Shown piece by piece: positions 1-64,000 of a stretch of 64,000 nt of DNA. Origin of the DNA: Sorex araneus (lineage: Eukaryota; Chordata; Mammalia; Eulipotyphla; Soricidae); assembly GCF_027595985.1 (NCBI RefSeq), contig NC_073306.1, forward strand, positions 160,840,651-160,904,650, in the 5' to 3' direction. A program made the position numbers and the translations under genes. The notes beneath the pieces are model-generated. The model searched no databases. It saw only the letters and a program-made list of their open reading frames with translations, and was not told the DNA's origin. Numbering within the stretch: position 1 is the first letter of the stretch; each line of letters starts with the position of its first letter.

Positions 1-314
1 GAGCATAATCTTATCAGTGGCCAAGGGGGCCGATTGGCAGAAAGTGGGACAAGTGATTTCAAGTGTCCAGTGGTCTTGAGGACTTAACACAAAAGGTGCC
101 ACCTCCTGCTCCAATTCCAGTAAAGTTGAACGTTGCTATTAAAGTCAAGTAAAAGAATTACTCTATCAAGTGGTCCTAAATGTCCACCTCACTGATCTGT
201 TTTCAGATGTAAAGAATAGTGTCCATGCTTCTCCACTATTTCTGCTCCACTGAGGGAAGGAGGGGGGTTGCAGAAGGATCCAGCTCCGTGGCCCTCCGAA
301 GGAAGCCTTGTTAC

Positions 315-510
315 CTGGATAATGAGCTTCGTGAAGGGTTCGGTGATAACCTTCAGAAGGGCTGGGGCATCTTCTCCATTCTGGAAGTCGAAGGACTTTA
401 ACACAAAGTCAGTCAGGAGCTCCAGGTAATGCGTGGCGGCCTCCAGGGGCAAGAGCACTAATACGGTGAGCCAGTTGAAGAAGTCATGGACAGTGGCCCC
501 TGCAAAAGCC
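315..510 (-). CDS. SLC34A2: Left copy, exon 7
   Basis: The acceptor is cttctttag and the donor gtaaca. It encodes [20 protein letters not shown] and then [20 protein letters not shown], with [20 protein letters not shown] near the end. The conserved VHDFFNW motif is intact. This is the last exon before the left edge; 1-314 is intron with nothing else recognisable. Confidence 0.93.
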
Positions 511-3500
511 CTAAAGAAGGGAACCCCGCCCAGGTCAATAGGCTTGTGAGTCAACGAGCAAATGGGCACCATTCTAGACAGTGCTGTGCTATCAGCTGCC
601 AGGTGTCACCCCTGTGCATTGTGTGTATACCTCATCTTTGCCCTCACAGCCAAATCCATGGGTGCTAGTCAGAGTTCCTTGAACCAATGAGGATTCTCAG
701 TGCTGAAGCCGAGGGGCTCAGGGTTGACTGCACGGGCACTACCTATGGCCTGTCTCCCCCTGCGAGGCAAAGCCCTTCCCAGCTGAAGCAGCTCTTGGGC
801 CTCTTAGGGAAAGGCGGCTGGAGGTGTTACAGCTGTCCAGTGAGCTCAGGGAGATATTTGAGAGATTCCATCAGTCCTTCTTTGAATCATGCATATTGAA
901 GACTTATTAACAATGTGTGAATTCGTACGAAGCTCCACCAGTGAAGAGCTGACCAGTAGTCTTCATCCTCTTGTAAAGATGTTAAGACTGATAAGACTCG
1001 AGGCAGTCTGGAGCCAGAGCAATAGGATAGTGGATATGGTGCTTGCTTGGCACGCAGCCACCCCGGGTCCATTCCCTGGCATCTCATGTAGTCCCTTGAG
1101 CCTGCCAGGAATTATTACTAAGTGTAGTGCCAGGAGTAACACCTGAGCATCGCAGAGTGTGGCCCAAAAACAAAAAAAAAATTTTTTTTAAATGAGGTGA
1201 GGGGAATGTGAAGCAGTCCTCACAGGTGTTCCCAACAATCTACATGTATGCAGAAAGTTTCCTTGAATTCCATCCTACATGCCAATTAGGAAACATTGCA
1301 TTTCTTTTTTTCCTAAATAAAAATAAATTCCAGGGGGGCTGGAGCAATAGTACGCGGGTAGGGCGTTTGCCTTGCACAGCAGACCCGGGCTCGATTCCCA
1401 GCATCCCATATGGTCCCCTGAGCACCGCCAGGGGTGATTCCTGAGTGCAGAGCCAGGAGTAACCCCTGTGCATTGCCAAGTGTGACCCAAAAAGAAAAAA
1501 AAAATAAAAATAATAAATAAATAAATTCCAGTGCCAGAGTGATAGTACAGTGTGGAGGGTGCTTGCCTTGCATGTGGCTAACTGGGGTTTGATCCTCGCA
1601 TTCCATACAGCCCCCTGAGTACTACTAGGAGAAATTTCTGAATGCGGAGTCAGGAGTAACCCCTGAGCACCACCAGGGGTGGTCCCCAAGCCAAGATAGA
1701 AAAAATTTATAAAACAATAAAAGAATTTTTTAAGTGTAACTAGATGTCTAAAACAGTCAAATACAAATGGAAAATAAACAGAAAAAAGTAAGTTTAAAGT
1801 CACTAATAACAGAAAATAGTTAATTGCTTATTTTTAAAAGTTTTCACCTAGCATATTAACTAATATGTCAGAAAGAAACTTATTCTTCAGGAGAGGTCAC
1901 TAAAATACTTTTTTTTTTATAACACTAACCATGCAAAGTGAACAAAAATATTTCATTGTATTTGGAAAAATATCTTAGTTAAATGTGCTTGATACCGCAA
2001 ATTTTGTTCTAGAAATCTAAGGACATAGTCCAAACCATCAGAAAGAAAGAACTTCCGGGGCTGGAGCAATAGCACAGCGGGTAGGGCATTTGCCTTGCAC
2101 GCGGCCGACCCGGGTTCGATTCCCAGCATCCCATGTGGTCCCCTGAGCACCGCCAGGGGTGATTCCTGAGTGCAGAGCCAGGAGTAACCCCTGTGCATCG
2201 CCGGGTGTGACCCAAAAAGCAAAAAAACAAACAAAAAAAAAAACAAAAAAAAAAAGAAAGAAAGAACTTCCTTCCCAAGCATACCATGTGAGTGAAGTCA
2301 CTCAGTAGAGGGACAGACACAGAATGTGTCTTATGTGGGATAGAGGGAAACATAGTAAGGAAACAGCAAATGGCCAAAGACAAGGAACCTGAAAAATTCA
2401 GGTCAACAGAACTGAACTTACCCAGCAAGGGAGGTGAGGGGCAGGGGTGAGTGGGAGGGGACCCTGAAACAATGGTGAGGAGAAGCAAGCACTCTGCTGG
2501 AGGGTGTGGGGCTGGAACCTTGTATGCACAAAACCCTATCATTGACAGTATTTAAATCAAAATACCCAAAATTTAAAAAAAATTTTTTTTGGCTTTTTGG
2601 GCCACACCTGGCAATGCTCGGGTTACTCCTGGCTCTGCACTCAGGAATTCCTCCCAGAGGTGCTCAGGGGATCATATGGGATGCTGGGGACTGAACCCAG
2701 GTCAGCTGCATGTAAGGCAAATGCCCTCCCCATTGGACTATCACTTCAGCCCCTAAAATTAAAATTTTTTAAAAGTGTATTGGATGGCCAAAGGTATAGC
2801 ATAGCAGGTAGGGTGGCCAACCTGGGTTTGATTTCTGGCATCCCATCTTTGCCTGAGCATCATGAGGAGTGAACCCGAAGCTTAGTAACGCCAGGAGTAA
2901 GCCCTCACCGCTGTTGCATGTGGCTCCAAAACCAGTGGGGGGAAAGGTATATTACAGCATGAGGTAATTGTCTATCATTTGTCTATAAAGTAAAAAAAAA
3001 AAAAAAAGGCCATGCATTTAAAGATCTGAAATGGGATAACCTATATCAGTCGTGTCCTTAGGTGCAGGCTTCTTCAGAGATTGTGTATGTTTATGTTCAT
3101 ATATTTTCTACCTGGAGACAAAAATCAGTATCACCAAGAGAAGAACCTACAGTCTGAAACAAGAAACATGGATAGATCACAAGATTCATAATGCCCAGTT
3201 ACTGCTACAGGAATCGAATGGAGGAGCACAGAATGTTGAGCCCACCGTTCCTCAAAATCAATACGATGGGCTGTGGATTACTGTGAGAACCTCGTAGCGT
3301 TTCAGCAGGGAGTTGGGAGGTTTAGATCAGAGGTTCCGAGGGGCCTCTGCTGCCAATCACTGAAGGAGGAAGCTGATGTCCCCTGGACCTTGGCTATGAA
3401 TAGCGCCTGCGGGCCAAGCCCAGAGGCACAGGGAGGCTGGACACTGGTTACACTCCAACCAACTCTGGGTGAGCCCAGGGTGAGTAGAAAGAAGCCTGAG

Positions 3501-6500
3501 AGGCGTGCTGGCTGTTCACACTAAGCATTGTCACTGTCACTGTCATCCCGTTGCTCATCGATTTGTTCGAGCGGGCACCAGTGACGTCTCTCAATGTGAG
3601 ACTTATTGTTCCTGTTTTTGGCATATCCAATACGCACGGGTAGCTTGCCAGGCTCTGCCGTGTGGGCGAGATACTCTCGGTAGCTTGCCGGGCTCTCCAA
3701 GAGGGGCGGAGGAATCGACCACAGGTCGGCCGCATGAAAGGCGAACACCCTACCGCTGTGCTATCGCTCCAGCCCACACCAAGCATTAGGAGGGGAAAAG
3801 ATTCCCTGTCTACAACCACCCCATGCTCAGACCCCACAGCCATGCGGATGCACGGTTCGCCTTCTGTGGGCATGTGGGTGAGGACGGGGAAACAACCCGG
3901 TGGGGCCGCCCAGTGGAGGCGGTGGGAGCTGTCACTAACCGCCACGGGGCAGGACCCCTGTGCTGAGTGGCCTTGTTGGAGCCTCACGCCCCCGCAGGGC
4001 CTCCGGCTGGGGCTGCTCTGAGGGAGCCCAGCTCGGCACCTGGCCGCTCTCTGAGCTCTAACCTGTCCGGGAGAGGGTTCAAGCCTTAAACACAGCTCTG
4101 CAGCAGCCACTGTGACATCCCTGCAAGTGAAGCAAAAGGTGGGGCACAGCAAGAACCCACACAGCATCCTGGGTCCTTGGTCGTGGTGTCCCCCACCTCC
4201 ACCCCCCAGTGGGATTTTGTGGTGAGTATAAAATAACGAAAACAAGCATTGATTTAAGGAGAGGGAGGGGGCTTGGATCGAGAGTCCAGCGGGGAGGGCA
4301 TTTGCCTTGCATGTGGCCGACCCAGGTTTGATCCCCAACATCCCATATGGTTCCCTGAGCACCACCAGGAGTCATTCCTGAGTGCAGAGCCAGGAGCAAT
4401 CCCTGTGCAGCGCCAAGTGTGACCAAACCCTCCCCCCAAAAAAAGAAAAGGGGAGGGAGAAAGAAAGTACCCAACGGGGGATAAAGGAAGTGCTCAGTGA
4501 GGAAAAGAGGAAGTAGAGAAGAAAATCCCACCAGCATGGCACGTGGGGATCTGGTCGGGTGGATCTTGACACAGGTGGGCCTGACTTTGCTATGATAATA
4601 TAATGATTGCACAATGAGCTAGAGGTGTCAGCGGTCACCTAGGCCTGACCTAGGCTTGCTCCTGGGTTATAACAAAGGGAGAGATCGCTTAGGGGGGTCA
4701 TAAAACTCGGGTAAAGTCTTTACTACCCTAAATTAAGACAGTGCCTTGCTCGGAGCCTCGCTGCTGGGCAGTTCATTAACCTTGTACGCCCTTCTCCATC
4801 CTATCCCAAGCTCGCCCGAGCTCACACGAGCTCACACCTGTCGTATGCTCTCTGCCTATCTAACACCCACTGCTCTGCAGATCAGGGATTGAGCCTACTG
4901 GTCTGAGTGTGAACCCAGCCTCCAGCCTTCTTCCAGGAGCTGCAGCGGGCCCGGGAGAGCTCCCGTTGGCTAGAGGAAGGGGGATTCACAAGCTGGCCAA
5001 ACCCAAGGAGCTGGGCCGACCCGGACGGGTTCAGCACCTCTTACCTTCTGAACTCTTTGCGGTCCCCGGCCTGCATGAGCGCCACGATGGTGTTGGTGAT
5101 GGACGTGCCGATGTTGGCCCCCATGATGATGGGGATGGCGGCCCGCACGGTCAGCACTGGGGGGAGGGCAGGGGCCGCGTTAGGCGTGGAGGGAGCAGCC
5201 TGGCAGGTGGCCCCATGCAGGAGGGTCTCCTTATCTTGCAGCACTTGCTCATCTCGGAGGGGGGCTGCACCCCGCTGGGCTCTGATGAGCACGTGGGCTG
5301 ATGCCCATGGAACTGTGCCCAGGGACCCCCACAGTCCCAGCACGCAATTCCAGGGAATCCATGGACTGCACAAGACCCTTCTTTGAACCCATTTTAAATG
5401 CCTTTGTAATTTGTTTCTTCTCCACATGACAGATACTAGGCAGCTTAAAAGACAGCAGGAGGTGTTTAAGGACTCCCGTATTTATATTGGAAAAGTCTCA
5501 ACTAAGCCCAGAGCAATTATCAGGTAAATTCTAGTTTGGCACATCAGCTCCACAAGCTCATCAAAGTGCGACATCCTCATAATGTCTACGTTATGAAACA
5601 TGGAACACCAAAGTGTAATGTTCTTATAATGCTGCATTCCAAGAACCGACGAAGGGAATGGTGATCACTATCACAAAGAACAAGTGATATTTGAAATACA
5701 GCTACCACAAGGGAATAGTAGAATACTGTATTTCAATATAAATTCCGCATAGGTTAAATCACAAAGCCACATGGCTAGTAGTTGTTAGGGCAGAAAATTC
5801 AAAGTTGAGTCTGCAAGCATTAGGGTCCACTTTTAGACCAATGTCAGGGGGTTGAGAATAGGATATGGCCAGGAACCCCGTGCAATAGAGCCTGGCGTAG
5901 GATGTATCCCAAGTGCATCCTCGCAGATGCCAGTGGGCTATGAGAAACCTGGCACATGTCTGGGCTGCTGGGCCTGGACTCACGTGACGAGGCCACCATG
6001 CTGACGATGATGGATGTGGTGGTGCTGGAACTCTGGATCAGGGCGGTCACCAGCACTCCAATCACCATCCCAGCCACCGGGTTGGACATAATCGAGTTGT
6101 TGCTGAAGAACTGCCCAGCCACTTTTCCTGAAAAACAAACGCATGGCCCCGGCATTGGGGTGAGGGCAGATGTCTCAGCCAAGGCTGTGGGTATGTGTGT
6201 GTGGGGGGGGAGGAGGGAACCCTCAGCCATGCAGGGGGCAGGGGAAGGGAGCACCTTCCCTCTGCTCCTCTCCCAGCCCCCCAGCCCTCCCTGGGGCCAT
6301 GTCTCCAGCTCTGACCTCGCTCCCCCATCCCGCATGAATTCCTCTGGTCTGTTGGCACCAACTCTCCGCCCCCCTCCCCGCTGCTCCCCGCACCGCCCCG
6401 TGTCACTAAGCCATCCTCTAGCCCTCCCGATCCTGCACGGGGTCTCATGGATCCTCCTGGCTCCCCAGGCCCTTCGGATGGTCTCAGGGTGAGCCCCCAG

Positions 6501-7702
6501 CTCAGCAGATGGAGCCCCCAGGAGGAAAACGAATCACTCCTCCTCTGCCTTCCCCCCACCCACAGGCTCAGCCCAGTCACTTGAGAACTGGCCTCAAGTG
6601 GATCCTCCAGTGTGTGTGACCCAGGAGACAGGGCCCAGGGGTGGAGCTGAACAGCTGAGACAGGCAGGGGCAAAGGCTGCAGAGATGCCACCTACATCCA
6701 GGGGACCGGAAGTGGGACCGGAAGCTCACACTGTGCCATGGGCTCCTTCCTCCATCGCCAGGCCCAGGGACCCATCAAGTCAGACACCAGGAGTACAAAA
6801 GCGCATGGTCTCTGATCCTTCTAGACCAACACAAGCTCTGGGCCAGTCCCTGCTCCCGTCTGCAGGCACCTATGCCCTGTCTGAGCCCCTGACTGGTTTT
6901 CTCTTCTCTCACGGGGCAGAGATAATACAAATGACCGAGAGGGTCCAAGTCAGAAAGCTGCCGCTGGAGCTGGGTGTGTCAGACCCACAGCGGGGGACTC
7001 TTAGCCCTGAGCCCGCTGCCCCCTACCTCCGAGCAGCTGGAAGGCGCTGCTGAGGACGTCCAGGGAGCACACGAACAAGTAGAGAAACAGGAGGAGCGCG
7101 GTGAGCTTCCCGACCGCCTCCAGAACAGAGCAAAGCTTCCCTCTGGTGTCTTTCTCTGGAGGGAAAAGAGCGATTTTGGCAAAGAGCTCACAACACCCCT
7201 CCGCCAGAAATGGAAACTCCATGCACAAGGTGTGTAGGTGCCTCCGGGGCGGGTCAGCGGCACCCCTGCTTTGGTGGGGAGGGGAGAGGGGAGCCCACGG
7301 TGGCGGCACACGCAGCCCCGCACCCCACTCTCAGAGGCCCTCGCCCAGCACCCCAGGGCCTGTGTGTGTCCCCCGACACGCCTCCCCCATGTCTTCTGCA
7401 CTCGCCCGGGCCTCCGGGTCCTGGGGGTGGCACCCTGGGCTGCTGGGTGTCCAGGCCCCGCTGTGCCCAGCCCCTCCTAGCACAGGGGCACAGGGGTGCC
7501 CTCACACTCGCAGCCGCACTGCGCAGGTCCTGTCCTCCTCGTGCCCCTGGGCAGGGGCAGGAGCCAGGGTGGGCCGAGGGCCAGCCCTGAGTGGGCACCT
7601 TTGCTGGGAAAGAAAGAGCAGATGCCCCCTCTTCCCCCACCCGCGCTTGGCTGGCTCTCAGCCTTGCCCCAGGCTCCCAGCAGGGGTCTTGGAGCCTGGT
7701 GT

Positions 7703-7758
<56 letters not shown>

Positions 7759-8147
7759 GGGGGAGGTGCTGTGACACGGAGCCCAGGCCTGAGACCTGGG
7801 GTGACAGTGTCAGCCCCCTCTTACCTGACCACTTAGGCCCTGTGTCCTGCAGCGCGGGCAGGTCCCAGGGGTCTTCTGCGGGGTCCTCGATGAGCGCCAC
7901 TGTGGAGTGGGACGGCAGCAGGTCCCCCTTGGTGGCAGAGGCCCCGCTGTCACCTGGGCAAATGTGTGAAAGGGGCCGTGAGGGTGGGTGGGCTCCAAAG
8001 CGTCCCTCCCGGGAGCTCTGGGGGGGCGAGGGGACACTTACTTTTGTTGGGCTCCTTGCCTTTCTCGGTCACGGGGGGCTGGGGACCCCCTTCGATGTAC
8101 ATACCGGAGTTCGCCTGGGCATTCTGCAGCTCGGGCCGAACAGCCAT
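315..8147 (-). CDS. SLC34A2: SLC34A2 sodium/phosphate cotransporter, left-hand copy, 5' part (6 coding exons, truncated by window edge)
   Basis: Second copy of NaPi-IIb, transcribed leftwards. Coding exons in transcript order: 8147-8042, 7953-7825, 7155-7027, 6127-5984, 5156-5045, 510-315. They total 816 nt (272 codons) in one open frame, and each exon has the same length as its partner in the right-hand copy. The remaining six coding exons must lie beyond the left edge. The start is [11 protein letters not shown], against MAPWPEL in the other copy. QSSST, GANIGTS, QAGD and VHDFFNW are all intact, so the visible part looks like a normal transporter. Compared with human, the most deviant stretch is the first half of the exon at 7027-7155. 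Whether the unseen 3' half is intact cannot be judged here. Confidence 0.92.
1008..1190 (+). mobile_element. Degraded SOR SINE
   Basis: It is recognisable from gagccagagcaatagg through taacacctgagcatcgc and the A tail, with many substitutions. Confidence 0.7.
1336..1527 (+). mobile_element. SOR SINE
   Basis: It is full length with an A-rich AAAT tail. A more degraded copy in the same orientation follows directly (1531-1705), and another older one lies at about 1008-1190. Confidence 0.88.
1531..1705 (+). mobile_element. Degraded SOR SINE
   Basis: The body matches the family (tgccagagtgatagtacagt and on to taacccctgagcaccacc), but the tRNA part is eroded. Confidence 0.7.
2057..2255 (+). mobile_element. 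SOR SINE with 16 bp target-site duplication
   Basis: It is a full-length element with a tRNA-type B box (ggttcgattcc) and an A-rich tail. GAAAGAAAGAACTTCC lies at 2041-2056 and again at 2256-2271. Confidence 0.92.
2290..2580 (+). mobile_element. Degraded L1 3' fragment
   Basis: The G-rich 3' UTR type sequence (gtgagtgaagtcactcag, then gggaggtgaggggcaggg) resembles the other L1 ends in the window. Confidence 0.5.
2588..2752 (-). mobile_element. SOR SINE
   Basis: It starts from its T-rich side (tttttggctttttgggccac) and ends ggactatcacttcagcccc. A weaker plus copy follows at about 2786-2935. Confidence 0.85.
3524..3775 (-). mobile_element. Second-family SINE (tRNA head plus 'tagcttgccaggctct' body)
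   Basis: It ends in the same tRNA-like head as SOR (gctatcgctccagccc), but its body is different: paired tagcttgcc(a/g)ggctct units and a cactgtcactgtcat terminal run. Related copies lie at 37035-37290, 48000-48392 and 54404-54670. Confidence 0.8.
3895..4067. repeat. Inverted-duplication block B, left arm (intron 6)
   Basis: It pairs in reverse complement with 44813-44980, with long runs nearly identical (around the part reading ggaggcggtgggagctgtca). Confidence 0.75.
4268..4446 (+). mobile_element. SOR SINE
   Basis: It is full length with a short A-rich end; the first part of the head is shortened. Confidence 0.83.
5045..5156 (-). CDS. SLC34A2: Left copy, exon 6 (GANIGTS motif)
   Basis: The acceptor is ctccccccag and the donor gtaagagg. 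Its protein is identical to the right-hand exon 6, with one silent base change that I can see. Confidence 0.94.
5984..6127 (-). CDS. SLC34A2: Left copy, exon 5 (first QSSS motif)
   Basis: The acceptor is gtttttcag and the donor gtgagtcc. It encodes [20 protein letters not shown] and then [20 protein letters not shown], close to human throughout. The copy on the other arm differs strongly in the first half. Confidence 0.93.
7027..7155 (-). CDS. SLC34A2: Left copy, exon 4
   Basis: The acceptor is ttccctccag and the donor gtaggg. It encodes [20 protein letters not shown] and then [20 protein letters not shown]. The first half diverges from human and from the other copy; the second half is nearly identical to the other copy at base level. 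This half-and-half pattern is worth noting. Confidence 0.91.
7700..7757. repeat. (GT)n in intron 3 of left copy
   Basis: It is homologous in position to the (AC)n(ACGC)n run of the right copy at 41528-41602. Confidence 0.95.
7825..7953 (-). CDS. SLC34A2: Left copy, exon 3
   Basis: The acceptor is tttgcccag and the donor gtaaga. It encodes [20 protein letters not shown] and then [20 protein letters not shown], differing from the other copy by two residues (A for P, P for L). Confidence 0.92.
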
Positions 8148-8150
8148 GGT
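8042..8150 (-). CDS. SLC34A2: Left copy, exon 2 (ATG exon)
   Basis: The minus-strand acceptor ccacccacag is followed by acc and the ATG at 8147-8145; the donor is gtaagtg. It encodes [20 protein letters not shown] and on to EPNK. It has the same 109 bp length and splice phases as its partner, and differs at a handful of residues. Confidence 0.92.
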
Positions 8151-8786
8151 CTGTGGGTGGAAGCAAGGGTCAGGAGGCAGGGGGGAGAGGCGACACCCGC
8201 AGTCAGGGCGGGAGGAGCCGGGGCTGGGGTGAGGAGATGCCAGTTGTGGGGTGATGAGGGGCACTGGTGTTAGTCCTTGCTGCATCTGATCCCTTCACAT
8301 GGACACACCAGCGTGGAGCAGCGTAGACGGTCTCCCCCTACCTCTGCTGGGCGTTGGGACCCGGTCGTGCACCGGCTCTTACAACCCGGTGATGACACCC
8401 AGGCAGGAAGCTTGCTCAGGCTCAGCCGAGCCCACCCCGTGCAGGGGCCCATGCTGGGCAGCCCAGCCCGCAGCAGGTAGGCTGCCGGGTCCTGCCCAGG
8501 CTGTGCGCACAGAGGCCGGGCTGCAGGCCCTGGGCTGGCGGGAGAGGCAGTGCTGAGCTGGAGGAGCAGCGGGCGGCTGCATCCTGGTGGCAGCTGGGCT
8601 GGACCCTGCCTCCCGGGCGGAGCTGTGGACACCAGCAGAGTCCTTGGAGCCTTTGGGCCCCTCCTCAGACCTGACCTAGCTATCCCCAAAGGCCAAGGTG
8701 GTGACGGAAGGGGGAATGGGTGCAGAAAGCAGGGCAAGGGCTGGCTGGTTTCACCGTGAGGCACGATAAGGATTTATACATTTATT

Positions 8787-8952
8787 TTTGGCTCAGAGGC
8801 AAACCCTGTGATGCTTGGGGCTGACTCCAGGCTCTGCACTCAGGAATCATTCCAAGAGGTACTCAGGGGACCATATGGGCTGCTGGGAATTGAACCTCGG
8901 TATCCATGTGCAAGGCCAGCACCTACCTGCTATATTACTGCCACCGACTCCA
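8787..8952 (-). mobile_element. SOR SINE, diverged
   Basis: The body reads ttggctcagaggcaaaccct and on to gaattgaacctcggtatcca in reverse orientation. It lies in intron 1 of the left copy. Confidence 0.7.
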
Positions 8953-9739
8953 CCATGACAATTTAAATAGACATCTGCCATGGGCTTTTCCAGTCCTGTT
9001 CACTGTCAATAAGTTTGCTCATAATACATTTCAATCGGTATTTGGCATTCTAACATAATTCTTGTCGTTTAAGTGTAACTAAATCAAGTACTGCTATATT
9101 TGGGAGTTAGTAGAGTAGGCTGTAAATCTTAGAGGTGCTCCTCTTTTTTTCTTCCTCTGTCCTCTAGAGTTTTTGTTCACTGAAGTCAAGTGATCCACTG
9201 GGTTGTCCTACTCCCAATGTTGATCTTGCCACCTGCCCCTGGGTGGGGGTGGAGGGTGAGGAATGCAAGAGTGAAGAAGGAAAGAGAATGCAAGAGGTTT
9301 AGTAAGGGGTTTTAGGCATGTGTCTGACCTGCATTGACCTCACGTCTAACCCTAGTACGGCATAGGGTCTCCTGAGTGACCCCTGAGCAGTCAGGAGAAG
9401 CCCTTGATTCCTGCCAGGTGGCCTCCACACCCAACCAAGCACCCCCCACCCCACCCCCAACTAAGTTTAATGCAAATCCCTATTTCTAGAAGCAGTTTTC
9501 TTAATGAACAGAATTCGGACTATTTTCTTATCAGTCATGGATCTAAGCGCACCAACCATCAATCTGTCCTACCCCTAAGAATTTGTCTCCCGGAGACTGT
9601 AGATCAGGGTGGGACTGGAAGGGACAATCTGTTTAACACCCAGACCTCCAGCCAGGCCTGACCTTCGGAGATGTTATCAGTTGGCTATTGTGGGTTAGTT
9701 TGCTCCCAGGGTTCCTAACACACTCGTGAATCTGAACAA

Positions 9740-10180
9740 TGGGGGCTCCAGTGAGGCACATTTTCCAAATACTCAACAAGGAACCGATTCAGGAACCGCC
9801 CACCCAGGAGAGCAGGAGAGAGCCGAGAAGGGAAGCCCCATGCTCAGAGCTGACACATGCATCTCTGATGGCTCAGGGCGGGGAGAGGCAGCTTCAGGTG
9901 ACGGATTCCACAAACAGAGGATGCTGCCTCCTTTCCTGACTCTGAGCCCTCATCAGTGCCCCCCCGCACTCAGCACCCAGGGCACATCCTGTAAGCCATG
10001 CCCTCAACCCCCACTGTCCCCCTCTGCCTTGCATCCCCAGGAAGCCACACAAACCTCGATTTTCAGCACTGGACAGTCCTACTCCCCCTCTCTGGAGACA
10101 CTGAGGCACAGGGGCTCACAGAGTCCTCCCTGAGGTCGCTGAGCCAATGAGGAAGCAACGAAAGGGACCAGCCTTCCTGC
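9740..10180. repeat. Inverted-duplication block G, left arm (intron 1)
   Basis: The part at about 9740-10075 pairs with 37470-37790, and 10079-10180 with 36185-36275, all in reverse complement. In the right arm the two parts are separated by inserted SINEs and an L1 fragment. Both lie in intron 1 of their copy. Confidence 0.7.
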
Positions 10181-10264
10181 TCCCTCCCTCCACCCCATGC
10201 TTTCCGCACCAGCACCCCATAACCATAGATCACCTGCAAGTTTAAAACCCAAAGTGTGGTGATA

Positions 10265-10451
10265 TGAGCTGGAGCAATAGCACAGCGGGTAGGGCATTTG
10301 CCTTGCATGCGGCCAACCCTGGTTTGATTCCCAGCATTCCATATGGTCCCCTGAGCACCGCCAGGAATAATTCCTGAGCACAGAGCCAGGAGTAACCCCT
10401 GTCCTGGGTATGACCCAAAAAGCAAGATAAAAAAAAAAATCGAAAAACAAA
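10265..10451 (+). mobile_element. SOR SINE with perfect 20 bp target-site duplication
   Basis: It is full length. AAACCCAAAGTGTGGTGATA at 10245-10264 repeats without change at 10452-10471, a mark of recent insertion into intron 1 of the left copy. Confidence 0.93.
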
Positions 10452-10525
10452 AAACCCAAAGTGTGGTGATAGCTGGAAGAGTCATACCAATATCAGTAGT
10501 AGGAACAGAAGAAAAACCTGAAAAC

Positions 10526-10705
10526 CTGGGGGAGCCGGAGGGAGAGTCCAGCAGGAAAGCACTTGCCCTGCATGGGGCCAACAGGGATTAGATCTGCTGC
10601 ATCCCATTTGGTCCCTCGAGCCCAGCCAGGTGTGATCCCTAAGCTCAGAGCCTGGAGTAAGAAACGGTGAGCACAGCTAAGTGTGGCCCAATTACCAATA
10701 AATAA
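10526..10705 (+). mobile_element. SOR SINE, diverged
   Basis: The head reads gggagccggagggagagtcc and the body ends taagtgtggcccaattacca; AAAT-type tail. Confidence 0.72.
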
Positions 10706-10876
10706 ATAACAGGAGGAAAGAAGGAGACGTCTGAAAACTGGGGAGGAGTTGCTCCTTCTTCTCCGGGTTGCCCTTCCCAGCTCCATGGAGGGCAGCCTGG
10801 AAGGACTCGGGGAACCCAGGCTCTCAGCAGAGTTCCTGGAGAGAAGGAGCAGAACCAGGCGGGGAGAGGTACTCAC

Positions 10877-10904
10877 CGTGCACTGGGCGCAGGCAGGTCA
10901 CGGA
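10877..10904 (-). other. SLC34A2: Non-coding first exon of left-hand SLC34A2 copy
   Basis: Read on the minus strand, the sequence ends in gtgcacg followed by the donor gtgagtacct, the same donor as in the other copy. The 5' boundary is set about 25 bases downstream of the TATA box and is approximate. The intron that follows is 2.7 kb. Confidence 0.6.
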
Positions 10905-10927
10905 CAGAAGGTGTGAGCTGGGCTCTG

Positions 10928-10935
10928 AATATATA
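10928..10935 (-). promoter_or_regulatory. TATA box of left-hand SLC34A2 promoter
   Basis: On the minus strand the sequence is tatatatt, 50 bases before the exon 1 donor. Upstream on the same strand is a TTATCTG stretch (GATA-factor type site) near 10,985-10,995. The right-hand promoter shows no such site at the equivalent place. Confidence 0.55.
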
Positions 10936-11153
10936 GGGAAGGTCATCACGCCCCTCCTCTTCATCACTGCTGCTTTGACTCCCATCAGCACTGACAGATA
11001 AGGACACTTGACTTCAAACTTATGTTCCACTGGGAAGGGACCCGCACTGGCTCAGCCCGGATAAGTCTTTCTTTTTCCTGGACGGACCTCAGTGATAGAT
11101 CAGGGATGTATCTGCTCGATTCTAGTTGGGGGTCATAGTATTAATTGTGGGCG

Positions 11154-11156
<3 letters not shown>

Positions 11157-11195
<39 letters not shown>
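11157..11195. repeat. (GT)n upstream of left promoter
   Basis: A run of GT units about 220 bases upstream of the TATA box, followed by a G-rich stretch to 11235. Confidence 0.95.
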
Positions 11196-11196
<1 letters not shown>

Positions 11197-11841
11197 TGGG
11201 GGTGGGGAGTGGGAGTGGGTGTGGGTGGGGGGTGGTGCTTCACAGCAGGGCTTCAGTTCTTGGAGTTCTCTCCCCTGAATGAATTTGTGCAAAGGGTGAA
11301 GAAAAGATAGCCGGCGTGTGGGTGTGGATGTACTATTCAAGACTCTCTCCCCTTTGAAGAATATTTTATTGGAGAAGAATTTCCTATCTTCATTCCATCT
11401 CAGCTCTGAGAATAATCCCCATTTGCTACTGAGCTGTTTACACACAGACACGCCCGGGGTTCTGCAGGGCCCCGCCTGACTCTTTGATTGGGAGTACAGA
11501 GTGCGTGGGGGGACCAGGAGGTTGCTGGGGATCTCGAACCCAGGCCTCCCACCAGCCACGCATGTGCTGCAGCCCTCTCAGCCTTCTCCTGCAGCCCTGA
11601 TAAGAGCACTTCTACCCAGCTCGCCTCCTCCATCCCCTAGCCAGTGAAACTGGACAAGGTAAAAGTTGGTTGAATGCCAAGTTTTCCTTTGTGCGGATTC
11701 CAGGCACACCCAGGGGCCCTGCACCGGCTCGTCTGAGGTGACCGGAGCACTGAGCGACCACACTCTTCACTGAGTCCTCGGGCGTCAGCCAGAGTCTGCA
11801 GTCGCAGCTGCCAGCTCAGAAAGAGGCCGACACTGCGGTGG

Positions 11842-11995
11842 GGAGCGAGGACTTGGCGCTGTGGAGGGCACGTGCTTACATTGGGCCAACCCTGGCTCCA
11901 TCTCCCTGCAGCCCGTATCCCCCAGCCCCTGCCAGGAGTCAGCCCTAAGCCCAGCCAGGTGTGGCCCTAAGCAAAAATAAATAAACAAACAAGAA
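11842..11995 (+). mobile_element. Degraded SOR SINE upstream of left promoter
   Basis: The core ggccaaccctggctccatct and an AAATAAAC tail are recognisable; the rest is eroded. Confidence 0.55.
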
Positions 11996-12117
11996 GCCAG
12001 AATAATGAAAGTGACTATATAACAACAACGGGGGGAAAATCCAAATGAATTACACTCAAGAATCTAGACCAGATACTTCCTAAATAGCCAAAATACACAT
12101 TTAAAGGTGCTTAGTCT

Positions 12118-12305
12118 CGGGGCTGGAGCAATAGCACAGTAGGTAGGGCATTTGCCTTGCACGCGACCGACCTGGGTTTGATTCCCAGCATCCCATATGG
12201 TCCCCTGAGCACTGCCAGGAGTAATTCCTGAGTGCATGAGCCAGGAGTAACCCCTGTGCATTGCCGGGTGTGACCCAAATAGCAAAAAAAAAAAAAAAAA
12301 AAAAA
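12118..12305 (+). mobile_element. SOR SINE
   Basis: It is full length with a run of about 25 A. The flanking repeat is near perfect: ggtgcttagtctc before and ggtgcccagtctc after. Confidence 0.9.
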
Positions 12306-13149
12306 AGGTGCCCAGTCTCCCAGTTGAAGGGTCAATTAAAACACTGAGATTTAAGTGTAGTATATTAGGGCTAATCCCAGGATTTTTCTCTAGAGAAAGA
12401 TTATGCACGTATACCCGGAGATGGATATCCCCATAGTGACACAGTTCCCATGTCTAGCTCCATGAACTGAATGAAATACTGGCAGGTAAAACGCTATGAA
12501 ACTCTCCTGATAGCTGGTGTCAGGCTCATCTCCTGAAACTGCCCTTTCTGCAGCCAAGTGTGGCCAGGTGACATACAGCTAAGCTGTCACACCGAACAGC
12601 CCACAGGGACCCTCCCTGCTCTGCTCATCACCCAGAGCTGGCTCTGTCCCGAGCAGACACCGATAGGGCTGTGGGGAGCCCGTCGCTGGGGCCCTGTCTT
12701 TCGGGGTGCCCATAACTAGCACCGTCACGGGCGAGCCAGAACCTCTCTGCTCTGCCGTCACCATTATTTGCTGTGCTAACCTGTTGCGAATTCATAAGAA
12801 CCTGAGCTTATTCACTGGCCACCTATTTCGGAGGAAACGATCAGCCTGCAAGAGAATCGAGCAATGGTAGACGTGGCCAACAGAGAAAGGAAGTCCCTGG
12901 GGGAAGCAGGCCTGCAGGGAGGGTTTAAACACGTTTCTAAATGTCTTATAGTTCAGGTAGCATATTTCCAATGGTGTGGACATTTAGGGTCTTGGTGTAC
13001 AGTCTCCTCACCACCAATACCAAGGTGCCCCCGCTTCCCACCCCCTCCCCCGGCTCTGCTCTGTGTCACCTCCATCAACCTACTCCCCCCAATCTCAGAG
13101 CTTGTGATCAATTAATATTGTCAATTTTCTTCTGTGTGTGTGTGCGTGT

Positions 13150-13260
13150 GTTGTTTTGGAACCATAATAGACAATGCTCAGGGGTTACTCCTGACTCAGG
13201 AATCATGCTTGGCAGGCATGGGGGACCCGATGGGATGCATCCAGGTTGGCCACACGCAAA
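13150..13260 (-). mobile_element. Degraded SOR SINE
   Basis: Recognised by caatgctcaggggttactcc and the B-box side ccaggttggccacacgcaaa. A further fragment of the head lies at 13665-13735. Confidence 0.6.
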
Positions 13261-13859
13261 GCAGCCTCTACTGTCACTCTGGTCCCTCCGCTCTTTCCTT
13301 GCATTTCCCTGTACGCGGCAGATGAGTGAAATCGGCCGCACTTGCTTTTCTCTGCTCCCAGAGGAATCCCACGCCACTAAGCAGGGAGAGGGATAAGAAA
13401 AGTCGGGTCACTGATTCTAAATTTTGGCTGGATAGAGTAAACGATATAAAATGTTACGAGATGGGGTGTTTGTAACAGTTAGTGATGGTTCGCTGTCTCT
13501 GGACTAGGAGGGAAGGGGTCGATGTCCACTGCAGCCTTTGATAGGAGAGACCAGCCCACCCGCATTCTTTTGATAAGGAGAATCAGAAGTCAACCTTTTT
13601 TCTGGGCCTCCTGTGGGGATGCAGATGGGGCTGCAGGGTCAGATTGCACTCCTCCCCGCCCCCAACCCTAGGTCCGCCAGGCCGCGTGCAAGGCAAATGC
13701 CCTATCCGCTGTGCTATAGCTCCAGTCCCTCAGATTGCACTTTTTACCAGGAAAACTCTCCTCATGGAAGTTTAGAAAGATGGTGTCTGCCTATCTGTCT
13801 GCCTGTCTTCTTCATAGGAGGTTCTTTTCAACCACCAGTCATTAAAATTGTGTGTGTGT

Positions 13860-14305
13860 CCCAAGAATTGTAGAAACAAGTACCAGGAGGTCGACTCCAT
13901 GGCTTGGAGGCTGGCCTCACATTCTGGGGAAAGGGCAACTCAGAGAAGGGGTCACCAACTATAATGTAGTCGAAGGCCATTCGAGAGAAGGGAGTTGCGG
14001 GCTGAATGAGGGCTAGAGACTGAGCACAGTGGCCACTCAACACCTTTATTGCAAACCACAACAGCTAATTAGAGGGAGAGAACTGAAAGGAATGCCCTGC
14101 CACAGTGGCAGGGTGGGGTGGGGGGAGATGGGATGGGGGAGGATGGGAGGGATGCTGGGTTTACTGGTGGTGGAGAATGGGCACTGGTGAAGGGATGGGT
14201 TCCCGAACTTTGTATGAGGGAAGCATAAGCACAAAAGTGTATAAATCCGGAACTGTACCCTCACGGTGATTCATTAATTAAAAATAAATAAATTTATTAA
14301 TAAAA
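13860..14305 (+). mobile_element. L1 3' UTR fragment
   Basis: It shares the G-rich 3' UTR and the ending with other copies here (cactggtg, accctcacggtgattcatta), then a short A-rich tail. There is no coding part. Confidence 0.7.
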
Positions 14306-14320
14306 AAATTGTGTGTTGGG

Positions 14321-14487
14321 GGGGCTGGAGTGATAGCACAGTGGTAGGGCTTTTGCCTTGCACATGGCCGACCCGGGTTCGATTCCCAGCATCCCATATA
14401 GTCCCCTGAGCACCACCAGGAGTTAATTTCTGAGTGCAGAGCCAGGAGGAACCCCTGTGCATTGCTGGGTGTGACCCAAAAACCTAA
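14321..14487 (+). mobile_element. SOR SINE
   Basis: It is full length. A second, older plus copy follows at 14502-14700 and a third, heavily eroded one at 14836-14990. Confidence 0.87.
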
Positions 14488-14501
14488 AATTGTGTGTGTG
14501 T

Positions 14502-14700
14502 TGGGGCCAGAGAGATAGCACAGTGGGTAGCATACTTGTTTATATGGGACCGGCCCTGGCACAATCCCTAGCGTTCCATATGGTCCCCCTCCCCGCCACC
14601 CCCAAGAACTGCCAGGAGTGATTCCTGAGTACGGAGCAAGGAGTTACCCCTGAGAATCACCAAATGTGTCCTCTCAAAACTAAAAATAATTATTTTAATT
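14502..14700 (+). mobile_element. SOR SINE, older
   Basis: The head is ggggccagagagatagcaca, the body is interrupted by a C-rich stretch, and the tail is AAATAATT-like. Confidence 0.75.
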
Positions 14701-14999
14701 AAAAATAAATAATTAAGTCCCTCTGGTTGGTTTCACCCAACAATGTTACTCTCCAGATCTGATGGTTTTAATTAAACATTGTCTATGGTTACTATGTTTC
14801 TTTTGGCCAAAAATTAAATAAGTAAATAGAATTGTGTGTGAGGACAGGTAAAACACTTGCCCTGCAGCTAACCTTGGTACAGTCCCTTATACTGCCTTTG
14901 GTACCCCTGACTCCCCCTGAGAATGATTCCTGAGCACCAGAGCCAAAGGTAAGCCCTGAACACCACAAGTGTGGCCTCCAAACAAAAGCCCAAATCAAA

Positions 15000-16675
15000 G
15001 CTGTGTGGAGTGAGAGGAAGCCTGAGAAGCAGAGGCCTATTTCTGTGCGTCGCTCACCACCCAGACTTCTTAAGGCCAACCATGCGTGATCAGAGCACGT
15101 GCAGAGATAGGGGCAGCCCTGCCCTTCTGGCCTTTCTAGTTCCAACCCCCATTCCTACCCCAGGGCCTTTGCTCACCCTTGCCTCTCTGGAGCAGTCTTT
15201 CACTTCCTTAGTTCCTGCCTGTAACCTCTGTCCCCCTATTTCTCCTTCCTCCAGAAACTGGTTGATATATCATTTGCTCCCTAACAGACCCCCAGAGGGG
15301 TGAGGGCTTGGATTCCAGGTCCCATGCGGTTCCCTGAAGAGTTGACTTCAACTTTTTTTCACCTAGGGAACCAAAACTTTTAAACTATGGATCTTTCAGT
15401 TTCGTTTGGGGAGACACACCCAGGTAGACTCAAGGCTTACCCCTAGCTTTGGGCTCGGGGCTGCTCGGGGTACCGCATGTGGTGTTCAGGGGACCCACCT
15501 GGTCAGTGGCGTGCAGCCTGCCTGCGGTTCTGTCCCTCCAGCTCTGGAATAGTTTTTGTAGCTGGCGCTAGGGGTGGACGACACCTAACGGGACTCTGCG
15601 GTTACCCTCTGCTCAGTGCTCAGGGGTCGGTTGCGGTGGTTCATGGCCAGCCACGCAGTGCCAAGGCCTGACCCAGGCTTGGAGCGTGCGGCACTCAGGC
15701 TGGTGAAACAGCTCTTCAGCCCTTATCACCTTGCTTCAATCACTCCTTTAATTCTCCAGTAGCTGGGCAGCGGGCCAGGCGGGACTCCTGAGCACAGAGT
15801 TGGTCATAGGCCCTGAGCTTTGCTGGCTACGGGCCCGAAATTTCAGAAACAGACACATTGAAATCTGAAAGGAAAAGAAGCGAAGGAAAAAGTCCCAGCC
15901 GGAACCTCAGTCCAACCTCTCCCGTCTGCTCTCGGCCGCTCTCAGTCCTGCGGGCTCTGGGGAGATGCCCAAAGGAGACAGGGGCGTGGGCCCAGCGCCT
16001 GCCCACAGGAAGCTCTCCCAGCTGCCCTCTAGGGCCCCCCCACCTGCACCTCTACCTGCAGCCACACACAGAGACGCGCACACTCACGTGAAGGTGAAAG
16101 CGACAGCGGGAGGCGCTGTGGAAGGAAGGATGTGTGTGTGTCATCTCAGAAGACGCTACGGTGACATCACAGAGCTTGAGGCTGGCCTGACCCTGGCTGA
16201 GCTTCCCGGCCTCGGGACCCCGCCCCAGTAGCTGAGTTCACACGTGCCTAAAGATGATAACCGGCATGAGCCTCAAACTCTCAAACAACTTGAATGAACA
16301 CATGAAGCCATCACGTTGCAGCTCCTTCTCGACAACGGGCTGTAACGGGCCGATCATGTAGGCAAAACCGTAGAGTGAGCATCTCACGCCGCGACCACGA
16401 ATCCCCGTGTTACACTCGCCATGAGCAGCGGAATATCAGCAAGGAAGCAGAGCGCAGCCTTGGAAAGACCTGGCATAGGGAGGAAAGAGATACCGCAAGG
16501 ACTGGGATCGTGCAGTTCCAGAGTGCATAGCTATGACCACATGTCCCCATACTCACTGTCTTTATAAAGAAGGGGAGGGTGAAATTTGTAAGCCCTACAG
16601 TTAGTTCTGTGCCCATTTTCGAGATGAGCCTCCTCAGCTGAGCCTCAGGAGAGGATTTAGAGGTTATAAGGTGCA
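15000..16675. other. Unannotated unique sequence, upstream spacer
   Basis: It shows short runs that look like SINE remnants (15440-15680, 15760-15830) and no coding potential I can support. The stretch at 16240-16480 has more CpG and no recognised repeat. Confidence 0.4.
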
Positions 16676-16676
16676 C

Positions 16677-16678
16677 AT

Positions 16679-16721
<43 letters not shown>

Positions 16722-16797
16722 GAAAACTTGCAGGACAACTAAAGACTAGGAAAGTGTTCTGGACTGAAGGGAGTTTTATGAGTTCTACAAATCTATA

Positions 16798-16839
<42 letters not shown>
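16677..16839. repeat. (AC)n and (CT)n runs
   Basis: AC units at 16677-16719 and CT units at 16801-16839 with unique sequence between. Confidence 0.95.
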
Positions 16840-16841
<2 letters not shown>

Positions 16842-17160
16842 GTTAAATATGATGTAAGAAGGGGTCCGTGTCTGCCCCAAACTTGCTTTCTTGTGCATTT
16901 GTCCTCTGGGGTTGGGGCTGCATGGAGACCAGCTCTGCCAGTGGTTTCTCGGGGACCTGAAAAGGTGCTGAAATGCACATCAGTTCACGTGTTGCCAACT
17001 TTTCACTGTGTGTGTTGTGCCCACGAGCTCCTCTCTCAGGGAGCTGGGTCGGATTTGGTGCTATCTGGGTGCAGAGTACAGCTGCAGCGCCCTGAGCACT
17101 CCTGGCCCCCAAGGCTGATCAGTTTTGAGGTACTAAATCGGTCATAGAAGCCAGGTCAGG

Positions 17161-17331
17161 AGGCTGGAGCGATAGCACAGCGGGTAGGGCGTTTGCCTTG
17201 CATGCGGCCGACCCAGGTTTGACCCCCAGAATCCCATATGGTCCCCTGAGCACCACTAGGAGGAATTCCTGAGTGCAGAGCCAGGAGTAACCCCTGAGCA
17301 TCACCGGGTGTGACCCAAAAAGAAAAAAAAA
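17161..17331 (+). mobile_element. SOR SINE
   Basis: It is full length. The flanking repeat AAGCCAGGTCAG lies at about 17147-17158 and 17332-17343. Confidence 0.9.
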
Positions 17332-17939
17332 AAGCCAGGTCAGATGGCAAGAGAGAGCCTATGTGTTTCCTGTCATTGTCTTTGTCCTGTCCTGGGCTCC
17401 CAGCCACCTCAAAGGGACCCTGGACACGCATCTTCTTGAGGATTCTTGGCCTAGGGGAATCAAGGCAAAATCCACTCTCAATGGCCCTGGCCTGCACCTG
17501 CGGTCTCTCCTCTCCCCTGCATCTCCTCCTCCAGGAAGACTGCCAGGAGAAGAGGCCCAAGGCCCGGTTGTCGGCAGTTGCTCCTTCAGCTGAGTAATCA
17601 TGGAATCAAAGTGGACCTTCAGAACTGGACTCACAGGGCTTCCCTGGCCATCTCCTGAGCCAGAACACTGGTGAAGGACTCAGTCTGCACCCAGGGAGCT
17701 CCGGAGCAGAGAAGCCGGGTGGGGGGTGGGGGGGGTGGCAGAGGGAGCACTGCTGAGTGCAGGGAGCACCGCGCTTCTGGGCCTTAGTGATGACTGACCG
17801 GGTAGTACTGGGAGTAACCTGGGCCCTTCCCAAGTACAGCTCAGGAAGCAAAAATCCAACCAACCAACCAACAAACCACTCTGAAACCCCAACTGTAGGG
17901 GACAAAAAAAAAAAAAAAGAAAAAAACACATCTGCAAGG

Positions 17940-18005
17940 GACTGGGGAGTTAGCTCAGTGGTGGGACACATACTGGCATGTGCAAGACCCTGGGTCCAGC
18001 CGCAC
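17940..18005 (+). repeat. tRNA-like SINE head of another type
   Basis: The segment gggagttagctcagtggtgg and on to caagaccctgggtcca resembles the tRNA-Ala-like heads of ID-type SINEs and differs from SOR. A similar head is at 21777-21845. No complete cloverleaf was verified, so I do not call a tRNA gene. Confidence 0.4.
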
Positions 18006-18027
18006 AGTGCCAGAGATACACACCTGT

Positions 18028-18180
18028 CGGGCCAGAGAGATAGCACAGCGGGAAGGCACCTGCCTTGCATGCAACCCTCTCTGGCTCCACCCCTGCTCCC
18101 ACATACCGTCCCTGACGCCCGCCAGGAGTAAGTCCAAGCACTGGCAGGTGTAGTCCGCAAACCACTGCCCACACCAAATA
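18028..18180 (+). mobile_element. SOR SINE, diverged
   Basis: The head is ggccagagagatagcacagc, and the body ends near ctggcaggtgtagtccgcaa. Confidence 0.68.
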
Positions 18181-18213
18181 CACATGTATGGCCATGTGCA
18201 CACATGCACTAGT

Positions 18214-18266
<53 letters not shown>
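18214..18266. repeat. (AC)n
   Basis: A pure AC run of about 50 bases. Confidence 0.95.
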
Positions 18267-18267
<1 letters not shown>

Positions 18268-18849
18268 CCTGTGGCCAAGTGCATCTACTCAAAAGCTCAC
18301 TTGCCACCTCTGTCCACCATCACGTTATTCCTCCTAGAACACAGGGTTTGGGTTTGTGTGTTATTGAGCTGCCCCCTGGCCATGCGACACTCGGGCCTTT
18401 CACCGGCTCTTGCACAGGGATCATTCCTGTCAGGGCTCAGGGGCCTGCACACAAGGCAAGTGCCCTCGCTGCTGTACCAGAAGGAAGGGTCTTAGTGTCC
18501 TGTAGCCTAACAGGGGCTGCGGGGGGGGGGGGGGGTGGTTCTTTGGCTCACTGCTCTGTCCCCCAAACCTGGCTCCAAGCCCAACTAGCAGTTGTGGAAA
18601 GAACCTATGAACCCAGGGCAGTTCTGCACCAGTGACAGGGCCAGTCTCACACATTTCCCCCTGTGCAGAAGCTGACTCGCCTCAGGAAGGACCCCAGCCC
18701 AGCCCACCTCACCCACCACCCCACCATGCCACGTGATGGCAGGGAGCTCAGTACTACAGCCAAGACCTCCCCACCAGCAATGACTATGGGCCTGTCCCTT
18801 TGGCTCTGGCTCTAGGAGTCAGAGAATTGTCTGCAACAGACACTTGTCT

Positions 18850-19000
18850 TTTTTTTTTTTTGGGGGGGGGGTCACACCCAGTGATGCTCAGGAGTTAGTC
18901 CTATCTATGCACTCAGGAATTACTTCTGGCAGTGCTCAGGGATCATATGGGATGCTGGGGATCGAACCTGGGTCAGCCACACACAAGACAAACACCCAAG
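18850..19000 (-). mobile_element. SOR SINE
   Basis: The T-rich end is at 18850; the body runs to acctgggtcagccacacaca. The head is partly missing. Confidence 0.75.
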
Positions 19001-19383
19001 TTCACAGCCACTTGCAAACACAAACAATGTGAACCCCTTAAAGAAATGCAACAGAGCTTTGTTCTCCCTAGCAAGTAGCCTAATTATCCTGAAGAAAGTG
19101 TAAGGTTATTTCTAACTGCTACCAGATGTCATTTCTGGCCAATATTGTCAACCCTTTCCTCCTGCCTTAGGTCTGGGCAAGAGGGTTTGCAGTGGGCCCG
19201 AAAACGCAGCCAGGAGGCAGAGCTGGGTGGGCATACCTAGTCTACCTAGTCCTTTGTTGTGTCAAGGAGGGGGCCTCTCCCAATCTGGGGGGGTGCTGCA
19301 CAAATCACCAGCCCTTCCCCTTTATGGCAAGTCCTGGCCAATTTTTTTCTTTTTTCCAGAAGCTGCCAAAGTTTCCCCTTATT

Positions 19384-19567
19384 GGGGTCGGAGCGATAGC
19401 ACAGCGGAGAGAGCAGTTTGCCTTGCACATGGCCAACCTGGGTTCGATCCCAGCCGCCCATATGGTCCCACGAGCTCCGCCAGCAGGAGTAATTCCTGGG
19501 GGCAGAGCCAGGAGTAATCTCTGTGCATCCCTGGGTGTGACCCAAAAAAAGCAACAACAACAAAATA
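19384..19567 (+). mobile_element. SOR SINE
   Basis: The body is complete and the tail is of AAC units. AAAGTTTCCCCTTA flanks it on both sides (about 19368-19381 and 19568-19581). Confidence 0.88.
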
Positions 19568-19617
19568 AAAAGTTTCCCCTTAGTCTTGGTGAGGAAGGCT
19601 GTTAGGAGGCCAGTGAT

Positions 19618-19748
19618 TGGGTCACACCCAGCTGGGTTCAGGGCTTACTCCTGGCTCTGTGCTCCAGAGACCACATTGGGTGCAGGGGATCAAACCAGGG
19701 CCAGCCACATGCAAGGCAAGTGCTCTACCTGCTGTACTATTGCCCCCA
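19618..19748 (-). mobile_element. SOR SINE
   Basis: It runs from gggtcacacccagctgggtt to gctgtactattgccccc, in reverse orientation. Confidence 0.75.
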
Positions 19749-19779
19749 CCCCAACAGTGCTCGATGAGGCCTGCTCCCC

Positions 19780-20060
19780 AGCAAGCCGTGTCCACACATC
19801 CCACACGGGTCCAGCTGACCTGTGCCCCCCTGAAACCTTTGCTCTGACAAAGCCCAGTGCCGCCATCATCTGCACACCGTGTTCAGGGGGAACACGCTCG
19901 AGACCTCAGGCCACGGGTCTTCATGTTGACACAGAGACTGTCCAAACAGGATTGCTGGGTGGATCCTCCCCACCCACCCCACCCACCCCAGACTCCTTCG
20001 CCCCCTGCGGCACCCAGGAATGCCAGCATTCCTGAGCTGCAGTTGGAAACCCAAACAAAC
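19780..20060. repeat. Inverted-duplication block I, left arm
   Basis: It matches 28990-29310 in reverse complement at roughly 90 percent by eye over its best stretches (for example the part reading gctctgacaaagcccagtgc). It lies about 9 kb upstream of the left promoter and is non-coding as far as I can tell. Confidence 0.75.
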
Positions 20061-20436
20061 AAATCCTGTCTTCTGAATAAGTCTATTCTGAAAGGAACCA
20101 GTAACCGCTGGAATGTGTGATGCTTCCTGCACACCACCCCCCCCCCCCCCACGCGCTAAGAAGGGAGAGAAGCTATCCATGAATAGCCACTATTGCAACC
20201 GGGGTAGATTTTCGGCCAGAATTTTGATTTTCCAACTCACAGGCTTTGGGGGTTTGAGTTTAAGGGGTCTATGTCTAGCCCGTGTCAGTGTCTATCCAGA
20301 GTGGAGGCTCCTGTCCCCAGCTGGTGCCACGGTGATCCAGTGGGGGAGTGTTCTGTACCTGCACAGATCTGGGATCCCAGCGTCCCACCTTCCTTCTGTC
20401 TGCAGCCTCCATGGCCCTTTGGGACAACCTCATTTT

Positions 20437-20592
20437 TCTTTTCTTTTTGGGTTACCCTGGTGATGCTCAAGGGTTACTCCTGGCTCTGCACTCAGTAATT
20501 ACTCCTGGTGGTGTTCAGGGGACCATATGGGAGGCCGGGGATCGAAGTGGGATCAGCCGCATGCAAGGCAAACGCCCTCCCCGCTCCGGCCT
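20437..20592 (-). mobile_element. SOR SINE
   Basis: The body is complete from tttttgggttaccctggtga to caaacgccctccccgctccg. It lies beside inverted-repeat block J and is absent from its partner. Confidence 0.82.
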
Positions 20593-20614
20593 CAACCTCA
20601 TATTTTTAGTGTCA

Positions 20615-20890
20615 GGGAGCAGATGTGGCCGCCGTGGGTCCCTGGGGAGATTGGCTGGAGAGCAGGCACCACTGGAAACACCATGTGTGTGTGGAGGTGT
20701 GGCCCAGAATCCCGCGGCAGCTGGACTGGGAAGGCGGGCTGTGGCCATGTCCTGGGCAGGCTGCCGACCTGGGGAGCATTTGATAGTTCTGGGGGAGCCA
20801 GTTGGTGGGTTTCCCATGCCGCCTTCCTCATTCTTCGATAACACTGTTTCTGCTCCTGCTGGGGGAGCCTGAGATCTCCCCATTCTGTGA
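20615..20890. repeat. Inverted-duplication block J, left arm (innermost pair seen)
   Basis: It pairs in reverse complement with 25310-25610 at about 70 percent by eye, with shared runs such as gcctgcccagga and gaatgaggaag. It is the pair closest to the axis that I could recognise. Confidence 0.65.
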
Positions 20891-21543
20891 ACGCCCGCCT
20901 CAGTGCCCTTCCAGGGTTTGTACCCTGTATTCTGCTCCCCACCAGCTCCTGTCACAGATAAGCCCTTCCTAGTCCCTCCCCTCACCTGCCCCAGGACACT
21001 TTCTCCTCTTTCCCCATCAGCATACAACCGGCTGGGTTTCCCCTATCTCTGGAAACCAAGAACCGCCTCACCTTTGACCTTTGACCTTTGTGGCCTCTGG
21101 CTACTGCCTCAGTCTCCCGTGCTTCAGTCTTCCACATTCCAACCTGCTCTTTCCTCGGAGCCTGTTGGAGGCAGCCTTTAGCCCCGACACTCCCAGGGCT
21201 CTTCTCCAGGTCGGGCACCTGCAGGGTCGCTACCCACCTGGCCGTGGAGCTCGCGGCAGCGTCTGAGGTGGCCTGGCTCTCCTCCGCTCTTGCTCCCTTT
21301 GCTTCCAGTGAAGCAAAATCATTCGTGTTGCAAGAAACTTGGAGACAAGACAGAGAGAGCAGTCCGCGTTAGAGAGAGAGCACGGGCTTCCCGGAGTAGG
21401 GAGAGCTTGGCTGTAATCTGGTCACTTCTCAGTCGCCCTGGCCTGTGGATAGCAGTGACCGTGGACTCGCATCTGGCTCTCTCCCACTCCCTCTGGCCAA
21501 TGACCTTCAGGTGTCCCTAACAATCACAATCGCTATAGGAAAT

Positions 21544-21593
<50 letters not shown>

Positions 21594-21597
21594 TGGC

Positions 21598-21762
21598 TTT
21601 TGGGGAGTCACACCTGGAGATGCTCAGGGTTTATTCCTGACTCTGCACACAGGAATTACTCCTGGCAGTGTTTGGGGACCACATGGAATGCTGAGTATCG
21701 AACCCGGGTCTGTCATGTGCAAGGCAAGCACCCTCCCCGCTGTACTATTGCTCTGGCCCAGA
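21598..21762 (-). mobile_element. SOR SINE
   Basis: It follows a (GT)n run at 21544-21591 and ends at ctgtactattgctctggccc. Confidence 0.8.
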
Positions 21763-22371
21763 AATATATTTTAGCGTCGGGGATTAGGCCCAGCGGTAGA
21801 GCACTTGTCTTGTGTGTGGTGTGGGTTTGATTCCTGACCTTGCAGGATCCCCTCCAGACCATTGCCAGACTTGACTCCTGAGCACTGAGCTGGGAGTAGC
21901 TCCAGAGCACAGCCCCATGTGGCCCAAACTTAAAAGGAAGAAATAGTACGCTTGACATCCTGGTCTGACCCAGTTCAGGTGTGCAGACATGACCGAAATA
22001 AACCGTCTCACCAAACAAAAACTGACCTTGCGCTGTAGACTGTTCTGAAATGTCTCTGTATTCCTGGCTTGTTTATGAGGGTTTGGGGGCCACACCCAGG
22101 TGTGCTGGTGGGGGTGTTGGGGGGCTAGTCCCTGTCTGCTCTGGCCTCAGAAGAGGCTTCCGGCGGTTCTCCGGGAACTGTGTGTTGCCAGGGACTCAAC
22201 CTGAGCAATGCGTGTGAAGCCTGTGCCCCCTTTGAGTTCTCCTCATGAACTAATGATTTGGTTGACTTTGCGTTCCCTCTCCTCTCCCTGCACCCCCTCT
22301 GCTGTTGTGGGTGACAGTGTGGCTATTACAGTGATTCCTGTCCTTGCTGCTTGAGCATTTCTTTTTTTTTT

Positions 22372-22515
22372 TTCCCTTCAATTTTTAAGTCACCCCAGCA
22401 GTGCTCAGGACTTACTCCTGGTTCTGTGCTCAGGGGACCAAATGGGATGCTGGGGATTGAACCCACGTCGACTGTGTGCAAGGCAAGCACACTACCCACT
22501 GTACTATTGCTCCAG
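22372..22515 (-). mobile_element. SOR SINE
   Basis: It starts in a T-run at 22352 and ends at gtactattgctccag. Two further reverse copies follow at 22676-22845 and about 23070-23235. Confidence 0.8.
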
Positions 22516-22675
22516 AACTTGCGCATGATTTTTTTTCATGGCAAGGCTTGCCAGGGTTTGCATGCAGTGGAATCGTGCAGTACTTACCTCTGTCTGACTA
22601 ATTTCAGGAAGCATAATATCCTTCATAATTGCTGCAAATGTCAGGACTTCATCTTTCAGTTATGATTATTGTTGT

Positions 22676-22845
22676 TGCTTTGGGGCCCCACCTGGTGGGG
22701 CTAAGGGTTTAGTCCTGGCTCTGCACTCAGGGATCACTCCTGGTGGGGCTCAGGGGACCATATAGGGGGCAGGAGGATAGGGAATCAAACCCGAGTGGTC
22801 AGTTGGGTGCAAGTTCCTACCTACTGTATTATTGCTCTGGCCCAG
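22676..22845 (-). mobile_element. SOR SINE
   Basis: It runs from gctttggggccccacctggt to attattgctctggccc, with moderate divergence. Confidence 0.75.
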
Positions 22846-23689
22846 AAAGCCTGTGATTTCATAAAGGCTGTGAGGAAAAAAGTCACAGTATTGGTGCTTC
22901 GGGGCCATGAGGAAAACATGAAGTGACACTCGCTGAGGCAGTAATAATGCCTGCTCGGGAGGCGGGGGCCAGAGGGCATGGGAAAGGCAGCGTTCAAGCC
23001 AGAGGGTAGCCGCATCCCTGAAGACCCTCACGGTAAACAGGAAGGAACCAGGAATCCTGCCCTCAGGGAGAAAGAATTTGGTTTTTGGTGCTTGGGTCCA
23101 TACCCTGAGGTGCTCAGGGGCCATTGGCTCAGTTTTGGGGAGTGACTCCTGGCCATGCTCAGGGAACCGCATACCACATGCAATGCTGGAGATCCATCCA
23201 TGGGGCCCACTGCAAGGCGAGTGCTTTACCTTCTGCAAAGGATGAGTCTCAAAGGAAATAGTGAATACAGTCACATGTACACACACACACACACACACAC
23301 CGCACCACACAACACACCTTGTCTTTCTCTAATTTTCCAGGCTGGCCACTGGAAATACAAGTGAAGAATTAAGTGGCCCCAGACTCCCTCTTGCCCTGAG
23401 CTTGCCAGAAGCTCACTGAGGAGAGCGAGGGGGCCCCCGCGAGAGCCTCTCTGGGGCCCTGGGAAGCTCTTCTCCCAGCACGTGCACCCCGGGGTCCGAG
23501 CACCATCTGACTGCCCTGAGTTCAGCCCGCACCACGGAGGAGGGAGAGATCCCTGTGCAAGAGACGTCTCAGGCGGCTCTAAGAGGGCAGAGACATGAGG
23601 GCCAGCAGAGGGCCGTGTGCAGGGACCCCAGTCAGCCCTTCAGCTTCATACTGAACCCTGATCTTTGCTCATGGGTTTTCTTGTTCGTC

Positions 23690-24159
23690 CTTCAGTCCTT
23701 TTTCCTCCCTCCTTCCTCCCTCCTTATGCCTCTCCCTCTTTCCCTCCCTCCCTCCCTCCCTCCCTCCCTCCCTCCCTCCTTTCCTCCCTCCCTCCCTCCC
23801 TCCCTTCCTTCCTTCCTTCCTTCCTTCCTTTCTTCCTTCCTTCCTTCCTTCCTTCCTTCCTTCCTTCCTTCCTTCCTTCCTTCCTCCCTCCCTCCCTCCC
23901 TTCCTCCCTTCCTTTCTTCCTTCCTTCCTTCCTTCCTTCCTTCCTTCCTTCCTCCCTCCCTCCCTCCCTCCCTCCCTCCCTCCCTCCCTCCCTCCCTTCC
24001 TTCCTTCCTTCCTTCCTTCCTTCCTTCCTTCCTTCCTTCCTTCCTTCCTTCCTTCCTCCCTTCCTTCCTTTCTCTTTCTCTCTTTCTTTATCTGTTGTTC
24101 CTTCCTTCCTTTCTTTTTTCTTTCTCTTTATTTTCTTTCTTTCCCTCTTTCCCTCCCTG

Positions 24160-24257
<98 letters not shown>

Positions 24258-24297
24258 CTCTCTCTCTCTTTCTTCCTTCCTTTCATTCTTTCTTTTG
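23690..24297. repeat. 600 bp polypyrimidine tract at the inverted-duplication axis
   Basis: The plus strand is almost only C and T: CCCT and CCTT units, then CTTT units from about 24150. Long reading frames here are repeats of Leu, Pro, Ser and Phe and are not genes. Mirror symmetry favours triplex structures. Confidence 0.95.
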
Positions 24298-24461
24298 TGA
24301 AGCAATATAGTTTTTATTGAAAGAAATTGACTGAGAGACGCGTGAGGGGAGAGATAGAGAGGAACCTGTGCTCAAGAGAGAACACAAGTTTTATCAGACT
24401 GGTAAAGAGCAGAAATACTTGTTCAAGAGAGAGATGGGTTTGAAAGAGCAAGGATTCTCTT

Positions 24462-24620
24462 TCTTTTTTGGTTTTGAAGCCACATCTGGTATGCTCAGGG
24501 CTTAGCCTGGCGCGCAGTCAGGAATAACTCTGGCGGTGCTCCGGGACGGTCTGGGATGGGGGTGGATGGAGCCCAGGCCGGCACCCACAAGCCCTTTCCC
24601 ACGACACTGTCTCCCCAGCC
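24462..24620 (-). mobile_element. SOR SINE, diverged, just right of the axis tract
   Basis: It runs from ttttttggttttgaagccac to acactgtctccccagcccc. Confidence 0.7.
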
Positions 24621-25309
24621 CCTCAAGGCTTCTTTGTCTTTCTTGATTTCTTTTTCTTTTTGTAGCCTATCACTTTTTGGTCATAACATTTATGCTCATG
24701 TTAAGTTGAAAATTTAGGTAAATATCCCAAAAGTTGCTCATTAACGATGTATCTTCAAACATTTATTAAAGATAATAGATATTTTGGTTTCTTCTTTTCC
24801 CACAGTTTCCATTTTTCTTTTTCTTTTTTTGCTGGGAAGCTAATAGCACTGCCGAGATAAGTGATATTTCTCTATTCTCAATTTGAAAGACGGTGAATCC
24901 TTGCGGTGGTAACCTGAGTCTGTCTTGCTTCTGATTTACGGGCAATGCTCCCGGGTCCCCACTTTTAAGTAGAGGTTGATTGCCGTGCCGGTGCGTTGCT
25001 AGGTGTTGAGGTAGGTGCTTCTTGTCCTGAACAGAATTTTTCCTTCAAATCAACATTATTCCTTAAAATAAATTAGACACGGAGATTGGAGCACATCAAG
25101 CCCTTTCCCATGTGGACGTTAAGAAGACAGACATGGATGTAGATTCAGACAGACACTGATGTGGATTCTATGAGAGGAGACGTGTGTGCAGATCCACGGC
25201 GTGGCTGTCAGGAGGTGTCATTTGGTGTCTTCTATGCGCTCTGCCCACTGACTAGCGTTTCTGTGTTTTCTCATTCACTGGACAAACCCAGGAGGGCGGT
25301 GAGGTGGGG

Positions 25310-25610
25310 GTTCACGGGAATGGGAAAGTCTCTCCTCAGGTTTCCCCAGTAAGTGCAGAAACAGTATCATCAGCTGAGAATGAGGAAGAGGGCTCGAGGG
25401 TTCCCACTCACTGGCTCCACCAAGACCTCCCAGGGCTGGCCGCCTGCCCAGGAGATGCCCGCAGCCTTCCCAGCCCAGCTGCTGCGGGAAGCTCAGACAG
25501 TTATCTGGTGGACATCCCCCCGGCCGATGTGGGGTCAGTGGGGTGCCTGCTTATTCCCAGCTAATCTCCCCCATGTCTGCCATGTGTGCTCCCTGATAGC
25601 AGACAATATG
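25310..25610. repeat. Inverted-duplication block J, right arm
   Basis: It is the partner of 20615-20890. It ends next to a (GA)n run at 25620-25720. Confidence 0.65.
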
Positions 25611-25618
25611 GGGAGGAC

Positions 25619-25627
25619 AGAGAGAGA

Positions 25628-25667
<40 letters not shown>

Positions 25668-25722
25668 GAGAGAGCGAGAAAGAGTGAGAGAGAGACAGAG
25701 AGACAGAGAGAGACAGAGAGTA
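25619..25722. repeat. (GA)n, imperfect
   Basis: GAGA-rich run with interruptions, next to block J of the inverted duplication. Confidence 0.95.
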
Positions 25723-25874
25723 CCAGGAAATTGGTTCAAGGGCTGGACCCCATGCTTTGCATGTGAGAGTCCTATGGCTGACCCTGAGTACTGCACAAAA
25801 AGTGGTCCCTGACCACTGCCAGATGTGGCCCCACAAACAAAATAGAACAATGTAAAGTCAAATTAAATAAGGAG

Positions 25875-26088
25875 AAGCCACAGAGGCGGGGTGGGGGTGG
25901 GAGGACAGGATTGGAGGGTGGGAGGGATACTGGGTTCATTGGTGGTGGAGAATGGACACTGGTGGAGGGGTGGGTTCTTGAACATTGTATGAGGGAAACA
26001 CAAGCACGAAGATGGGTAAGTTTGTAACCGTACCCTCACGGTGACTCACTAATTAAAAAAATAAATTAATTTTAAAAATAAACTAATT

Positions 26089-26129
<41 letters not shown>

Positions 26130-26130
26130 G
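25875..26130 (+). mobile_element. L1 3' end with (AAAT)n tail
   Basis: It has the same L1 3' UTR ending as at 14,260 (ccctcacggtgactcacta), followed by an AAAT/AAATA tail that has expanded into a short tandem repeat. Confidence 0.7.
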
Positions 26131-26525
26131 GAGAAGCCACCAAAAAGTGCCACGGACGCTTCAAAGCTAGTGAAGACAGACTCATGGGGTCATCCTGCTG
26201 TCATTCAACACTTCCCAGGCCCGAGCACGTGTTTTGTACACGGGGCCTAGGTTTGGACCCTGGTGCCCCATGGTTTCCCAGCACTGCTGGGAGTGACTTC
26301 CAAAGCACTGCCGGGTATGGCTCCCCTGGAAAGGAAAACAAAGCATAGCACTAACCGAGCCACTGACTCATTGGGGTATCAGTTGGCGACAGGCACCCTC
26401 ACCCTGGTTAGAGAGATTCTTTAAAAACAAATCATAATAAAACAAAAAGAAAAAAAAAACTTGTTCATGGGAAAACAAAATTACTAAAAGTAAATGCACT
26501 GGCATTGTTGGTAATACTACCCTTT

Positions 26526-27702
26526 TTTTTTCTCTCTCTCTCTTTTTTTTTTAATTAGTGAATCACCGTGATGTACAGTTACAAACTTATGAACTTTCAT
26601 GTTTGCATTCGGTTTACATCCCTCCACCAGTGCCCATTCTCCCCCACCAATGTTCCCAGTATCCCTCCCACCACCCCCACCCCAACCCCCACCACCCCGA
26701 CCTACCTCTGCGGCAGGGCATTACTTTTTGTTCTCTCTCCTGTTGGGTTTGTAGTTTGCAACAGAGGTATTGAGTGGCCATCATGTTCGGTCTATAGTCC
26801 ACTTTTGTACGCGGCTTTTAACCAGAGTGGGTCCTCCCAAAACTCTCTACTTGGTGTTCCCTTCTCTATCTCAGCATGTGAGGCCACTTTCCAAGCTGTG
26901 GGGCAGACCTCCTGTTTCTTATCTCTACTACTCCTGGGTGTTAGTGTCCCATTCTGCTACTTTATATTCCACATATGAGTGCGATATTTTTATGTCTGTC
27001 TCTTTCTTTCTGACTCATTTCACACAACATGCTACTTTCCATGTTGATCCACTTATATGCAAATTTCATGACTTCCTCTTTTCTAACATAGTTGCATAGT
27101 ATTCCATTGTGTAGATGTATCAAAGTTTCTTTAATCAGTCATCTGTTTTGGGGCACTCCATTTTTTTTCCCAGATTTTGGCTATTGTAAACAGTGCTGCA
27201 ATGAACATACAAATGCAGATATCATTTCTACTGTACCTTTTTGCCTCTCCAGGATATATTCCCAGGAGTGGTATTGCTGGGTCAAATGGGAGCTCAATTT
27301 CTAATTTTCCAAGAATCGTCCATATTGTTTTCCAAAAGGGCTGAACTAGTCAGCATTCCCACCAGCAGTGAAGAAGAGTCCCTTTCTCCCCACATCTACA
27401 CCAACACAGGTTGCTTTGGTTTTTTTGGATGTGGGCCAGTCTCTGTGGTGTGAGATGGTATCTCATTGTTGTTTTGATTTGCATCTCCCTGATGATTAGT
27501 GATGTCGAGCATTTTCTCATGTGCCTCTCAGCCATTCGGATTTCTTCTTTGGGGAAGTTTTTGTTCATTTCATCACCCCATTTTTTGATCGAGTTGGTAG
27601 TTTTCTTCTTGTGGAGTTCAACCAGTGCCTTGTATATCCTTGATATCAACCCCTTATCGGATGGGTATTGGGTGAATATCCTTTCCCATTCTGTAGACTG
27701 TC
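26526..27702 (-). mobile_element. 5'-truncated L1 with target-site duplication
   Basis: The minus strand carries the C-terminal part of L1 ORF2 ([16 protein letters not shown] and on to TLLHCWWEC at 27649-27350), then the 3' UTR and an A-rich tail (T-rich on the plus strand at 26523-26552). The 12 bp repeat atactaccctttt-type (ATACTACCCTTT) flanks it at 26514-26525 and 27703-27714. It is absent from the other arm as far as I can see. Confidence 0.9.
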
Positions 27703-27879
27703 ATACTACCCTTTCTGCAACGGAGTTTCACTACTTCCTCTATCACTGTAGATTTCTTAGACAATAGAAATATTCAGGAGCCAGGGGAAAAAAACCTTTC
27801 TTCTTCCTTTTATCCTTCTCTTTATATGGTCCTCCCAAGGGGTACTCAAGAGGTCCAGGGGCCAGCCCTGTTGGTGATT

Positions 27880-28718
27880 CTTTTCTTTTTTTTTTTTAAA
27901 TTAGCGAATCCCTGTGAGGTACAGTTATAGACTTACAGACTTTTGTGCTTGCATTTCAGTCATACAATAATCGAGTATCCATCCTTCCACTAGTGCCCAT
28001 TCTCCACCACCAATGGTCCCAGCACCCCTCCCACCACCCCTGCCCCGTCCTCCCCCCACCCCACCCCACCTCTGTGGTGGGGCATTCCCTTTTGCTCTCT
28101 CTCTCCTTTTGAGTGTTGTGGTTTGCAGTAGAGGTATAAGTGGCTATCATGTTCGGTCCATAGTCTACTTTCAGCCCACATCTCCCATCCCAAACGGGCC
28201 CTCCTAGCACCCTTTACTTGGTGGTCCCTTCTCTATCTGAGGTGACTTTTCCCCCAGCATGTGACACTGGCTTCTAAGCTGTGGAGTAATCCTCCTGGTA
28301 CTTATCTCTACTGTTCTTGGGTGTTAGTCTCCCATTCTGTCACTTTATATTCCACAGATGAGTGCAATCTTTCTATGTCTATCCCTCTCTTTCTGATTCA
28401 TTTCACTTAACATGATACTTTCCATGTAGATCCACCTATAGGCAAATTCCATGACTTCATCTTTTCTAACATCTGCATAGTATTCCATTGTGTAGATGTA
28501 CCAAAATTTCTTTAACCGGTCATCTGTTCTCGGGCACTCAAGTTTTTTCCAGATTCTGGCTATTGTAAATAGTGCTGCAATGAACATATAAGTGCAGATG
28601 TCATTTCTACTATACTTATTCGCATCTCCAGGATATATTCCCAGAAGTGGCATTGCTGGGTCAAATGGGAGCTCAATTTCTAATTTTTTGAGAAGTGTTC
28701 ATACTATTTTCCAAAAGA
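27880..28718 (-). mobile_element. Second 5'-truncated L1 with target-site duplication
   Basis: It is an L1 3' end in the same orientation as its neighbour, with remnants of the ORF2 C-terminal region (28653-28345) and a T-run at 27880-27898. The 16 bp repeat AGCCCTGTTGGTGATT flanks it at 27864-27879 and 28719-28734. Confidence 0.9.
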
Positions 28719-28989
28719 AGCCCTGTTGGTGATTTTTGAGCAACTGGGCCGGTGGCTTCATGCAAGAACCCAAGGATGATGCATTGCTGCCCAGGGCCTG
28801 CAGTTCTGGGGATAACTGGGCCACCCTTGGGGGCGGGGGGTTGGGAGTCTCCAGGGCTACTTGAGGGGTCATGTGGCTCCAGGAGTCAGACCCAAGTTGG
28901 CTGCATTCCAGACATGAGCCCTGATGTCTGTATTATCTCCCAGCCCCTAGGGTTTTTGTTTTTCAGTTTTGTTTTGTGTTTCTGTTCAG

Positions 28990-29310
28990 AAACAGGATGT
29001 GATGGGGTTTGCAAAGGAAGCTCATGAATGCCAGCATTTCCCATTGCCCTCTGGGGCTCCGGCACTGCAGGTGAAGTCAGGGGGCGAAGGAGCCTGGGGT
29101 GGGTGGGGTGGGTGGGGAGGATCCACCCAGCAATCCTGTTTGGACGGAGTCTCTGTGTCAACATGAAGACCCTCGGCCTGAGGTCTCCGGCGTGCTGCCC
29201 CTGAACATGGCGTAGAGATAGTGGTGGCACTGGGCTTTGTCAGAGCAAAGGCTTCAGGGGGGCACAGGCCGACTGGACACGAGGGCCTGCTGAGAGGGAA
29301 GCGTGGACAC
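28990..29310. repeat. Inverted-duplication block I, right arm
   Basis: It is the reverse-complement partner of 19780-20060. Similarity extends patchily to 29365-29400, which pairs with about 19345-19375. It lies about 6.5 kb upstream of the right promoter. Confidence 0.75.
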
Positions 29311-29602
29311 GGCTCACTGCGGAACGGGCCTCAGCGAGTACCAGGGCCTGGGTAAGGAAGGAGGATCCCGGGCAGCTTCTGGAAAGAAGTGACATTTGGC
29401 CCAAGTTATACAGATAAACATCTGGAAGATAGAAACAAAGAAAAAAATTTGAAGCATAGTTATCTGGTCCTGTTTAGACAAGAAAACTCAAAAAGGCTGC
29501 TAAGGAATTATGAATATGTCTTGGATATTTAGAATGATCGTTATCGGGAGGTCGTTCCATGAGGAGGAATATGTGTATCAGATTTAAAACATTGACCAAG
29601 GG

Positions 29603-29782
29603 CTACTGGAGAGATAGTCCAGTGAGTAGGGCGCTTGCCTTGCACATAATTGACCTGAGTTTAATTCCCAGCATTCCCTATGTTCCCCCGAGCTTGTCAG
29701 GAGTGATCCCTGAGTGCAGAGCCAGGAGGAAGCCCTGAGTACTGCCCAGTGTGGTCCCCGAACCATAAAATAGAGAATAAAA
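29603..29782 (+). mobile_element. SOR SINE
   Basis: The head is ggctactggagagatagtcc, the B box gagtttaattcc, and the tail AATAAAA. Confidence 0.78.
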
Positions 29783-29989
29783 CATTGTTCACACATGGCT
29801 GAAATGCCAGCTCAGACCAAATCTATTTAAGGTTTGCTATGCTAGTGATCATGGGCAACTTTTATGGGAGAGCAGGTAAAGACTCAAGCCAGCTGGTGCC
29901 AAAGGATTCACACTAGAGAACCGAGGTGCAAGTCAGATCCTGGCCTTTCCCCACACCTGCCCCCAAACCTGAACTGTTTTAGATTTGGG

Positions 29990-30252
29990 GTCACAGTCAT
30001 GGTAATAAGGGCCTACTCCTGACTTTAAGCTCAGGGATCACTCCTTGTGGTGCTCCAGGGACCATATATGGTGTCAGGGATCAAACCCAGGCACAGTATG
30101 CAAGGCCAGTGTCTTATCCTCTATGCTCGCTCTCTGCACCAGGAATTTCTCTTGGCTGGCTCAGGGGACCATATGGGGTGCCAGGGAATCGAACCCTGGT
30201 TCACCAAATGCAAGGCAAATGCCCTGACAACTATAACAGCACTTCAGCCTCT
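29990..30252 (-). mobile_element. Two adjacent SOR SINEs
   Basis: One reverse copy spans about 29990-30125 and a second about 30138-30252, the latter with the clearer head (gccctgacaactataacagc). Confidence 0.65.
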
Positions 30253-30606
30253 GCATTAGTTCTCTGGCTTTTAGTTTTAACCTTTTAATGCTGAATGTCC
30301 ATAGAAAAAATGTACGATACCAGAATTCACCAGCATATGTCATTCCATTCACAGCCTGGTTTGGGGGTTTCACACAAGTGCAATAAAGAATATGGATGCT
30401 ATTGGTGCCACTGAAATCAAGCACATTCTGTGTGTGAGAAGAGTCCATCCATTTAGTTTCAGTAAAAAGAAATGAATCATTTGCTTTCTACACTGCAATT
30501 GCATTTGACTAAGAACATGGCCGTTCCACGATATGAGTGTCGAGTGTGCCTCTGATGAGCGTTTCATTGGAGTGGGAATTTGCCAGTTTATATTTTGTTT
30601 AATTGG

Positions 30607-30763
30607 GCCTAGAGCAATAGTACAGGGGGTAGGGCATTTGCCTTGCACACAGCCTGGCATCCTATATAGTCCCCCAAGCACCTCCGGGAGTAATTTCTGA
30701 GTGCAGAGCCAGCAGTAACCCCTGAACACCGCCAGGTATGACCCAAAAAGCCAAAAAAAGAAA
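30607..30763 (+). mobile_element. SOR SINE with internal deletion
   Basis: The B-box region is missing: cacacagcctggcatcctat joins the head directly to the body. A weaker plus copy follows at about 30920-31068. Confidence 0.75.
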
Positions 30764-31221
30764 ATTGTTCCATTAATGTAAATGGACAATGAGGTGTGGT
30801 GCTTTGTGTATGTCTTAGTGCATCTCTAGGTAAACACTTGTGTTCGTTTGTTAGTTGTGGTGGCCGTGCTAAGCGGTATTGGGGTGACCCTGCTGCAGTA
30901 CCAGGGAAAGAACCCAGGACCAACTCTGGAGAGACAGTACAAGGAATAAAATGTTTTCCTTGGATGTGACTAACCTTGACTTATCACAGGCACCGCCAGG
31001 GGTCACTCCTGAGCATAGACCAGGCCTGGTCCCTGGGCACTGCAGGGCGTGGCCCAACACTGTGCCCCACCCAAACCCTAATACTAGTACCCAGCCAGGA
31101 CCCCCACACGTAAGGTCTATACGTTACCACTTGGGCCTTATCCCAGACTATCTGGACCTGATGTGCACCTCTCTCTTGCAGATATGCCTGGAATATTCCT
31201 ACAAGCACGGGTCTTAAATCT

Positions 31222-31720
31222 CAATGAGATTTGATTTGCATTTCATCTCTTCTTTTACTTTTTCTTTTTCTCCTCTTCCTTCTACTTCCTCTCCTCCTCT
31301 TCCTCCTCTTCCTTTTTTCTTATCATACCTGGTGGTGCTCAGGATGAAGGATGACACCTGGCTCTGTGCTCAGGGGTTACTCATGGCAGTGCTCAGGGGG
31401 GCTGCATGGGGTGCTGGGGGTCAAACCCTCCCTGCTGTACTATGGCTCTGGCTTCCTGTCTTGCATTTCTATCCATGATGATGTTGTGCTCCTTTTCATG
31501 TATTTATTGATAGTCATTTGAGCATCTTTTCCAGTCCCTCAACCTTTTTTCCTTGGGATTTGGTTTCTTTTTGAAACACGGTCATTCTTTACAAATTTAA
31601 AAATGGGTTCGTGGCCTCTTGTATGTTTTCCTGCTCACTCCACTCTAATTTGCCTTTCTGCATTCTTAATGGTCCTTTGAGCTAAGTCATGCACCAGTAT
31701 CCAATTTAGGAAGCCTTTCT
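31222..31720 (-). mobile_element. Old L1 fragment split by a SINE
   Basis: L1-like sequence (tgagatttgatttgcatttc, then atgatgttgtgctccttttc) is interrupted at 31245-31460 by a minus-oriented SINE. TTGCATTTC at 31236-31244 and 31461-31469 is the target-site repeat. Confidence 0.6.
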
Positions 31721-32204
31721 TGGGCTAAGAATGTGAACTTGCCTTGCACATCAGAGGCTTGGATTCAAATTCCAGTGCCACAAGATCCCTCAAGCACTAC
31801 CAGGGCCAACCACTGAGAACTAAGGCTGGAGTAACCCCAGGATTGCTGGGTAAAGCTAAAATCTTCCCCCTCTACTCCCTGCTCCATAAAGAGCTGTCTT
31901 TCTGTGCCCTGAGTTCACAGACATTTGCCACGTTGCTTCTAAAGATCCTGTAGCTTTGCTTCTGACATGCAGATGGTGTGTGTGCGTGGCGGGGGAGTGG
32001 GGTAGAAGGTCAAAGCTCGCTTGCCGGCATTTACTCTCTACACAGACCACCTCTGCCTGCTGCCACGCACTGAGCTTCCTGTTCTGAGTTTTGATTTCAT
32101 GCCACTCCTCATACATGAAATCCCCATGAAAGGGAATAAAGCAACCAGCAACACTATGACTCTTTGCTAACCCTGTAGGTGACATTCAGAACTGCTGAAG
32201 CTCC

Positions 32205-32428
32205 TTTTTGTTGTTGTTATTGTTGGCATTTTTGGTTTGTTTTATTTTGAGGCCACACCCGACAGCGCTCCAGGCTTACTCCTGGCTCTGAGCTCAGGGA
32301 TCATTCCTGGGCACTATATGTGGTGCCGAGGAGGATCGAACCCAGGTCAGCCACATACAAGCTGTACATGCTGTACATGCATGTACATGCATGTACATGC
32401 TCTACAAGCTGTACTATCGCTCTGGCCC
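32205..32428 (-). mobile_element. SOR SINE with internal short repeat
   Basis: The element is complete, but a gtacatgcat-type repeat (about 32355-32405) has expanded in its head. Confidence 0.75.
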
Positions 32429-33577
32429 CAGGAACTGCTTTTATTTAACCTTTGTATCCGCTAGTCCCTTGACTTTGGGAGAGCCAGGATTTCCCCAGGA
32501 CCCATTGGCCGCCGCCCATGTCTAGCTCACAGTGTCATAAAGATTACTCAGCTTATGCATGCAAAGCTCTCGCACCGCAAACACGAGGCCCTGAGAGCGA
32601 CCTCAAGAGTTAAAACCCGGGCTTTGCTCTCAGAGCTGTGGGATCAACCCCCCAGCTTATGAAGGTCCCTGCAGCACTGCTGAGTGTGAGCCCAGAACCA
32701 AAGCCACAAAACCAAGCAAAACCTGAGAGTACTGGAGTGATAAGTATGTTATCAGCAGCAAGAAGATCCTTATCTGTCATTTAACATGTATTTATGGCCA
32801 AGCCCTAACCTGAAAGGACATAAAAAAATCAAATATCTCCATTTGGATATCAGTGATCCTCATTTATCAGTGGGTGTGACGAGCGGTGCCGCCTGGTCCC
32901 ATGGAATGACTCTAAGCTGGGCGCTGGGACTGCAGACCCTGGCTGACGTCCTGGGCTCGGCGGGGCATGGGGACACTCAGTGCTCTGTGGCTTCAAGCGA
33001 GCTGGAGCAGGGCCCCTGGGTGAACTGGGAATTCACCCAAACGTTGCCATGGAATCTAGCCAGTTCCACTTCTTAGGGCCAGTGAGACACTGACAAAAAG
33101 GTTGTGTCATGCAAGTGGGCGAGAGCCATGTGTAAAGGGAGGCTGCTCCTTTAGTGTAGGACACCCGCAGACACTGAGGTTGAGATTTGGGTCATCACCA
33201 TCAAATAATCCAATGGCATCATCAGGCCAGACAAAGGGATACTTTGCTGCTCCTTGTAAAATGCACAGTATATTGACAGGGCCCAGTAATTAATTAAGGA
33301 CACAGCGTAGTTCCCTAAAAAAGTGCACATCGCTTCATTTCAAAAAATTTATTGAGACAGAGGCCAGCCTTCAATGAGTCATAATCTTTTCAACACAGAC
33401 CTTGAGTGGTTTTTGTTTTGGTTTTTATGGCACGTTCTGGAACCTGCAATAAAGCGCAAAGAATATGACAAGATATGCCTGTAATAAATGTCGCAAGTCT
33501 TCTGTAAGTGAGATGGAATGAAGATAGACAAATACTCTTCTCTAATGCTCTCCCTTTAAGAAATATTCTAAAGTTGG

Positions 33578-33722
33578 AAAGATAACCAGAGTTAAGGTGC
33601 TTGCCTTGTATGCGGCCATCTTAGGTTCAATTCATACATGGTTCATACATGATTCCCTGAGCATTGCCAGGAGTGACCCTGAAATCCAAAGTAGTAGCCA
33701 CTGGCACTGGCAATATGACCCA
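33578..33722 (+). mobile_element. SOR SINE, diverged
   Basis: The head is ggaaagataaccagagttaa, and the body is partly duplicated at catacatg. Confidence 0.6.
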
Positions 33723-33739
33723 ACATCCCCTCAAAGAGA

Positions 33740-34070
33740 GGGCGGGGGGAGAAGAACAAAAAGAAATATTTTTTTCAAACCATCATGACCCCCAAATGGT
33801 CTTTTTCTCTTTTCTTTTTTTATTCCTCTTTTTCCACACGGTCTTCCTAACACAGAAGATTGTAGCCCCAAATTAGAATCAAACACGCTTGCTCTTCCAC
33901 CGTGCTCTCTTGCTTGCCTCTGTTTCTCTCCACTTGCTCTTTCAAGCTCATGTCCCCTCTTGAACACATATTTCTTTCCTCCTCTTCCCCTTCAAATATT
34001 TCTAAGCAAGTTTTGTTCAATAAAACTATTTGGCTTCAGTGAAAAAAAAAAAAGAAAAAGAAAAGAATCG
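33740..34070 (+). other. Possible retroposed or LTR-type 3' end
   Basis: AATAAA at 34019-34024 is followed 16 bases later by an A-rich tract (34041-34066), as at the end of a retroposed transcript. The upstream part is CT-rich and has no reading frame I recognise. The source is unknown. Confidence 0.3.
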
Positions 34071-35795
34071 AACCAACAGCCTCGCTGCTCTATTAGCGAG
34101 AGCCAGACAAATCAAAGGCGAAGGTCTCCCGACGGAAGCAGCGTTCCACTGGTCTAATGGGGTAGGAAAAGAAAAACTCATTCTTTCTACGGCCCTGAAA
34201 CCCGGGCCCATGTGGTGTCATTGGGAGGAGGAGCAAGGCCCGTGACAAGGACTGGGGCTTTGCTCCTAGCAGCCCCAGGGACTGGGGGAGGCTTACTGGG
34301 GCGACTGTGCAGGTGAGGCCGGCCCTGGCGAACCCCCTGTTCACTCAGGATTCCACCCACGCGGGTCTGGCCCCACCAGACACTCTGTGGGAAGGAGCCG
34401 TGGAGCACTGTCTTGGGCTGACTCTTCCAGCCGTCCCCACACCCTCAGCCCTCCTCCCTCGTGTCAGAGCCACTGGGCACATGTAGCTCTTGGTGTCCAT
34501 GCTCATACCATGTCCGGGCTTGTGGGCTCTGTGATGCCTCTGAGGCCTTGGGGAGCCCCTGCAGGCACACACTCCCCCCAGGACACACACATCAGCGGCC
34601 CAGGGGCAAACCTGCTGCTTGCCGCATTCTGGATGCTTCTCTCAGGCCGGGGCCCCTGCCCGCGCCCTCTGACCGGGACCACCCTGCCCACTGAGAGCAG
34701 AGAGAGACAGCCTGGCCCCGCAGAGCAGGTGCGTGAGTCTGTGCCCGGAGGAGCCGGAGCCGGCGCTGCGGGTTCCTGGAAGCAGCTTCTCCTGCTGCGG
34801 GTGCTGGAGGGAGTGCTGGGTTGGGCAGGCGGCCAGCCGTCCTGACCAGGCGTCCACCCTTCCTACTGGGCAGCTGGCAGACAGCTCAGCCCGGCCGGGT
34901 GCGCCTAGAAAGCCGGGCTGCGAGGGCCAGGGGCGGGCCAGGACCAGGGCTGGGTGGGAACTGACTGTATCCTGGGGCCTTCGGAATGGGGAGGGGGCTC
35001 AGCGGTGAGGGGTGTCTCTGCCTGGGTGCAGACGAAGTTCAGAGCCAGTCAGCACGGCCTGGCTCAGCCCTAGCCGGCGCACCGTGAGGACGGCCTGGGT
35101 GTCCCCCAGCCTCACCACCACCGCCAGGCACCCCGGGTATGTCTCTGGTGGCACCTGGAACTCGAAGCCGGCCAAGTCTGGTTGTCCGTATCTGGAGTGT
35201 CACCGGCCTGGCCCCGGGCCCTCTTGTCCTGAGGCTGAGGCTGGAGACAGACAGACACAGCTGCCTGGCGGCTGCGGCTACACACCTCAAGGGGCACCCA
35301 GCAGGGATGAGGAGGGGTGAGGGCGGCATGGTGCCGAGGCCGGAAGCCACTCGGGCGGAGGTGTGGGAAGCAGGTCTCAGGTTGTCAGAAGCCCCTTCCC
35401 CTGGCTGCCCCCGACCTGCAGCCAAGGGTCTGAACTGTGCGCAAGCCAGGCTGTGGGATGGGGGGCAGACACCCCCCGGGGCTGAGGGGGCCGCACCGGC
35501 CCGGCTTGATCGGGAAGCTGTTGCTGTTGCTGGCGGCTCTTCTCTGGTATTCCACCTGCAGGAGCTTGCAAGGCCCCAGGCACACCCTCCTGCTGGGTTT
35601 CGGCGGGAGCCAGAAGTCAGGAGCACCTATGGGCCCCAGGTCCTTCTCTCTGCCGCTGGGCTGGCCCCTGTCCACCCTAGTGGATGATGAGCTCATCCTG
35701 GGGACATTTCCCATTGGCTGGAATGTCCGAGGGACCAGGACGGCAGTCGCCTCAGGCCCCCCCGGTGTGTCTCTCCTTCTGCAGCCCTCTAGCCC
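34070..35795. other. GC-rich upstream region of right copy
   Basis: It is dense in G and C and nearly SINE-free up to the TATA-like box. Open frames on both strands overlap each other and show no family resemblance. It may hold regulatory elements; none is proven. Confidence 0.4.
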
Positions 35796-35803
35796 CATAT
35801 ATC
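35796..35803 (+). promoter_or_regulatory. TATA-like box of right-hand SLC34A2 promoter
   Basis: The sequence catatatc lies 55 bases before the exon 1 donor. Its counterpart in the other copy lies at almost the same distance (51 bases). An ATTGG (reverse CCAAT) motif occurs further upstream, near 35,713. Promoter activity is inferred from position and from conservation between the copies. Confidence 0.5.
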
Positions 35804-35827
35804 CCCCGGTCGCGGTGGCTACCACCT

Positions 35828-35858
35828 CCTGTCCCTGACCAGCACCTGCACAACCGCG
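35828..35858 (+). other. SLC34A2: Non-coding first exon of right-hand SLC34A2 copy
   Basis: A short 5' UTR exon is inferred to end at 35858, before a strong donor (gtgagtacct). The same donor and a similar preceding stretch occur in inverted orientation at 10877, the matching place in the other copy. The 5' end is estimated as about 25-30 bases after the TATA-like box and is not precise. The intron that follows is 5.3 kb and leads to the ATG exon. Confidence 0.6.
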
Positions 35859-36315
35859 GTGAGTACCTCTGCAGGGCTGGGCGCCTGCGCCCACGCAGAG
35901 AACCCTGTTCCCCGAGTCCTCCCAGGGCCGCCGTGCGTGGATCTCAAGAGACTTGGCGGGCTTGGGGCTGCAGAAGAGAAACAAGAAGAGTGTTTCTGCA
36001 GTGTCAGACGTTGGGTCCTTCCTCAGGTGGCCCCTCTGGTCCCACCCCACCTGCTCTGGGTTTCCCTGTAGCCTGCACTGGTGATGGTGGTGGTGACAGT
36101 GGTGGGCGGTGGTTAAAATTGAACGTGATTTATGTTTGGGGGAGAATAGGGGTGTGGGAGGGGGCAGTAGGGAGTAAGAGGACGGGTTCCTTTCTTGGTA
36201 CCCTGACTAGCTCTGGGACCTAAGGGAGCACTCTGTGAGTCCCTGTGCCTCAGTTTCCCCTCTTTAGAAGAAGGGGAGTGTCTCAAGAATGTGTCCTGTG
36301 CTGAACAGTGAGGTT

Positions 36316-36490
36316 TGGGGGTTGGAAAGATAGTACAAGAGTTAGGTTGCTTCCTTGCACACAGCCAACCCTGGTTCGATCCCCAGTATCCCACATGGTC
36401 CCCAGAGCACTGCCAGGACTGATTCCTTGAGTGCAGAACCAGGAGTAACTCCTGAGCATTGCCATTTTGAGTATGGCCCCCAAACCAATA
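36316..36490 (+). mobile_element. SOR SINE in intron 1 of right copy
   Basis: It is full length with moderate divergence. A closer-to-consensus copy follows at 36597-36735, truncated by L1 sequence. Confidence 0.8.
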
Positions 36491-36596
36491 AAATAGAAGT
36501 TAAAATGATTTGGCTTTAGCTTAGAAGCCACGCTTATATCTGTTGAACATTCTCTTCTGTCTGCTTCTTGTCCTTTTTTAAAAAAAATTGAGGTTG

Positions 36597-36735
36597 GGGC
36601 TGGAGCAATAGTATAGCGGGTAGGGCATTTGCCTTGCATGCTGCCGACCTGGGCTCGATTCCCAGCATCCCAAATGTCCCCCAAGCACCGCCAGGAATAA
36701 TTCCTGAGTGCAGAGCCAGGAGTAACCGCTGAGGA
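36597..36735 (+). mobile_element. SOR SINE, 3' end missing
   Basis: The head and most of the body are near consensus; the end runs into L1 sequence at about 36740. Confidence 0.82.
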
Positions 36736-36741
36736 GTTTTT

Positions 36742-36965
36742 AAAAATTTTGTTTTTTTGAATCACCGTGAGAACAGTTACAAAGCTTTCCAGTCTAAGTT
36801 TCAGTCATACAATGGTCAAACACCCATCCCTTCACCAGTGCACACCCTCCACCACTAAGAACCCCAGTATACCCCCCATCCCAACCCTCCCCCGCCTATG
36901 TAGCAGATGATTTCCACCTTACTCTCTCAAAAGATCCACCATTATTATATGGAATTTTCCCCAAC
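36742..36965 (-). mobile_element. L1 3' fragment
   Basis: It reads gaatcaccgtgagaacagtt and then cacccatcccttcaccagtg, the reverse complement of the L1 3' ends seen elsewhere in the window. Confidence 0.6.
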
Positions 36966-37034
36966 ATTCAGACCTGCCAAAAAGGCATCATTAGATAATT
37001 TGTTTTCTATTGCTGATATGAAGAGCATTTTGGA

Positions 37035-37290
37035 TTTCTGATATTTTAGTAGTGCAGCAGCTAGGGTGTTCACCTTTCACGTGGTGGACCCGGGTTCAAT
37101 TCCTCCGCCCCTCTTGGAGAGCCCGGCAAGCTACCAAGAGTATCTCGCCCGCACGGCAGAGCCTGGCAAGCTACCTGTGGCATATTCGATATGCCAAAAA
37201 CAGTAACAACAAGTCTCACAATGGAGACATCACTGGTTCCCGCTTGAGCAAATCAATGAGCAACGGGGTGACAGTGACAGTGACAGTGAT
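37035..37290 (+). mobile_element. Second-family SINE
   Basis: In the forward direction it has the tRNA head (ggacccgggttcaattcctc), then gagcccggcaagctacc and gagcctggcaagctacctg, then a (GTGACA)n end. Confidence 0.82.
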
Positions 37291-39134
37291 ATTTTAGTAA
37301 TAAGTCTGGAGGGATTTCTGCCAAAAGCCGCTGGATTCCAAGATTGTTTTGTGTGGGATCATGGCCGTTCAGGAGCTAGGAGCCGTTCGTGGGTGGCAAC
37401 TCCGGGCCATGGCTGAACACTTTTTGGGTGTGACCTGAAAAGCCAAAAAAATAATAATGAAATAAAAATAAAATTGAAGTTTCGATGGTTGCCCAGAGAT
37501 AAAAGGCAGAAGGGGGCGGGAGGGGACTGGGGGCATGGCTTAAAGAATGTGCCCTGGGGTGCTGAGTGGAGAGGGGCGGGTCCCCAGTCCAGAGCTGGAC
37601 GGAGACAAGGGCTTTTGGATTGCATCACTGGCCCCGCCCCTGCCCTCAGTCCTGAGGTGTCTGTGCCATCTCAGCGAGCCGGGGACTGGCCTTCTCTGCC
37701 CTCTCCTGCTCTCCTGCACAGCCCGTTCCTGAATCGGTTCTTTGTTGGGTGTTTGGGAAACGTGCCTCTGTGCAGGGAGCGTGGTTGCGGTGTTAGAACC
37801 AGCCAAGATGAAGATCTCTTTCAGCGTTCCTTCTTTTGGGACTGGTGGGACACATTTGGCCCGTGGCTGGGATGTTAAATATGCCCTCTCCACACCCACT
37901 CAGTTCACCCAATAGTCCCCGGAGTCAAGTCTCGGGGGTAGGAAGACGGGCATCTGTACTCTTGCTGGTCGAGGCGAAGCTGATATGAACTCAGCTCAAT
38001 GAAGAAAGCAGTTTCCAGAGTGCAGGTTTTGGAGGTCATACCCACAGTGCTCAGGGCTCACTCCCTACTCTGTGCTCAGTGCTCACCCCCATCATGCGCT
38101 CAGGGCTCCTCCACTGAGGCTTATTCCTGACTCTGTGCTCATGACTCACTCCTGACTTTCCCCCCTTTCTCAGTGCCCCCTCCAGCTTGGGGCAGGTGAC
38201 AGTGTCAGCAGAGAGTCTCCAACCCTGGTGAAGGAGTGGGGCCTCTGACACTCTCCCTTGGGGTATTTGCTTTCTGGGCAATGGCACACACCTCAGCACA
38301 GCCCAGAAGCATCCTGAGGGAAGCACTTCCAGAAATCAGGCCCTGGAAGCTGCCCAAGCCCCCAGCCCCAACTGGGGGTCAGTTCTAGACCCCATCTCCC
38401 ACCTGGAACCCGGATGTCTAGGGCAGCCCAGTGACTTGTCAACGTCGTAGGAATCTGGGTAGTGCTGGGTCGAGCACAAAGGGGTGGGAAGCAAATGTGG
38501 GCGGGGCGCCCAGCCTGGGATTAACTGACAGTGAGTCTTGGAGTCGTCCTTCCTTCCCTAGACACCAGCTAAGGGACCCAGCGTTAGGCGGGTTGAGAGG
38601 TGAAAATCACATTGGATTAAAATGTGAAAATTACATCGAACAGTTTTAGTGTTTTTATCTTGAGGGGGGAGGGGCGGCCCACATCCGACAGGATGTTCAG
38701 TACCAGGGCATGAACTTTGGCCAGCCGCATGAAGAGGTTGCTCAACCCACTGAGCCACTCTCTAGGCCCGAGTAGTTTCTCCTAACCCGTGTGATCCCCG
38801 AGCACAGAGCCGGGAGTAAGCCCTGAGCAGAGCTGGGTGTGGCTCAAGAACCACCCCACACACACACACACACACACACACATTATGAGAATGGTGCAGT
38901 TATAACTGATACTACAAGACATAGGAAGGATCATGGAGTGCGCTATAATCGTCTCTACCACTGTGTGAGCAAACTGGAAACCTGAACGGATGGGTAAGTG
39001 TCAGTCTCAAAACCAGCAGAGCTCGTTTGTCCACGGGGCCACCTGGACCTGAGGCTGAAGTCTCCCAGGATAGTTTTGGACTTTTCTCACTGGAAGGAGG
39101 TCCCCGAGGCAGCAGACTTGTCCCTCCTTTGTTT

Positions 39135-39296
39135 TATGTCTGGTTTTGGTTCCTGCCTGGTGTAGCTCAGGGGCGACTCGGGGGACGTTGTTTGGGGTCC
39201 ACTCTCAGCAGTCAGGGGCACTGGGGGGTTCCAGGGAGGGAACCTGGCTTCTGCACGCAAAACGGGCCCAGCCCAGTGAACTCTCTGGTCCAAGCT
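39135..39296 (-). mobile_element. Degraded SOR SINE
   Basis: Recognised from ggttcctgcctggtgtagct to gaactctctggtccaagctg. Other weak fragments lie at 38662-38772 (minus) and 38785-38850 (plus). Confidence 0.5.
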
Positions 39297-39329
39297 GACC
39301 ATTCACACTATGTTCATTCTTCCACTTCA

Positions 39330-40330
39330 TGAATGCTGCCATCTTTCCTTTTCTGTGTGTATTCTTTTGTTTTATTTCGTGTGTTCTTACAGTTTGCCGT
39401 GTGAAGGTCTTCCTCCTCTTTCTTCATTTTCCTTCCTTCACTCAATTAGCTCCACCTAAAATACAAGCAGATTTATATTGCTGATTTTGTATCCTGATTC
39501 TGTAAACTGGTTATTCATTTCTAGTAGTATTGTTGTTGTTGTTGTTAAGTCTTGGGAATTTTCTGGTCCATTATCTTGCCATGCAATATTTTCACCTTGG
39601 CTTTTCTAATTTGTATTCATTTAATGTCTTATCTTGCCTAATTGCTCTGTATAGGACTTCTAAACTTATGCAGCAAGCAAGGAAGAGAGTACATATCCTT
39701 GTCTCTTGCCAGGTTTCATGAGAAATATTTTCAGTTTTTCATGATTGAGTTTTTTCATACTGTTATCTATGGGTTTGTCATCTGTGACCTTTTATTTTGT
39801 TGAAATATGTTCAATATACTGGGAAGTATATTCCCAATTTTTTAGTTCTTTTTAAAAAAGCATAAATGGATGTTGAAACATTTCAAATGTCAAGTGTTTT
39901 TTCAATACCTATAATCATTGGATTTTAAATCTTTGTGTGGATGTGGCAAATGAACTAATTTATGTATATTGAATCATCCTTGCATCTGTGAGATAAATCA
40001 TATTTATGATCAACGATTTTCTTGACGTTTTGCTGATTTTATTGGCCAGAGTTTTGTTAAGGATTTGTTTGTTGGCATCTATCATCACAGTCATTTTTCT
40101 ATTTTAGTTGAGTTCTTTTCTGGGTTAGGGGCAACCAGATTGGGTTAGATTGGGTTAATTGTGTTGATCTGGGTTAGATTGACCTGATAATGTATTTGGG
40201 ATTGTGCCCACCTGTTCAATTAGAGGGAAGTTGAGAAGCCAACTTTGAAACATCTATAGAATTCACTGGTGAGGTTATCTGGTTTAGGCCTCTTGCTTTC
40301 AGGCAATTTTTAATTACCATTTTGATATCT
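39330..40330 (-). mobile_element. Old L1 ORF2 fragment in intron 1
   Basis: This AT-rich kilobase matches, in reverse complement, the reverse-transcriptase part of mammalian L1 ORF2 (landmarks: tgaatcatccttgcatctg, tattggccagagttttgtt). It has many stops and no open frame. Confidence 0.65.
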
Positions 40331-40539
40331 ATAATTGTTGTTCGCTTGGTCTTGGGAAGTTGTATGCGTCTGATGCCTTATCCATTTGCCTCAGCTTGTC
40401 TGCCAGTGGTAGAGGTGCTCAAAGCGCTCTCCATAATCTAGTCTCCGATTTTTTTGTAGTATCAGTTCTGACTTCACCTTTCTCATTGTGTGTGGTTATG
40501 TCGTGTCCTGATTCTGTAATCAGGCGGGAGCTCCTGATT

Positions 40540-40570
<31 letters not shown>

Positions 40571-40584
40571 TGTGTTGTGATTCT

Positions 40585-40755
40585 TGGTTGTGATTCAGAG
40601 CACACCCAGCTCTGCTTAGGGCTTACTCTTGGCTCTGTGCTCAGGGATCACTCATAGCCGAGTTCAAAGGACCATAGGCAATGCCAGGGTCAAACTGGGG
40701 TCAGCCACATGCAAGGCAAAAACCCTAATCCCTGTCCTATCCCTCCAACCCCATT
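40585..40755 (-). mobile_element. SOR SINE
   Basis: It runs from ttggttgtgattcagagcac to ctatccctccaacccc, directly after a (GT)n run at 40543-40570. Confidence 0.75.
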
Positions 40756-41134
40756 TCTATTATTCTGCCAGAACCTAGCGAGGGGTTGTCAGATGTATAC
40801 AGCTATTCATTTATTACTCTCTGGTCTAGTTTTTTGTTTGTTTGGGGGCTGTACATGATCACCCAGAGTGATCCCTGAGAATAGAGCCAGGAGTGACCCC
40901 GAAGCATCACTGAGCCTGGCCCCCAAACAAACAAAAAATACGTATGTCAGGGTTTGTTAGGCCCAGTCAGAGGCAGAGAAAGAAAAGTTTAAGAAAACAA
41001 TGAAGGCTATGTCAATAATTTAAAGAGCCAGCGTGCAAACTTGGTGAGACCAGTGCCCCAAACAGAAATCCAAGAAGGGTGATTTCCAGACCTGAGCCTC
41101 TCCCCGCTCCTCCTACGCTTGCTTCCACCCACAG

Positions 41135-41243
41135 ACCATGGCTCCTTGGCCCGAGCTGCAGAATGCCCAGGCGAACCCCAGTACATACATCGAAGGGGGT
41201 CCCCAGCCCCCCGTGACCCAGAAAGGCAAGGAGCCCAACAAAA
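41135..41243 (+). CDS. SLC34A2: Right copy, exon 2 (ATG exon)
   Basis: The acceptor ccacccacag is followed by acc and the ATG at 41138; coding ends AAC AAA A before gtaagtg. It encodes [13 protein letters not shown] through EPNK, the cytoplasmic N-terminus. The start is chosen by its match to human MAPWPEL and by the acceptor three bases before it. Confidence 0.93.
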
Positions 41244-41551
41244 GTAAGTGTCCCCTCGCCTCCCCAGAGCTCCCGGGAGGGACCCCGCGGAGCCCACCCA
41301 CCCTCACGGCCCCTGTCGCACGTTTGCCCAGGTGACAGCGGGGCCTCTGCCACCAAGGGGGACCTGCTGCCGTCCCACTCCACGGTGGCGCTCATCGAGG
41401 ACCCCCCAGAAGACCCCTGGGACCTGCCCGCGCTGCAGGACACGGGGCTTAAGTGGTCAGGTAAGGGAGGACTGACACTGTCACCCCAGGTCTCAGGCCA
41501 GGGCTCCGTGTCACAGCAGCCCCCCCCAAAACACACACACACACACACACA

Positions 41552-41602
<51 letters not shown>

Positions 41603-44600
41603 GCACCAGGCTCCAAGACCCCTGCTGGGAGCCTGGGGCTGGGCTGAAGCCAGAGCTTGGGGAGGGCCACAAGGGGGCCATCTGTGGTTCTTCCTTTCCC
41701 AGCAAAGGTGCCCACTCAGGGCTGGCCCTCGGCCCACCCTGGCTCCTGCCCCTGTCCTAGCGGCTTCCCTGTGGCCCTGCCCAGGGGCACGAGGAGGACA
41801 GGACCAGCCGAGCTGGGGGCCCACGGGCCTGCACGGTGCGGCTGCGGGTGTGAGGGCACCCCTGTGCCCCCGTGCAAGGAGGGGCTGGGCACAGCGGGGC
41901 CTGGGACCCAGCAGCCCAGGGTGCCACCCCCAGGACCCGGAGGCCCGGGTGTGTGCAGAGGACGTGGGTGGGGCCTTGTTGGGGGGCACACACGGCCGTG
42001 GGGTGCGGGGCTGCGTGTGCCGCCACCGTGGGCTCCCCTCTCCCCTCCCCACCTCAGCAGGGGTGCCGCTGACCCCGCCCCGGACGCACCCCGCCTGGGC
42101 CCTGGGCCTGGCCCGGGAGGGCAGGAGCTCTGTGCCAGGCCTGTGAGCCCCGCAGACCCTGAGTCTCCCCTCCCCCCAGAGCGCGATGCCAGAGGGAAGC
42201 TGCTCTGTGTCCTCCAAGGCGTCGGGAAGCTCATCCTGCTGCTGGGATTCCTCTACTTGTTCGTCTGCTCCCTGGACGTCCTCAGCAGCGCCTTCCAGCT
42301 GCTGGGAGGTAGGGGGGAAGGGCCCGGCTGGGGGGAGGGGGTCACAGCTGACAGTTCAGCGAGCCCCACCAGTGGAAGTCTCCTGGGATGCTTTTGGGCT
42401 GGAGCCCCGTCCCCACATCACTGGGGAAGTCCATGGACCACTGGGAAGATCACTGAGGAAGTCTTTTGGAGATGGTGCACCTGGCCAATGCTCAGGGATT
42501 ACTCCTGACTCTGTGCTCAGGGCTCACTCCTGCTGGGGTTCTGGAGATCAGATGGGGTGCCTAGGATTGAACCCAGGTCAGTCGTGCACAAGGCCTGAGC
42601 CCTACCCTGCCTCAGGCCTGCACCTATTTTGGGGGGGGCGGTACGGGAGTCACACCCAGCGATGCACAGGGGTTACTCCTGGCTCTGCACTCAGGAATTA
42701 CTCCTTGCAGTGCTTGGGGGACCATATGGGATGCTGGGAATTGAACCCAGGTCGGGCACATGCAAGGCAAATGCCCTACCCGCTGTACTACTGCTCCAGC
42801 TCTTTGCACCTATTTTAGAGGAGAAAAAATGTAAATCCTTTAACAGGGTGTGAGTTGGCCAGACCGGCTTGTTCCCACGAAGGCTGGAGGGGGGACTTTC
42901 TGTAGGAGGAATCAGGCAGAGAGGATGAAGAGGATGAGTTTTTGGGGGGCCGGTGGGAGCGATGTCTGCAGGTAGAGGATGGTACCAAGTCAGCAGCAGG
43001 AGGAAATAGATCCCAGAGGGCAGGCGGTGGGGGCTGGAGCGATAGCACAGCGGGTAGGGTGTTTGCCTTGCAAGCAGCCAACCCAGGTTCGATTCCCAGC
43101 ATCCCATATGGTCCCCTGAGCACTGCCAGGAGTAACTCCTGAGTGCAAAGCCAGGAGTAACCCCTGTGCATTGCCGGGTGTGACCCAAAAACAAAAAACA
43201 AAAAACCAGAGGACAGGCGGGCCTCCCGGGCCGTCACTCCTCAGTCTTGCCTACAACATGGTCACTCTGCACGCCCACCGAGCCCCCACCCTACGGCCTG
43301 GCTTTTTGTGCTTTTCAGGAAAGATGACCAAGAAGTTCCTCCATAACAACTGGATCATAACCAACCCTCTGGGAGGTCTGGGGATCGGGGTGCTGGTGAC
43401 TGCCCTGATCCAGAGTTCCAGCACCTCCTCGTCCGTCATCATCAGCATGGTGGCCTCGTCATGTGAGTGCAGCTGCCCGGAGCCACCACGTTCCAGGCCT
43501 TTCACACACCCTCAGGGAGCCGGGGGTTGTGTCTGGTGAGGATGAATTCCGCCTCCACCTCAGGCTGAACACACACCCTGTGCTTGAAAACCTAGCTCTG
43601 CGTTTTCAGGGATGGTGCTCTCTTATTCAGCAACGACTAGACACGGGTGTCTATTAAATTTGATTGAAATAACTTTGCTCGAAAATACTAAATTTGGTTG
43701 TTCCAACTACATCAATCTGTGATCAATAATCAAGCTAGGCGAGAGGCAAGTTTGAATAGTGCAGTTATAGTACCTGTCCATCGCTGCTCTGGGAGTCAAG
43801 AATACAGATGACACGTATGTCCGGTATTTGTTAGATTGGGAGGACCAGTTTGAATGGGTCCATTTTCAGCCCAATCAAATTTTAGGTAATAAACTAGAAA
43901 CTTCTGGACCAAATTAGGAAAAGGCATTGCTTCCACTAAAAAAAAAAAAAAAATGGCCTTCCTTCATCAGAACATTGTGGCTAAGTATTAATTTTCTAGA
44001 TAAGAAAATTGTACTGCCAGGATTTCACCCTTATAAACACTCAAGTCCTTCAATATCATGGAGAGAGAGGACTTATAACGGCATTTCAAAGGGTCTTGCA
44101 GAGTCTGTGGATTCCCTGGAATTGCGTGCTGGGACTGTGGGGGTCCCTGGGCACAGTTCCATGGGCATCAGCCCACGTGCTCATCAGAGCCCAGTGGGGT
44201 GCAGCCCCCCTCCGAGATGAGCAAGTGCTGCAAGATAGGGAGACCCTCCTGCATGGGGCCACCTGCCAGGCTGCTCCCTCCACGCCTAACGCGGCCCCTG
44301 TCCTCCCCCAGTGCTGACCGTGCGGGCCGCCATCCCCATCATCATGGGGGCCAACATCGGCACCTCCATCACCAACACCATCGTGGCGCTCATGCAGGCC
44401 GGGGACCGCAAAGAGTTCAGAAGGTAAGAGGAGCTGAACCCGCCAGCTCGGCCCAGCTCCTTGGGGTGGTTTGCTTTGTTGTTTTTTTTTCCTGTTGTTT
44501 GGTTGGTTTTGGGATCACACCCAGTGGTGTTCAGGATTTACTCCTGGCTCTGCTCTCAGGACTCACTCCTGGATGCTGGGGATCAGTGGAACCTGAGTCA

Positions 44601-47600
44601 GTCAAGTGCAAGGCAAACGTCCTCCCTGCTGTGCTCCCCCCCCACCCCATCCTCTGCCCTGTCCCAGCTCCTCAGTTTGACCAGATTATGGGCTCCCCCT
44701 GCCCCCAGCCAGTGGGCACTCCCCCAGCCCTGCTGGAGCTTCCAGAGGGAGGGGGGGCGAGGAAGGCTGGAGGTTCAACCCAGCCCCCAGTTAACCCTGC
44801 GTTAACCCCGACAGGTAAGAGCTCAGAGAGCCGCCAGGAGCCGAGCTGGGCTCCCTCAGAGCAGCCCCAGCTGGAGGCCCTGCGGGGGCGTGAGGCTCCA
44901 ACAAGGCCACTCAGCACAGGGGTCCTGCCCCGTGGGGGGTAGTGACAGCTCCCACCGCCTCCACTGGGCGGCCCCACCCGGGCCACTCCCTGCCCCCCCT
45001 TGTCTTCCCCACCCGCTCCCGTCCATATATCTCACATGCTATAGCCCATTGCCCTATCTGCTGGGCTCTTAAATAGATTTTTCTATGCTTCATTTTACTC
45101 CTGTGAAAATGCAAAGCACTTCAGTGGCACTGCTGAGGGTCACAACAGGGAGTCCGTCCAGGCTTCTTTATTTCAGACTGTGGTTTCTTTTCCCTGTTAC
45201 ACTAATGTTTGCCTCTGGATAATCTCTGAAACACAAACATAACAATCAATTAAGGTTCCTGCATGTGGGACATTACTGATGTAGCTCACATTCTATCAGA
45301 ATATTGAAACAAACTGCTATCAGGGCTGGCTTTGGTTACAAGGAGTTGGGATTACATCTTTATTGATTCCCAGAACCATTACCATATCAGACATCTATAA
45401 GACTCTGTAAACATTTTACCAACCTGAAGAAATATGTGCAATCACTTGTATAAAACTATCTAAAACATCATATCCCAGGAAAATGAGCTATTTAAAAAAA
45501 ATTAGATAACAGGAGAGGTAAAAATTTGTGCTTATAAATAGGCATTGCAAATTAATCTCTCTTACTATTAGTGTGATTAAAGCATTTCCCCTCATATATT
45601 TATTGGTTTCTGTTTGTTCATGGTCTATTTTTATTGAAAGGTGTTTGATATACACTATTGTTTTGACTTTCTCCTTCTTCTCTTTATTTTCGGTTTTGGG
45701 GCCACACCAAAAGTGATGGCTGGTGTGATGGCTGAGGAGTTACTCCTGGCTCTGTAATCAGGAATTACTCCTGGCAATGCTCAGGGGACCATGTGGGATG
45801 CTGGGGATCAAATCAGGATTGGCTGTGTGCAGACCAGCGCCCCTAAAAGCTGTACTATCTCTCTTATAAAGATAATCCTAGATTTATTTCATCTTTTTAT
45901 TTGGGGAGAAAGGAAAGTTTTTGGGTCATGCCTGGCAGTGCTCAGAGGCTACTTCTGGCTCTGCTCAGGAAACCAAATACCGTGCCAGGGATTGAGCCAG
46001 GGTCAGCCACAGGCAAGGCAAGTGCCTTAACCAATGAATCATATACTTAGTTCGTTGCATCTTATTCTCAGCCAAATATTTGGAACACCAAGACGTTTCC
46101 ATTTCCTTTTTGCCCTGTGTTTGACGCTTGGGGCCTTCGGGACCAGTTGTTCAGTTTTGTGCCATCAGGAAGCAAAGACACGGGAAGCACAGTTCTGAGT
46201 TCTTCCTGTTGACCCCCTCCCCACCCATAAGACCTGACTTCAGGGACAGAGTAAGAGCTACAACTGCTCACAGAGGTTTCCCTAGACAGCTGCCAGGGAA
46301 TGGAGGGGGACCTCAGAGGCTTGCTCGCACCCTCCAAACTCCAGCCCGGAGTGATTCAGAGAGGGCTAGGAGAGAGGGGGCAGCTTTTGAAGTCATGCCG
46401 CACAGCTCACTCAAGAAGTAATTCTTGTGGGAGCAGCACCATGGGGGCTGCCATCTCCGGCCCATTCTCGTGTTTCTTCTAGGAAACTTAGGGAAAAATA
46501 AAATCTGAAGTCTAGTTCACCTGGGATGGAATTCAAGGGGGATCTCATGCAAATTGTGATAATAAAAACCTGGGTTTCAGGTAGAAATTTCAAATGTTTC
46601 AACAGAACCTGAAGATATTTTTCAAGAGTTTGAGAGTTCACTTTTGGGGTGGGAGAGACAGTGCAGCAGGTAAGGCATTGCCGCGCATGCAAGCCTCCTT
46701 TGTTCAACCTTCTATGCCACAAATGACCCCCCAGCACCTCCAGGAGTGATCCCTGAACAGAGAATCAAGAATAGTCCCTGAGTACTGCAGGTTCGATCCC
46801 CCAACCCCACCAAAAAAATGCATTTTTGTCTGGGCTTTGATGATTCTCTCCATACTTTCCCCACCTGTTCAAAGAGCATTGCCAGCAATAGATACAACAC
46901 AAAATTGGTCTGGTGCAGTTTTCCAACAGGTATCATTGAGCTGATACACAGTTCTGATGTGTATGATTCCTTTTGCTCTGAGCATAGAAATGAGGGTTGT
47001 GTGATTCGGATCTCACAAGTAGGAGGAGAGAGGGGTCCAGGGAAGGACTGTACAGGTTTGCTGACTCTTTTTTCCACTGGTCCGAAGGAAGATCAACAAC
47101 ACACACTATCTTTATTATTATTTATTTAAATCACCATGAGATACACAGTTACAAAGTTGTTCATGATTGAGTTTCCGTCATACTCCCATGATTCCCATCC
47201 CTTCACCAGTGTATGCTTCCCACTGCCAATCAACAACACCCACTTAGGAGATTATTCTAGGAATCACCCTTTATTAGGCAAAGGGTATAATATAGAGGTT
47301 AGGGCACTTGGATGGCCAGTGGCCACTTCAGTTCAATCTTCAGCATCACAATATGATCCCTGAGCATCATCAGGGGTTGCTCCTGTGCACAAAGAGAGAA
47401 ATTAACCCTGAGTACCACCAGGTGTGGTCCACGCCCCCACCTTTAGTTAGAAATGGAAGTGATACATATGCAGGTGCTCACCGAGGTGACACTGGGCAGC
47501 TGATACATAATGTGCTGCTGCGGCCTGTGTCCTCTGGCCCATCAGCTCACCTGGATGTTGGGCTGGGCTGGGCTCCCGCCCTAGGGCTTTTGCAGGGGCC

Positions 47601-50600
47601 ACCCTTGATGACTTCTTCAGCTGCCTCACCGTGCTGGTGCTCCTGCCCCTGGAGGTCGCCACCCACTCCCTGGAGATGCTGGCCTACCTGGTGCTGGACT
47701 CTTTCCCCTTCTGGATCGGAAGAGATACCCCAAGCCTCCTGAAAGTCATCACAGAGCCCTTCACGAAGCTCATCATCCAGGTAGCCCAGCTCGATTCAGA
47801 GCGGGAAGGCCCCGGGCCCTGTGCTTGCCCCATTCCCCCACTCAGTGGGCCAAAAATAATAGAGGGGAAGACCCCCCTGGAAACCACTTACTGGGTCTCT
47901 CTGAAAAAAGCCCAGAGACAGAACTTGCAGGGATAGCTGACAGAGTAGAAGACTTTTGGTTTGTTTGTTTATTTTTTTCTTTTTTGGGTCACACCCAGCT
48001 CCCGGACATCTAATAGCCTAGTTCTCCCTCTTAGAGAGCCTGACAAGTTACTAAGACTCTATTGCCTGCACGGGAGAGCCTGGCAAGCTCCCTGTGGCAT
48101 ATTCATATCCCAAATACAGTAAAAGATATATACATACCTCTCAGAGAGTCCGGAGAGCTACTGAGAGAATCCTGCCCACACGGCAGAGCCTGGCAAGCTA
48201 CCTGTGGTGTATTTATATGCCAAAAATAGTAACGATAGGTCTCATTCCTCTGACCCTGAAAGAGCCTCCAATTGTTGGGAAATATGAGTAAGGAGAGGCT
48301 GCTAAAATCTCAGGGCTGAGTGTAATAGAGACGTTACTGATGCCCGCTCAAGTAAATCGACGAACAATGGGATGACAGTGACAGTTATACAGTGGGTCAC
48401 ACCCAGCAATGCTCAGGGAATACTCTTGACTCTGGAGTCAGGAACTACTCTTGGCCGTGCTTGGGGAACCATATGGGATGCTGGGGATCGAACCCTGGTC
48501 AGACCTACCCACTGTACTATTGCTCCAGCCCCTGAGTAGAAGACTTCAGTTTTTGTTTTATTGACTTCAACCCGTGTCATCTTTATTGGGAGAGGGGACA
48601 GCACATGGCAGTGCTTCCAAGGACCCCCATGGTGAACCTGGGGCAACTTTTTTCCCATTGGTCACTGACAAGGATGATCTGACTCCTACCCAAAGTAGAA
48701 GTGAGCTCCCCTTCCCTTTTAAGGGTCCTCTGAAGCCTCTGGTCGCCAGCCTCTGTTCTCTCTGGGATCAGTGAATGCTGGAGAGATAGATTAGTAGATT
48801 GTATCACGTGCTGGAGGCCTAACCACTGCACGACCACTAAGCTTGGAGCACGGACTGGACACGCAGGAGACCCAGCTTTGGTCCCTAGCACTGCATGGTC
48901 TCCAGGTACTGCGGGAGTGACATCTAAGCACTGAGTTGGGAGTAGCCCTTGAGCACTATCGGGTACAACCAATACAACCAAAAACTCATTGCTTGGGGCT
49001 GGGGAGAGAATACCGGATGAAAGTTGTGTGTCTTGCACAGGGCCAACTCTGGTTCAGTCCCCAGCACCACAGGCGAACCCCCAAACAACACCAGTAGTCA
49101 CCCCTAAGAACTGGGCCAGAATAGATGTTGAACATGCTTGGGCATGGCCTACCTCCATTTCTCCAAATTAATTAGCCATATTTAATTAGTGAAAAAATAT
49201 TTGATAGGGGCTGGAGCCATAGTACAGCAGGTAGGGCATTTGCCTTGCACGCAGCCGATCTGGGCTCGATCCCCAGCATCCCATATGGTCCCCTGAGCAC
49301 CACTAGGAGGAATTCCTGAGTGCAGAGCCAGGAGTAACCCCTGAACATCACTGTGTGTGATCCAAAAAGTCAAAAACAATCAAGCAAACAAAAATATTTG
49401 GTAGGTGTTGGCCTGGGAGAAGGGGCTTCTGGTACTGGACATATTGGTTTTCTCTGTTATTATGTGGTCCATGGGTGCTGCACCACTCTTGCTCTTATGT
49501 ATCGGATTTTGTTCATACAATAAGTTGCTTATTTGTCAAGTCCTTGCTAAAGGGTAGGAGGCACAATGCACCCTGGAAGTGCAGCTGGAGGGGCCGGCTC
49601 ATTCTCGGGGGTGCTGAAAGTCAGGTTTATGATCTTAGTGTCTGGACAGCAGCCCTCCCTCTTCAGCCTGCACCTCTTCTTCCATTTCCTCTTCCAGCTA
49701 GATCAAAACGTTGTCAACAAATTGGCATTGGATGATGAGGAAGCCCTAAACAAGAGTCTCATCAAGATTTGGTGCAAAACATCTATCAACATGGTAAATT
49801 TCTAAGAATATTGCTGGTAAAAAGCACAGTAGAAATGATATCTGTAGCTACATGTTCATTGCAGCACTGTTCACAATAGCCAAAATCTGAAAACAACCCG
49901 AGTGCCCGAGAACAGATGACTGGTTAAAGAAACTTTGGTACATCTACACAATGGAATACTATGCAGCTGTTAGGAGAGATGAAGTCGTGAAATTTGCTTA
50001 TAAGTGAATAGACATGGAGAGTATCATGCTATGCGAAATGAGTCAGAAAGAGAGGGATAGACATAGAAGGACTGCATTCATTTGTGGAGTATACAATAAC
50101 ATCACGTAAGGCTGACACCCAAGGACAATAGATACAAGGGCCAGGAAGATTGCCCCATAGTTGGAAGCCGGCCTCATGAGTGGAAGGGAGAGGACAACTG
50201 GAATAGAGAAGGGATCACTAAGAAAATGAGGGGTTGGAGGAATCAGTCGTAATGGGAGATGTATGCTGAAAGTAGATAAGGGACCAAACATGATGACCTC
50301 TCAGTATCTGGATTGCAAACCATATGCCCAAAAGGAGAGAGAGAGTATGGGGGATATTGTCTGCCATGGAGGCAGGGGGAGGGTGGGAAAGGGGGGATTA
50401 TAGTGAGGATACTGGTGGTGGGGAATGTGCACTGGTGGAGGGATGGGTGTTTGATCATTGTGAGATTGTAACCCAAACATGACAGCTTATAACTGTCTCA
50501 CGGTGATTCAATAAAATTTTATAAAAAGAATTTAAAAAATATTGCTAGAGAAGGAAACATTTGTATCCATACTCTAAGCAAATCTTCATAGAGAAGGGGA

Positions 50601-53600
50601 GAGGAAAGAAAAAGATAAATAGCTGAAAATACAAACACAAGGACAAACCTTAAGGGCTATTCTTGCATGTTGAGTGCGAGGTACCGCGTGGGACAGAGAG
50701 AAGAGCAGAACGACCAGAGCTCTCTGTGCCACGCAGCTTTCCATTTTCTGCTGGCCTCATGGCTTGCCTTTGGCTGCTCCTCTGCCTTGCTGGGGGTATC
50801 AGGTTTATAGACACACACTCTGTGTGGGCATTGCTCTCTGCGCCACACGGTGCCCGCTGCTCTCACCAAGAACGAGCACTGTTATGTCCCATCTCTTGGG
50901 TACACTCCAGGTCCAGAGGAACGTCACTGTGCCCTCACCTGAGAGCTGCACCTCCCCTGACCTCTGTTGGACGGATGGTTCTCACACCTGGACCCTCAAG
51001 AATGTGACCTACCAGGAGAACATCGACAAATGTGAGTGGAACTGAACATCAGCCGCTGGGAAATCTCTTCGGGGTGTCTGCTCTTCTCCTTCCAGCCCGC
51101 ACCCCCGCTGGTCCTGAGCATCAGACCTTCAGGGTCCTGGTGGAGTTACCACTCAGAATCCAGAGAACTTACCACCCCGCAGACCAGTGACAGATCCAGC
51201 GACGCAGCCAGGGGCAGGTGGAGTCTGGTGGGGACTGCCAGGGAGTTTGGAAGATGAGGAGTTTCAGAATGGGCAACACTGTCCTCTGACCTGGTCACCG
51301 TTCCCAGCTTTGTCCCCAGACCCTTTGTTGTCATTATCCTCAGGGCCGTGAGTGAGGCACAACACAGGCTTCAGAGGCGGGTCAGCCTGGCGGGAGGCCT
51401 GGCTCTGCCCCTGCCCAGCCTGTGGCTTCAGGGATTTCGCTTCATCTCCAGCCTCTGGGGCTCCCCCAGGGAACAGCCTCGGGGCTGCATTCACCTGCCA
51501 GAGGCTGGGAAGTGCGGCCTGTCTTCTGGGTAGCTCTGGGTCTAGCACATAAACAGGGATAACTACCAGGGGGCAAAGGGTGTTGGGGATATGTAACGAT
51601 ATGGCCTTGGGGTTGCCCCGTGTCCCCTACTGAGGGCTTTCACTCTCATGGTCTCCTAGGCCAGCACATCTTTGTGAATTTAAACCTCTCGGATCTGGCT
51701 GTGGGCATCATCTTGGTGATTGTCTCCCTGCTGGTCCTCTGTGGCTGCCTCGTCATGATTGTCAAGATCCTGGGCTCCGTGCTCAAGGGGCAGGTGGCTG
51801 TTGTCATCAAGAAGATCCTCAACACAGGTTGGTGCAGTGTCACCTACATCCACTGCATCATCTACTGTATGACTATGGACGAGCCAGGTAGAGGCTCAGA
51901 GAGTCTTATATCTAGTAGTTCTGCAGACTGGAGGACCAGTTTGAAGGTGCCACTTGGGCTGGGTGTACTTGCAGACCTGCTTCCTGGTTTACAGATGGCC
52001 ACAGCAGAGAGGAAGCAAACGTTCTCTTGTATTATCAGGACTCTGATGCATTTATGAGGGTCCTGCTGCATGACCAAATTACCCAAAGGCCCAGCTCCTC
52101 CTATTATCACCCCAGGAGGGTTTCAGTGTAGGAAATTTGAAAGAATACAAACTTTCAGTTTGTAAAAGGTGGGCTTAATATTCTTAGTTTCTGACAATTA
52201 GTAAATATGCAGTTTTGTCTTTACATCACCCAGACCTTGGTTCTGCCATCTCAATATGAAACATATTGTGATTCTACAAATTTTGACGGCCAGGGAGTTC
52301 ATATAGGCGTTAGTGCATATACCTAGCATGTACTGAACCTCAACTTAACCCCGGTTCAAACCCTGCTTCAATGCCCCGCCTCACCCCCAAGCCTTGCTGG
52401 GTATAGCCCTGGAAGTCCTGGTCTTGAGCACCTTCAGGTATGGTTCTGGTGTTGTTGGCACCAGAGTCGGAGCAGCATCACCTCCTCAAGGCCTTAGCAT
52501 TGGCCTCGCTTCCTGAGAATCACCAGGAAAGGATATTGGGGATCCTTGAGAATTTCTTGGGTGTCAAAAAAAAAAATTAAAAGGGCTAATTTTCAGTTGC
52601 AGAATATGGTGTGGGGTGGGTCACACCTACCCCACCTAATCTTCTCACCCAGACTGTGCCTCCTTGGTCCTTACAGGTGCCACCCGGGCCTCCATCCCAC
52701 GCTTTCTCTTTCCTTCTGTCTTCCAGACTTGCCCTTTCCCTTCGGCTGGGTGACTGGCTACCTGGCCATCCTCGTGGGGGCGGGCATGACCTTTATTGTG
52801 CAGAGCAGCTTCGTGTTCACGTCTGCTATGAACCCGCTGATTGGTGAGTGTCCCCCGACTTCTCCCCCAGGCCACCATTCTCCTCCTCATCATTTCCTGC
52901 CATTGGTGCTCTGGATTCTGTATTCCTCCCTCCCCCAGGTCTCGGCGTGATCTCCATTGAGAGGGCGTATCCGCTCACGCTGGGCTCCAGCATCGCCGCC
53001 ACCGCCACCGCCATCCTGGCCGCTCTGGCCAGCCCAGGCAGCACTCTGAGGAGTTCGCTCCAGGTCAGAGGGCGCAGGGAATACAGTTCATCAGTGATAA
53101 TATAGGGAGATAGTGTCAAACAAGAGACTTCCCCCTGGCATGTCCAAAACTGGTATGAAGAAGTAGCCACAGGGAGACAGGTTTGAGAACAGCCAGTGCC
53201 TTCTTTTTAGACAAGTAGATAGAGTCTTAGCTGCAGGGATGCCATCACAGGCAAGGTAGCACTTGATGGAGAAATAATGCATTTCCAGGAAGCAGACACC
53301 ACTTCCTGTCTCCTCATATTCCTCTTAGGGGACTTGGGATGGATCTGGGAAGGCCATTTGTGGGTATTGCAAGAAGAATCAGAGGGTCTTTCCTTGCGTA
53401 AAACAGTTAAGCGTGCTCCAGCAAGAAGGACTTCTGGTCTTATATCTTATGCCACCATGTCTATGCGTTGTGCCTTAACCTATGAGAAAGTTTCCTCTGG
53501 TGATAAATAAGACTCACAATCCCTACTTCATAAGGAATATTATAAAGATCTCATGAAGACATCTAAAGTTTGAGTCTTAAAGAGTTACAGTGTGTGAAAA

Positions 53601-55673
53601 GAATATAAATAGGAGTGACAAATGTATTATAAGTTTTCTAGTAGTCACAAATTAAAAAGTGGAAAGAGGGGCCAGGGTGACAGTGCAGTGCGAAGGTGCT
53701 CACCCTCCAGGGGCAGACCTGGGTTCTATCCCCAACATCCCCAACATCCTCTATGGTACCCTGGCCACCACTAGGCATAACCCTGAGCACAGAGCTGGGA
53801 ATAAGCCCTGAGCACTATTGCACATGGCCCCCAAACAATAACAACAACAACAATAATAATAAGTGGAAAGAAACAGATATCTTCCATCTTTCCACTGGTA
53901 ATGTCTGTGTTATTATAGCTTATAACTGATATTAAAATGATATGGCATTTCACATCTTTTTTTGGACTGTCTTTGAAACTCTGAGCACATTTTGCACTTA
54001 CCACCCAGTACAGAGCCTTGAGCCCCCAGGTCGACCAACAGTCCGTCATGGACACAGGTCTCGCGTTCCAGTGCCTGTTTCAAGTGCTCAGCTGGTGCAG
54101 GGGGCAGGCTGCTAAGGAATCAGATAGGGCACACCAAGCCCCTACCACGATCTCTGGTACATGGTAGGTACACAGAGAAAAATGGTGAAGTGTATGACCT
54201 CCAAAGGCAAGCAACTGAAACCCAGCTGCAACAGCTCCTTTCCTGGAAAAATCCTTACAACTTTGGAAAAATTCCTTCACATGCTGCTCCAATTTCCTTT
54301 CACATCAAATGGGGATTATAGGGGTGGGCATTTCGTAGGATATTTTTGGTTGATTAGAGTAGCCCATGGAAAGTGTGTAGGGTAGTTTTTAACCTCACAA
54401 ATTCATCATCATCCCGTTGACCGTCGATTTTCTCAAGTTGTCTCAGTAACGTCTCCACCCATCCTAGCCCTGAGATTTTAGCAGCCTCTCTTTACTCGTC
54501 CTTCCCAACAGTGCCACATGGAGGCTCTTTCAGGGTCAGGGGAATGAGACCCAGCTTGTTACTGGTTTTGGCATAGGATTACTCCACTGGGAGCTTGCCA
54601 GGCTCTCCCATGTAGGCAGGAAACTCTGGGTAGCTTGCCAGGTTCTCCGAGAGGGAGAACTAGACTATAAGATGTCACTTCCAGGAGCTTGGTTTTATAG
54701 TCTCTGGATGTTGACGGTGATGGGATTACATGGCGCTGGAGACAGTTTCTGGGTATGACTGCCTAGCAACTGAAAAATGGGGGGTCTTGGTGGAGGAGGC
54801 CCAGTCCCAGTCCAAGCAGGCTTGGAGATCTCAGCCCAGGGTCCCACACACCTGGGTTCCTCTGCAGGTTCCTTCATGCTTGAGGCGTGTCCGAATGTGT
54901 GGAGAGGGCCTTGAGCATGGCTGTGGCTGGGTTCCAGAGGTCTTTGGCTGCCGGGGCTCTATTTGAGGCAGGGAGGGAAACTCAACCCACCCCCTCCGAG
55001 GGGCCCCGTGAAGACGGCCAGGAGAGAGGCAAGAAACTCTGTGACAGGTATACCTGTAGGCGGCCCCTTCTCCCCCCACGGTCCCACTCACCCTTCCCCC
55101 TCTGTTGTGTTGCAGATCGCCCTGTGCCACTTTTTCTTCAACATCTCTGGCATCTTGCTGTGGTACCCCATCCCGTTCACCCGCCTGCCCATCCGCCTGG
55201 CCAAGGGGCTGGGCAACATCTCCGCCAAGTACCGCTGGTTTGCTGTCGTCTACCTCATCGTCTTCTTCTTCCTGACCCCGCTGGCCGTGTTCGGGCTCTC
55301 GCTGGCGGGCTGGCAGGTGCTGGTGGTCGTGGGGGTGCCTGTCATCCTCGTGGTCGTGCTGGCAGTGGTCATCGGGCTCTTGCAGTCCCGCTGCCCGGGG
55401 CTCCTGCCCAAGAAGCTCCAGAACTGGGACTTTCTACCCCTGTGGCTGCACTCGCTGAAGCCCTGGGATGAGGTGGTGTCCAGGCTCACCAGCTGCCTCC
55501 AGAAGCGTGGCCACAGGTGCTGCGAGAAGCTGGAGGAGGTGCAGGGAGAGCCCAGCAAGAGCTCCACGGGCGTGGATAACTTGGCCATGAGCAAAGAGGC
55601 TCCAGATGGGATTCCCTTGTCCCAAGTGAGAAGCCTGGACACGAGCACTATCCTGCACAACACAGCTTTGTAA
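41138..55673 (+). CDS. SLC34A2: SLC34A2-like sodium/phosphate cotransporter, right-hand copy, complete (12 coding exons)
   Basis: Type II sodium-phosphate cotransporter (NaPi-IIb), an apical membrane protein that couples Na+ to inorganic phosphate uptake in gut, lung and gland epithelia. Coding exons: 41138-41243, 41332-41460, 42180-42308, 43319-43462, 44312-44423, 47585-47780, 49698-49793, 50911-51031, 51660-51827, 52727-52843, 52939-53063, 55116-55673. They sum to 2001 nt, 666 residues plus TAA; human NaPi-IIb is 690. All introns are GT-AG and phases agree. The start MAPWPEL and the C-terminal TAL match human NaPi-IIb. Visible motifs: QSSST at residues 153-157, GANIGTS at 182-188, a large cysteine-bearing extracellular loop at about 273-344 with NxS/T sites at 290, 308 and 335. 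Odd: the second QSSS is QSSF (426-429), the IGTTTT segment is altered (455-464), the exon 7 motif is altered, and the cysteine-rich tail is shortened. Family identity is sure; transport activity is doubtful. Confidence 0.93.
41332..41460 (+). CDS. SLC34A2: Right copy, exon 3
   Basis: The acceptor is tttgcccag and the donor gtaagg. It encodes the N-terminal cytoplasmic tail with the family signature [16 protein letters not shown] (human DPWNLPTLQDSGIKWS). The preceding intron is only 88 bp, and its partner in the other copy is also exactly 88 bp. Confidence 0.93.
41528..41602. repeat. (AC)n(ACGC)n in intron 3 of right copy
   Basis: The first part is AC and the second part ACGC, both alternating purine-pyrimidine, so Z-DNA is possible. 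The left copy has only the dinucleotide form. Confidence 0.95.
42180..42308 (+). CDS. SLC34A2: Right copy, exon 4 (first membrane segment)
   Basis: The acceptor is ctccccccag and the donor gtaggg. It encodes [18 protein letters not shown] and then [20 protein letters not shown], close to human NaPi-IIb throughout. This copy is nearer to human in this exon than the left-hand copy is. Confidence 0.93.
42475..42806 (-). mobile_element. Two adjacent SOR SINEs in intron 4 of right copy
   Basis: An older copy spans 42475-42620 and a younger, near-consensus one 42632-42806. Neither is seen at the matching place in the left copy, so both may postdate the duplication. Confidence 0.8.
43029..43206 (+). 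mobile_element. SOR SINE in intron 4 of right copy
   Basis: It is full length. The flanks are cagagggcaggcgg and cagaggacaggcgg. It has no counterpart at the matching place in the left copy. Confidence 0.9.
43319..43462 (+). CDS. SLC34A2: Right copy, exon 5 (first QSSS motif)
   Basis: The acceptor is cttttcag and the donor gtgagtg. The second half, [16 protein letters not shown], keeps the first of the two QSSS motifs of the transport core. The first half ([19 protein letters not shown]) is unlike both human (KMAGQFFSNSSIMSNPLLG) and the left-hand copy, so change is concentrated there. Confidence 0.92.
44312..44423 (+). CDS. SLC34A2: Right copy, exon 6 (GANIGTS motif)
   Basis: The acceptor is cctcccccag and the donor gtaagagg. 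It encodes [18 protein letters not shown] and on to [10 protein letters not shown], identical in protein to the left-hand copy. I see only one base difference over 112. The QAGD aspartate, which I recall as linked to electrogenic transport in NaPi-IIa/b, is present. Confidence 0.94.
44490..44645 (-). mobile_element. SOR SINE in intron 6 of right copy
   Basis: It runs from tttgggatcacacccagtgg to ctgctgtgctcccc. Confidence 0.72.
45690..46048 (-). mobile_element. Two SOR SINEs in intron 6 of right copy
   Basis: The first spans about 45690-45868 with an internal duplication (tgatggctggtg); the second spans about 45900-46048. Confidence 0.7.
46648..46818 (+). mobile_element. SOR SINE, diverged
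   Basis: The head is gtgggagagacagtgcagca, and the body ends at caggttcgatcccccaaccc and an A tail. Confidence 0.65.
47105..47245 (-). mobile_element. Short L1 3' fragment in intron 6
   Basis: It reads aaatcaccatgagatacaca and then cccatcccttcaccagtgta, an L1 end in reverse orientation. Confidence 0.6.
47585..47780 (+). CDS. SLC34A2: Right copy, exon 7
   Basis: The acceptor is cgccctag and the donor gtagcc. The usual [11 protein letters not shown] reads [11 protein letters not shown] here. The following helix and loop ([18 protein letters not shown]) also drift from human and from the left-hand copy. The end, [15 protein letters not shown], is conserved. The exon is 196 bp in both copies and the frame is open. 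Confidence 0.9.
47956..48533 (-). mobile_element. SOR SINE split by a second-family SINE
   Basis: The outer minus-oriented SOR element lies between GAGTAGAAGACTT at 47943-47955 and 48534-48546. It is interrupted at 48000-48393 by a plus-oriented second-family element, whose own target repeat GGGTCACACCCAGC lies at 47986-47999 and 48394-48407. Confidence 0.9.
48778..49140 (+). mobile_element. Two diverged SOR SINEs in intron 7 of right copy
   Basis: The copies lie at about 48778-48985 and 48996-49140, both in the sense direction and both eroded. Confidence 0.6.
49207..49390 (+). mobile_element. SOR SINE in intron 7 of right copy
   Basis: It is full length. The flanks AAAAATATTTGATAG and AAAAATATTTGGTAG differ at one base. 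Confidence 0.9.
49698..49793 (+). CDS. SLC34A2: Right copy, exon 8 (start of large extracellular loop)
   Basis: The acceptor is cctcttccag and the donor gtaaat. It encodes [20 protein letters not shown] and then [12 protein letters not shown], matching human up to CKT. An NKS glycosylation site lies at residue 290. An L1 insertion begins only 14 bases after the exon. Confidence 0.88.
49816..50537 (+). mobile_element. 5'-truncated L1 in intron 8 of right-hand SLC34A2
   Basis: It is an L1 3' end in the sense orientation (tacacaatggaatactatgc region, then 3' UTR, then aataaaattttataaa). A short target-site repeat, AATATTGCT, lies at 49807-49815 and 50538-50546. It starts 14-22 bases after the exon 8 donor. 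Confidence 0.82.
50911..51031 (+). CDS. SLC34A2: Right copy, exon 9 (extracellular loop)
   Basis: The acceptor is acactccag and the donor gtgagt. It encodes [20 protein letters not shown] and then [20 protein letters not shown]. The loop cysteines and two N-glycosylation sites (308, 335) are kept. The human NWT site is HTWT here and so is lost. Confidence 0.9.
51660..51827 (+). CDS. SLC34A2: Right copy, exon 10
   Basis: The acceptor is gtctcctag and the donor gttggt, a weak but usable GT donor. It encodes [20 protein letters not shown] and then [20 protein letters not shown], a long hydrophobic segment close to human, ending [14 protein letters not shown]. Confidence 0.91.
52727..52843 (+). 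CDS. SLC34A2: Right copy, exon 11 (second QSSS motif, altered)
   Basis: The acceptor is tcttccag and the donor gtgagtg. It encodes [20 protein letters not shown] and then [20 protein letters not shown]. Human has QSSSVFTSALTPLIG. The third serine of the second QSSS motif is therefore phenylalanine at residue 429. Confidence 0.91.
52939..53063 (+). CDS. SLC34A2: Right copy, exon 12 (altered IGTTTT segment)
   Basis: The acceptor is ctcccccag and the donor gtcaga. It encodes [20 protein letters not shown], then [20 protein letters not shown] and Q. Human has [18 protein letters not shown]. The asparagine, the glycine and two of the four threonines are replaced; the flanks are unchanged. Confidence 0.91.
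53670..53865 (+). mobile_element. SOR SINE in intron 12 of right copy
   Basis: The head is ggggccagggtgacagtgca, and the tail consists of AAC/AAT units. Confidence 0.72.
54404..54670 (-). mobile_element. Second-family SINE, older copy
   Basis: It carries gggagcttgccaggctctcc and gggtagcttgccaggttctc. It has an extra middle segment (cctagccctgagattttagc) also seen at about 48290-48330. It lies in intron 12 of the right copy. Confidence 0.7.
55116..55673 (+). CDS. SLC34A2: Right copy, exon 13 (last coding exon)
   Basis: The acceptor is gtgttgcag and the stop is TAA at 55671. It begins [20 protein letters not shown] and contains three strongly hydrophobic stretches, then [20 protein letters not shown]. 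The human tail carries a long run of cysteines; here only [17 protein letters not shown] remains. The protein ends in NTAL, matching the TAL terminus of NaPi-IIb. Confidence 0.93.
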
Positions 55674-57533
55674 GAGCAGCCCAGAGGCGGTCGGGCACCC
55701 TGGTCACTCGGGACAGCAGTCTCATCCCTGTCCTGCCCATCTCTCCCCTCGCAGGGCTTTGTTCCCCACTGAGAAACGGGGCTGACATCAGCCCCGACTC
55801 ACCCTTAGCTTAGACAACCAACCAGCCTGGTGCTGTGATGGCGGCTCCCCACCCCCAGGGCAGCGCAGAGTCCCCGGGGAGAGGTTAGACAGGGACACTG
55901 CCCAGGGGGATGGTCACTCCTACCGACAGGCAACTGAGATGGCCAATGGGACCTGGGTTCAATTTCAGGCCACCATTTTTCTGAAGGAAATTCTCCAAGG
56001 CAGGGTTTGTCAAACATTCTCAAAGCTACATGTTTATATGCACGTATGTACCCAGACACATGTACTTTTCTTTGTTGTGATCAAACTCTGACATTTCTTT
56101 CTCCAAAGACTCACTTCACCCAGAATAGCTGCTCCGAGGGGTCCTGGATCCAGATCAGCTCAATTCGGGGGAAATCGTGTGACGTATTGGTAGACTTAGA
56201 GAAGGCCCTTTCTACCGCCCAATGCTCCCCAAATCCTTGGGGGCTTCCCCACCTAGGCAGATATGGTTAGTTCAATCAGTTCACCTACTGAGTTCTTGTT
56301 TACAGGATGAGCTCCGAGCTCAGAGCAAGGGTCAGGATATGTTCGGACTCCTCTGTAGCCCATGGCCCTATCCTGTTCTGGGCAGGAGGATGGGAGCTAG
56401 GCAACGGAGGCCTTGTCAGATGGTTTGTCTGCTAAAGGGACCAGGGTTCTTCTTAGTGTGCACATTAGAAACCAAACGGACATTTGTGACAAAGCCCATT
56501 GCGGGCTCTCTGACTTCCCTACGTTTCTGTTATCTGGAAACCCAGAAGCATCTGAGCACCCAACAGGTTTACATTCTCTCTGTGCCAGATGGCCATCCGT
56601 TGAGATTTGGAAGTTAGCTTCCATATGTAGGTATGTTTATTAACCTTTCCACCCAAACATCCGCCACATATTCAGCCCTCCTGCCTTCCATCTCCCCTTC
56701 CTTCCATCACTCTATCCAACCCTCCCTTCTATCTATCCTATCCTTTCCTCCCTCTTTCTAGCCCCCATTATTTTATCCATCCATCTATACTCCCCTGCCT
56801 CTGTTAGATCTATCCTATCCATCCTTCTATGCACCAATCATCATCCTATTCATCCATTCATCCATTTAGCGATCCTTCTAAGCCTGAATCTCTTTCTAAA
56901 CTTATTTCCAGATCCCCCTACATGAATGGACTCCGGTTTACTCTTCTCAGTACATGTTCACAAAGCTCCAGGAAGTAGAAACTGAGGTAGGACTGAGTGC
57001 CAGAATTGTGGCCCTCATATCACAGTAGATTTCTTGTGTACCTGTGGGCCTTGCTGGTGTGCCATTTTGTTGCTATTGCCCCAAACACCTTCTCCATATC
57101 AGTAAGAGTCCCAGGTTGTGTTGGTACCTCCCTACTCCAGTGTCCTCACCGTCAACAACCCTCTCCCTGATGAGCAAGTGAGTCTCAGCCCCGTCTGAGA
57201 GGGGTGTCTGTGACCACCACTCACTTCCTCATCATCTTTACTGGTGGGAATTCTGAACTGAGTCCTCAAATCCACTTTCCACCATGCAGATGCTGATTTC
57301 CGAGCAGAACCATTTGTACCCTATATTTACAGTCAGGCATGTGTACCACGTTTTCATATAGTAATTTATTTTTATATAAATTATTTAGTAAATGTTAATG
57401 TCATAGTCTGTTGTCATAGAAAGGTCAGGTTCTAATACACATGCAAGCAGGACTCTGTGTTGTGTATTTGTAATGCTGCCTTTGAAGCATGCCCTGTGCT
57501 ATAGGACACACTGCACACATGCAAGGGAGCTGA

Positions 57534-57572
<39 letters not shown>

Positions 57573-57617
57573 TCTTCGCACTCTAATATTTAAAAAATTA
57601 AAATGGATTTCCATGCT
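55674..57617 (+). other. SLC34A2: Probable 3' UTR of right-hand SLC34A2
   Basis: No SINE interrupts this 1.9 kb, unusual in this window and consistent with a transcribed 3' UTR. An ATTAAA at 57597-57602 is followed by a GT-rich stretch (57,617-57,635), a plausible poly(A) site. A (GT)n run lies at 57535-57570. The end point is inferred, not shown. Confidence 0.4.
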
Positions 57618-57743
57618 GTGTTCATTGTTTTTATCTTATTTTCCTGGTTGAGGGAAGGGAGTGTCCACTTGGAAAAGCAGGTGGATCCCTAAAAAGGCAG
57701 AACAGGCATCCTTGACATCAGAAAAATTGCAGCTCCAAGAGGG

Positions 57744-57897
57744 TCAGAGCGATAGTACAGTGGGAAGGGTGCTTCCCTCACATGGTGACTGATGCTGGTT
57801 CCTCCCCCAGCATCCCACATGGCTCCCTGGCCTGCCAGGAGTGAGGCCTGAGCACAGAGCCAGGAGTGAGCCATGGCCCAGAAACAAACGAAAAAGA
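57744..57897 (+). mobile_element. SOR SINE, diverged
   Basis: The head is gggtcagagcgatagtacag. It lies just past the presumed 3' UTR of the right copy. Confidence 0.7.
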
Positions 57898-58076
57898 AGA
57901 TGTTTAGGTTTAAACCCCCAATTTTTGCTTAGTTTTTGGTTTGGTTTGCTGGCTCATACAAGTGTGTCCTGAGTGGAAGACTCTCCTGTCCCCCACACTG
58001 ACATATTTGTGGGGGCGGGGAATGGGGTTTGTGTTTTCCTTTTCTTCGTTATATTTTCCTACAAATAAGAAATCAT

Positions 58077-58240
58077 GGGGCTGGAACAATAACACAGCGG
58101 GTAGGGTGTTTGCCTTGTACATGGCCGATCCGGGTTTGATTCCCAGCATCGAATATGGTCCCCCGAGCACTGCCAGGAGTAATTCCTGAGTGCAGGGCCA
58201 GGAGTAACCCCTGTGCATTGCCAGGTGTGACCCAAAAAGC
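58077..58240 (+). mobile_element. SOR SINE whose tail became a purine microsatellite
   Basis: The body is near consensus; the A tail continues into AAAGG and GGGGA units (58240-58513). Confidence 0.9.
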
Positions 58241-58513
58241 AAAAAAGAAAAGAAAAGGAAAGAAAAGAAAAGGAAAGGAAAGGAAAGGAAAGGAAAGGAA
58301 AGGAAAGGAAAGGAAAGGAAAGGAAAGGAAAGGAAAGGAAAGGAAAGGAAAGGAAAGGAAAGGAAAGAAAGAAAGGGAGGGGAGGGGAGGGGAGGGGAGG
58401 GGAGGGGAGGGGAGGGGAGGGGAGGGGAGGGGAGGGGAGGGGAGGGGAGGGGAGGGAAGGGAAGGGAAGGAAGGGAAGGGAAGGGAAGGGAAGGGAAGGG
58501 AAGGGAAGGGAAG
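58240..58513. repeat. Purine microsatellite (AAAGG)n, (GGGGA)n, (AAGGG)n
   Basis: About 270 bases of G and A on the plus strand. The middle block of GGGGA units (58377-58455) has many G-runs spaced by one A, so quadruplexes are possible. No gene. Confidence 0.95.
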
Positions 58514-58825
58514 GATCACTGCAGTCACTGCAGTGTCATGGTAAACAGTAAAATCTGAGGCTAGAGAGCTAGCGCAGTGGGCTGGGTGCAGGCTTTTATC
58601 CCCAGATGTGATCCCCAGCATTCATCTGAGGGGGGGACCCTCAAGCTCAGAGCCAGAAGTAGCCTCAAGCACCACTGGATTGACCCCCCTCCAAAAAAAT
58701 AAAACTAGGAGAAAAAAATATAAACATCGTCTTCATTCATAAATATAATGGTGGATGTATACTCTAAAGATCTATTCATCTTTATAAATGTTTTTATCAC
58801 CTGAAAATGTTCTGTTTTGTTATTG

Positions 58826-59094
58826 GATCACATCCGGTGATGCACAGGGGTTACTCCCAGCTCATGCACTCAGGAATTACTCCTGGTGGTGCTCAGGGGA
58901 CCATATGGGATGCTGGGATTTGAACCCGGGTCAGCTGTGTGCAAGGCAAACGGCCTACCCACTGTACTATTGCTCCAGCCCCCAGGAATTACTCTTGACG
59001 GTGCTGAGGGGACAGTATGGGATGCTGGGAATCGAACCCTGTCGGCCACATACAAGGTAGATACCCTACCCGCTGTACTATTGCCCCAGCCCCG
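58826..59094 (-). mobile_element. One full and one partial SOR SINE, adjacent
   Basis: The full reverse copy is 58826-58984. The second (58985-59094) lacks its tail half, as if inserted at or recombined with the first. Confidence 0.78.
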
Positions 59095-59139
59095 TCTCCT
59101 AAAAATGGCTGTTCATTTTCTTGTTTCAGAAATGAGAAG

Positions 59140-59240
59140 AAAAAATAAAGGAAGGTATGGGGGGAAAAGGAGGGAAAGAGAGGGGAAAGGGAGAGGGAGA
59201 GAGGAAGAGAGAGAGAGAGGAGAGGGAGAGAGGGAAGGGT
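59140..59240. repeat. Purine-rich GGGA/GAGA tract
   Basis: Irregular AG-rich run of about 100 bases. Confidence 0.85.
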
Positions 59241-60535
59241 GCCTGACAAGCTGTGTTTAGAAAGGGGTCTTAAATTTGATTTGAGTGAAACATTTCTAAT
59301 TTTATTATTTATTCTGGGGTTTGGGGCTACACGAAACAGGGGAGCTGCTTCCAGCTCATGCCCAGGTGGAGCCAGGTTGCCCACTTCAGGCCCGGCATCT
59401 CTTGGGAAAGTGGCTGTTGTGCATGGCACAGCTGCTCTGCCCAGGAGGCTCCCTGGGCTCCCTCTCACTGCTGGCACTGCTGTGGCCCCTTCTGGGCACT
59501 TCTTCTCTGTTTGGGTTGGAGAGGTGGGGCCACACCCAGAGTGGTCAGGTCTCACTCCTCGGTCTGTGCTCAGAGGCCACTTCTGACGGTGCTCAGGGCC
59601 CATCCGAGGTGCGGGGTAGGGCTGGGGTCAGCCACACCCCAGTGTCTCGACCTGTTGGCTCTCTCTCGGGCTGCCCTCACTTTTTAGCGTCCTTCTGCTT
59701 ATTTCCTTTTGGGTGGCCACACCTGGTAGTGGTGCTTAGGGGCTCATGCAGTATTGGGGATCAACCCCAGGGCCTGTGTAAGCAAAACATGCCTCCACGC
59801 GCCTGCTCCCTCACCCCTCCTCGGAGGGAAGTTGAACTCTTCAGTGACTGAACAGTGACTGAGAATCTGGCCTCGCTTTTCCCCCTTCAATGAAGGACAG
59901 GGCTTCCTCTTCAGCTGGCCTCAGGAGCTGGACTTTCTCCTGGGACACCCGAGGAAGCTCCTCGGCTGTCAGTGCGGCCCTGGTGTGCCGAGCCCTGGGC
60001 CCGGGAAGGGGCAAGGGCTCCAGGCCCCTGCAGGAGGGGGAGGGAGCTCACTGGGCTGCAGCTCATACTTGGTTTCCCAGGAGACACAGAGCACGGAGCC
60101 AGGACCAGCCCCCAGCCACCACCAGGCGTGGCCCCCACACTAAATAAACACTTCCCTGTTCCCTGGTCAACTCCCTGTTCCCGCCCTCCAGCCTGCCACT
60201 CTGTTCTAGCCCCAGGGGTCTCCCTGGCCTTTCTGAGCCCACCCAGCCCCTCTGACTGAGCCTCTGAGCCTCAGTGCTCTCACCTGCGTGGTGGGAAGGG
60301 GGCAAGGGCCCCCTCCACGTGATGGCGAGTTAAAGGCAAGGCTGCAGCATCACAAACCATGGTCAGCAACGCCATCTTTGTTTTCTAAACTGTAAGCAAA
60401 GAGAAAGACAACAACCAAGACCACGGGAAGAAGGGGAAGCTGGTGAAGACGTCTGAGCCCTCGGTTCTTCCAAGGCTCGGGGCAAGGCAGAAAGCTGCGG
60501 CTCCCAGAAGCTCCCACAGACACATTCTAGACATG

Positions 60536-60539
60536 CGCG

Positions 60540-60572
<33 letters not shown>

Positions 60573-61272
60573 TCACATACACACAGACACACACACTCAC
60601 ACACACATATACTTACATACACACAGACACACACACACTTACATACACTCACATACACACACTCACTCACATATACACTCACATACATACACACACTCAC
60701 AGACATACTCCCACAGACACACTCCCACACACACTCACATACACACTCATACATACACACACAGACAACTCACACACTCACATATACAGTCACACACATA
60801 CACACTCAGACACAGACTCTCACACACACTCCCACACACACTCACATACACACACTCACACACTCACATACCCACACTCACACAGACACACTCCCCCCCC
60901 ACACACACACTCACACGCACACACACTCACATACACAGACACACACACTCACACATACTCACATATACTTACATACACACAGACACACACACTTACATAC
61001 ACTCACATACACACACTCACTCACATATACACTCACACACATACACACACTCACAGACATACTCCCACAGACACACTCCCACACACACTCACATACACAC
61101 TCATACATACACACACAGACAACTCACACACACTCACGTATACACTCACACACATACACACTCAGACACTCACACACACTCCCACACACACTCACATACA
61201 CACACTCACACACTCACATACCCACACTCACAGACACACTCCCCCCCCCCCCCCCACACACACACGCGCGCG
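60536..61272. repeat. CA-rich tract with 357 bp tandem duplication
   Basis: Imperfect CA/CACT/CATA repeats. The stretch from about 60605 recurs in the same order from 60962, including the same interruptions (acttacatac, agacatactcccacagacac, agacaactcacac). CG-alternating runs cap both ends (60536-60548, 61264-61280). Confidence 0.93.
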
Positions 61273-61499
61273 CACGCGCGCCTTGTGGGAGATTTGTCAG
61301 AGAGGCCCCTGCTGGGGGGGCCCTCCTGTGCCTCTGGCGATGGCCAGTTACAAGGGTGCTTCTGGCAAAAGGCAGGGAGGGACCTGGCTGTCTCCCGCTC
61401 TCCCAACCACCTCCCCACCCCGTCAGTTTCGCCTCCTCACACCAAGCAGATCTCATTCCCATCTTGCCTGACCTCTGCATTCCAGTACCTGACAATGCA

Positions 61500-61775
61500 T
61501 GCCTTCCCCTCCCTCTCCTGCCCTTCCCTCCCCTCCCCCTTCCCCCTTCCCCTCCCCACTTCCCTCCCTTCCCTTCCCCCTCCCCTCCCCTCTCCTCTCC
61601 TCCTCTCCCCTCCACTCCACTTCCCTTTCCCTTTTATTTTCCCCTTTCTTTTTCTTCTTTTTCTTTCTTTTCCCCTTTCTTTCCCCTTCCCTTTATTCTT
61701 TTTCCTTCTTTTTTCTTTTTGTCACTCTTTCCCTTTTATTTTCTCTTTCCCCCTTTTTTTCTCTTCCTTTTGTTT
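61500..61775. repeat. Pyrimidine-rich tract
   Basis: CCCT and CTTT-rich, less regular than the axis tract, running into a degraded reverse SINE (61776-61920). Confidence 0.9.
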
Positions 61776-61962
61776 GGGGCACACCCAGATCTGCTGAGGG
61801 CAGCTTCCAACTAGTGTTGCGGGTCACCCCTGGCACTGCTCCGGGACCGTGCGGTGCTGAGTTCCCTGCTTGGGCCTCAGCGTGCAGACCGTGTGCTGGG
61901 CCACTGCACTCTCTCTAGGCCCTCTTCTTTATGTGTTTATTTATTTTAAATCGGGCTCCAGG

Positions 61963-62140
61963 GGCTGGAGCGATAGCACAGCGGGTAGGGCGTTTGCCTT
62001 GCACGCGGCCAACCCGGGTTCAAATCCCAGCATCCCATATGGTCCCCTGAGCACCGCCAGGAGTAATTCCTGAGTGCAGAGCCAGGAGTAACCCCTGTGC
62101 ATCGCCAGGTGTGACCCAAAAAGCAAAAAAAACAAAACCA
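61963..62140 (+). mobile_element. SOR SINE, near-consensus
   Basis: It is one of the cleanest copies in the window, with a short A-rich tail. TAAATCGGGCTCCA and TAAATCGGGTTCCA flank it. Confidence 0.93.
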
Positions 62141-62149
62141 TAAATCGGG

Positions 62150-62990
62150 TTCCAATGCTCCGTAATGGTCTCCAAAGCCGGCTCTACGGCCTAGATGCAG
62201 ACTCCTGACTGGGCAGCCGCAGAATCCCAAGGCCCCAGACCAAAGAGCGCCCGGTAAGCCCTTCCTCCGCGCCTCACACCATTTGGCTCCCACATATCCC
62301 GAAAGCACAGCTGCTTTAAAAGCCCACCTCTGGGGCCCAGAGAGGCAACACCGAGCCCTAGCGTGTGTGCGAGAGGCCAGGGTTCCATCCCGACTCCTCA
62401 CGGTCCCAGAGGTGCCAGGCGGGACCCCCAGGCTCAGGCTGGATGTTTCCCAGAGCCTGGCTGGCGTGGCCCGAAAACCCAGCCCCAACCCACAGCGTCT
62501 TCTCCAGACAGGGCCAGGCTGGCCCTCACCTGCCGGAAATTAGACCCGAGGGCAGGATTTATGGGGCTCTGCTTCCACTCCCCCCACCGTGCCCAGTTCA
62601 ACCTGCGCCTTCTGTGAATGCGAACAGGGAACTCAACCAGCAGGGCAAGACTGGAGAGGTTGCCGGGGCACCGGGAGGAGACGCTCAGTTTCTGGGTGGA
62701 GTCAAATCCTGGCTCCAAAGGGGTGGGGGGGTGCCACCTGCTTTGTTATCCTCTGTCCTTGAGTGTAGAGCCAGACCCGGTGTGTAAAAAGCAGGCGGGC
62801 CAGAGGCCGCGGATACAACTTAGGTACCCTAAAACCTGAGGGGTGGGAAGAAGAGAGGAGAACGGGGTGGATGGGGTTGTGGTTAGTGTCACAGGGACAC
62901 CAGTGTGGGGGAGGGGTGACCTCTCAAGTCCTGGACACCAGGGCGGGATTTGAGTCCATCCTATTGGGCTGACGTTCAGGTGTCACCATT
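62150..62990. other. Unannotated GC-rich stretch
   Basis: I see no gene. A degraded plus SINE may lie at about 62328-62480; the rest is unique sequence as far as I can tell. Confidence 0.4.
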
Positions 62991-63002
62991 GAGTTTTTTT
63001 TT

Positions 63003-63165
63003 TTTTTCTTTTTGGGTCACACCTGGCAATGCACAGGGGTTACTCCCAGCTCTGCACTTAGGAATTGCCCCTGGCGGTGCTTGGGGGACCCTATGGGATG
63101 CTGGGAATTGAACCGGGGGGTCGGCCACATGCAAGGCAAACGCCCTCCGCGCTGATAGCACAGCC
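63003..63165 (-). mobile_element. SOR SINE
   Basis: It runs from a T-run at 62995 to gctgatagcacagcccc. A weaker copy lies at about 63765-63890. Confidence 0.8.
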
Positions 63166-64000
63166 CCACCGTTAGTATCAGGTGGCTCTGTACCTCCTTG
63201 GGCCCAGCTCAGCCCTGTAGCCCTCCCGAGAAAGCAAGGCTCCACTCTTCTGCCGTGTGCCCATTCTCATTGCAGCCTCCTCGGCAGCCGTGGCCCCCCG
63301 GGGCAGGAGACGGGGCCTAGAGGAGGCTGTTGCTGCTGGTGCTGCCCTGGCCTGCAGAAACGGGGGCTTCTCTGTTCTGAGGTGCTGATGTTGGGGGCCG
63401 GGGGTGGGGTGGGGAGGCCGACAGGGAGGACGCAGCGAGCTCACAGATCGGAGCGTGCATCTGTCCTGGCCAGCATTCCAGAACGCCTTTCAAATCAGCA
63501 GCTTAATGTAGCAGGGCCAAACCACATCAGGCCCGTCCCAGTCTGGTGCTTGAGATTAATGGCTCATGAAAGGACTCCAGAATGCGGCCGAGGCCGCGCA
63601 GACACCAGCCGTGTTGGGAACACCAGCTGGCAGGGCTGAGACCCCCAGCAGGAAGAGCCCCATGCCCGGGGCTTGCTTTCCCCTCCGCCTCTCACCGCTG
63701 TCCGACTCTGACCATCCACGGGAATGACTAAGTGCGGGTGGAAGCTTCAGGGCGCTCGGTGGTTATTCCTTTCTGTACTCAGGACTGACCCCAGGGTGGT
63801 AGTGCTGGGATGCCACACGCAGTGCCAGGGATCAGAAGTGGGGTCCGTTTCCTGCCTCAGCCCCTGCACTGTATCTGCAGTCCCAGGCTGGGTTCAAACT
63901 CTGAATGTGTCACCAGCCACCTGAAGTCGACCTCAGCCCAGGGAGAAGACTCCCACCTCCCTCCCCTGGCTCGGGTGAAGAGACATTTTGTCTCCCTTTC

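Follow-up and report, generated by a model that had tools for sequence, protein, structure and literature searches.

The 64,000-nucleotide stretch of the Sorex araneus genome analysed here (the window) contains two SLC34A2-type genes that lie head to head and are transcribed away from each other. The right gene is complete on the forward strand, with 12 coding exons (numbered after human SLC34A2) at 41138-41243 (exon 2, with the ATG), 41332-41460 (exon 3), 42180-42308 (exon 4), 43319-43462 (exon 5), 44312-44423 (exon 6), 47585-47780 (exon 7), 49698-49793 (exon 8), 50911-51031 (exon 9), 51660-51827 (exon 10), 52727-52843 (exon 11), 52939-53063 (exon 12) and 55116-55673 (exon 13, with the stop), so that it ends at 55673 as originally predicted. 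Its 666 codons are open, without an internal stop, all 11 introns have GT-AG boundaries, and the protein is 100% identical to a named Sorex araneus record. On the reverse strand, six exons of the left gene precede the window edge: exon 2, with an ATG start (8042-8147, 92.5% identical to the right exon), exon 3 (7825-7953, 96.9%), exon 4 (7027-7155, 83.7%), exon 5 (5984-6127, 78.5%), exon 6 (5045-5156, 99.1%) and exon 7 (315-510, 78.1%), after which the gene runs past the edge. Left exons 8-13, which the original prediction proposed to look for beyond the edge, lie outside the window. The 272 residues encoded by the six joined exons coincide with the first 272 of P0004, an annotated Sorex araneus protein of 666 aa, so the database model extends past the edge. 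The six exon pairs of that prediction are all present on opposite strands; within each pair the lengths are equal, the reading frames match and the splice sites are GT-AG, and the self-comparison of the window proposed with it scores them at E=0 to 1e-27; the last pair does have equal lengths, but its coding starts (8147 and 41138) lie three bases inside the pair as predicted.

P0004 is placed among the shrew SLC34A2 proteins in our tree, the right copy also shows SLC34A2 family-wide similarity, and both score above the 29.1-bit cut-off of Pfam Na_Pi_cotrans (PF02690), at 111.5 and 96 bits, respectively. A tblastn search of the window with four SLC34A2 proteins as queries found the two genes and no third copy, and an Rfam scan gave nothing at gathering scores. 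Although the window thus holds two copies, as predicted, the databases contain a third, canonical Sorex araneus protein (P0005), whose contig has the same listed length but whose gene lies outside the window, and the inverted pair forms part of a gene set with at least three members. The premise that mammals usually have one SLC34A2 also has to be softened, as at least eight mammals are listed with two or three entries whose contigs have the same length (two Sorex, Talpa, Condylura, Erinaceus, Nycticebus, Trichechus and Dromiciops). Among the matches listed from open-licence PMC papers, no description of a shrew SLC34A2 pair was found; the paralogues treated in the accessible part of PMC9849193 are ordinary mouse genes.

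The pair had been predicted to be a whole-gene inverted duplication with matching introns and about 25 kb of common upstream DNA. The head-to-head arrangement, the whole-gene scale and the attribution to a shrew are right, but the 25-kb extent with shared upstream DNA is not, and the introns match in patches, most of them no longer aligning. With interspersed repeats flagged, good upstream matches are limited to two blocks of about 0.3 kb, both in mirror position: 19757-20007, a candidate promoter or first exon, is 84% identical to 29078-29341 upstream of the right gene, and a weaker block at 9753-10063 is 69% identical to its partner at 37470-37768. Other upstream matches are weak and short (e.g., 41 bases at 24461-24500, E=0.08). 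A shared 25-kb upstream duplication was rejected; most mirror-like matches belong to an abundant short interspersed repeat. Among simple repeats, a (GT)n tract in left intron 3 (7699-7756) is matched at the roughly corresponding place in right intron 3 by (CACG)n (41534-41602), and a 0.6-kb TTCC array is found near the midpoint.

Inverted repeats are known to cause errors in genome assembly, and this, together with the position of the TTCC array, would favor an artefact in which haplotypes or distant loci were joined into an inverted pair, an explanation that we regard as extremely improbable. Left and right show 113 differences over 816 coding bases, with a dS of 0.52 in exons 4, 5 and 7, far above the level of haplotypes, and a haplotype artefact was rejected on this divergence; in addition, the upstream blocks occupy mirror positions and orthologs are present in records of other species. 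In the tree, the right copy pairs with Sorex fumeus (P0003, support 100/100) and the left copy with Suncus etruscus (P0013, 100/99). Because the copies differ to this extent, correspond to two distinct named records of Sorex araneus and have partners in other species, a single copy or a misassembly, the two outcomes named as fatal to the original prediction, is unlikely. We infer that an old inverted duplication underlies the pair.

The identity between the two genes is distributed in patches. Similarity reaches 92-99% in exons 2, 3 and 6, where its edges are abrupt, and 78% in exons 5 and 7, which likely reflects gene conversion. One patch spans exons 2-3 and their introns (7290-8118 versus 41167-42036; mostly 88-96% in 100-base steps, with two steps at 77-80%) and likely represents one or more conversion tracts, as do exon 6 with its intron flanks (5002-5380 versus 44089-44465; 96.3%, and 44-59% outside) and a block in intron 6 (3896-4071 versus 44806-44981; 95.5%, flanks 39-48%). 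Steps of 98-99% identity drop abruptly to 44-59% on either side. The left/right dS (NG86) is 0.043 in exons 2, 3 and 6 versus 0.523 in exons 4, 5 and 7, the identity of exon 6 differs from that of exons 5 and 7 (Fisher, p=2e-9), and the longest coding run without differences is significant both over all positions (p=0.0006) and at third positions alone (p=0.02). Such patchiness could in principle also arise if exons 2, 3 and 6 were strongly constrained, and the eight protein pairs that were compared do all show 92-100% identity in exon 6; yet the likeness extends to silent sites and flanking introns, and exons 2-3 are only 65-89% identical between orthologs although their DNA is 92.5-96.9% identical between left and right. 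We consider constraint a highly improbable substitute for conversion.

Comparisons with other proteins also point to conversion, those with the canonical copy and with Sorex fumeus being made on protein only. Over exons 2-4, the right copy shares 118/119 residues with canonical P0005 and 96/119 with its own Sorex fumeus ortholog, whereas over exons 5, 7 and 8 it shares 95/144 with P0005 and 131/145 with the ortholog. At the end of exon 13, right and left are identical at 66/66 residues versus 24/66 for right and fumeus (whose tail may be mis-modelled), a further point against constraint. Some tracts are therefore closest to the paralog and others to the ortholog, as judged from protein and, for left against right, from DNA. 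Short patches have likely been refreshed by gene conversion over an old duplication: the outer exons would have been re-copied repeatedly through short tracts exchanged among the left, right and canonical copies, and the core exons of the pair would have diverged while the outer exons were homogenised.

The core of the right copy carries unusual substitutions (given in human NaPi-IIb numbering). Its exon 5 is diverged with the first QSSS intact, exon 7 has H220D, N224S, W225C, Y240S and T245A, exon 11 has T441N and converts the second QSSS to QSSF (S434F), exon 12 has N462S, G464A and T465A, and the tail in exon 13 lacks most of the Cys-rich cluster. Of the ten residues reported for the sodium sites Na1 and Na3 in the accessible part of PMC6325988 (IIa-to-IIb numbering matched by offset and residue identity only), eight are kept and N224S and T465A are changed; among the 127 rows with letters at all ten positions, only the right copy (P0002) and its fumeus ortholog (P0003) have two changed. 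S434 is absent from the sodium ligands listed in that part of the paper. N224, S434, T441 and G464 are changed solely in P0002 and P0003 among 129 rows, and the last residue of the second QSSS, F in these two, is S in all 126 remaining rows that have a residue at this position. The right copy retains D221, R207, the whole first QSSS and the QSS of the second. In contrast to P0005, which has 21 Cys in its last 130 residues, P0002 and P0004 have four, and few tail Cys are also seen in some other mammal and reptile rows. An AlphaFold2 model was poor (mean pLDDT 48) and was left out of the argument. The left protein P0004 keeps both QSSS motifs, the first within the window (as QSSSTTTS in exon 5), and all ten of the Na1/Na3 residues in the accessible part of PMC6325988; from its sequence, we predict that the left copy still transports phosphate.

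Taken together, these features suggest that this is probably a head-to-head pair whose outer exons were likely re-copied by conversion while the core diverged, and whose right copy is predicted to be without ordinary sodium-phosphate cotransport. Alternatively, the pair may be an ordinary inverted duplication with conversion in which the substitutions were tolerated and phosphate cotransport by the right copy persists, though with altered kinetics (e.g., in another tissue). The frame is open, D221 and eight of the ten site positions are kept, and the Pfam match (96 bits) is well above the cut-off. Moreover, 34 of 127 rows differ at one of the ten site positions, S461A by itself occurring in 31 of 129, so transport is not necessarily lost when such a position changes. 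However, the joint change of N224, S434, T441, N462, G464 and T465 is unseen in other rows of the 129, except for N462 and T465 in two mole paralogs, and we judge continued cotransport unlikely.

A decaying gene, i.e., a young pseudogene with its frame still unbroken, would explain the faster change of the core (araneus/fumeus identities over exons 5 and 7-12 are 287/319 for the right copy versus 310/318 for the canonical pair). Nevertheless, Sorex fumeus has the same core changes in an open model of 664 aa, about seven stops would be expected in an unconstrained frame at a roughly assumed rate and none is seen (P about 7e-4), and across the 12 coding exons the frame is intact, no intron is missing and no splice site is lost, with GT-AG kept at 11/11 introns; decay is quite improbable. 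The preferred reading, judged from sequence, is that the right copy is an open gene under constraint, with ordinary sodium-phosphate cotransport predicted to be lost. Selection would hold the gene open while its core loses transport residues, and the product may be a non-transporting or differently coupled member that, for example, pairs or competes with the canonical protein.

Altered SLC34A2 paralogs also occur in moles. Shrew and mole altered paralogs have seven changed positions in common out of 188 near-invariant ones (14 and 15 changed; p=1.1e-5), or five of 141 at a stricter setting (p=6.5e-4), and a comparable overlap was absent in 10/10 other divergent rows. Weaker overlap was found between shrew left-type and right-type copies (p=0.003, loosest setting), between shrew left-type and mole altered copies (0.017, middle setting) and between shrew and mole left-type copies (0.032). 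Among the rows compared, S227T is confined to non-canonical copies, where eight of nine carry it (hedgehog being the exception), and S163T to left-type copies, where four of five carry it (all but Condylura P0073), this set of four having been named after the motif was seen. The mole paralogs keep N224, and T465 there becomes S only. A tree of exons 5, 7 and 8 groups shrew and mole altered copies (89/86, below star level), whereas in a tree of exons 5 and 7-12 genes cluster by family (AU p 0.162 for a joint altered clade), and full-length and longer-region trees do not join them. AU power is low, since a negative-control clade with human was not rejected (0.152 and 0.097). With that caution, AU p values for the shorter (exons 5+7+8) and then the longer region (exons 5+7-12) were 0.241 and 0.095 for left-type shrew and mole copies (0.431 and 0.018 with hedgehog added), 0.238 and 0.071 for all non-canonical shrew and mole copies, and 0.033 and 0.093 for canonical eulipotyphlans; for all shrew genes (0.100) and all mole genes (0.222), the clade was recovered in the longer region (91/97 and 94/89, respectively).

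The accessible part of PMC12940487 dates the split between above-ground and subterranean Eulipotyphla to 53.5-68.8 million years, which we take as the shrew/mole split. We entertain, as a doubtful possibility, that a single ancient pseudo-transporter derived from SLC34A2 and predating this split persists in both shrews and moles, with its sodium sites broken and its frame selected open, and that its age would be masked because conversion overwrites the outer exons from the adjoining working transporter.

Compared with canonical mammalian SLC34A2/NaPi-IIb, the right copy is homologous over its full length (68% to human P0043, 78% to Sorex P0005), shares the Pfam domain and matches solved slc34a2a structure entries at E=1e-233; it differs in its QSSF and changed site residues and, like the left copy, in its Cys-poor tail. 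Bony fishes likewise carry two NaPi-IIb genes in one genome, slc34a2a and slc34a2b, through what is probably a separate duplication. Gene conversion is known between inverted paralogs such as palindromic gene pairs, in which head-to-head copies are also kept similar; here similarity is kept in patches, most of the arm sequence cannot be aligned and the core exons remain distinct. Pseudo-transporters and pseudoenzymes are retained after active-site residues are lost, and the right copy resembles them in that, in two species, its site residues are altered while its frame is still open, except that its loss of activity is a prediction. No SLC34 pseudo-transporter was found among the matches listed from open-licence PMC papers.

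Single-residue mutants have been used to probe SLC34 transporters. In the right copy, a natural paralog, several near-invariant core residues have changed together while the gene is still open, and this copy can readily be used to test which residues are required for transport and whether SLC34 proteins that no longer transport have a role. Finally, the pair provides a compact case in which conversion likely homogenises the outer exons of inverted genes while core exons escape, and such conversion can mislead full-length gene trees on the age of a duplication.

The window holds two SLC34A2-type genes directed away from one another, their start codons 33.0 kb apart. The right gene (41138 to 55673, plus strand) is complete, with 12 coding exons, 11 GT-AG introns and no internal stops across 666 aa, and its product is identical to P0002, a named record of Sorex araneus. 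The left gene contributes its first six coding exons (8147 down to 315, minus strand; exon numbers follow human SLC34A2), and the 272 residues that they encode match the beginning of Sorex araneus record P0004 exactly. The contigs of P0002, P0004 and the canonical Sorex araneus protein, P0005, are all listed at 216,565,905 bases and, given this equal size, are taken to be one chromosome. Searching the window with four SLC34A2 proteins (tblastn) revealed no third copy there. Among the matches listed, several mammals have at least two or three SLC34A2 proteins on equal-size contigs, namely Talpa (P0072/P0077), Condylura (P0073/P0085/P0112), Erinaceus (P0040/P0102), Nycticebus (P0016/P0031) and Trichechus (P0051/P0063), indicating that multi-copy SLC34A2 extends past shrews.

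Self-comparison of the window recovered the exon pairs named in the original prediction; the 25 kb of shared upstream DNA that it had also proposed is unsupported, since matches in mirror position outside exons and interspersed repeats are few, and the arms of the inverted duplication therefore look old and mostly diverged. The mirror matches comprise the exon 2-4 stretch, two near-identical patches (3896-4071 and 5002-5380), a weak intron block (3041-3172, 71%), a weaker one (4938-5015, 73% over 79 columns), an upstream block at 9753-10063 (69%) and another at 19757-20007 (84% to its partner, 29078-29341). The last pair, 11.6-12.1 kb upstream of the respective coding starts, may represent a promoter or a first exon. 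Most mirror-looking self matches result from a scattered short interspersed repeat of ~170 bases (e.g., 2057-2229), presumably a shrew-type SINE, found at many places across the window. A 0.6 kb TTCC array (23702-24282) near the midpoint between both genes could be a local obstacle to assembly. Elsewhere, a short interspersed repeat runs straight into two adjoining arrays rich in purines (58244-58514), first (AAAGG)n and next (GGGAG)n, and a CA-rich unit of 354 bases occurs twice, with a 92% match, at 60548-61265.

Identity between the left and right genes is patchy, at 92.5, 96.9, 83.7, 78.5, 99.1 and 78.1% for exons 2 to 7, respectively, and dS (Nei-Gojobori) is 0.043 for exons 2, 3 and 6 versus 0.523 for exons 4, 5 and 7. 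In 100-base steps, identity reaches 98-99% over exon 6 and the adjoining intron, with a drop to 82% at one edge and to 44-59% farther out, and a patch in intron 6 peaks at 97% between flanks of 48 and 39%. The longest difference-free coding run was matched in length in 0.055% of 20,000 shuffles (p = 0.02 for third positions alone). Over exons 2-4 the right protein is closer to the canonical protein (118/119 identical) than to its Sorex fumeus ortholog, P0003 (96/119), and the order is reversed over exons 5, 7 and 8 (95/144 and 131/145, respectively). At the end of exon 13, right and left agree in all of the final 66 residues (66/66), and agreement with the fumeus ortholog, whose tail is possibly mis-modelled, is 24/66. 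Such a pattern is expected if copies converted one another outside the core exons; with the canonical copy compared as protein, we strongly infer such conversion. In the star-nosed mole (Condylura), the paralogs P0073 and P0085 have a nearly identical N-terminal stretch, suggesting that the same exons may have been converted in moles too.

Pooling the best 120 rows of each of three protein searches yielded 129 distinct SLC34A2-type proteins; invariance refers to these best-scoring proteins, beyond which lie several thousand lower hits. In a full-length tree of 40 rows, the right copy joined P0003 (100/100) and the left copy joined the Suncus protein P0013 (100/99), with all shrew genes forming one group and all mole genes likewise. 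A quick tree of exons 2-4 instead grouped the three Sorex araneus genes by species (supports 90 and 85). Within the 129 proteins, S163T (first motif QSSSTTTS) is confined to four non-canonical proteins from shrews, mole and hedgehog (P0004, P0013, P0072 and P0102); Condylura P0073 lacks it.

In human NaPi-IIb numbering, four alterations, N224S, S434F, T441N and one at G464, are exclusive among the 129 proteins to the right copy and the fumeus ortholog, and H220D with changes at W225, T245, N462 and T465 to these two plus the altered mole paralogs P0077 and P0085. A review of NaPi-II models (PMC6325988) assigns human NaPi-IIa Thr200, Gln206, Asp209, Asn227 and Ser447 to the sodium site Na1 and Gln417, Ser418, Ser419, Thr451 and Thr454 to Na3. 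When these ten positions are transferred to SLC34A2 by offset, with residue identity as the sole check, both the right copy and the fumeus ortholog are changed at two, one of Na1 (N224S) and one of Na3 (T465A), and keep the rest. Among the 127 proteins with letters at all ten of these positions, no others have two changes; 91 are unchanged and 34 have one, mostly S461A, which is present in 31 of the 129 and thus tolerated. S434, letter four of the second QSSS motif, is not one of the ligands in that list.

Of 188 near-invariant positions, the altered shrew copies change 14 and the altered mole copies 15, with 7 in common (hypergeometric p = 1.1e-5; 5 shared of 141, p = 6.5e-4, at the strictest setting and 7 of 229, p = 2.6e-5, at the loosest). 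Four or more such changes are present in 10 of the other 125 rows, not one of which overlaps either set comparably (lowest p 0.052). The overlap reflects either a common ancestor or the same constraint lost in two duplicates. A tree of exons 5, 7 and 8 placed the altered shrew and mole copies together (89/86), whereas one of exons 5 and 7-12 did not group them; because region trees disagree, we do not claim a single origin.

The right-copy gene model is open in both Sorex species. By a rough estimate, which assumes a rate of half the left/right dS in core exons and ignores frameshifts, free drift would have left ~7 stops in its core, and none is seen (P ~7e-4). Core identity between araneus and fumeus is 287/319 for the right copy versus 310/318 for the canonical one, indicating that the right-copy core evolves faster. 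Duplicate, conversion and altered paralog are a known kind, and the searched literature (open-licence PMC papers) held no report of this SLC34 instance, the shrew pair. The arrangement of the genes and the patchiness of their identity are direct observations. Our reading is that an old inverted duplication created the head-to-head pair and that short gene-conversion events recurred. From its residues, we predict that the right copy no longer carries out ordinary sodium-phosphate cotransport; we nonetheless read it as a constrained gene, for which any regulatory role is conjecture.
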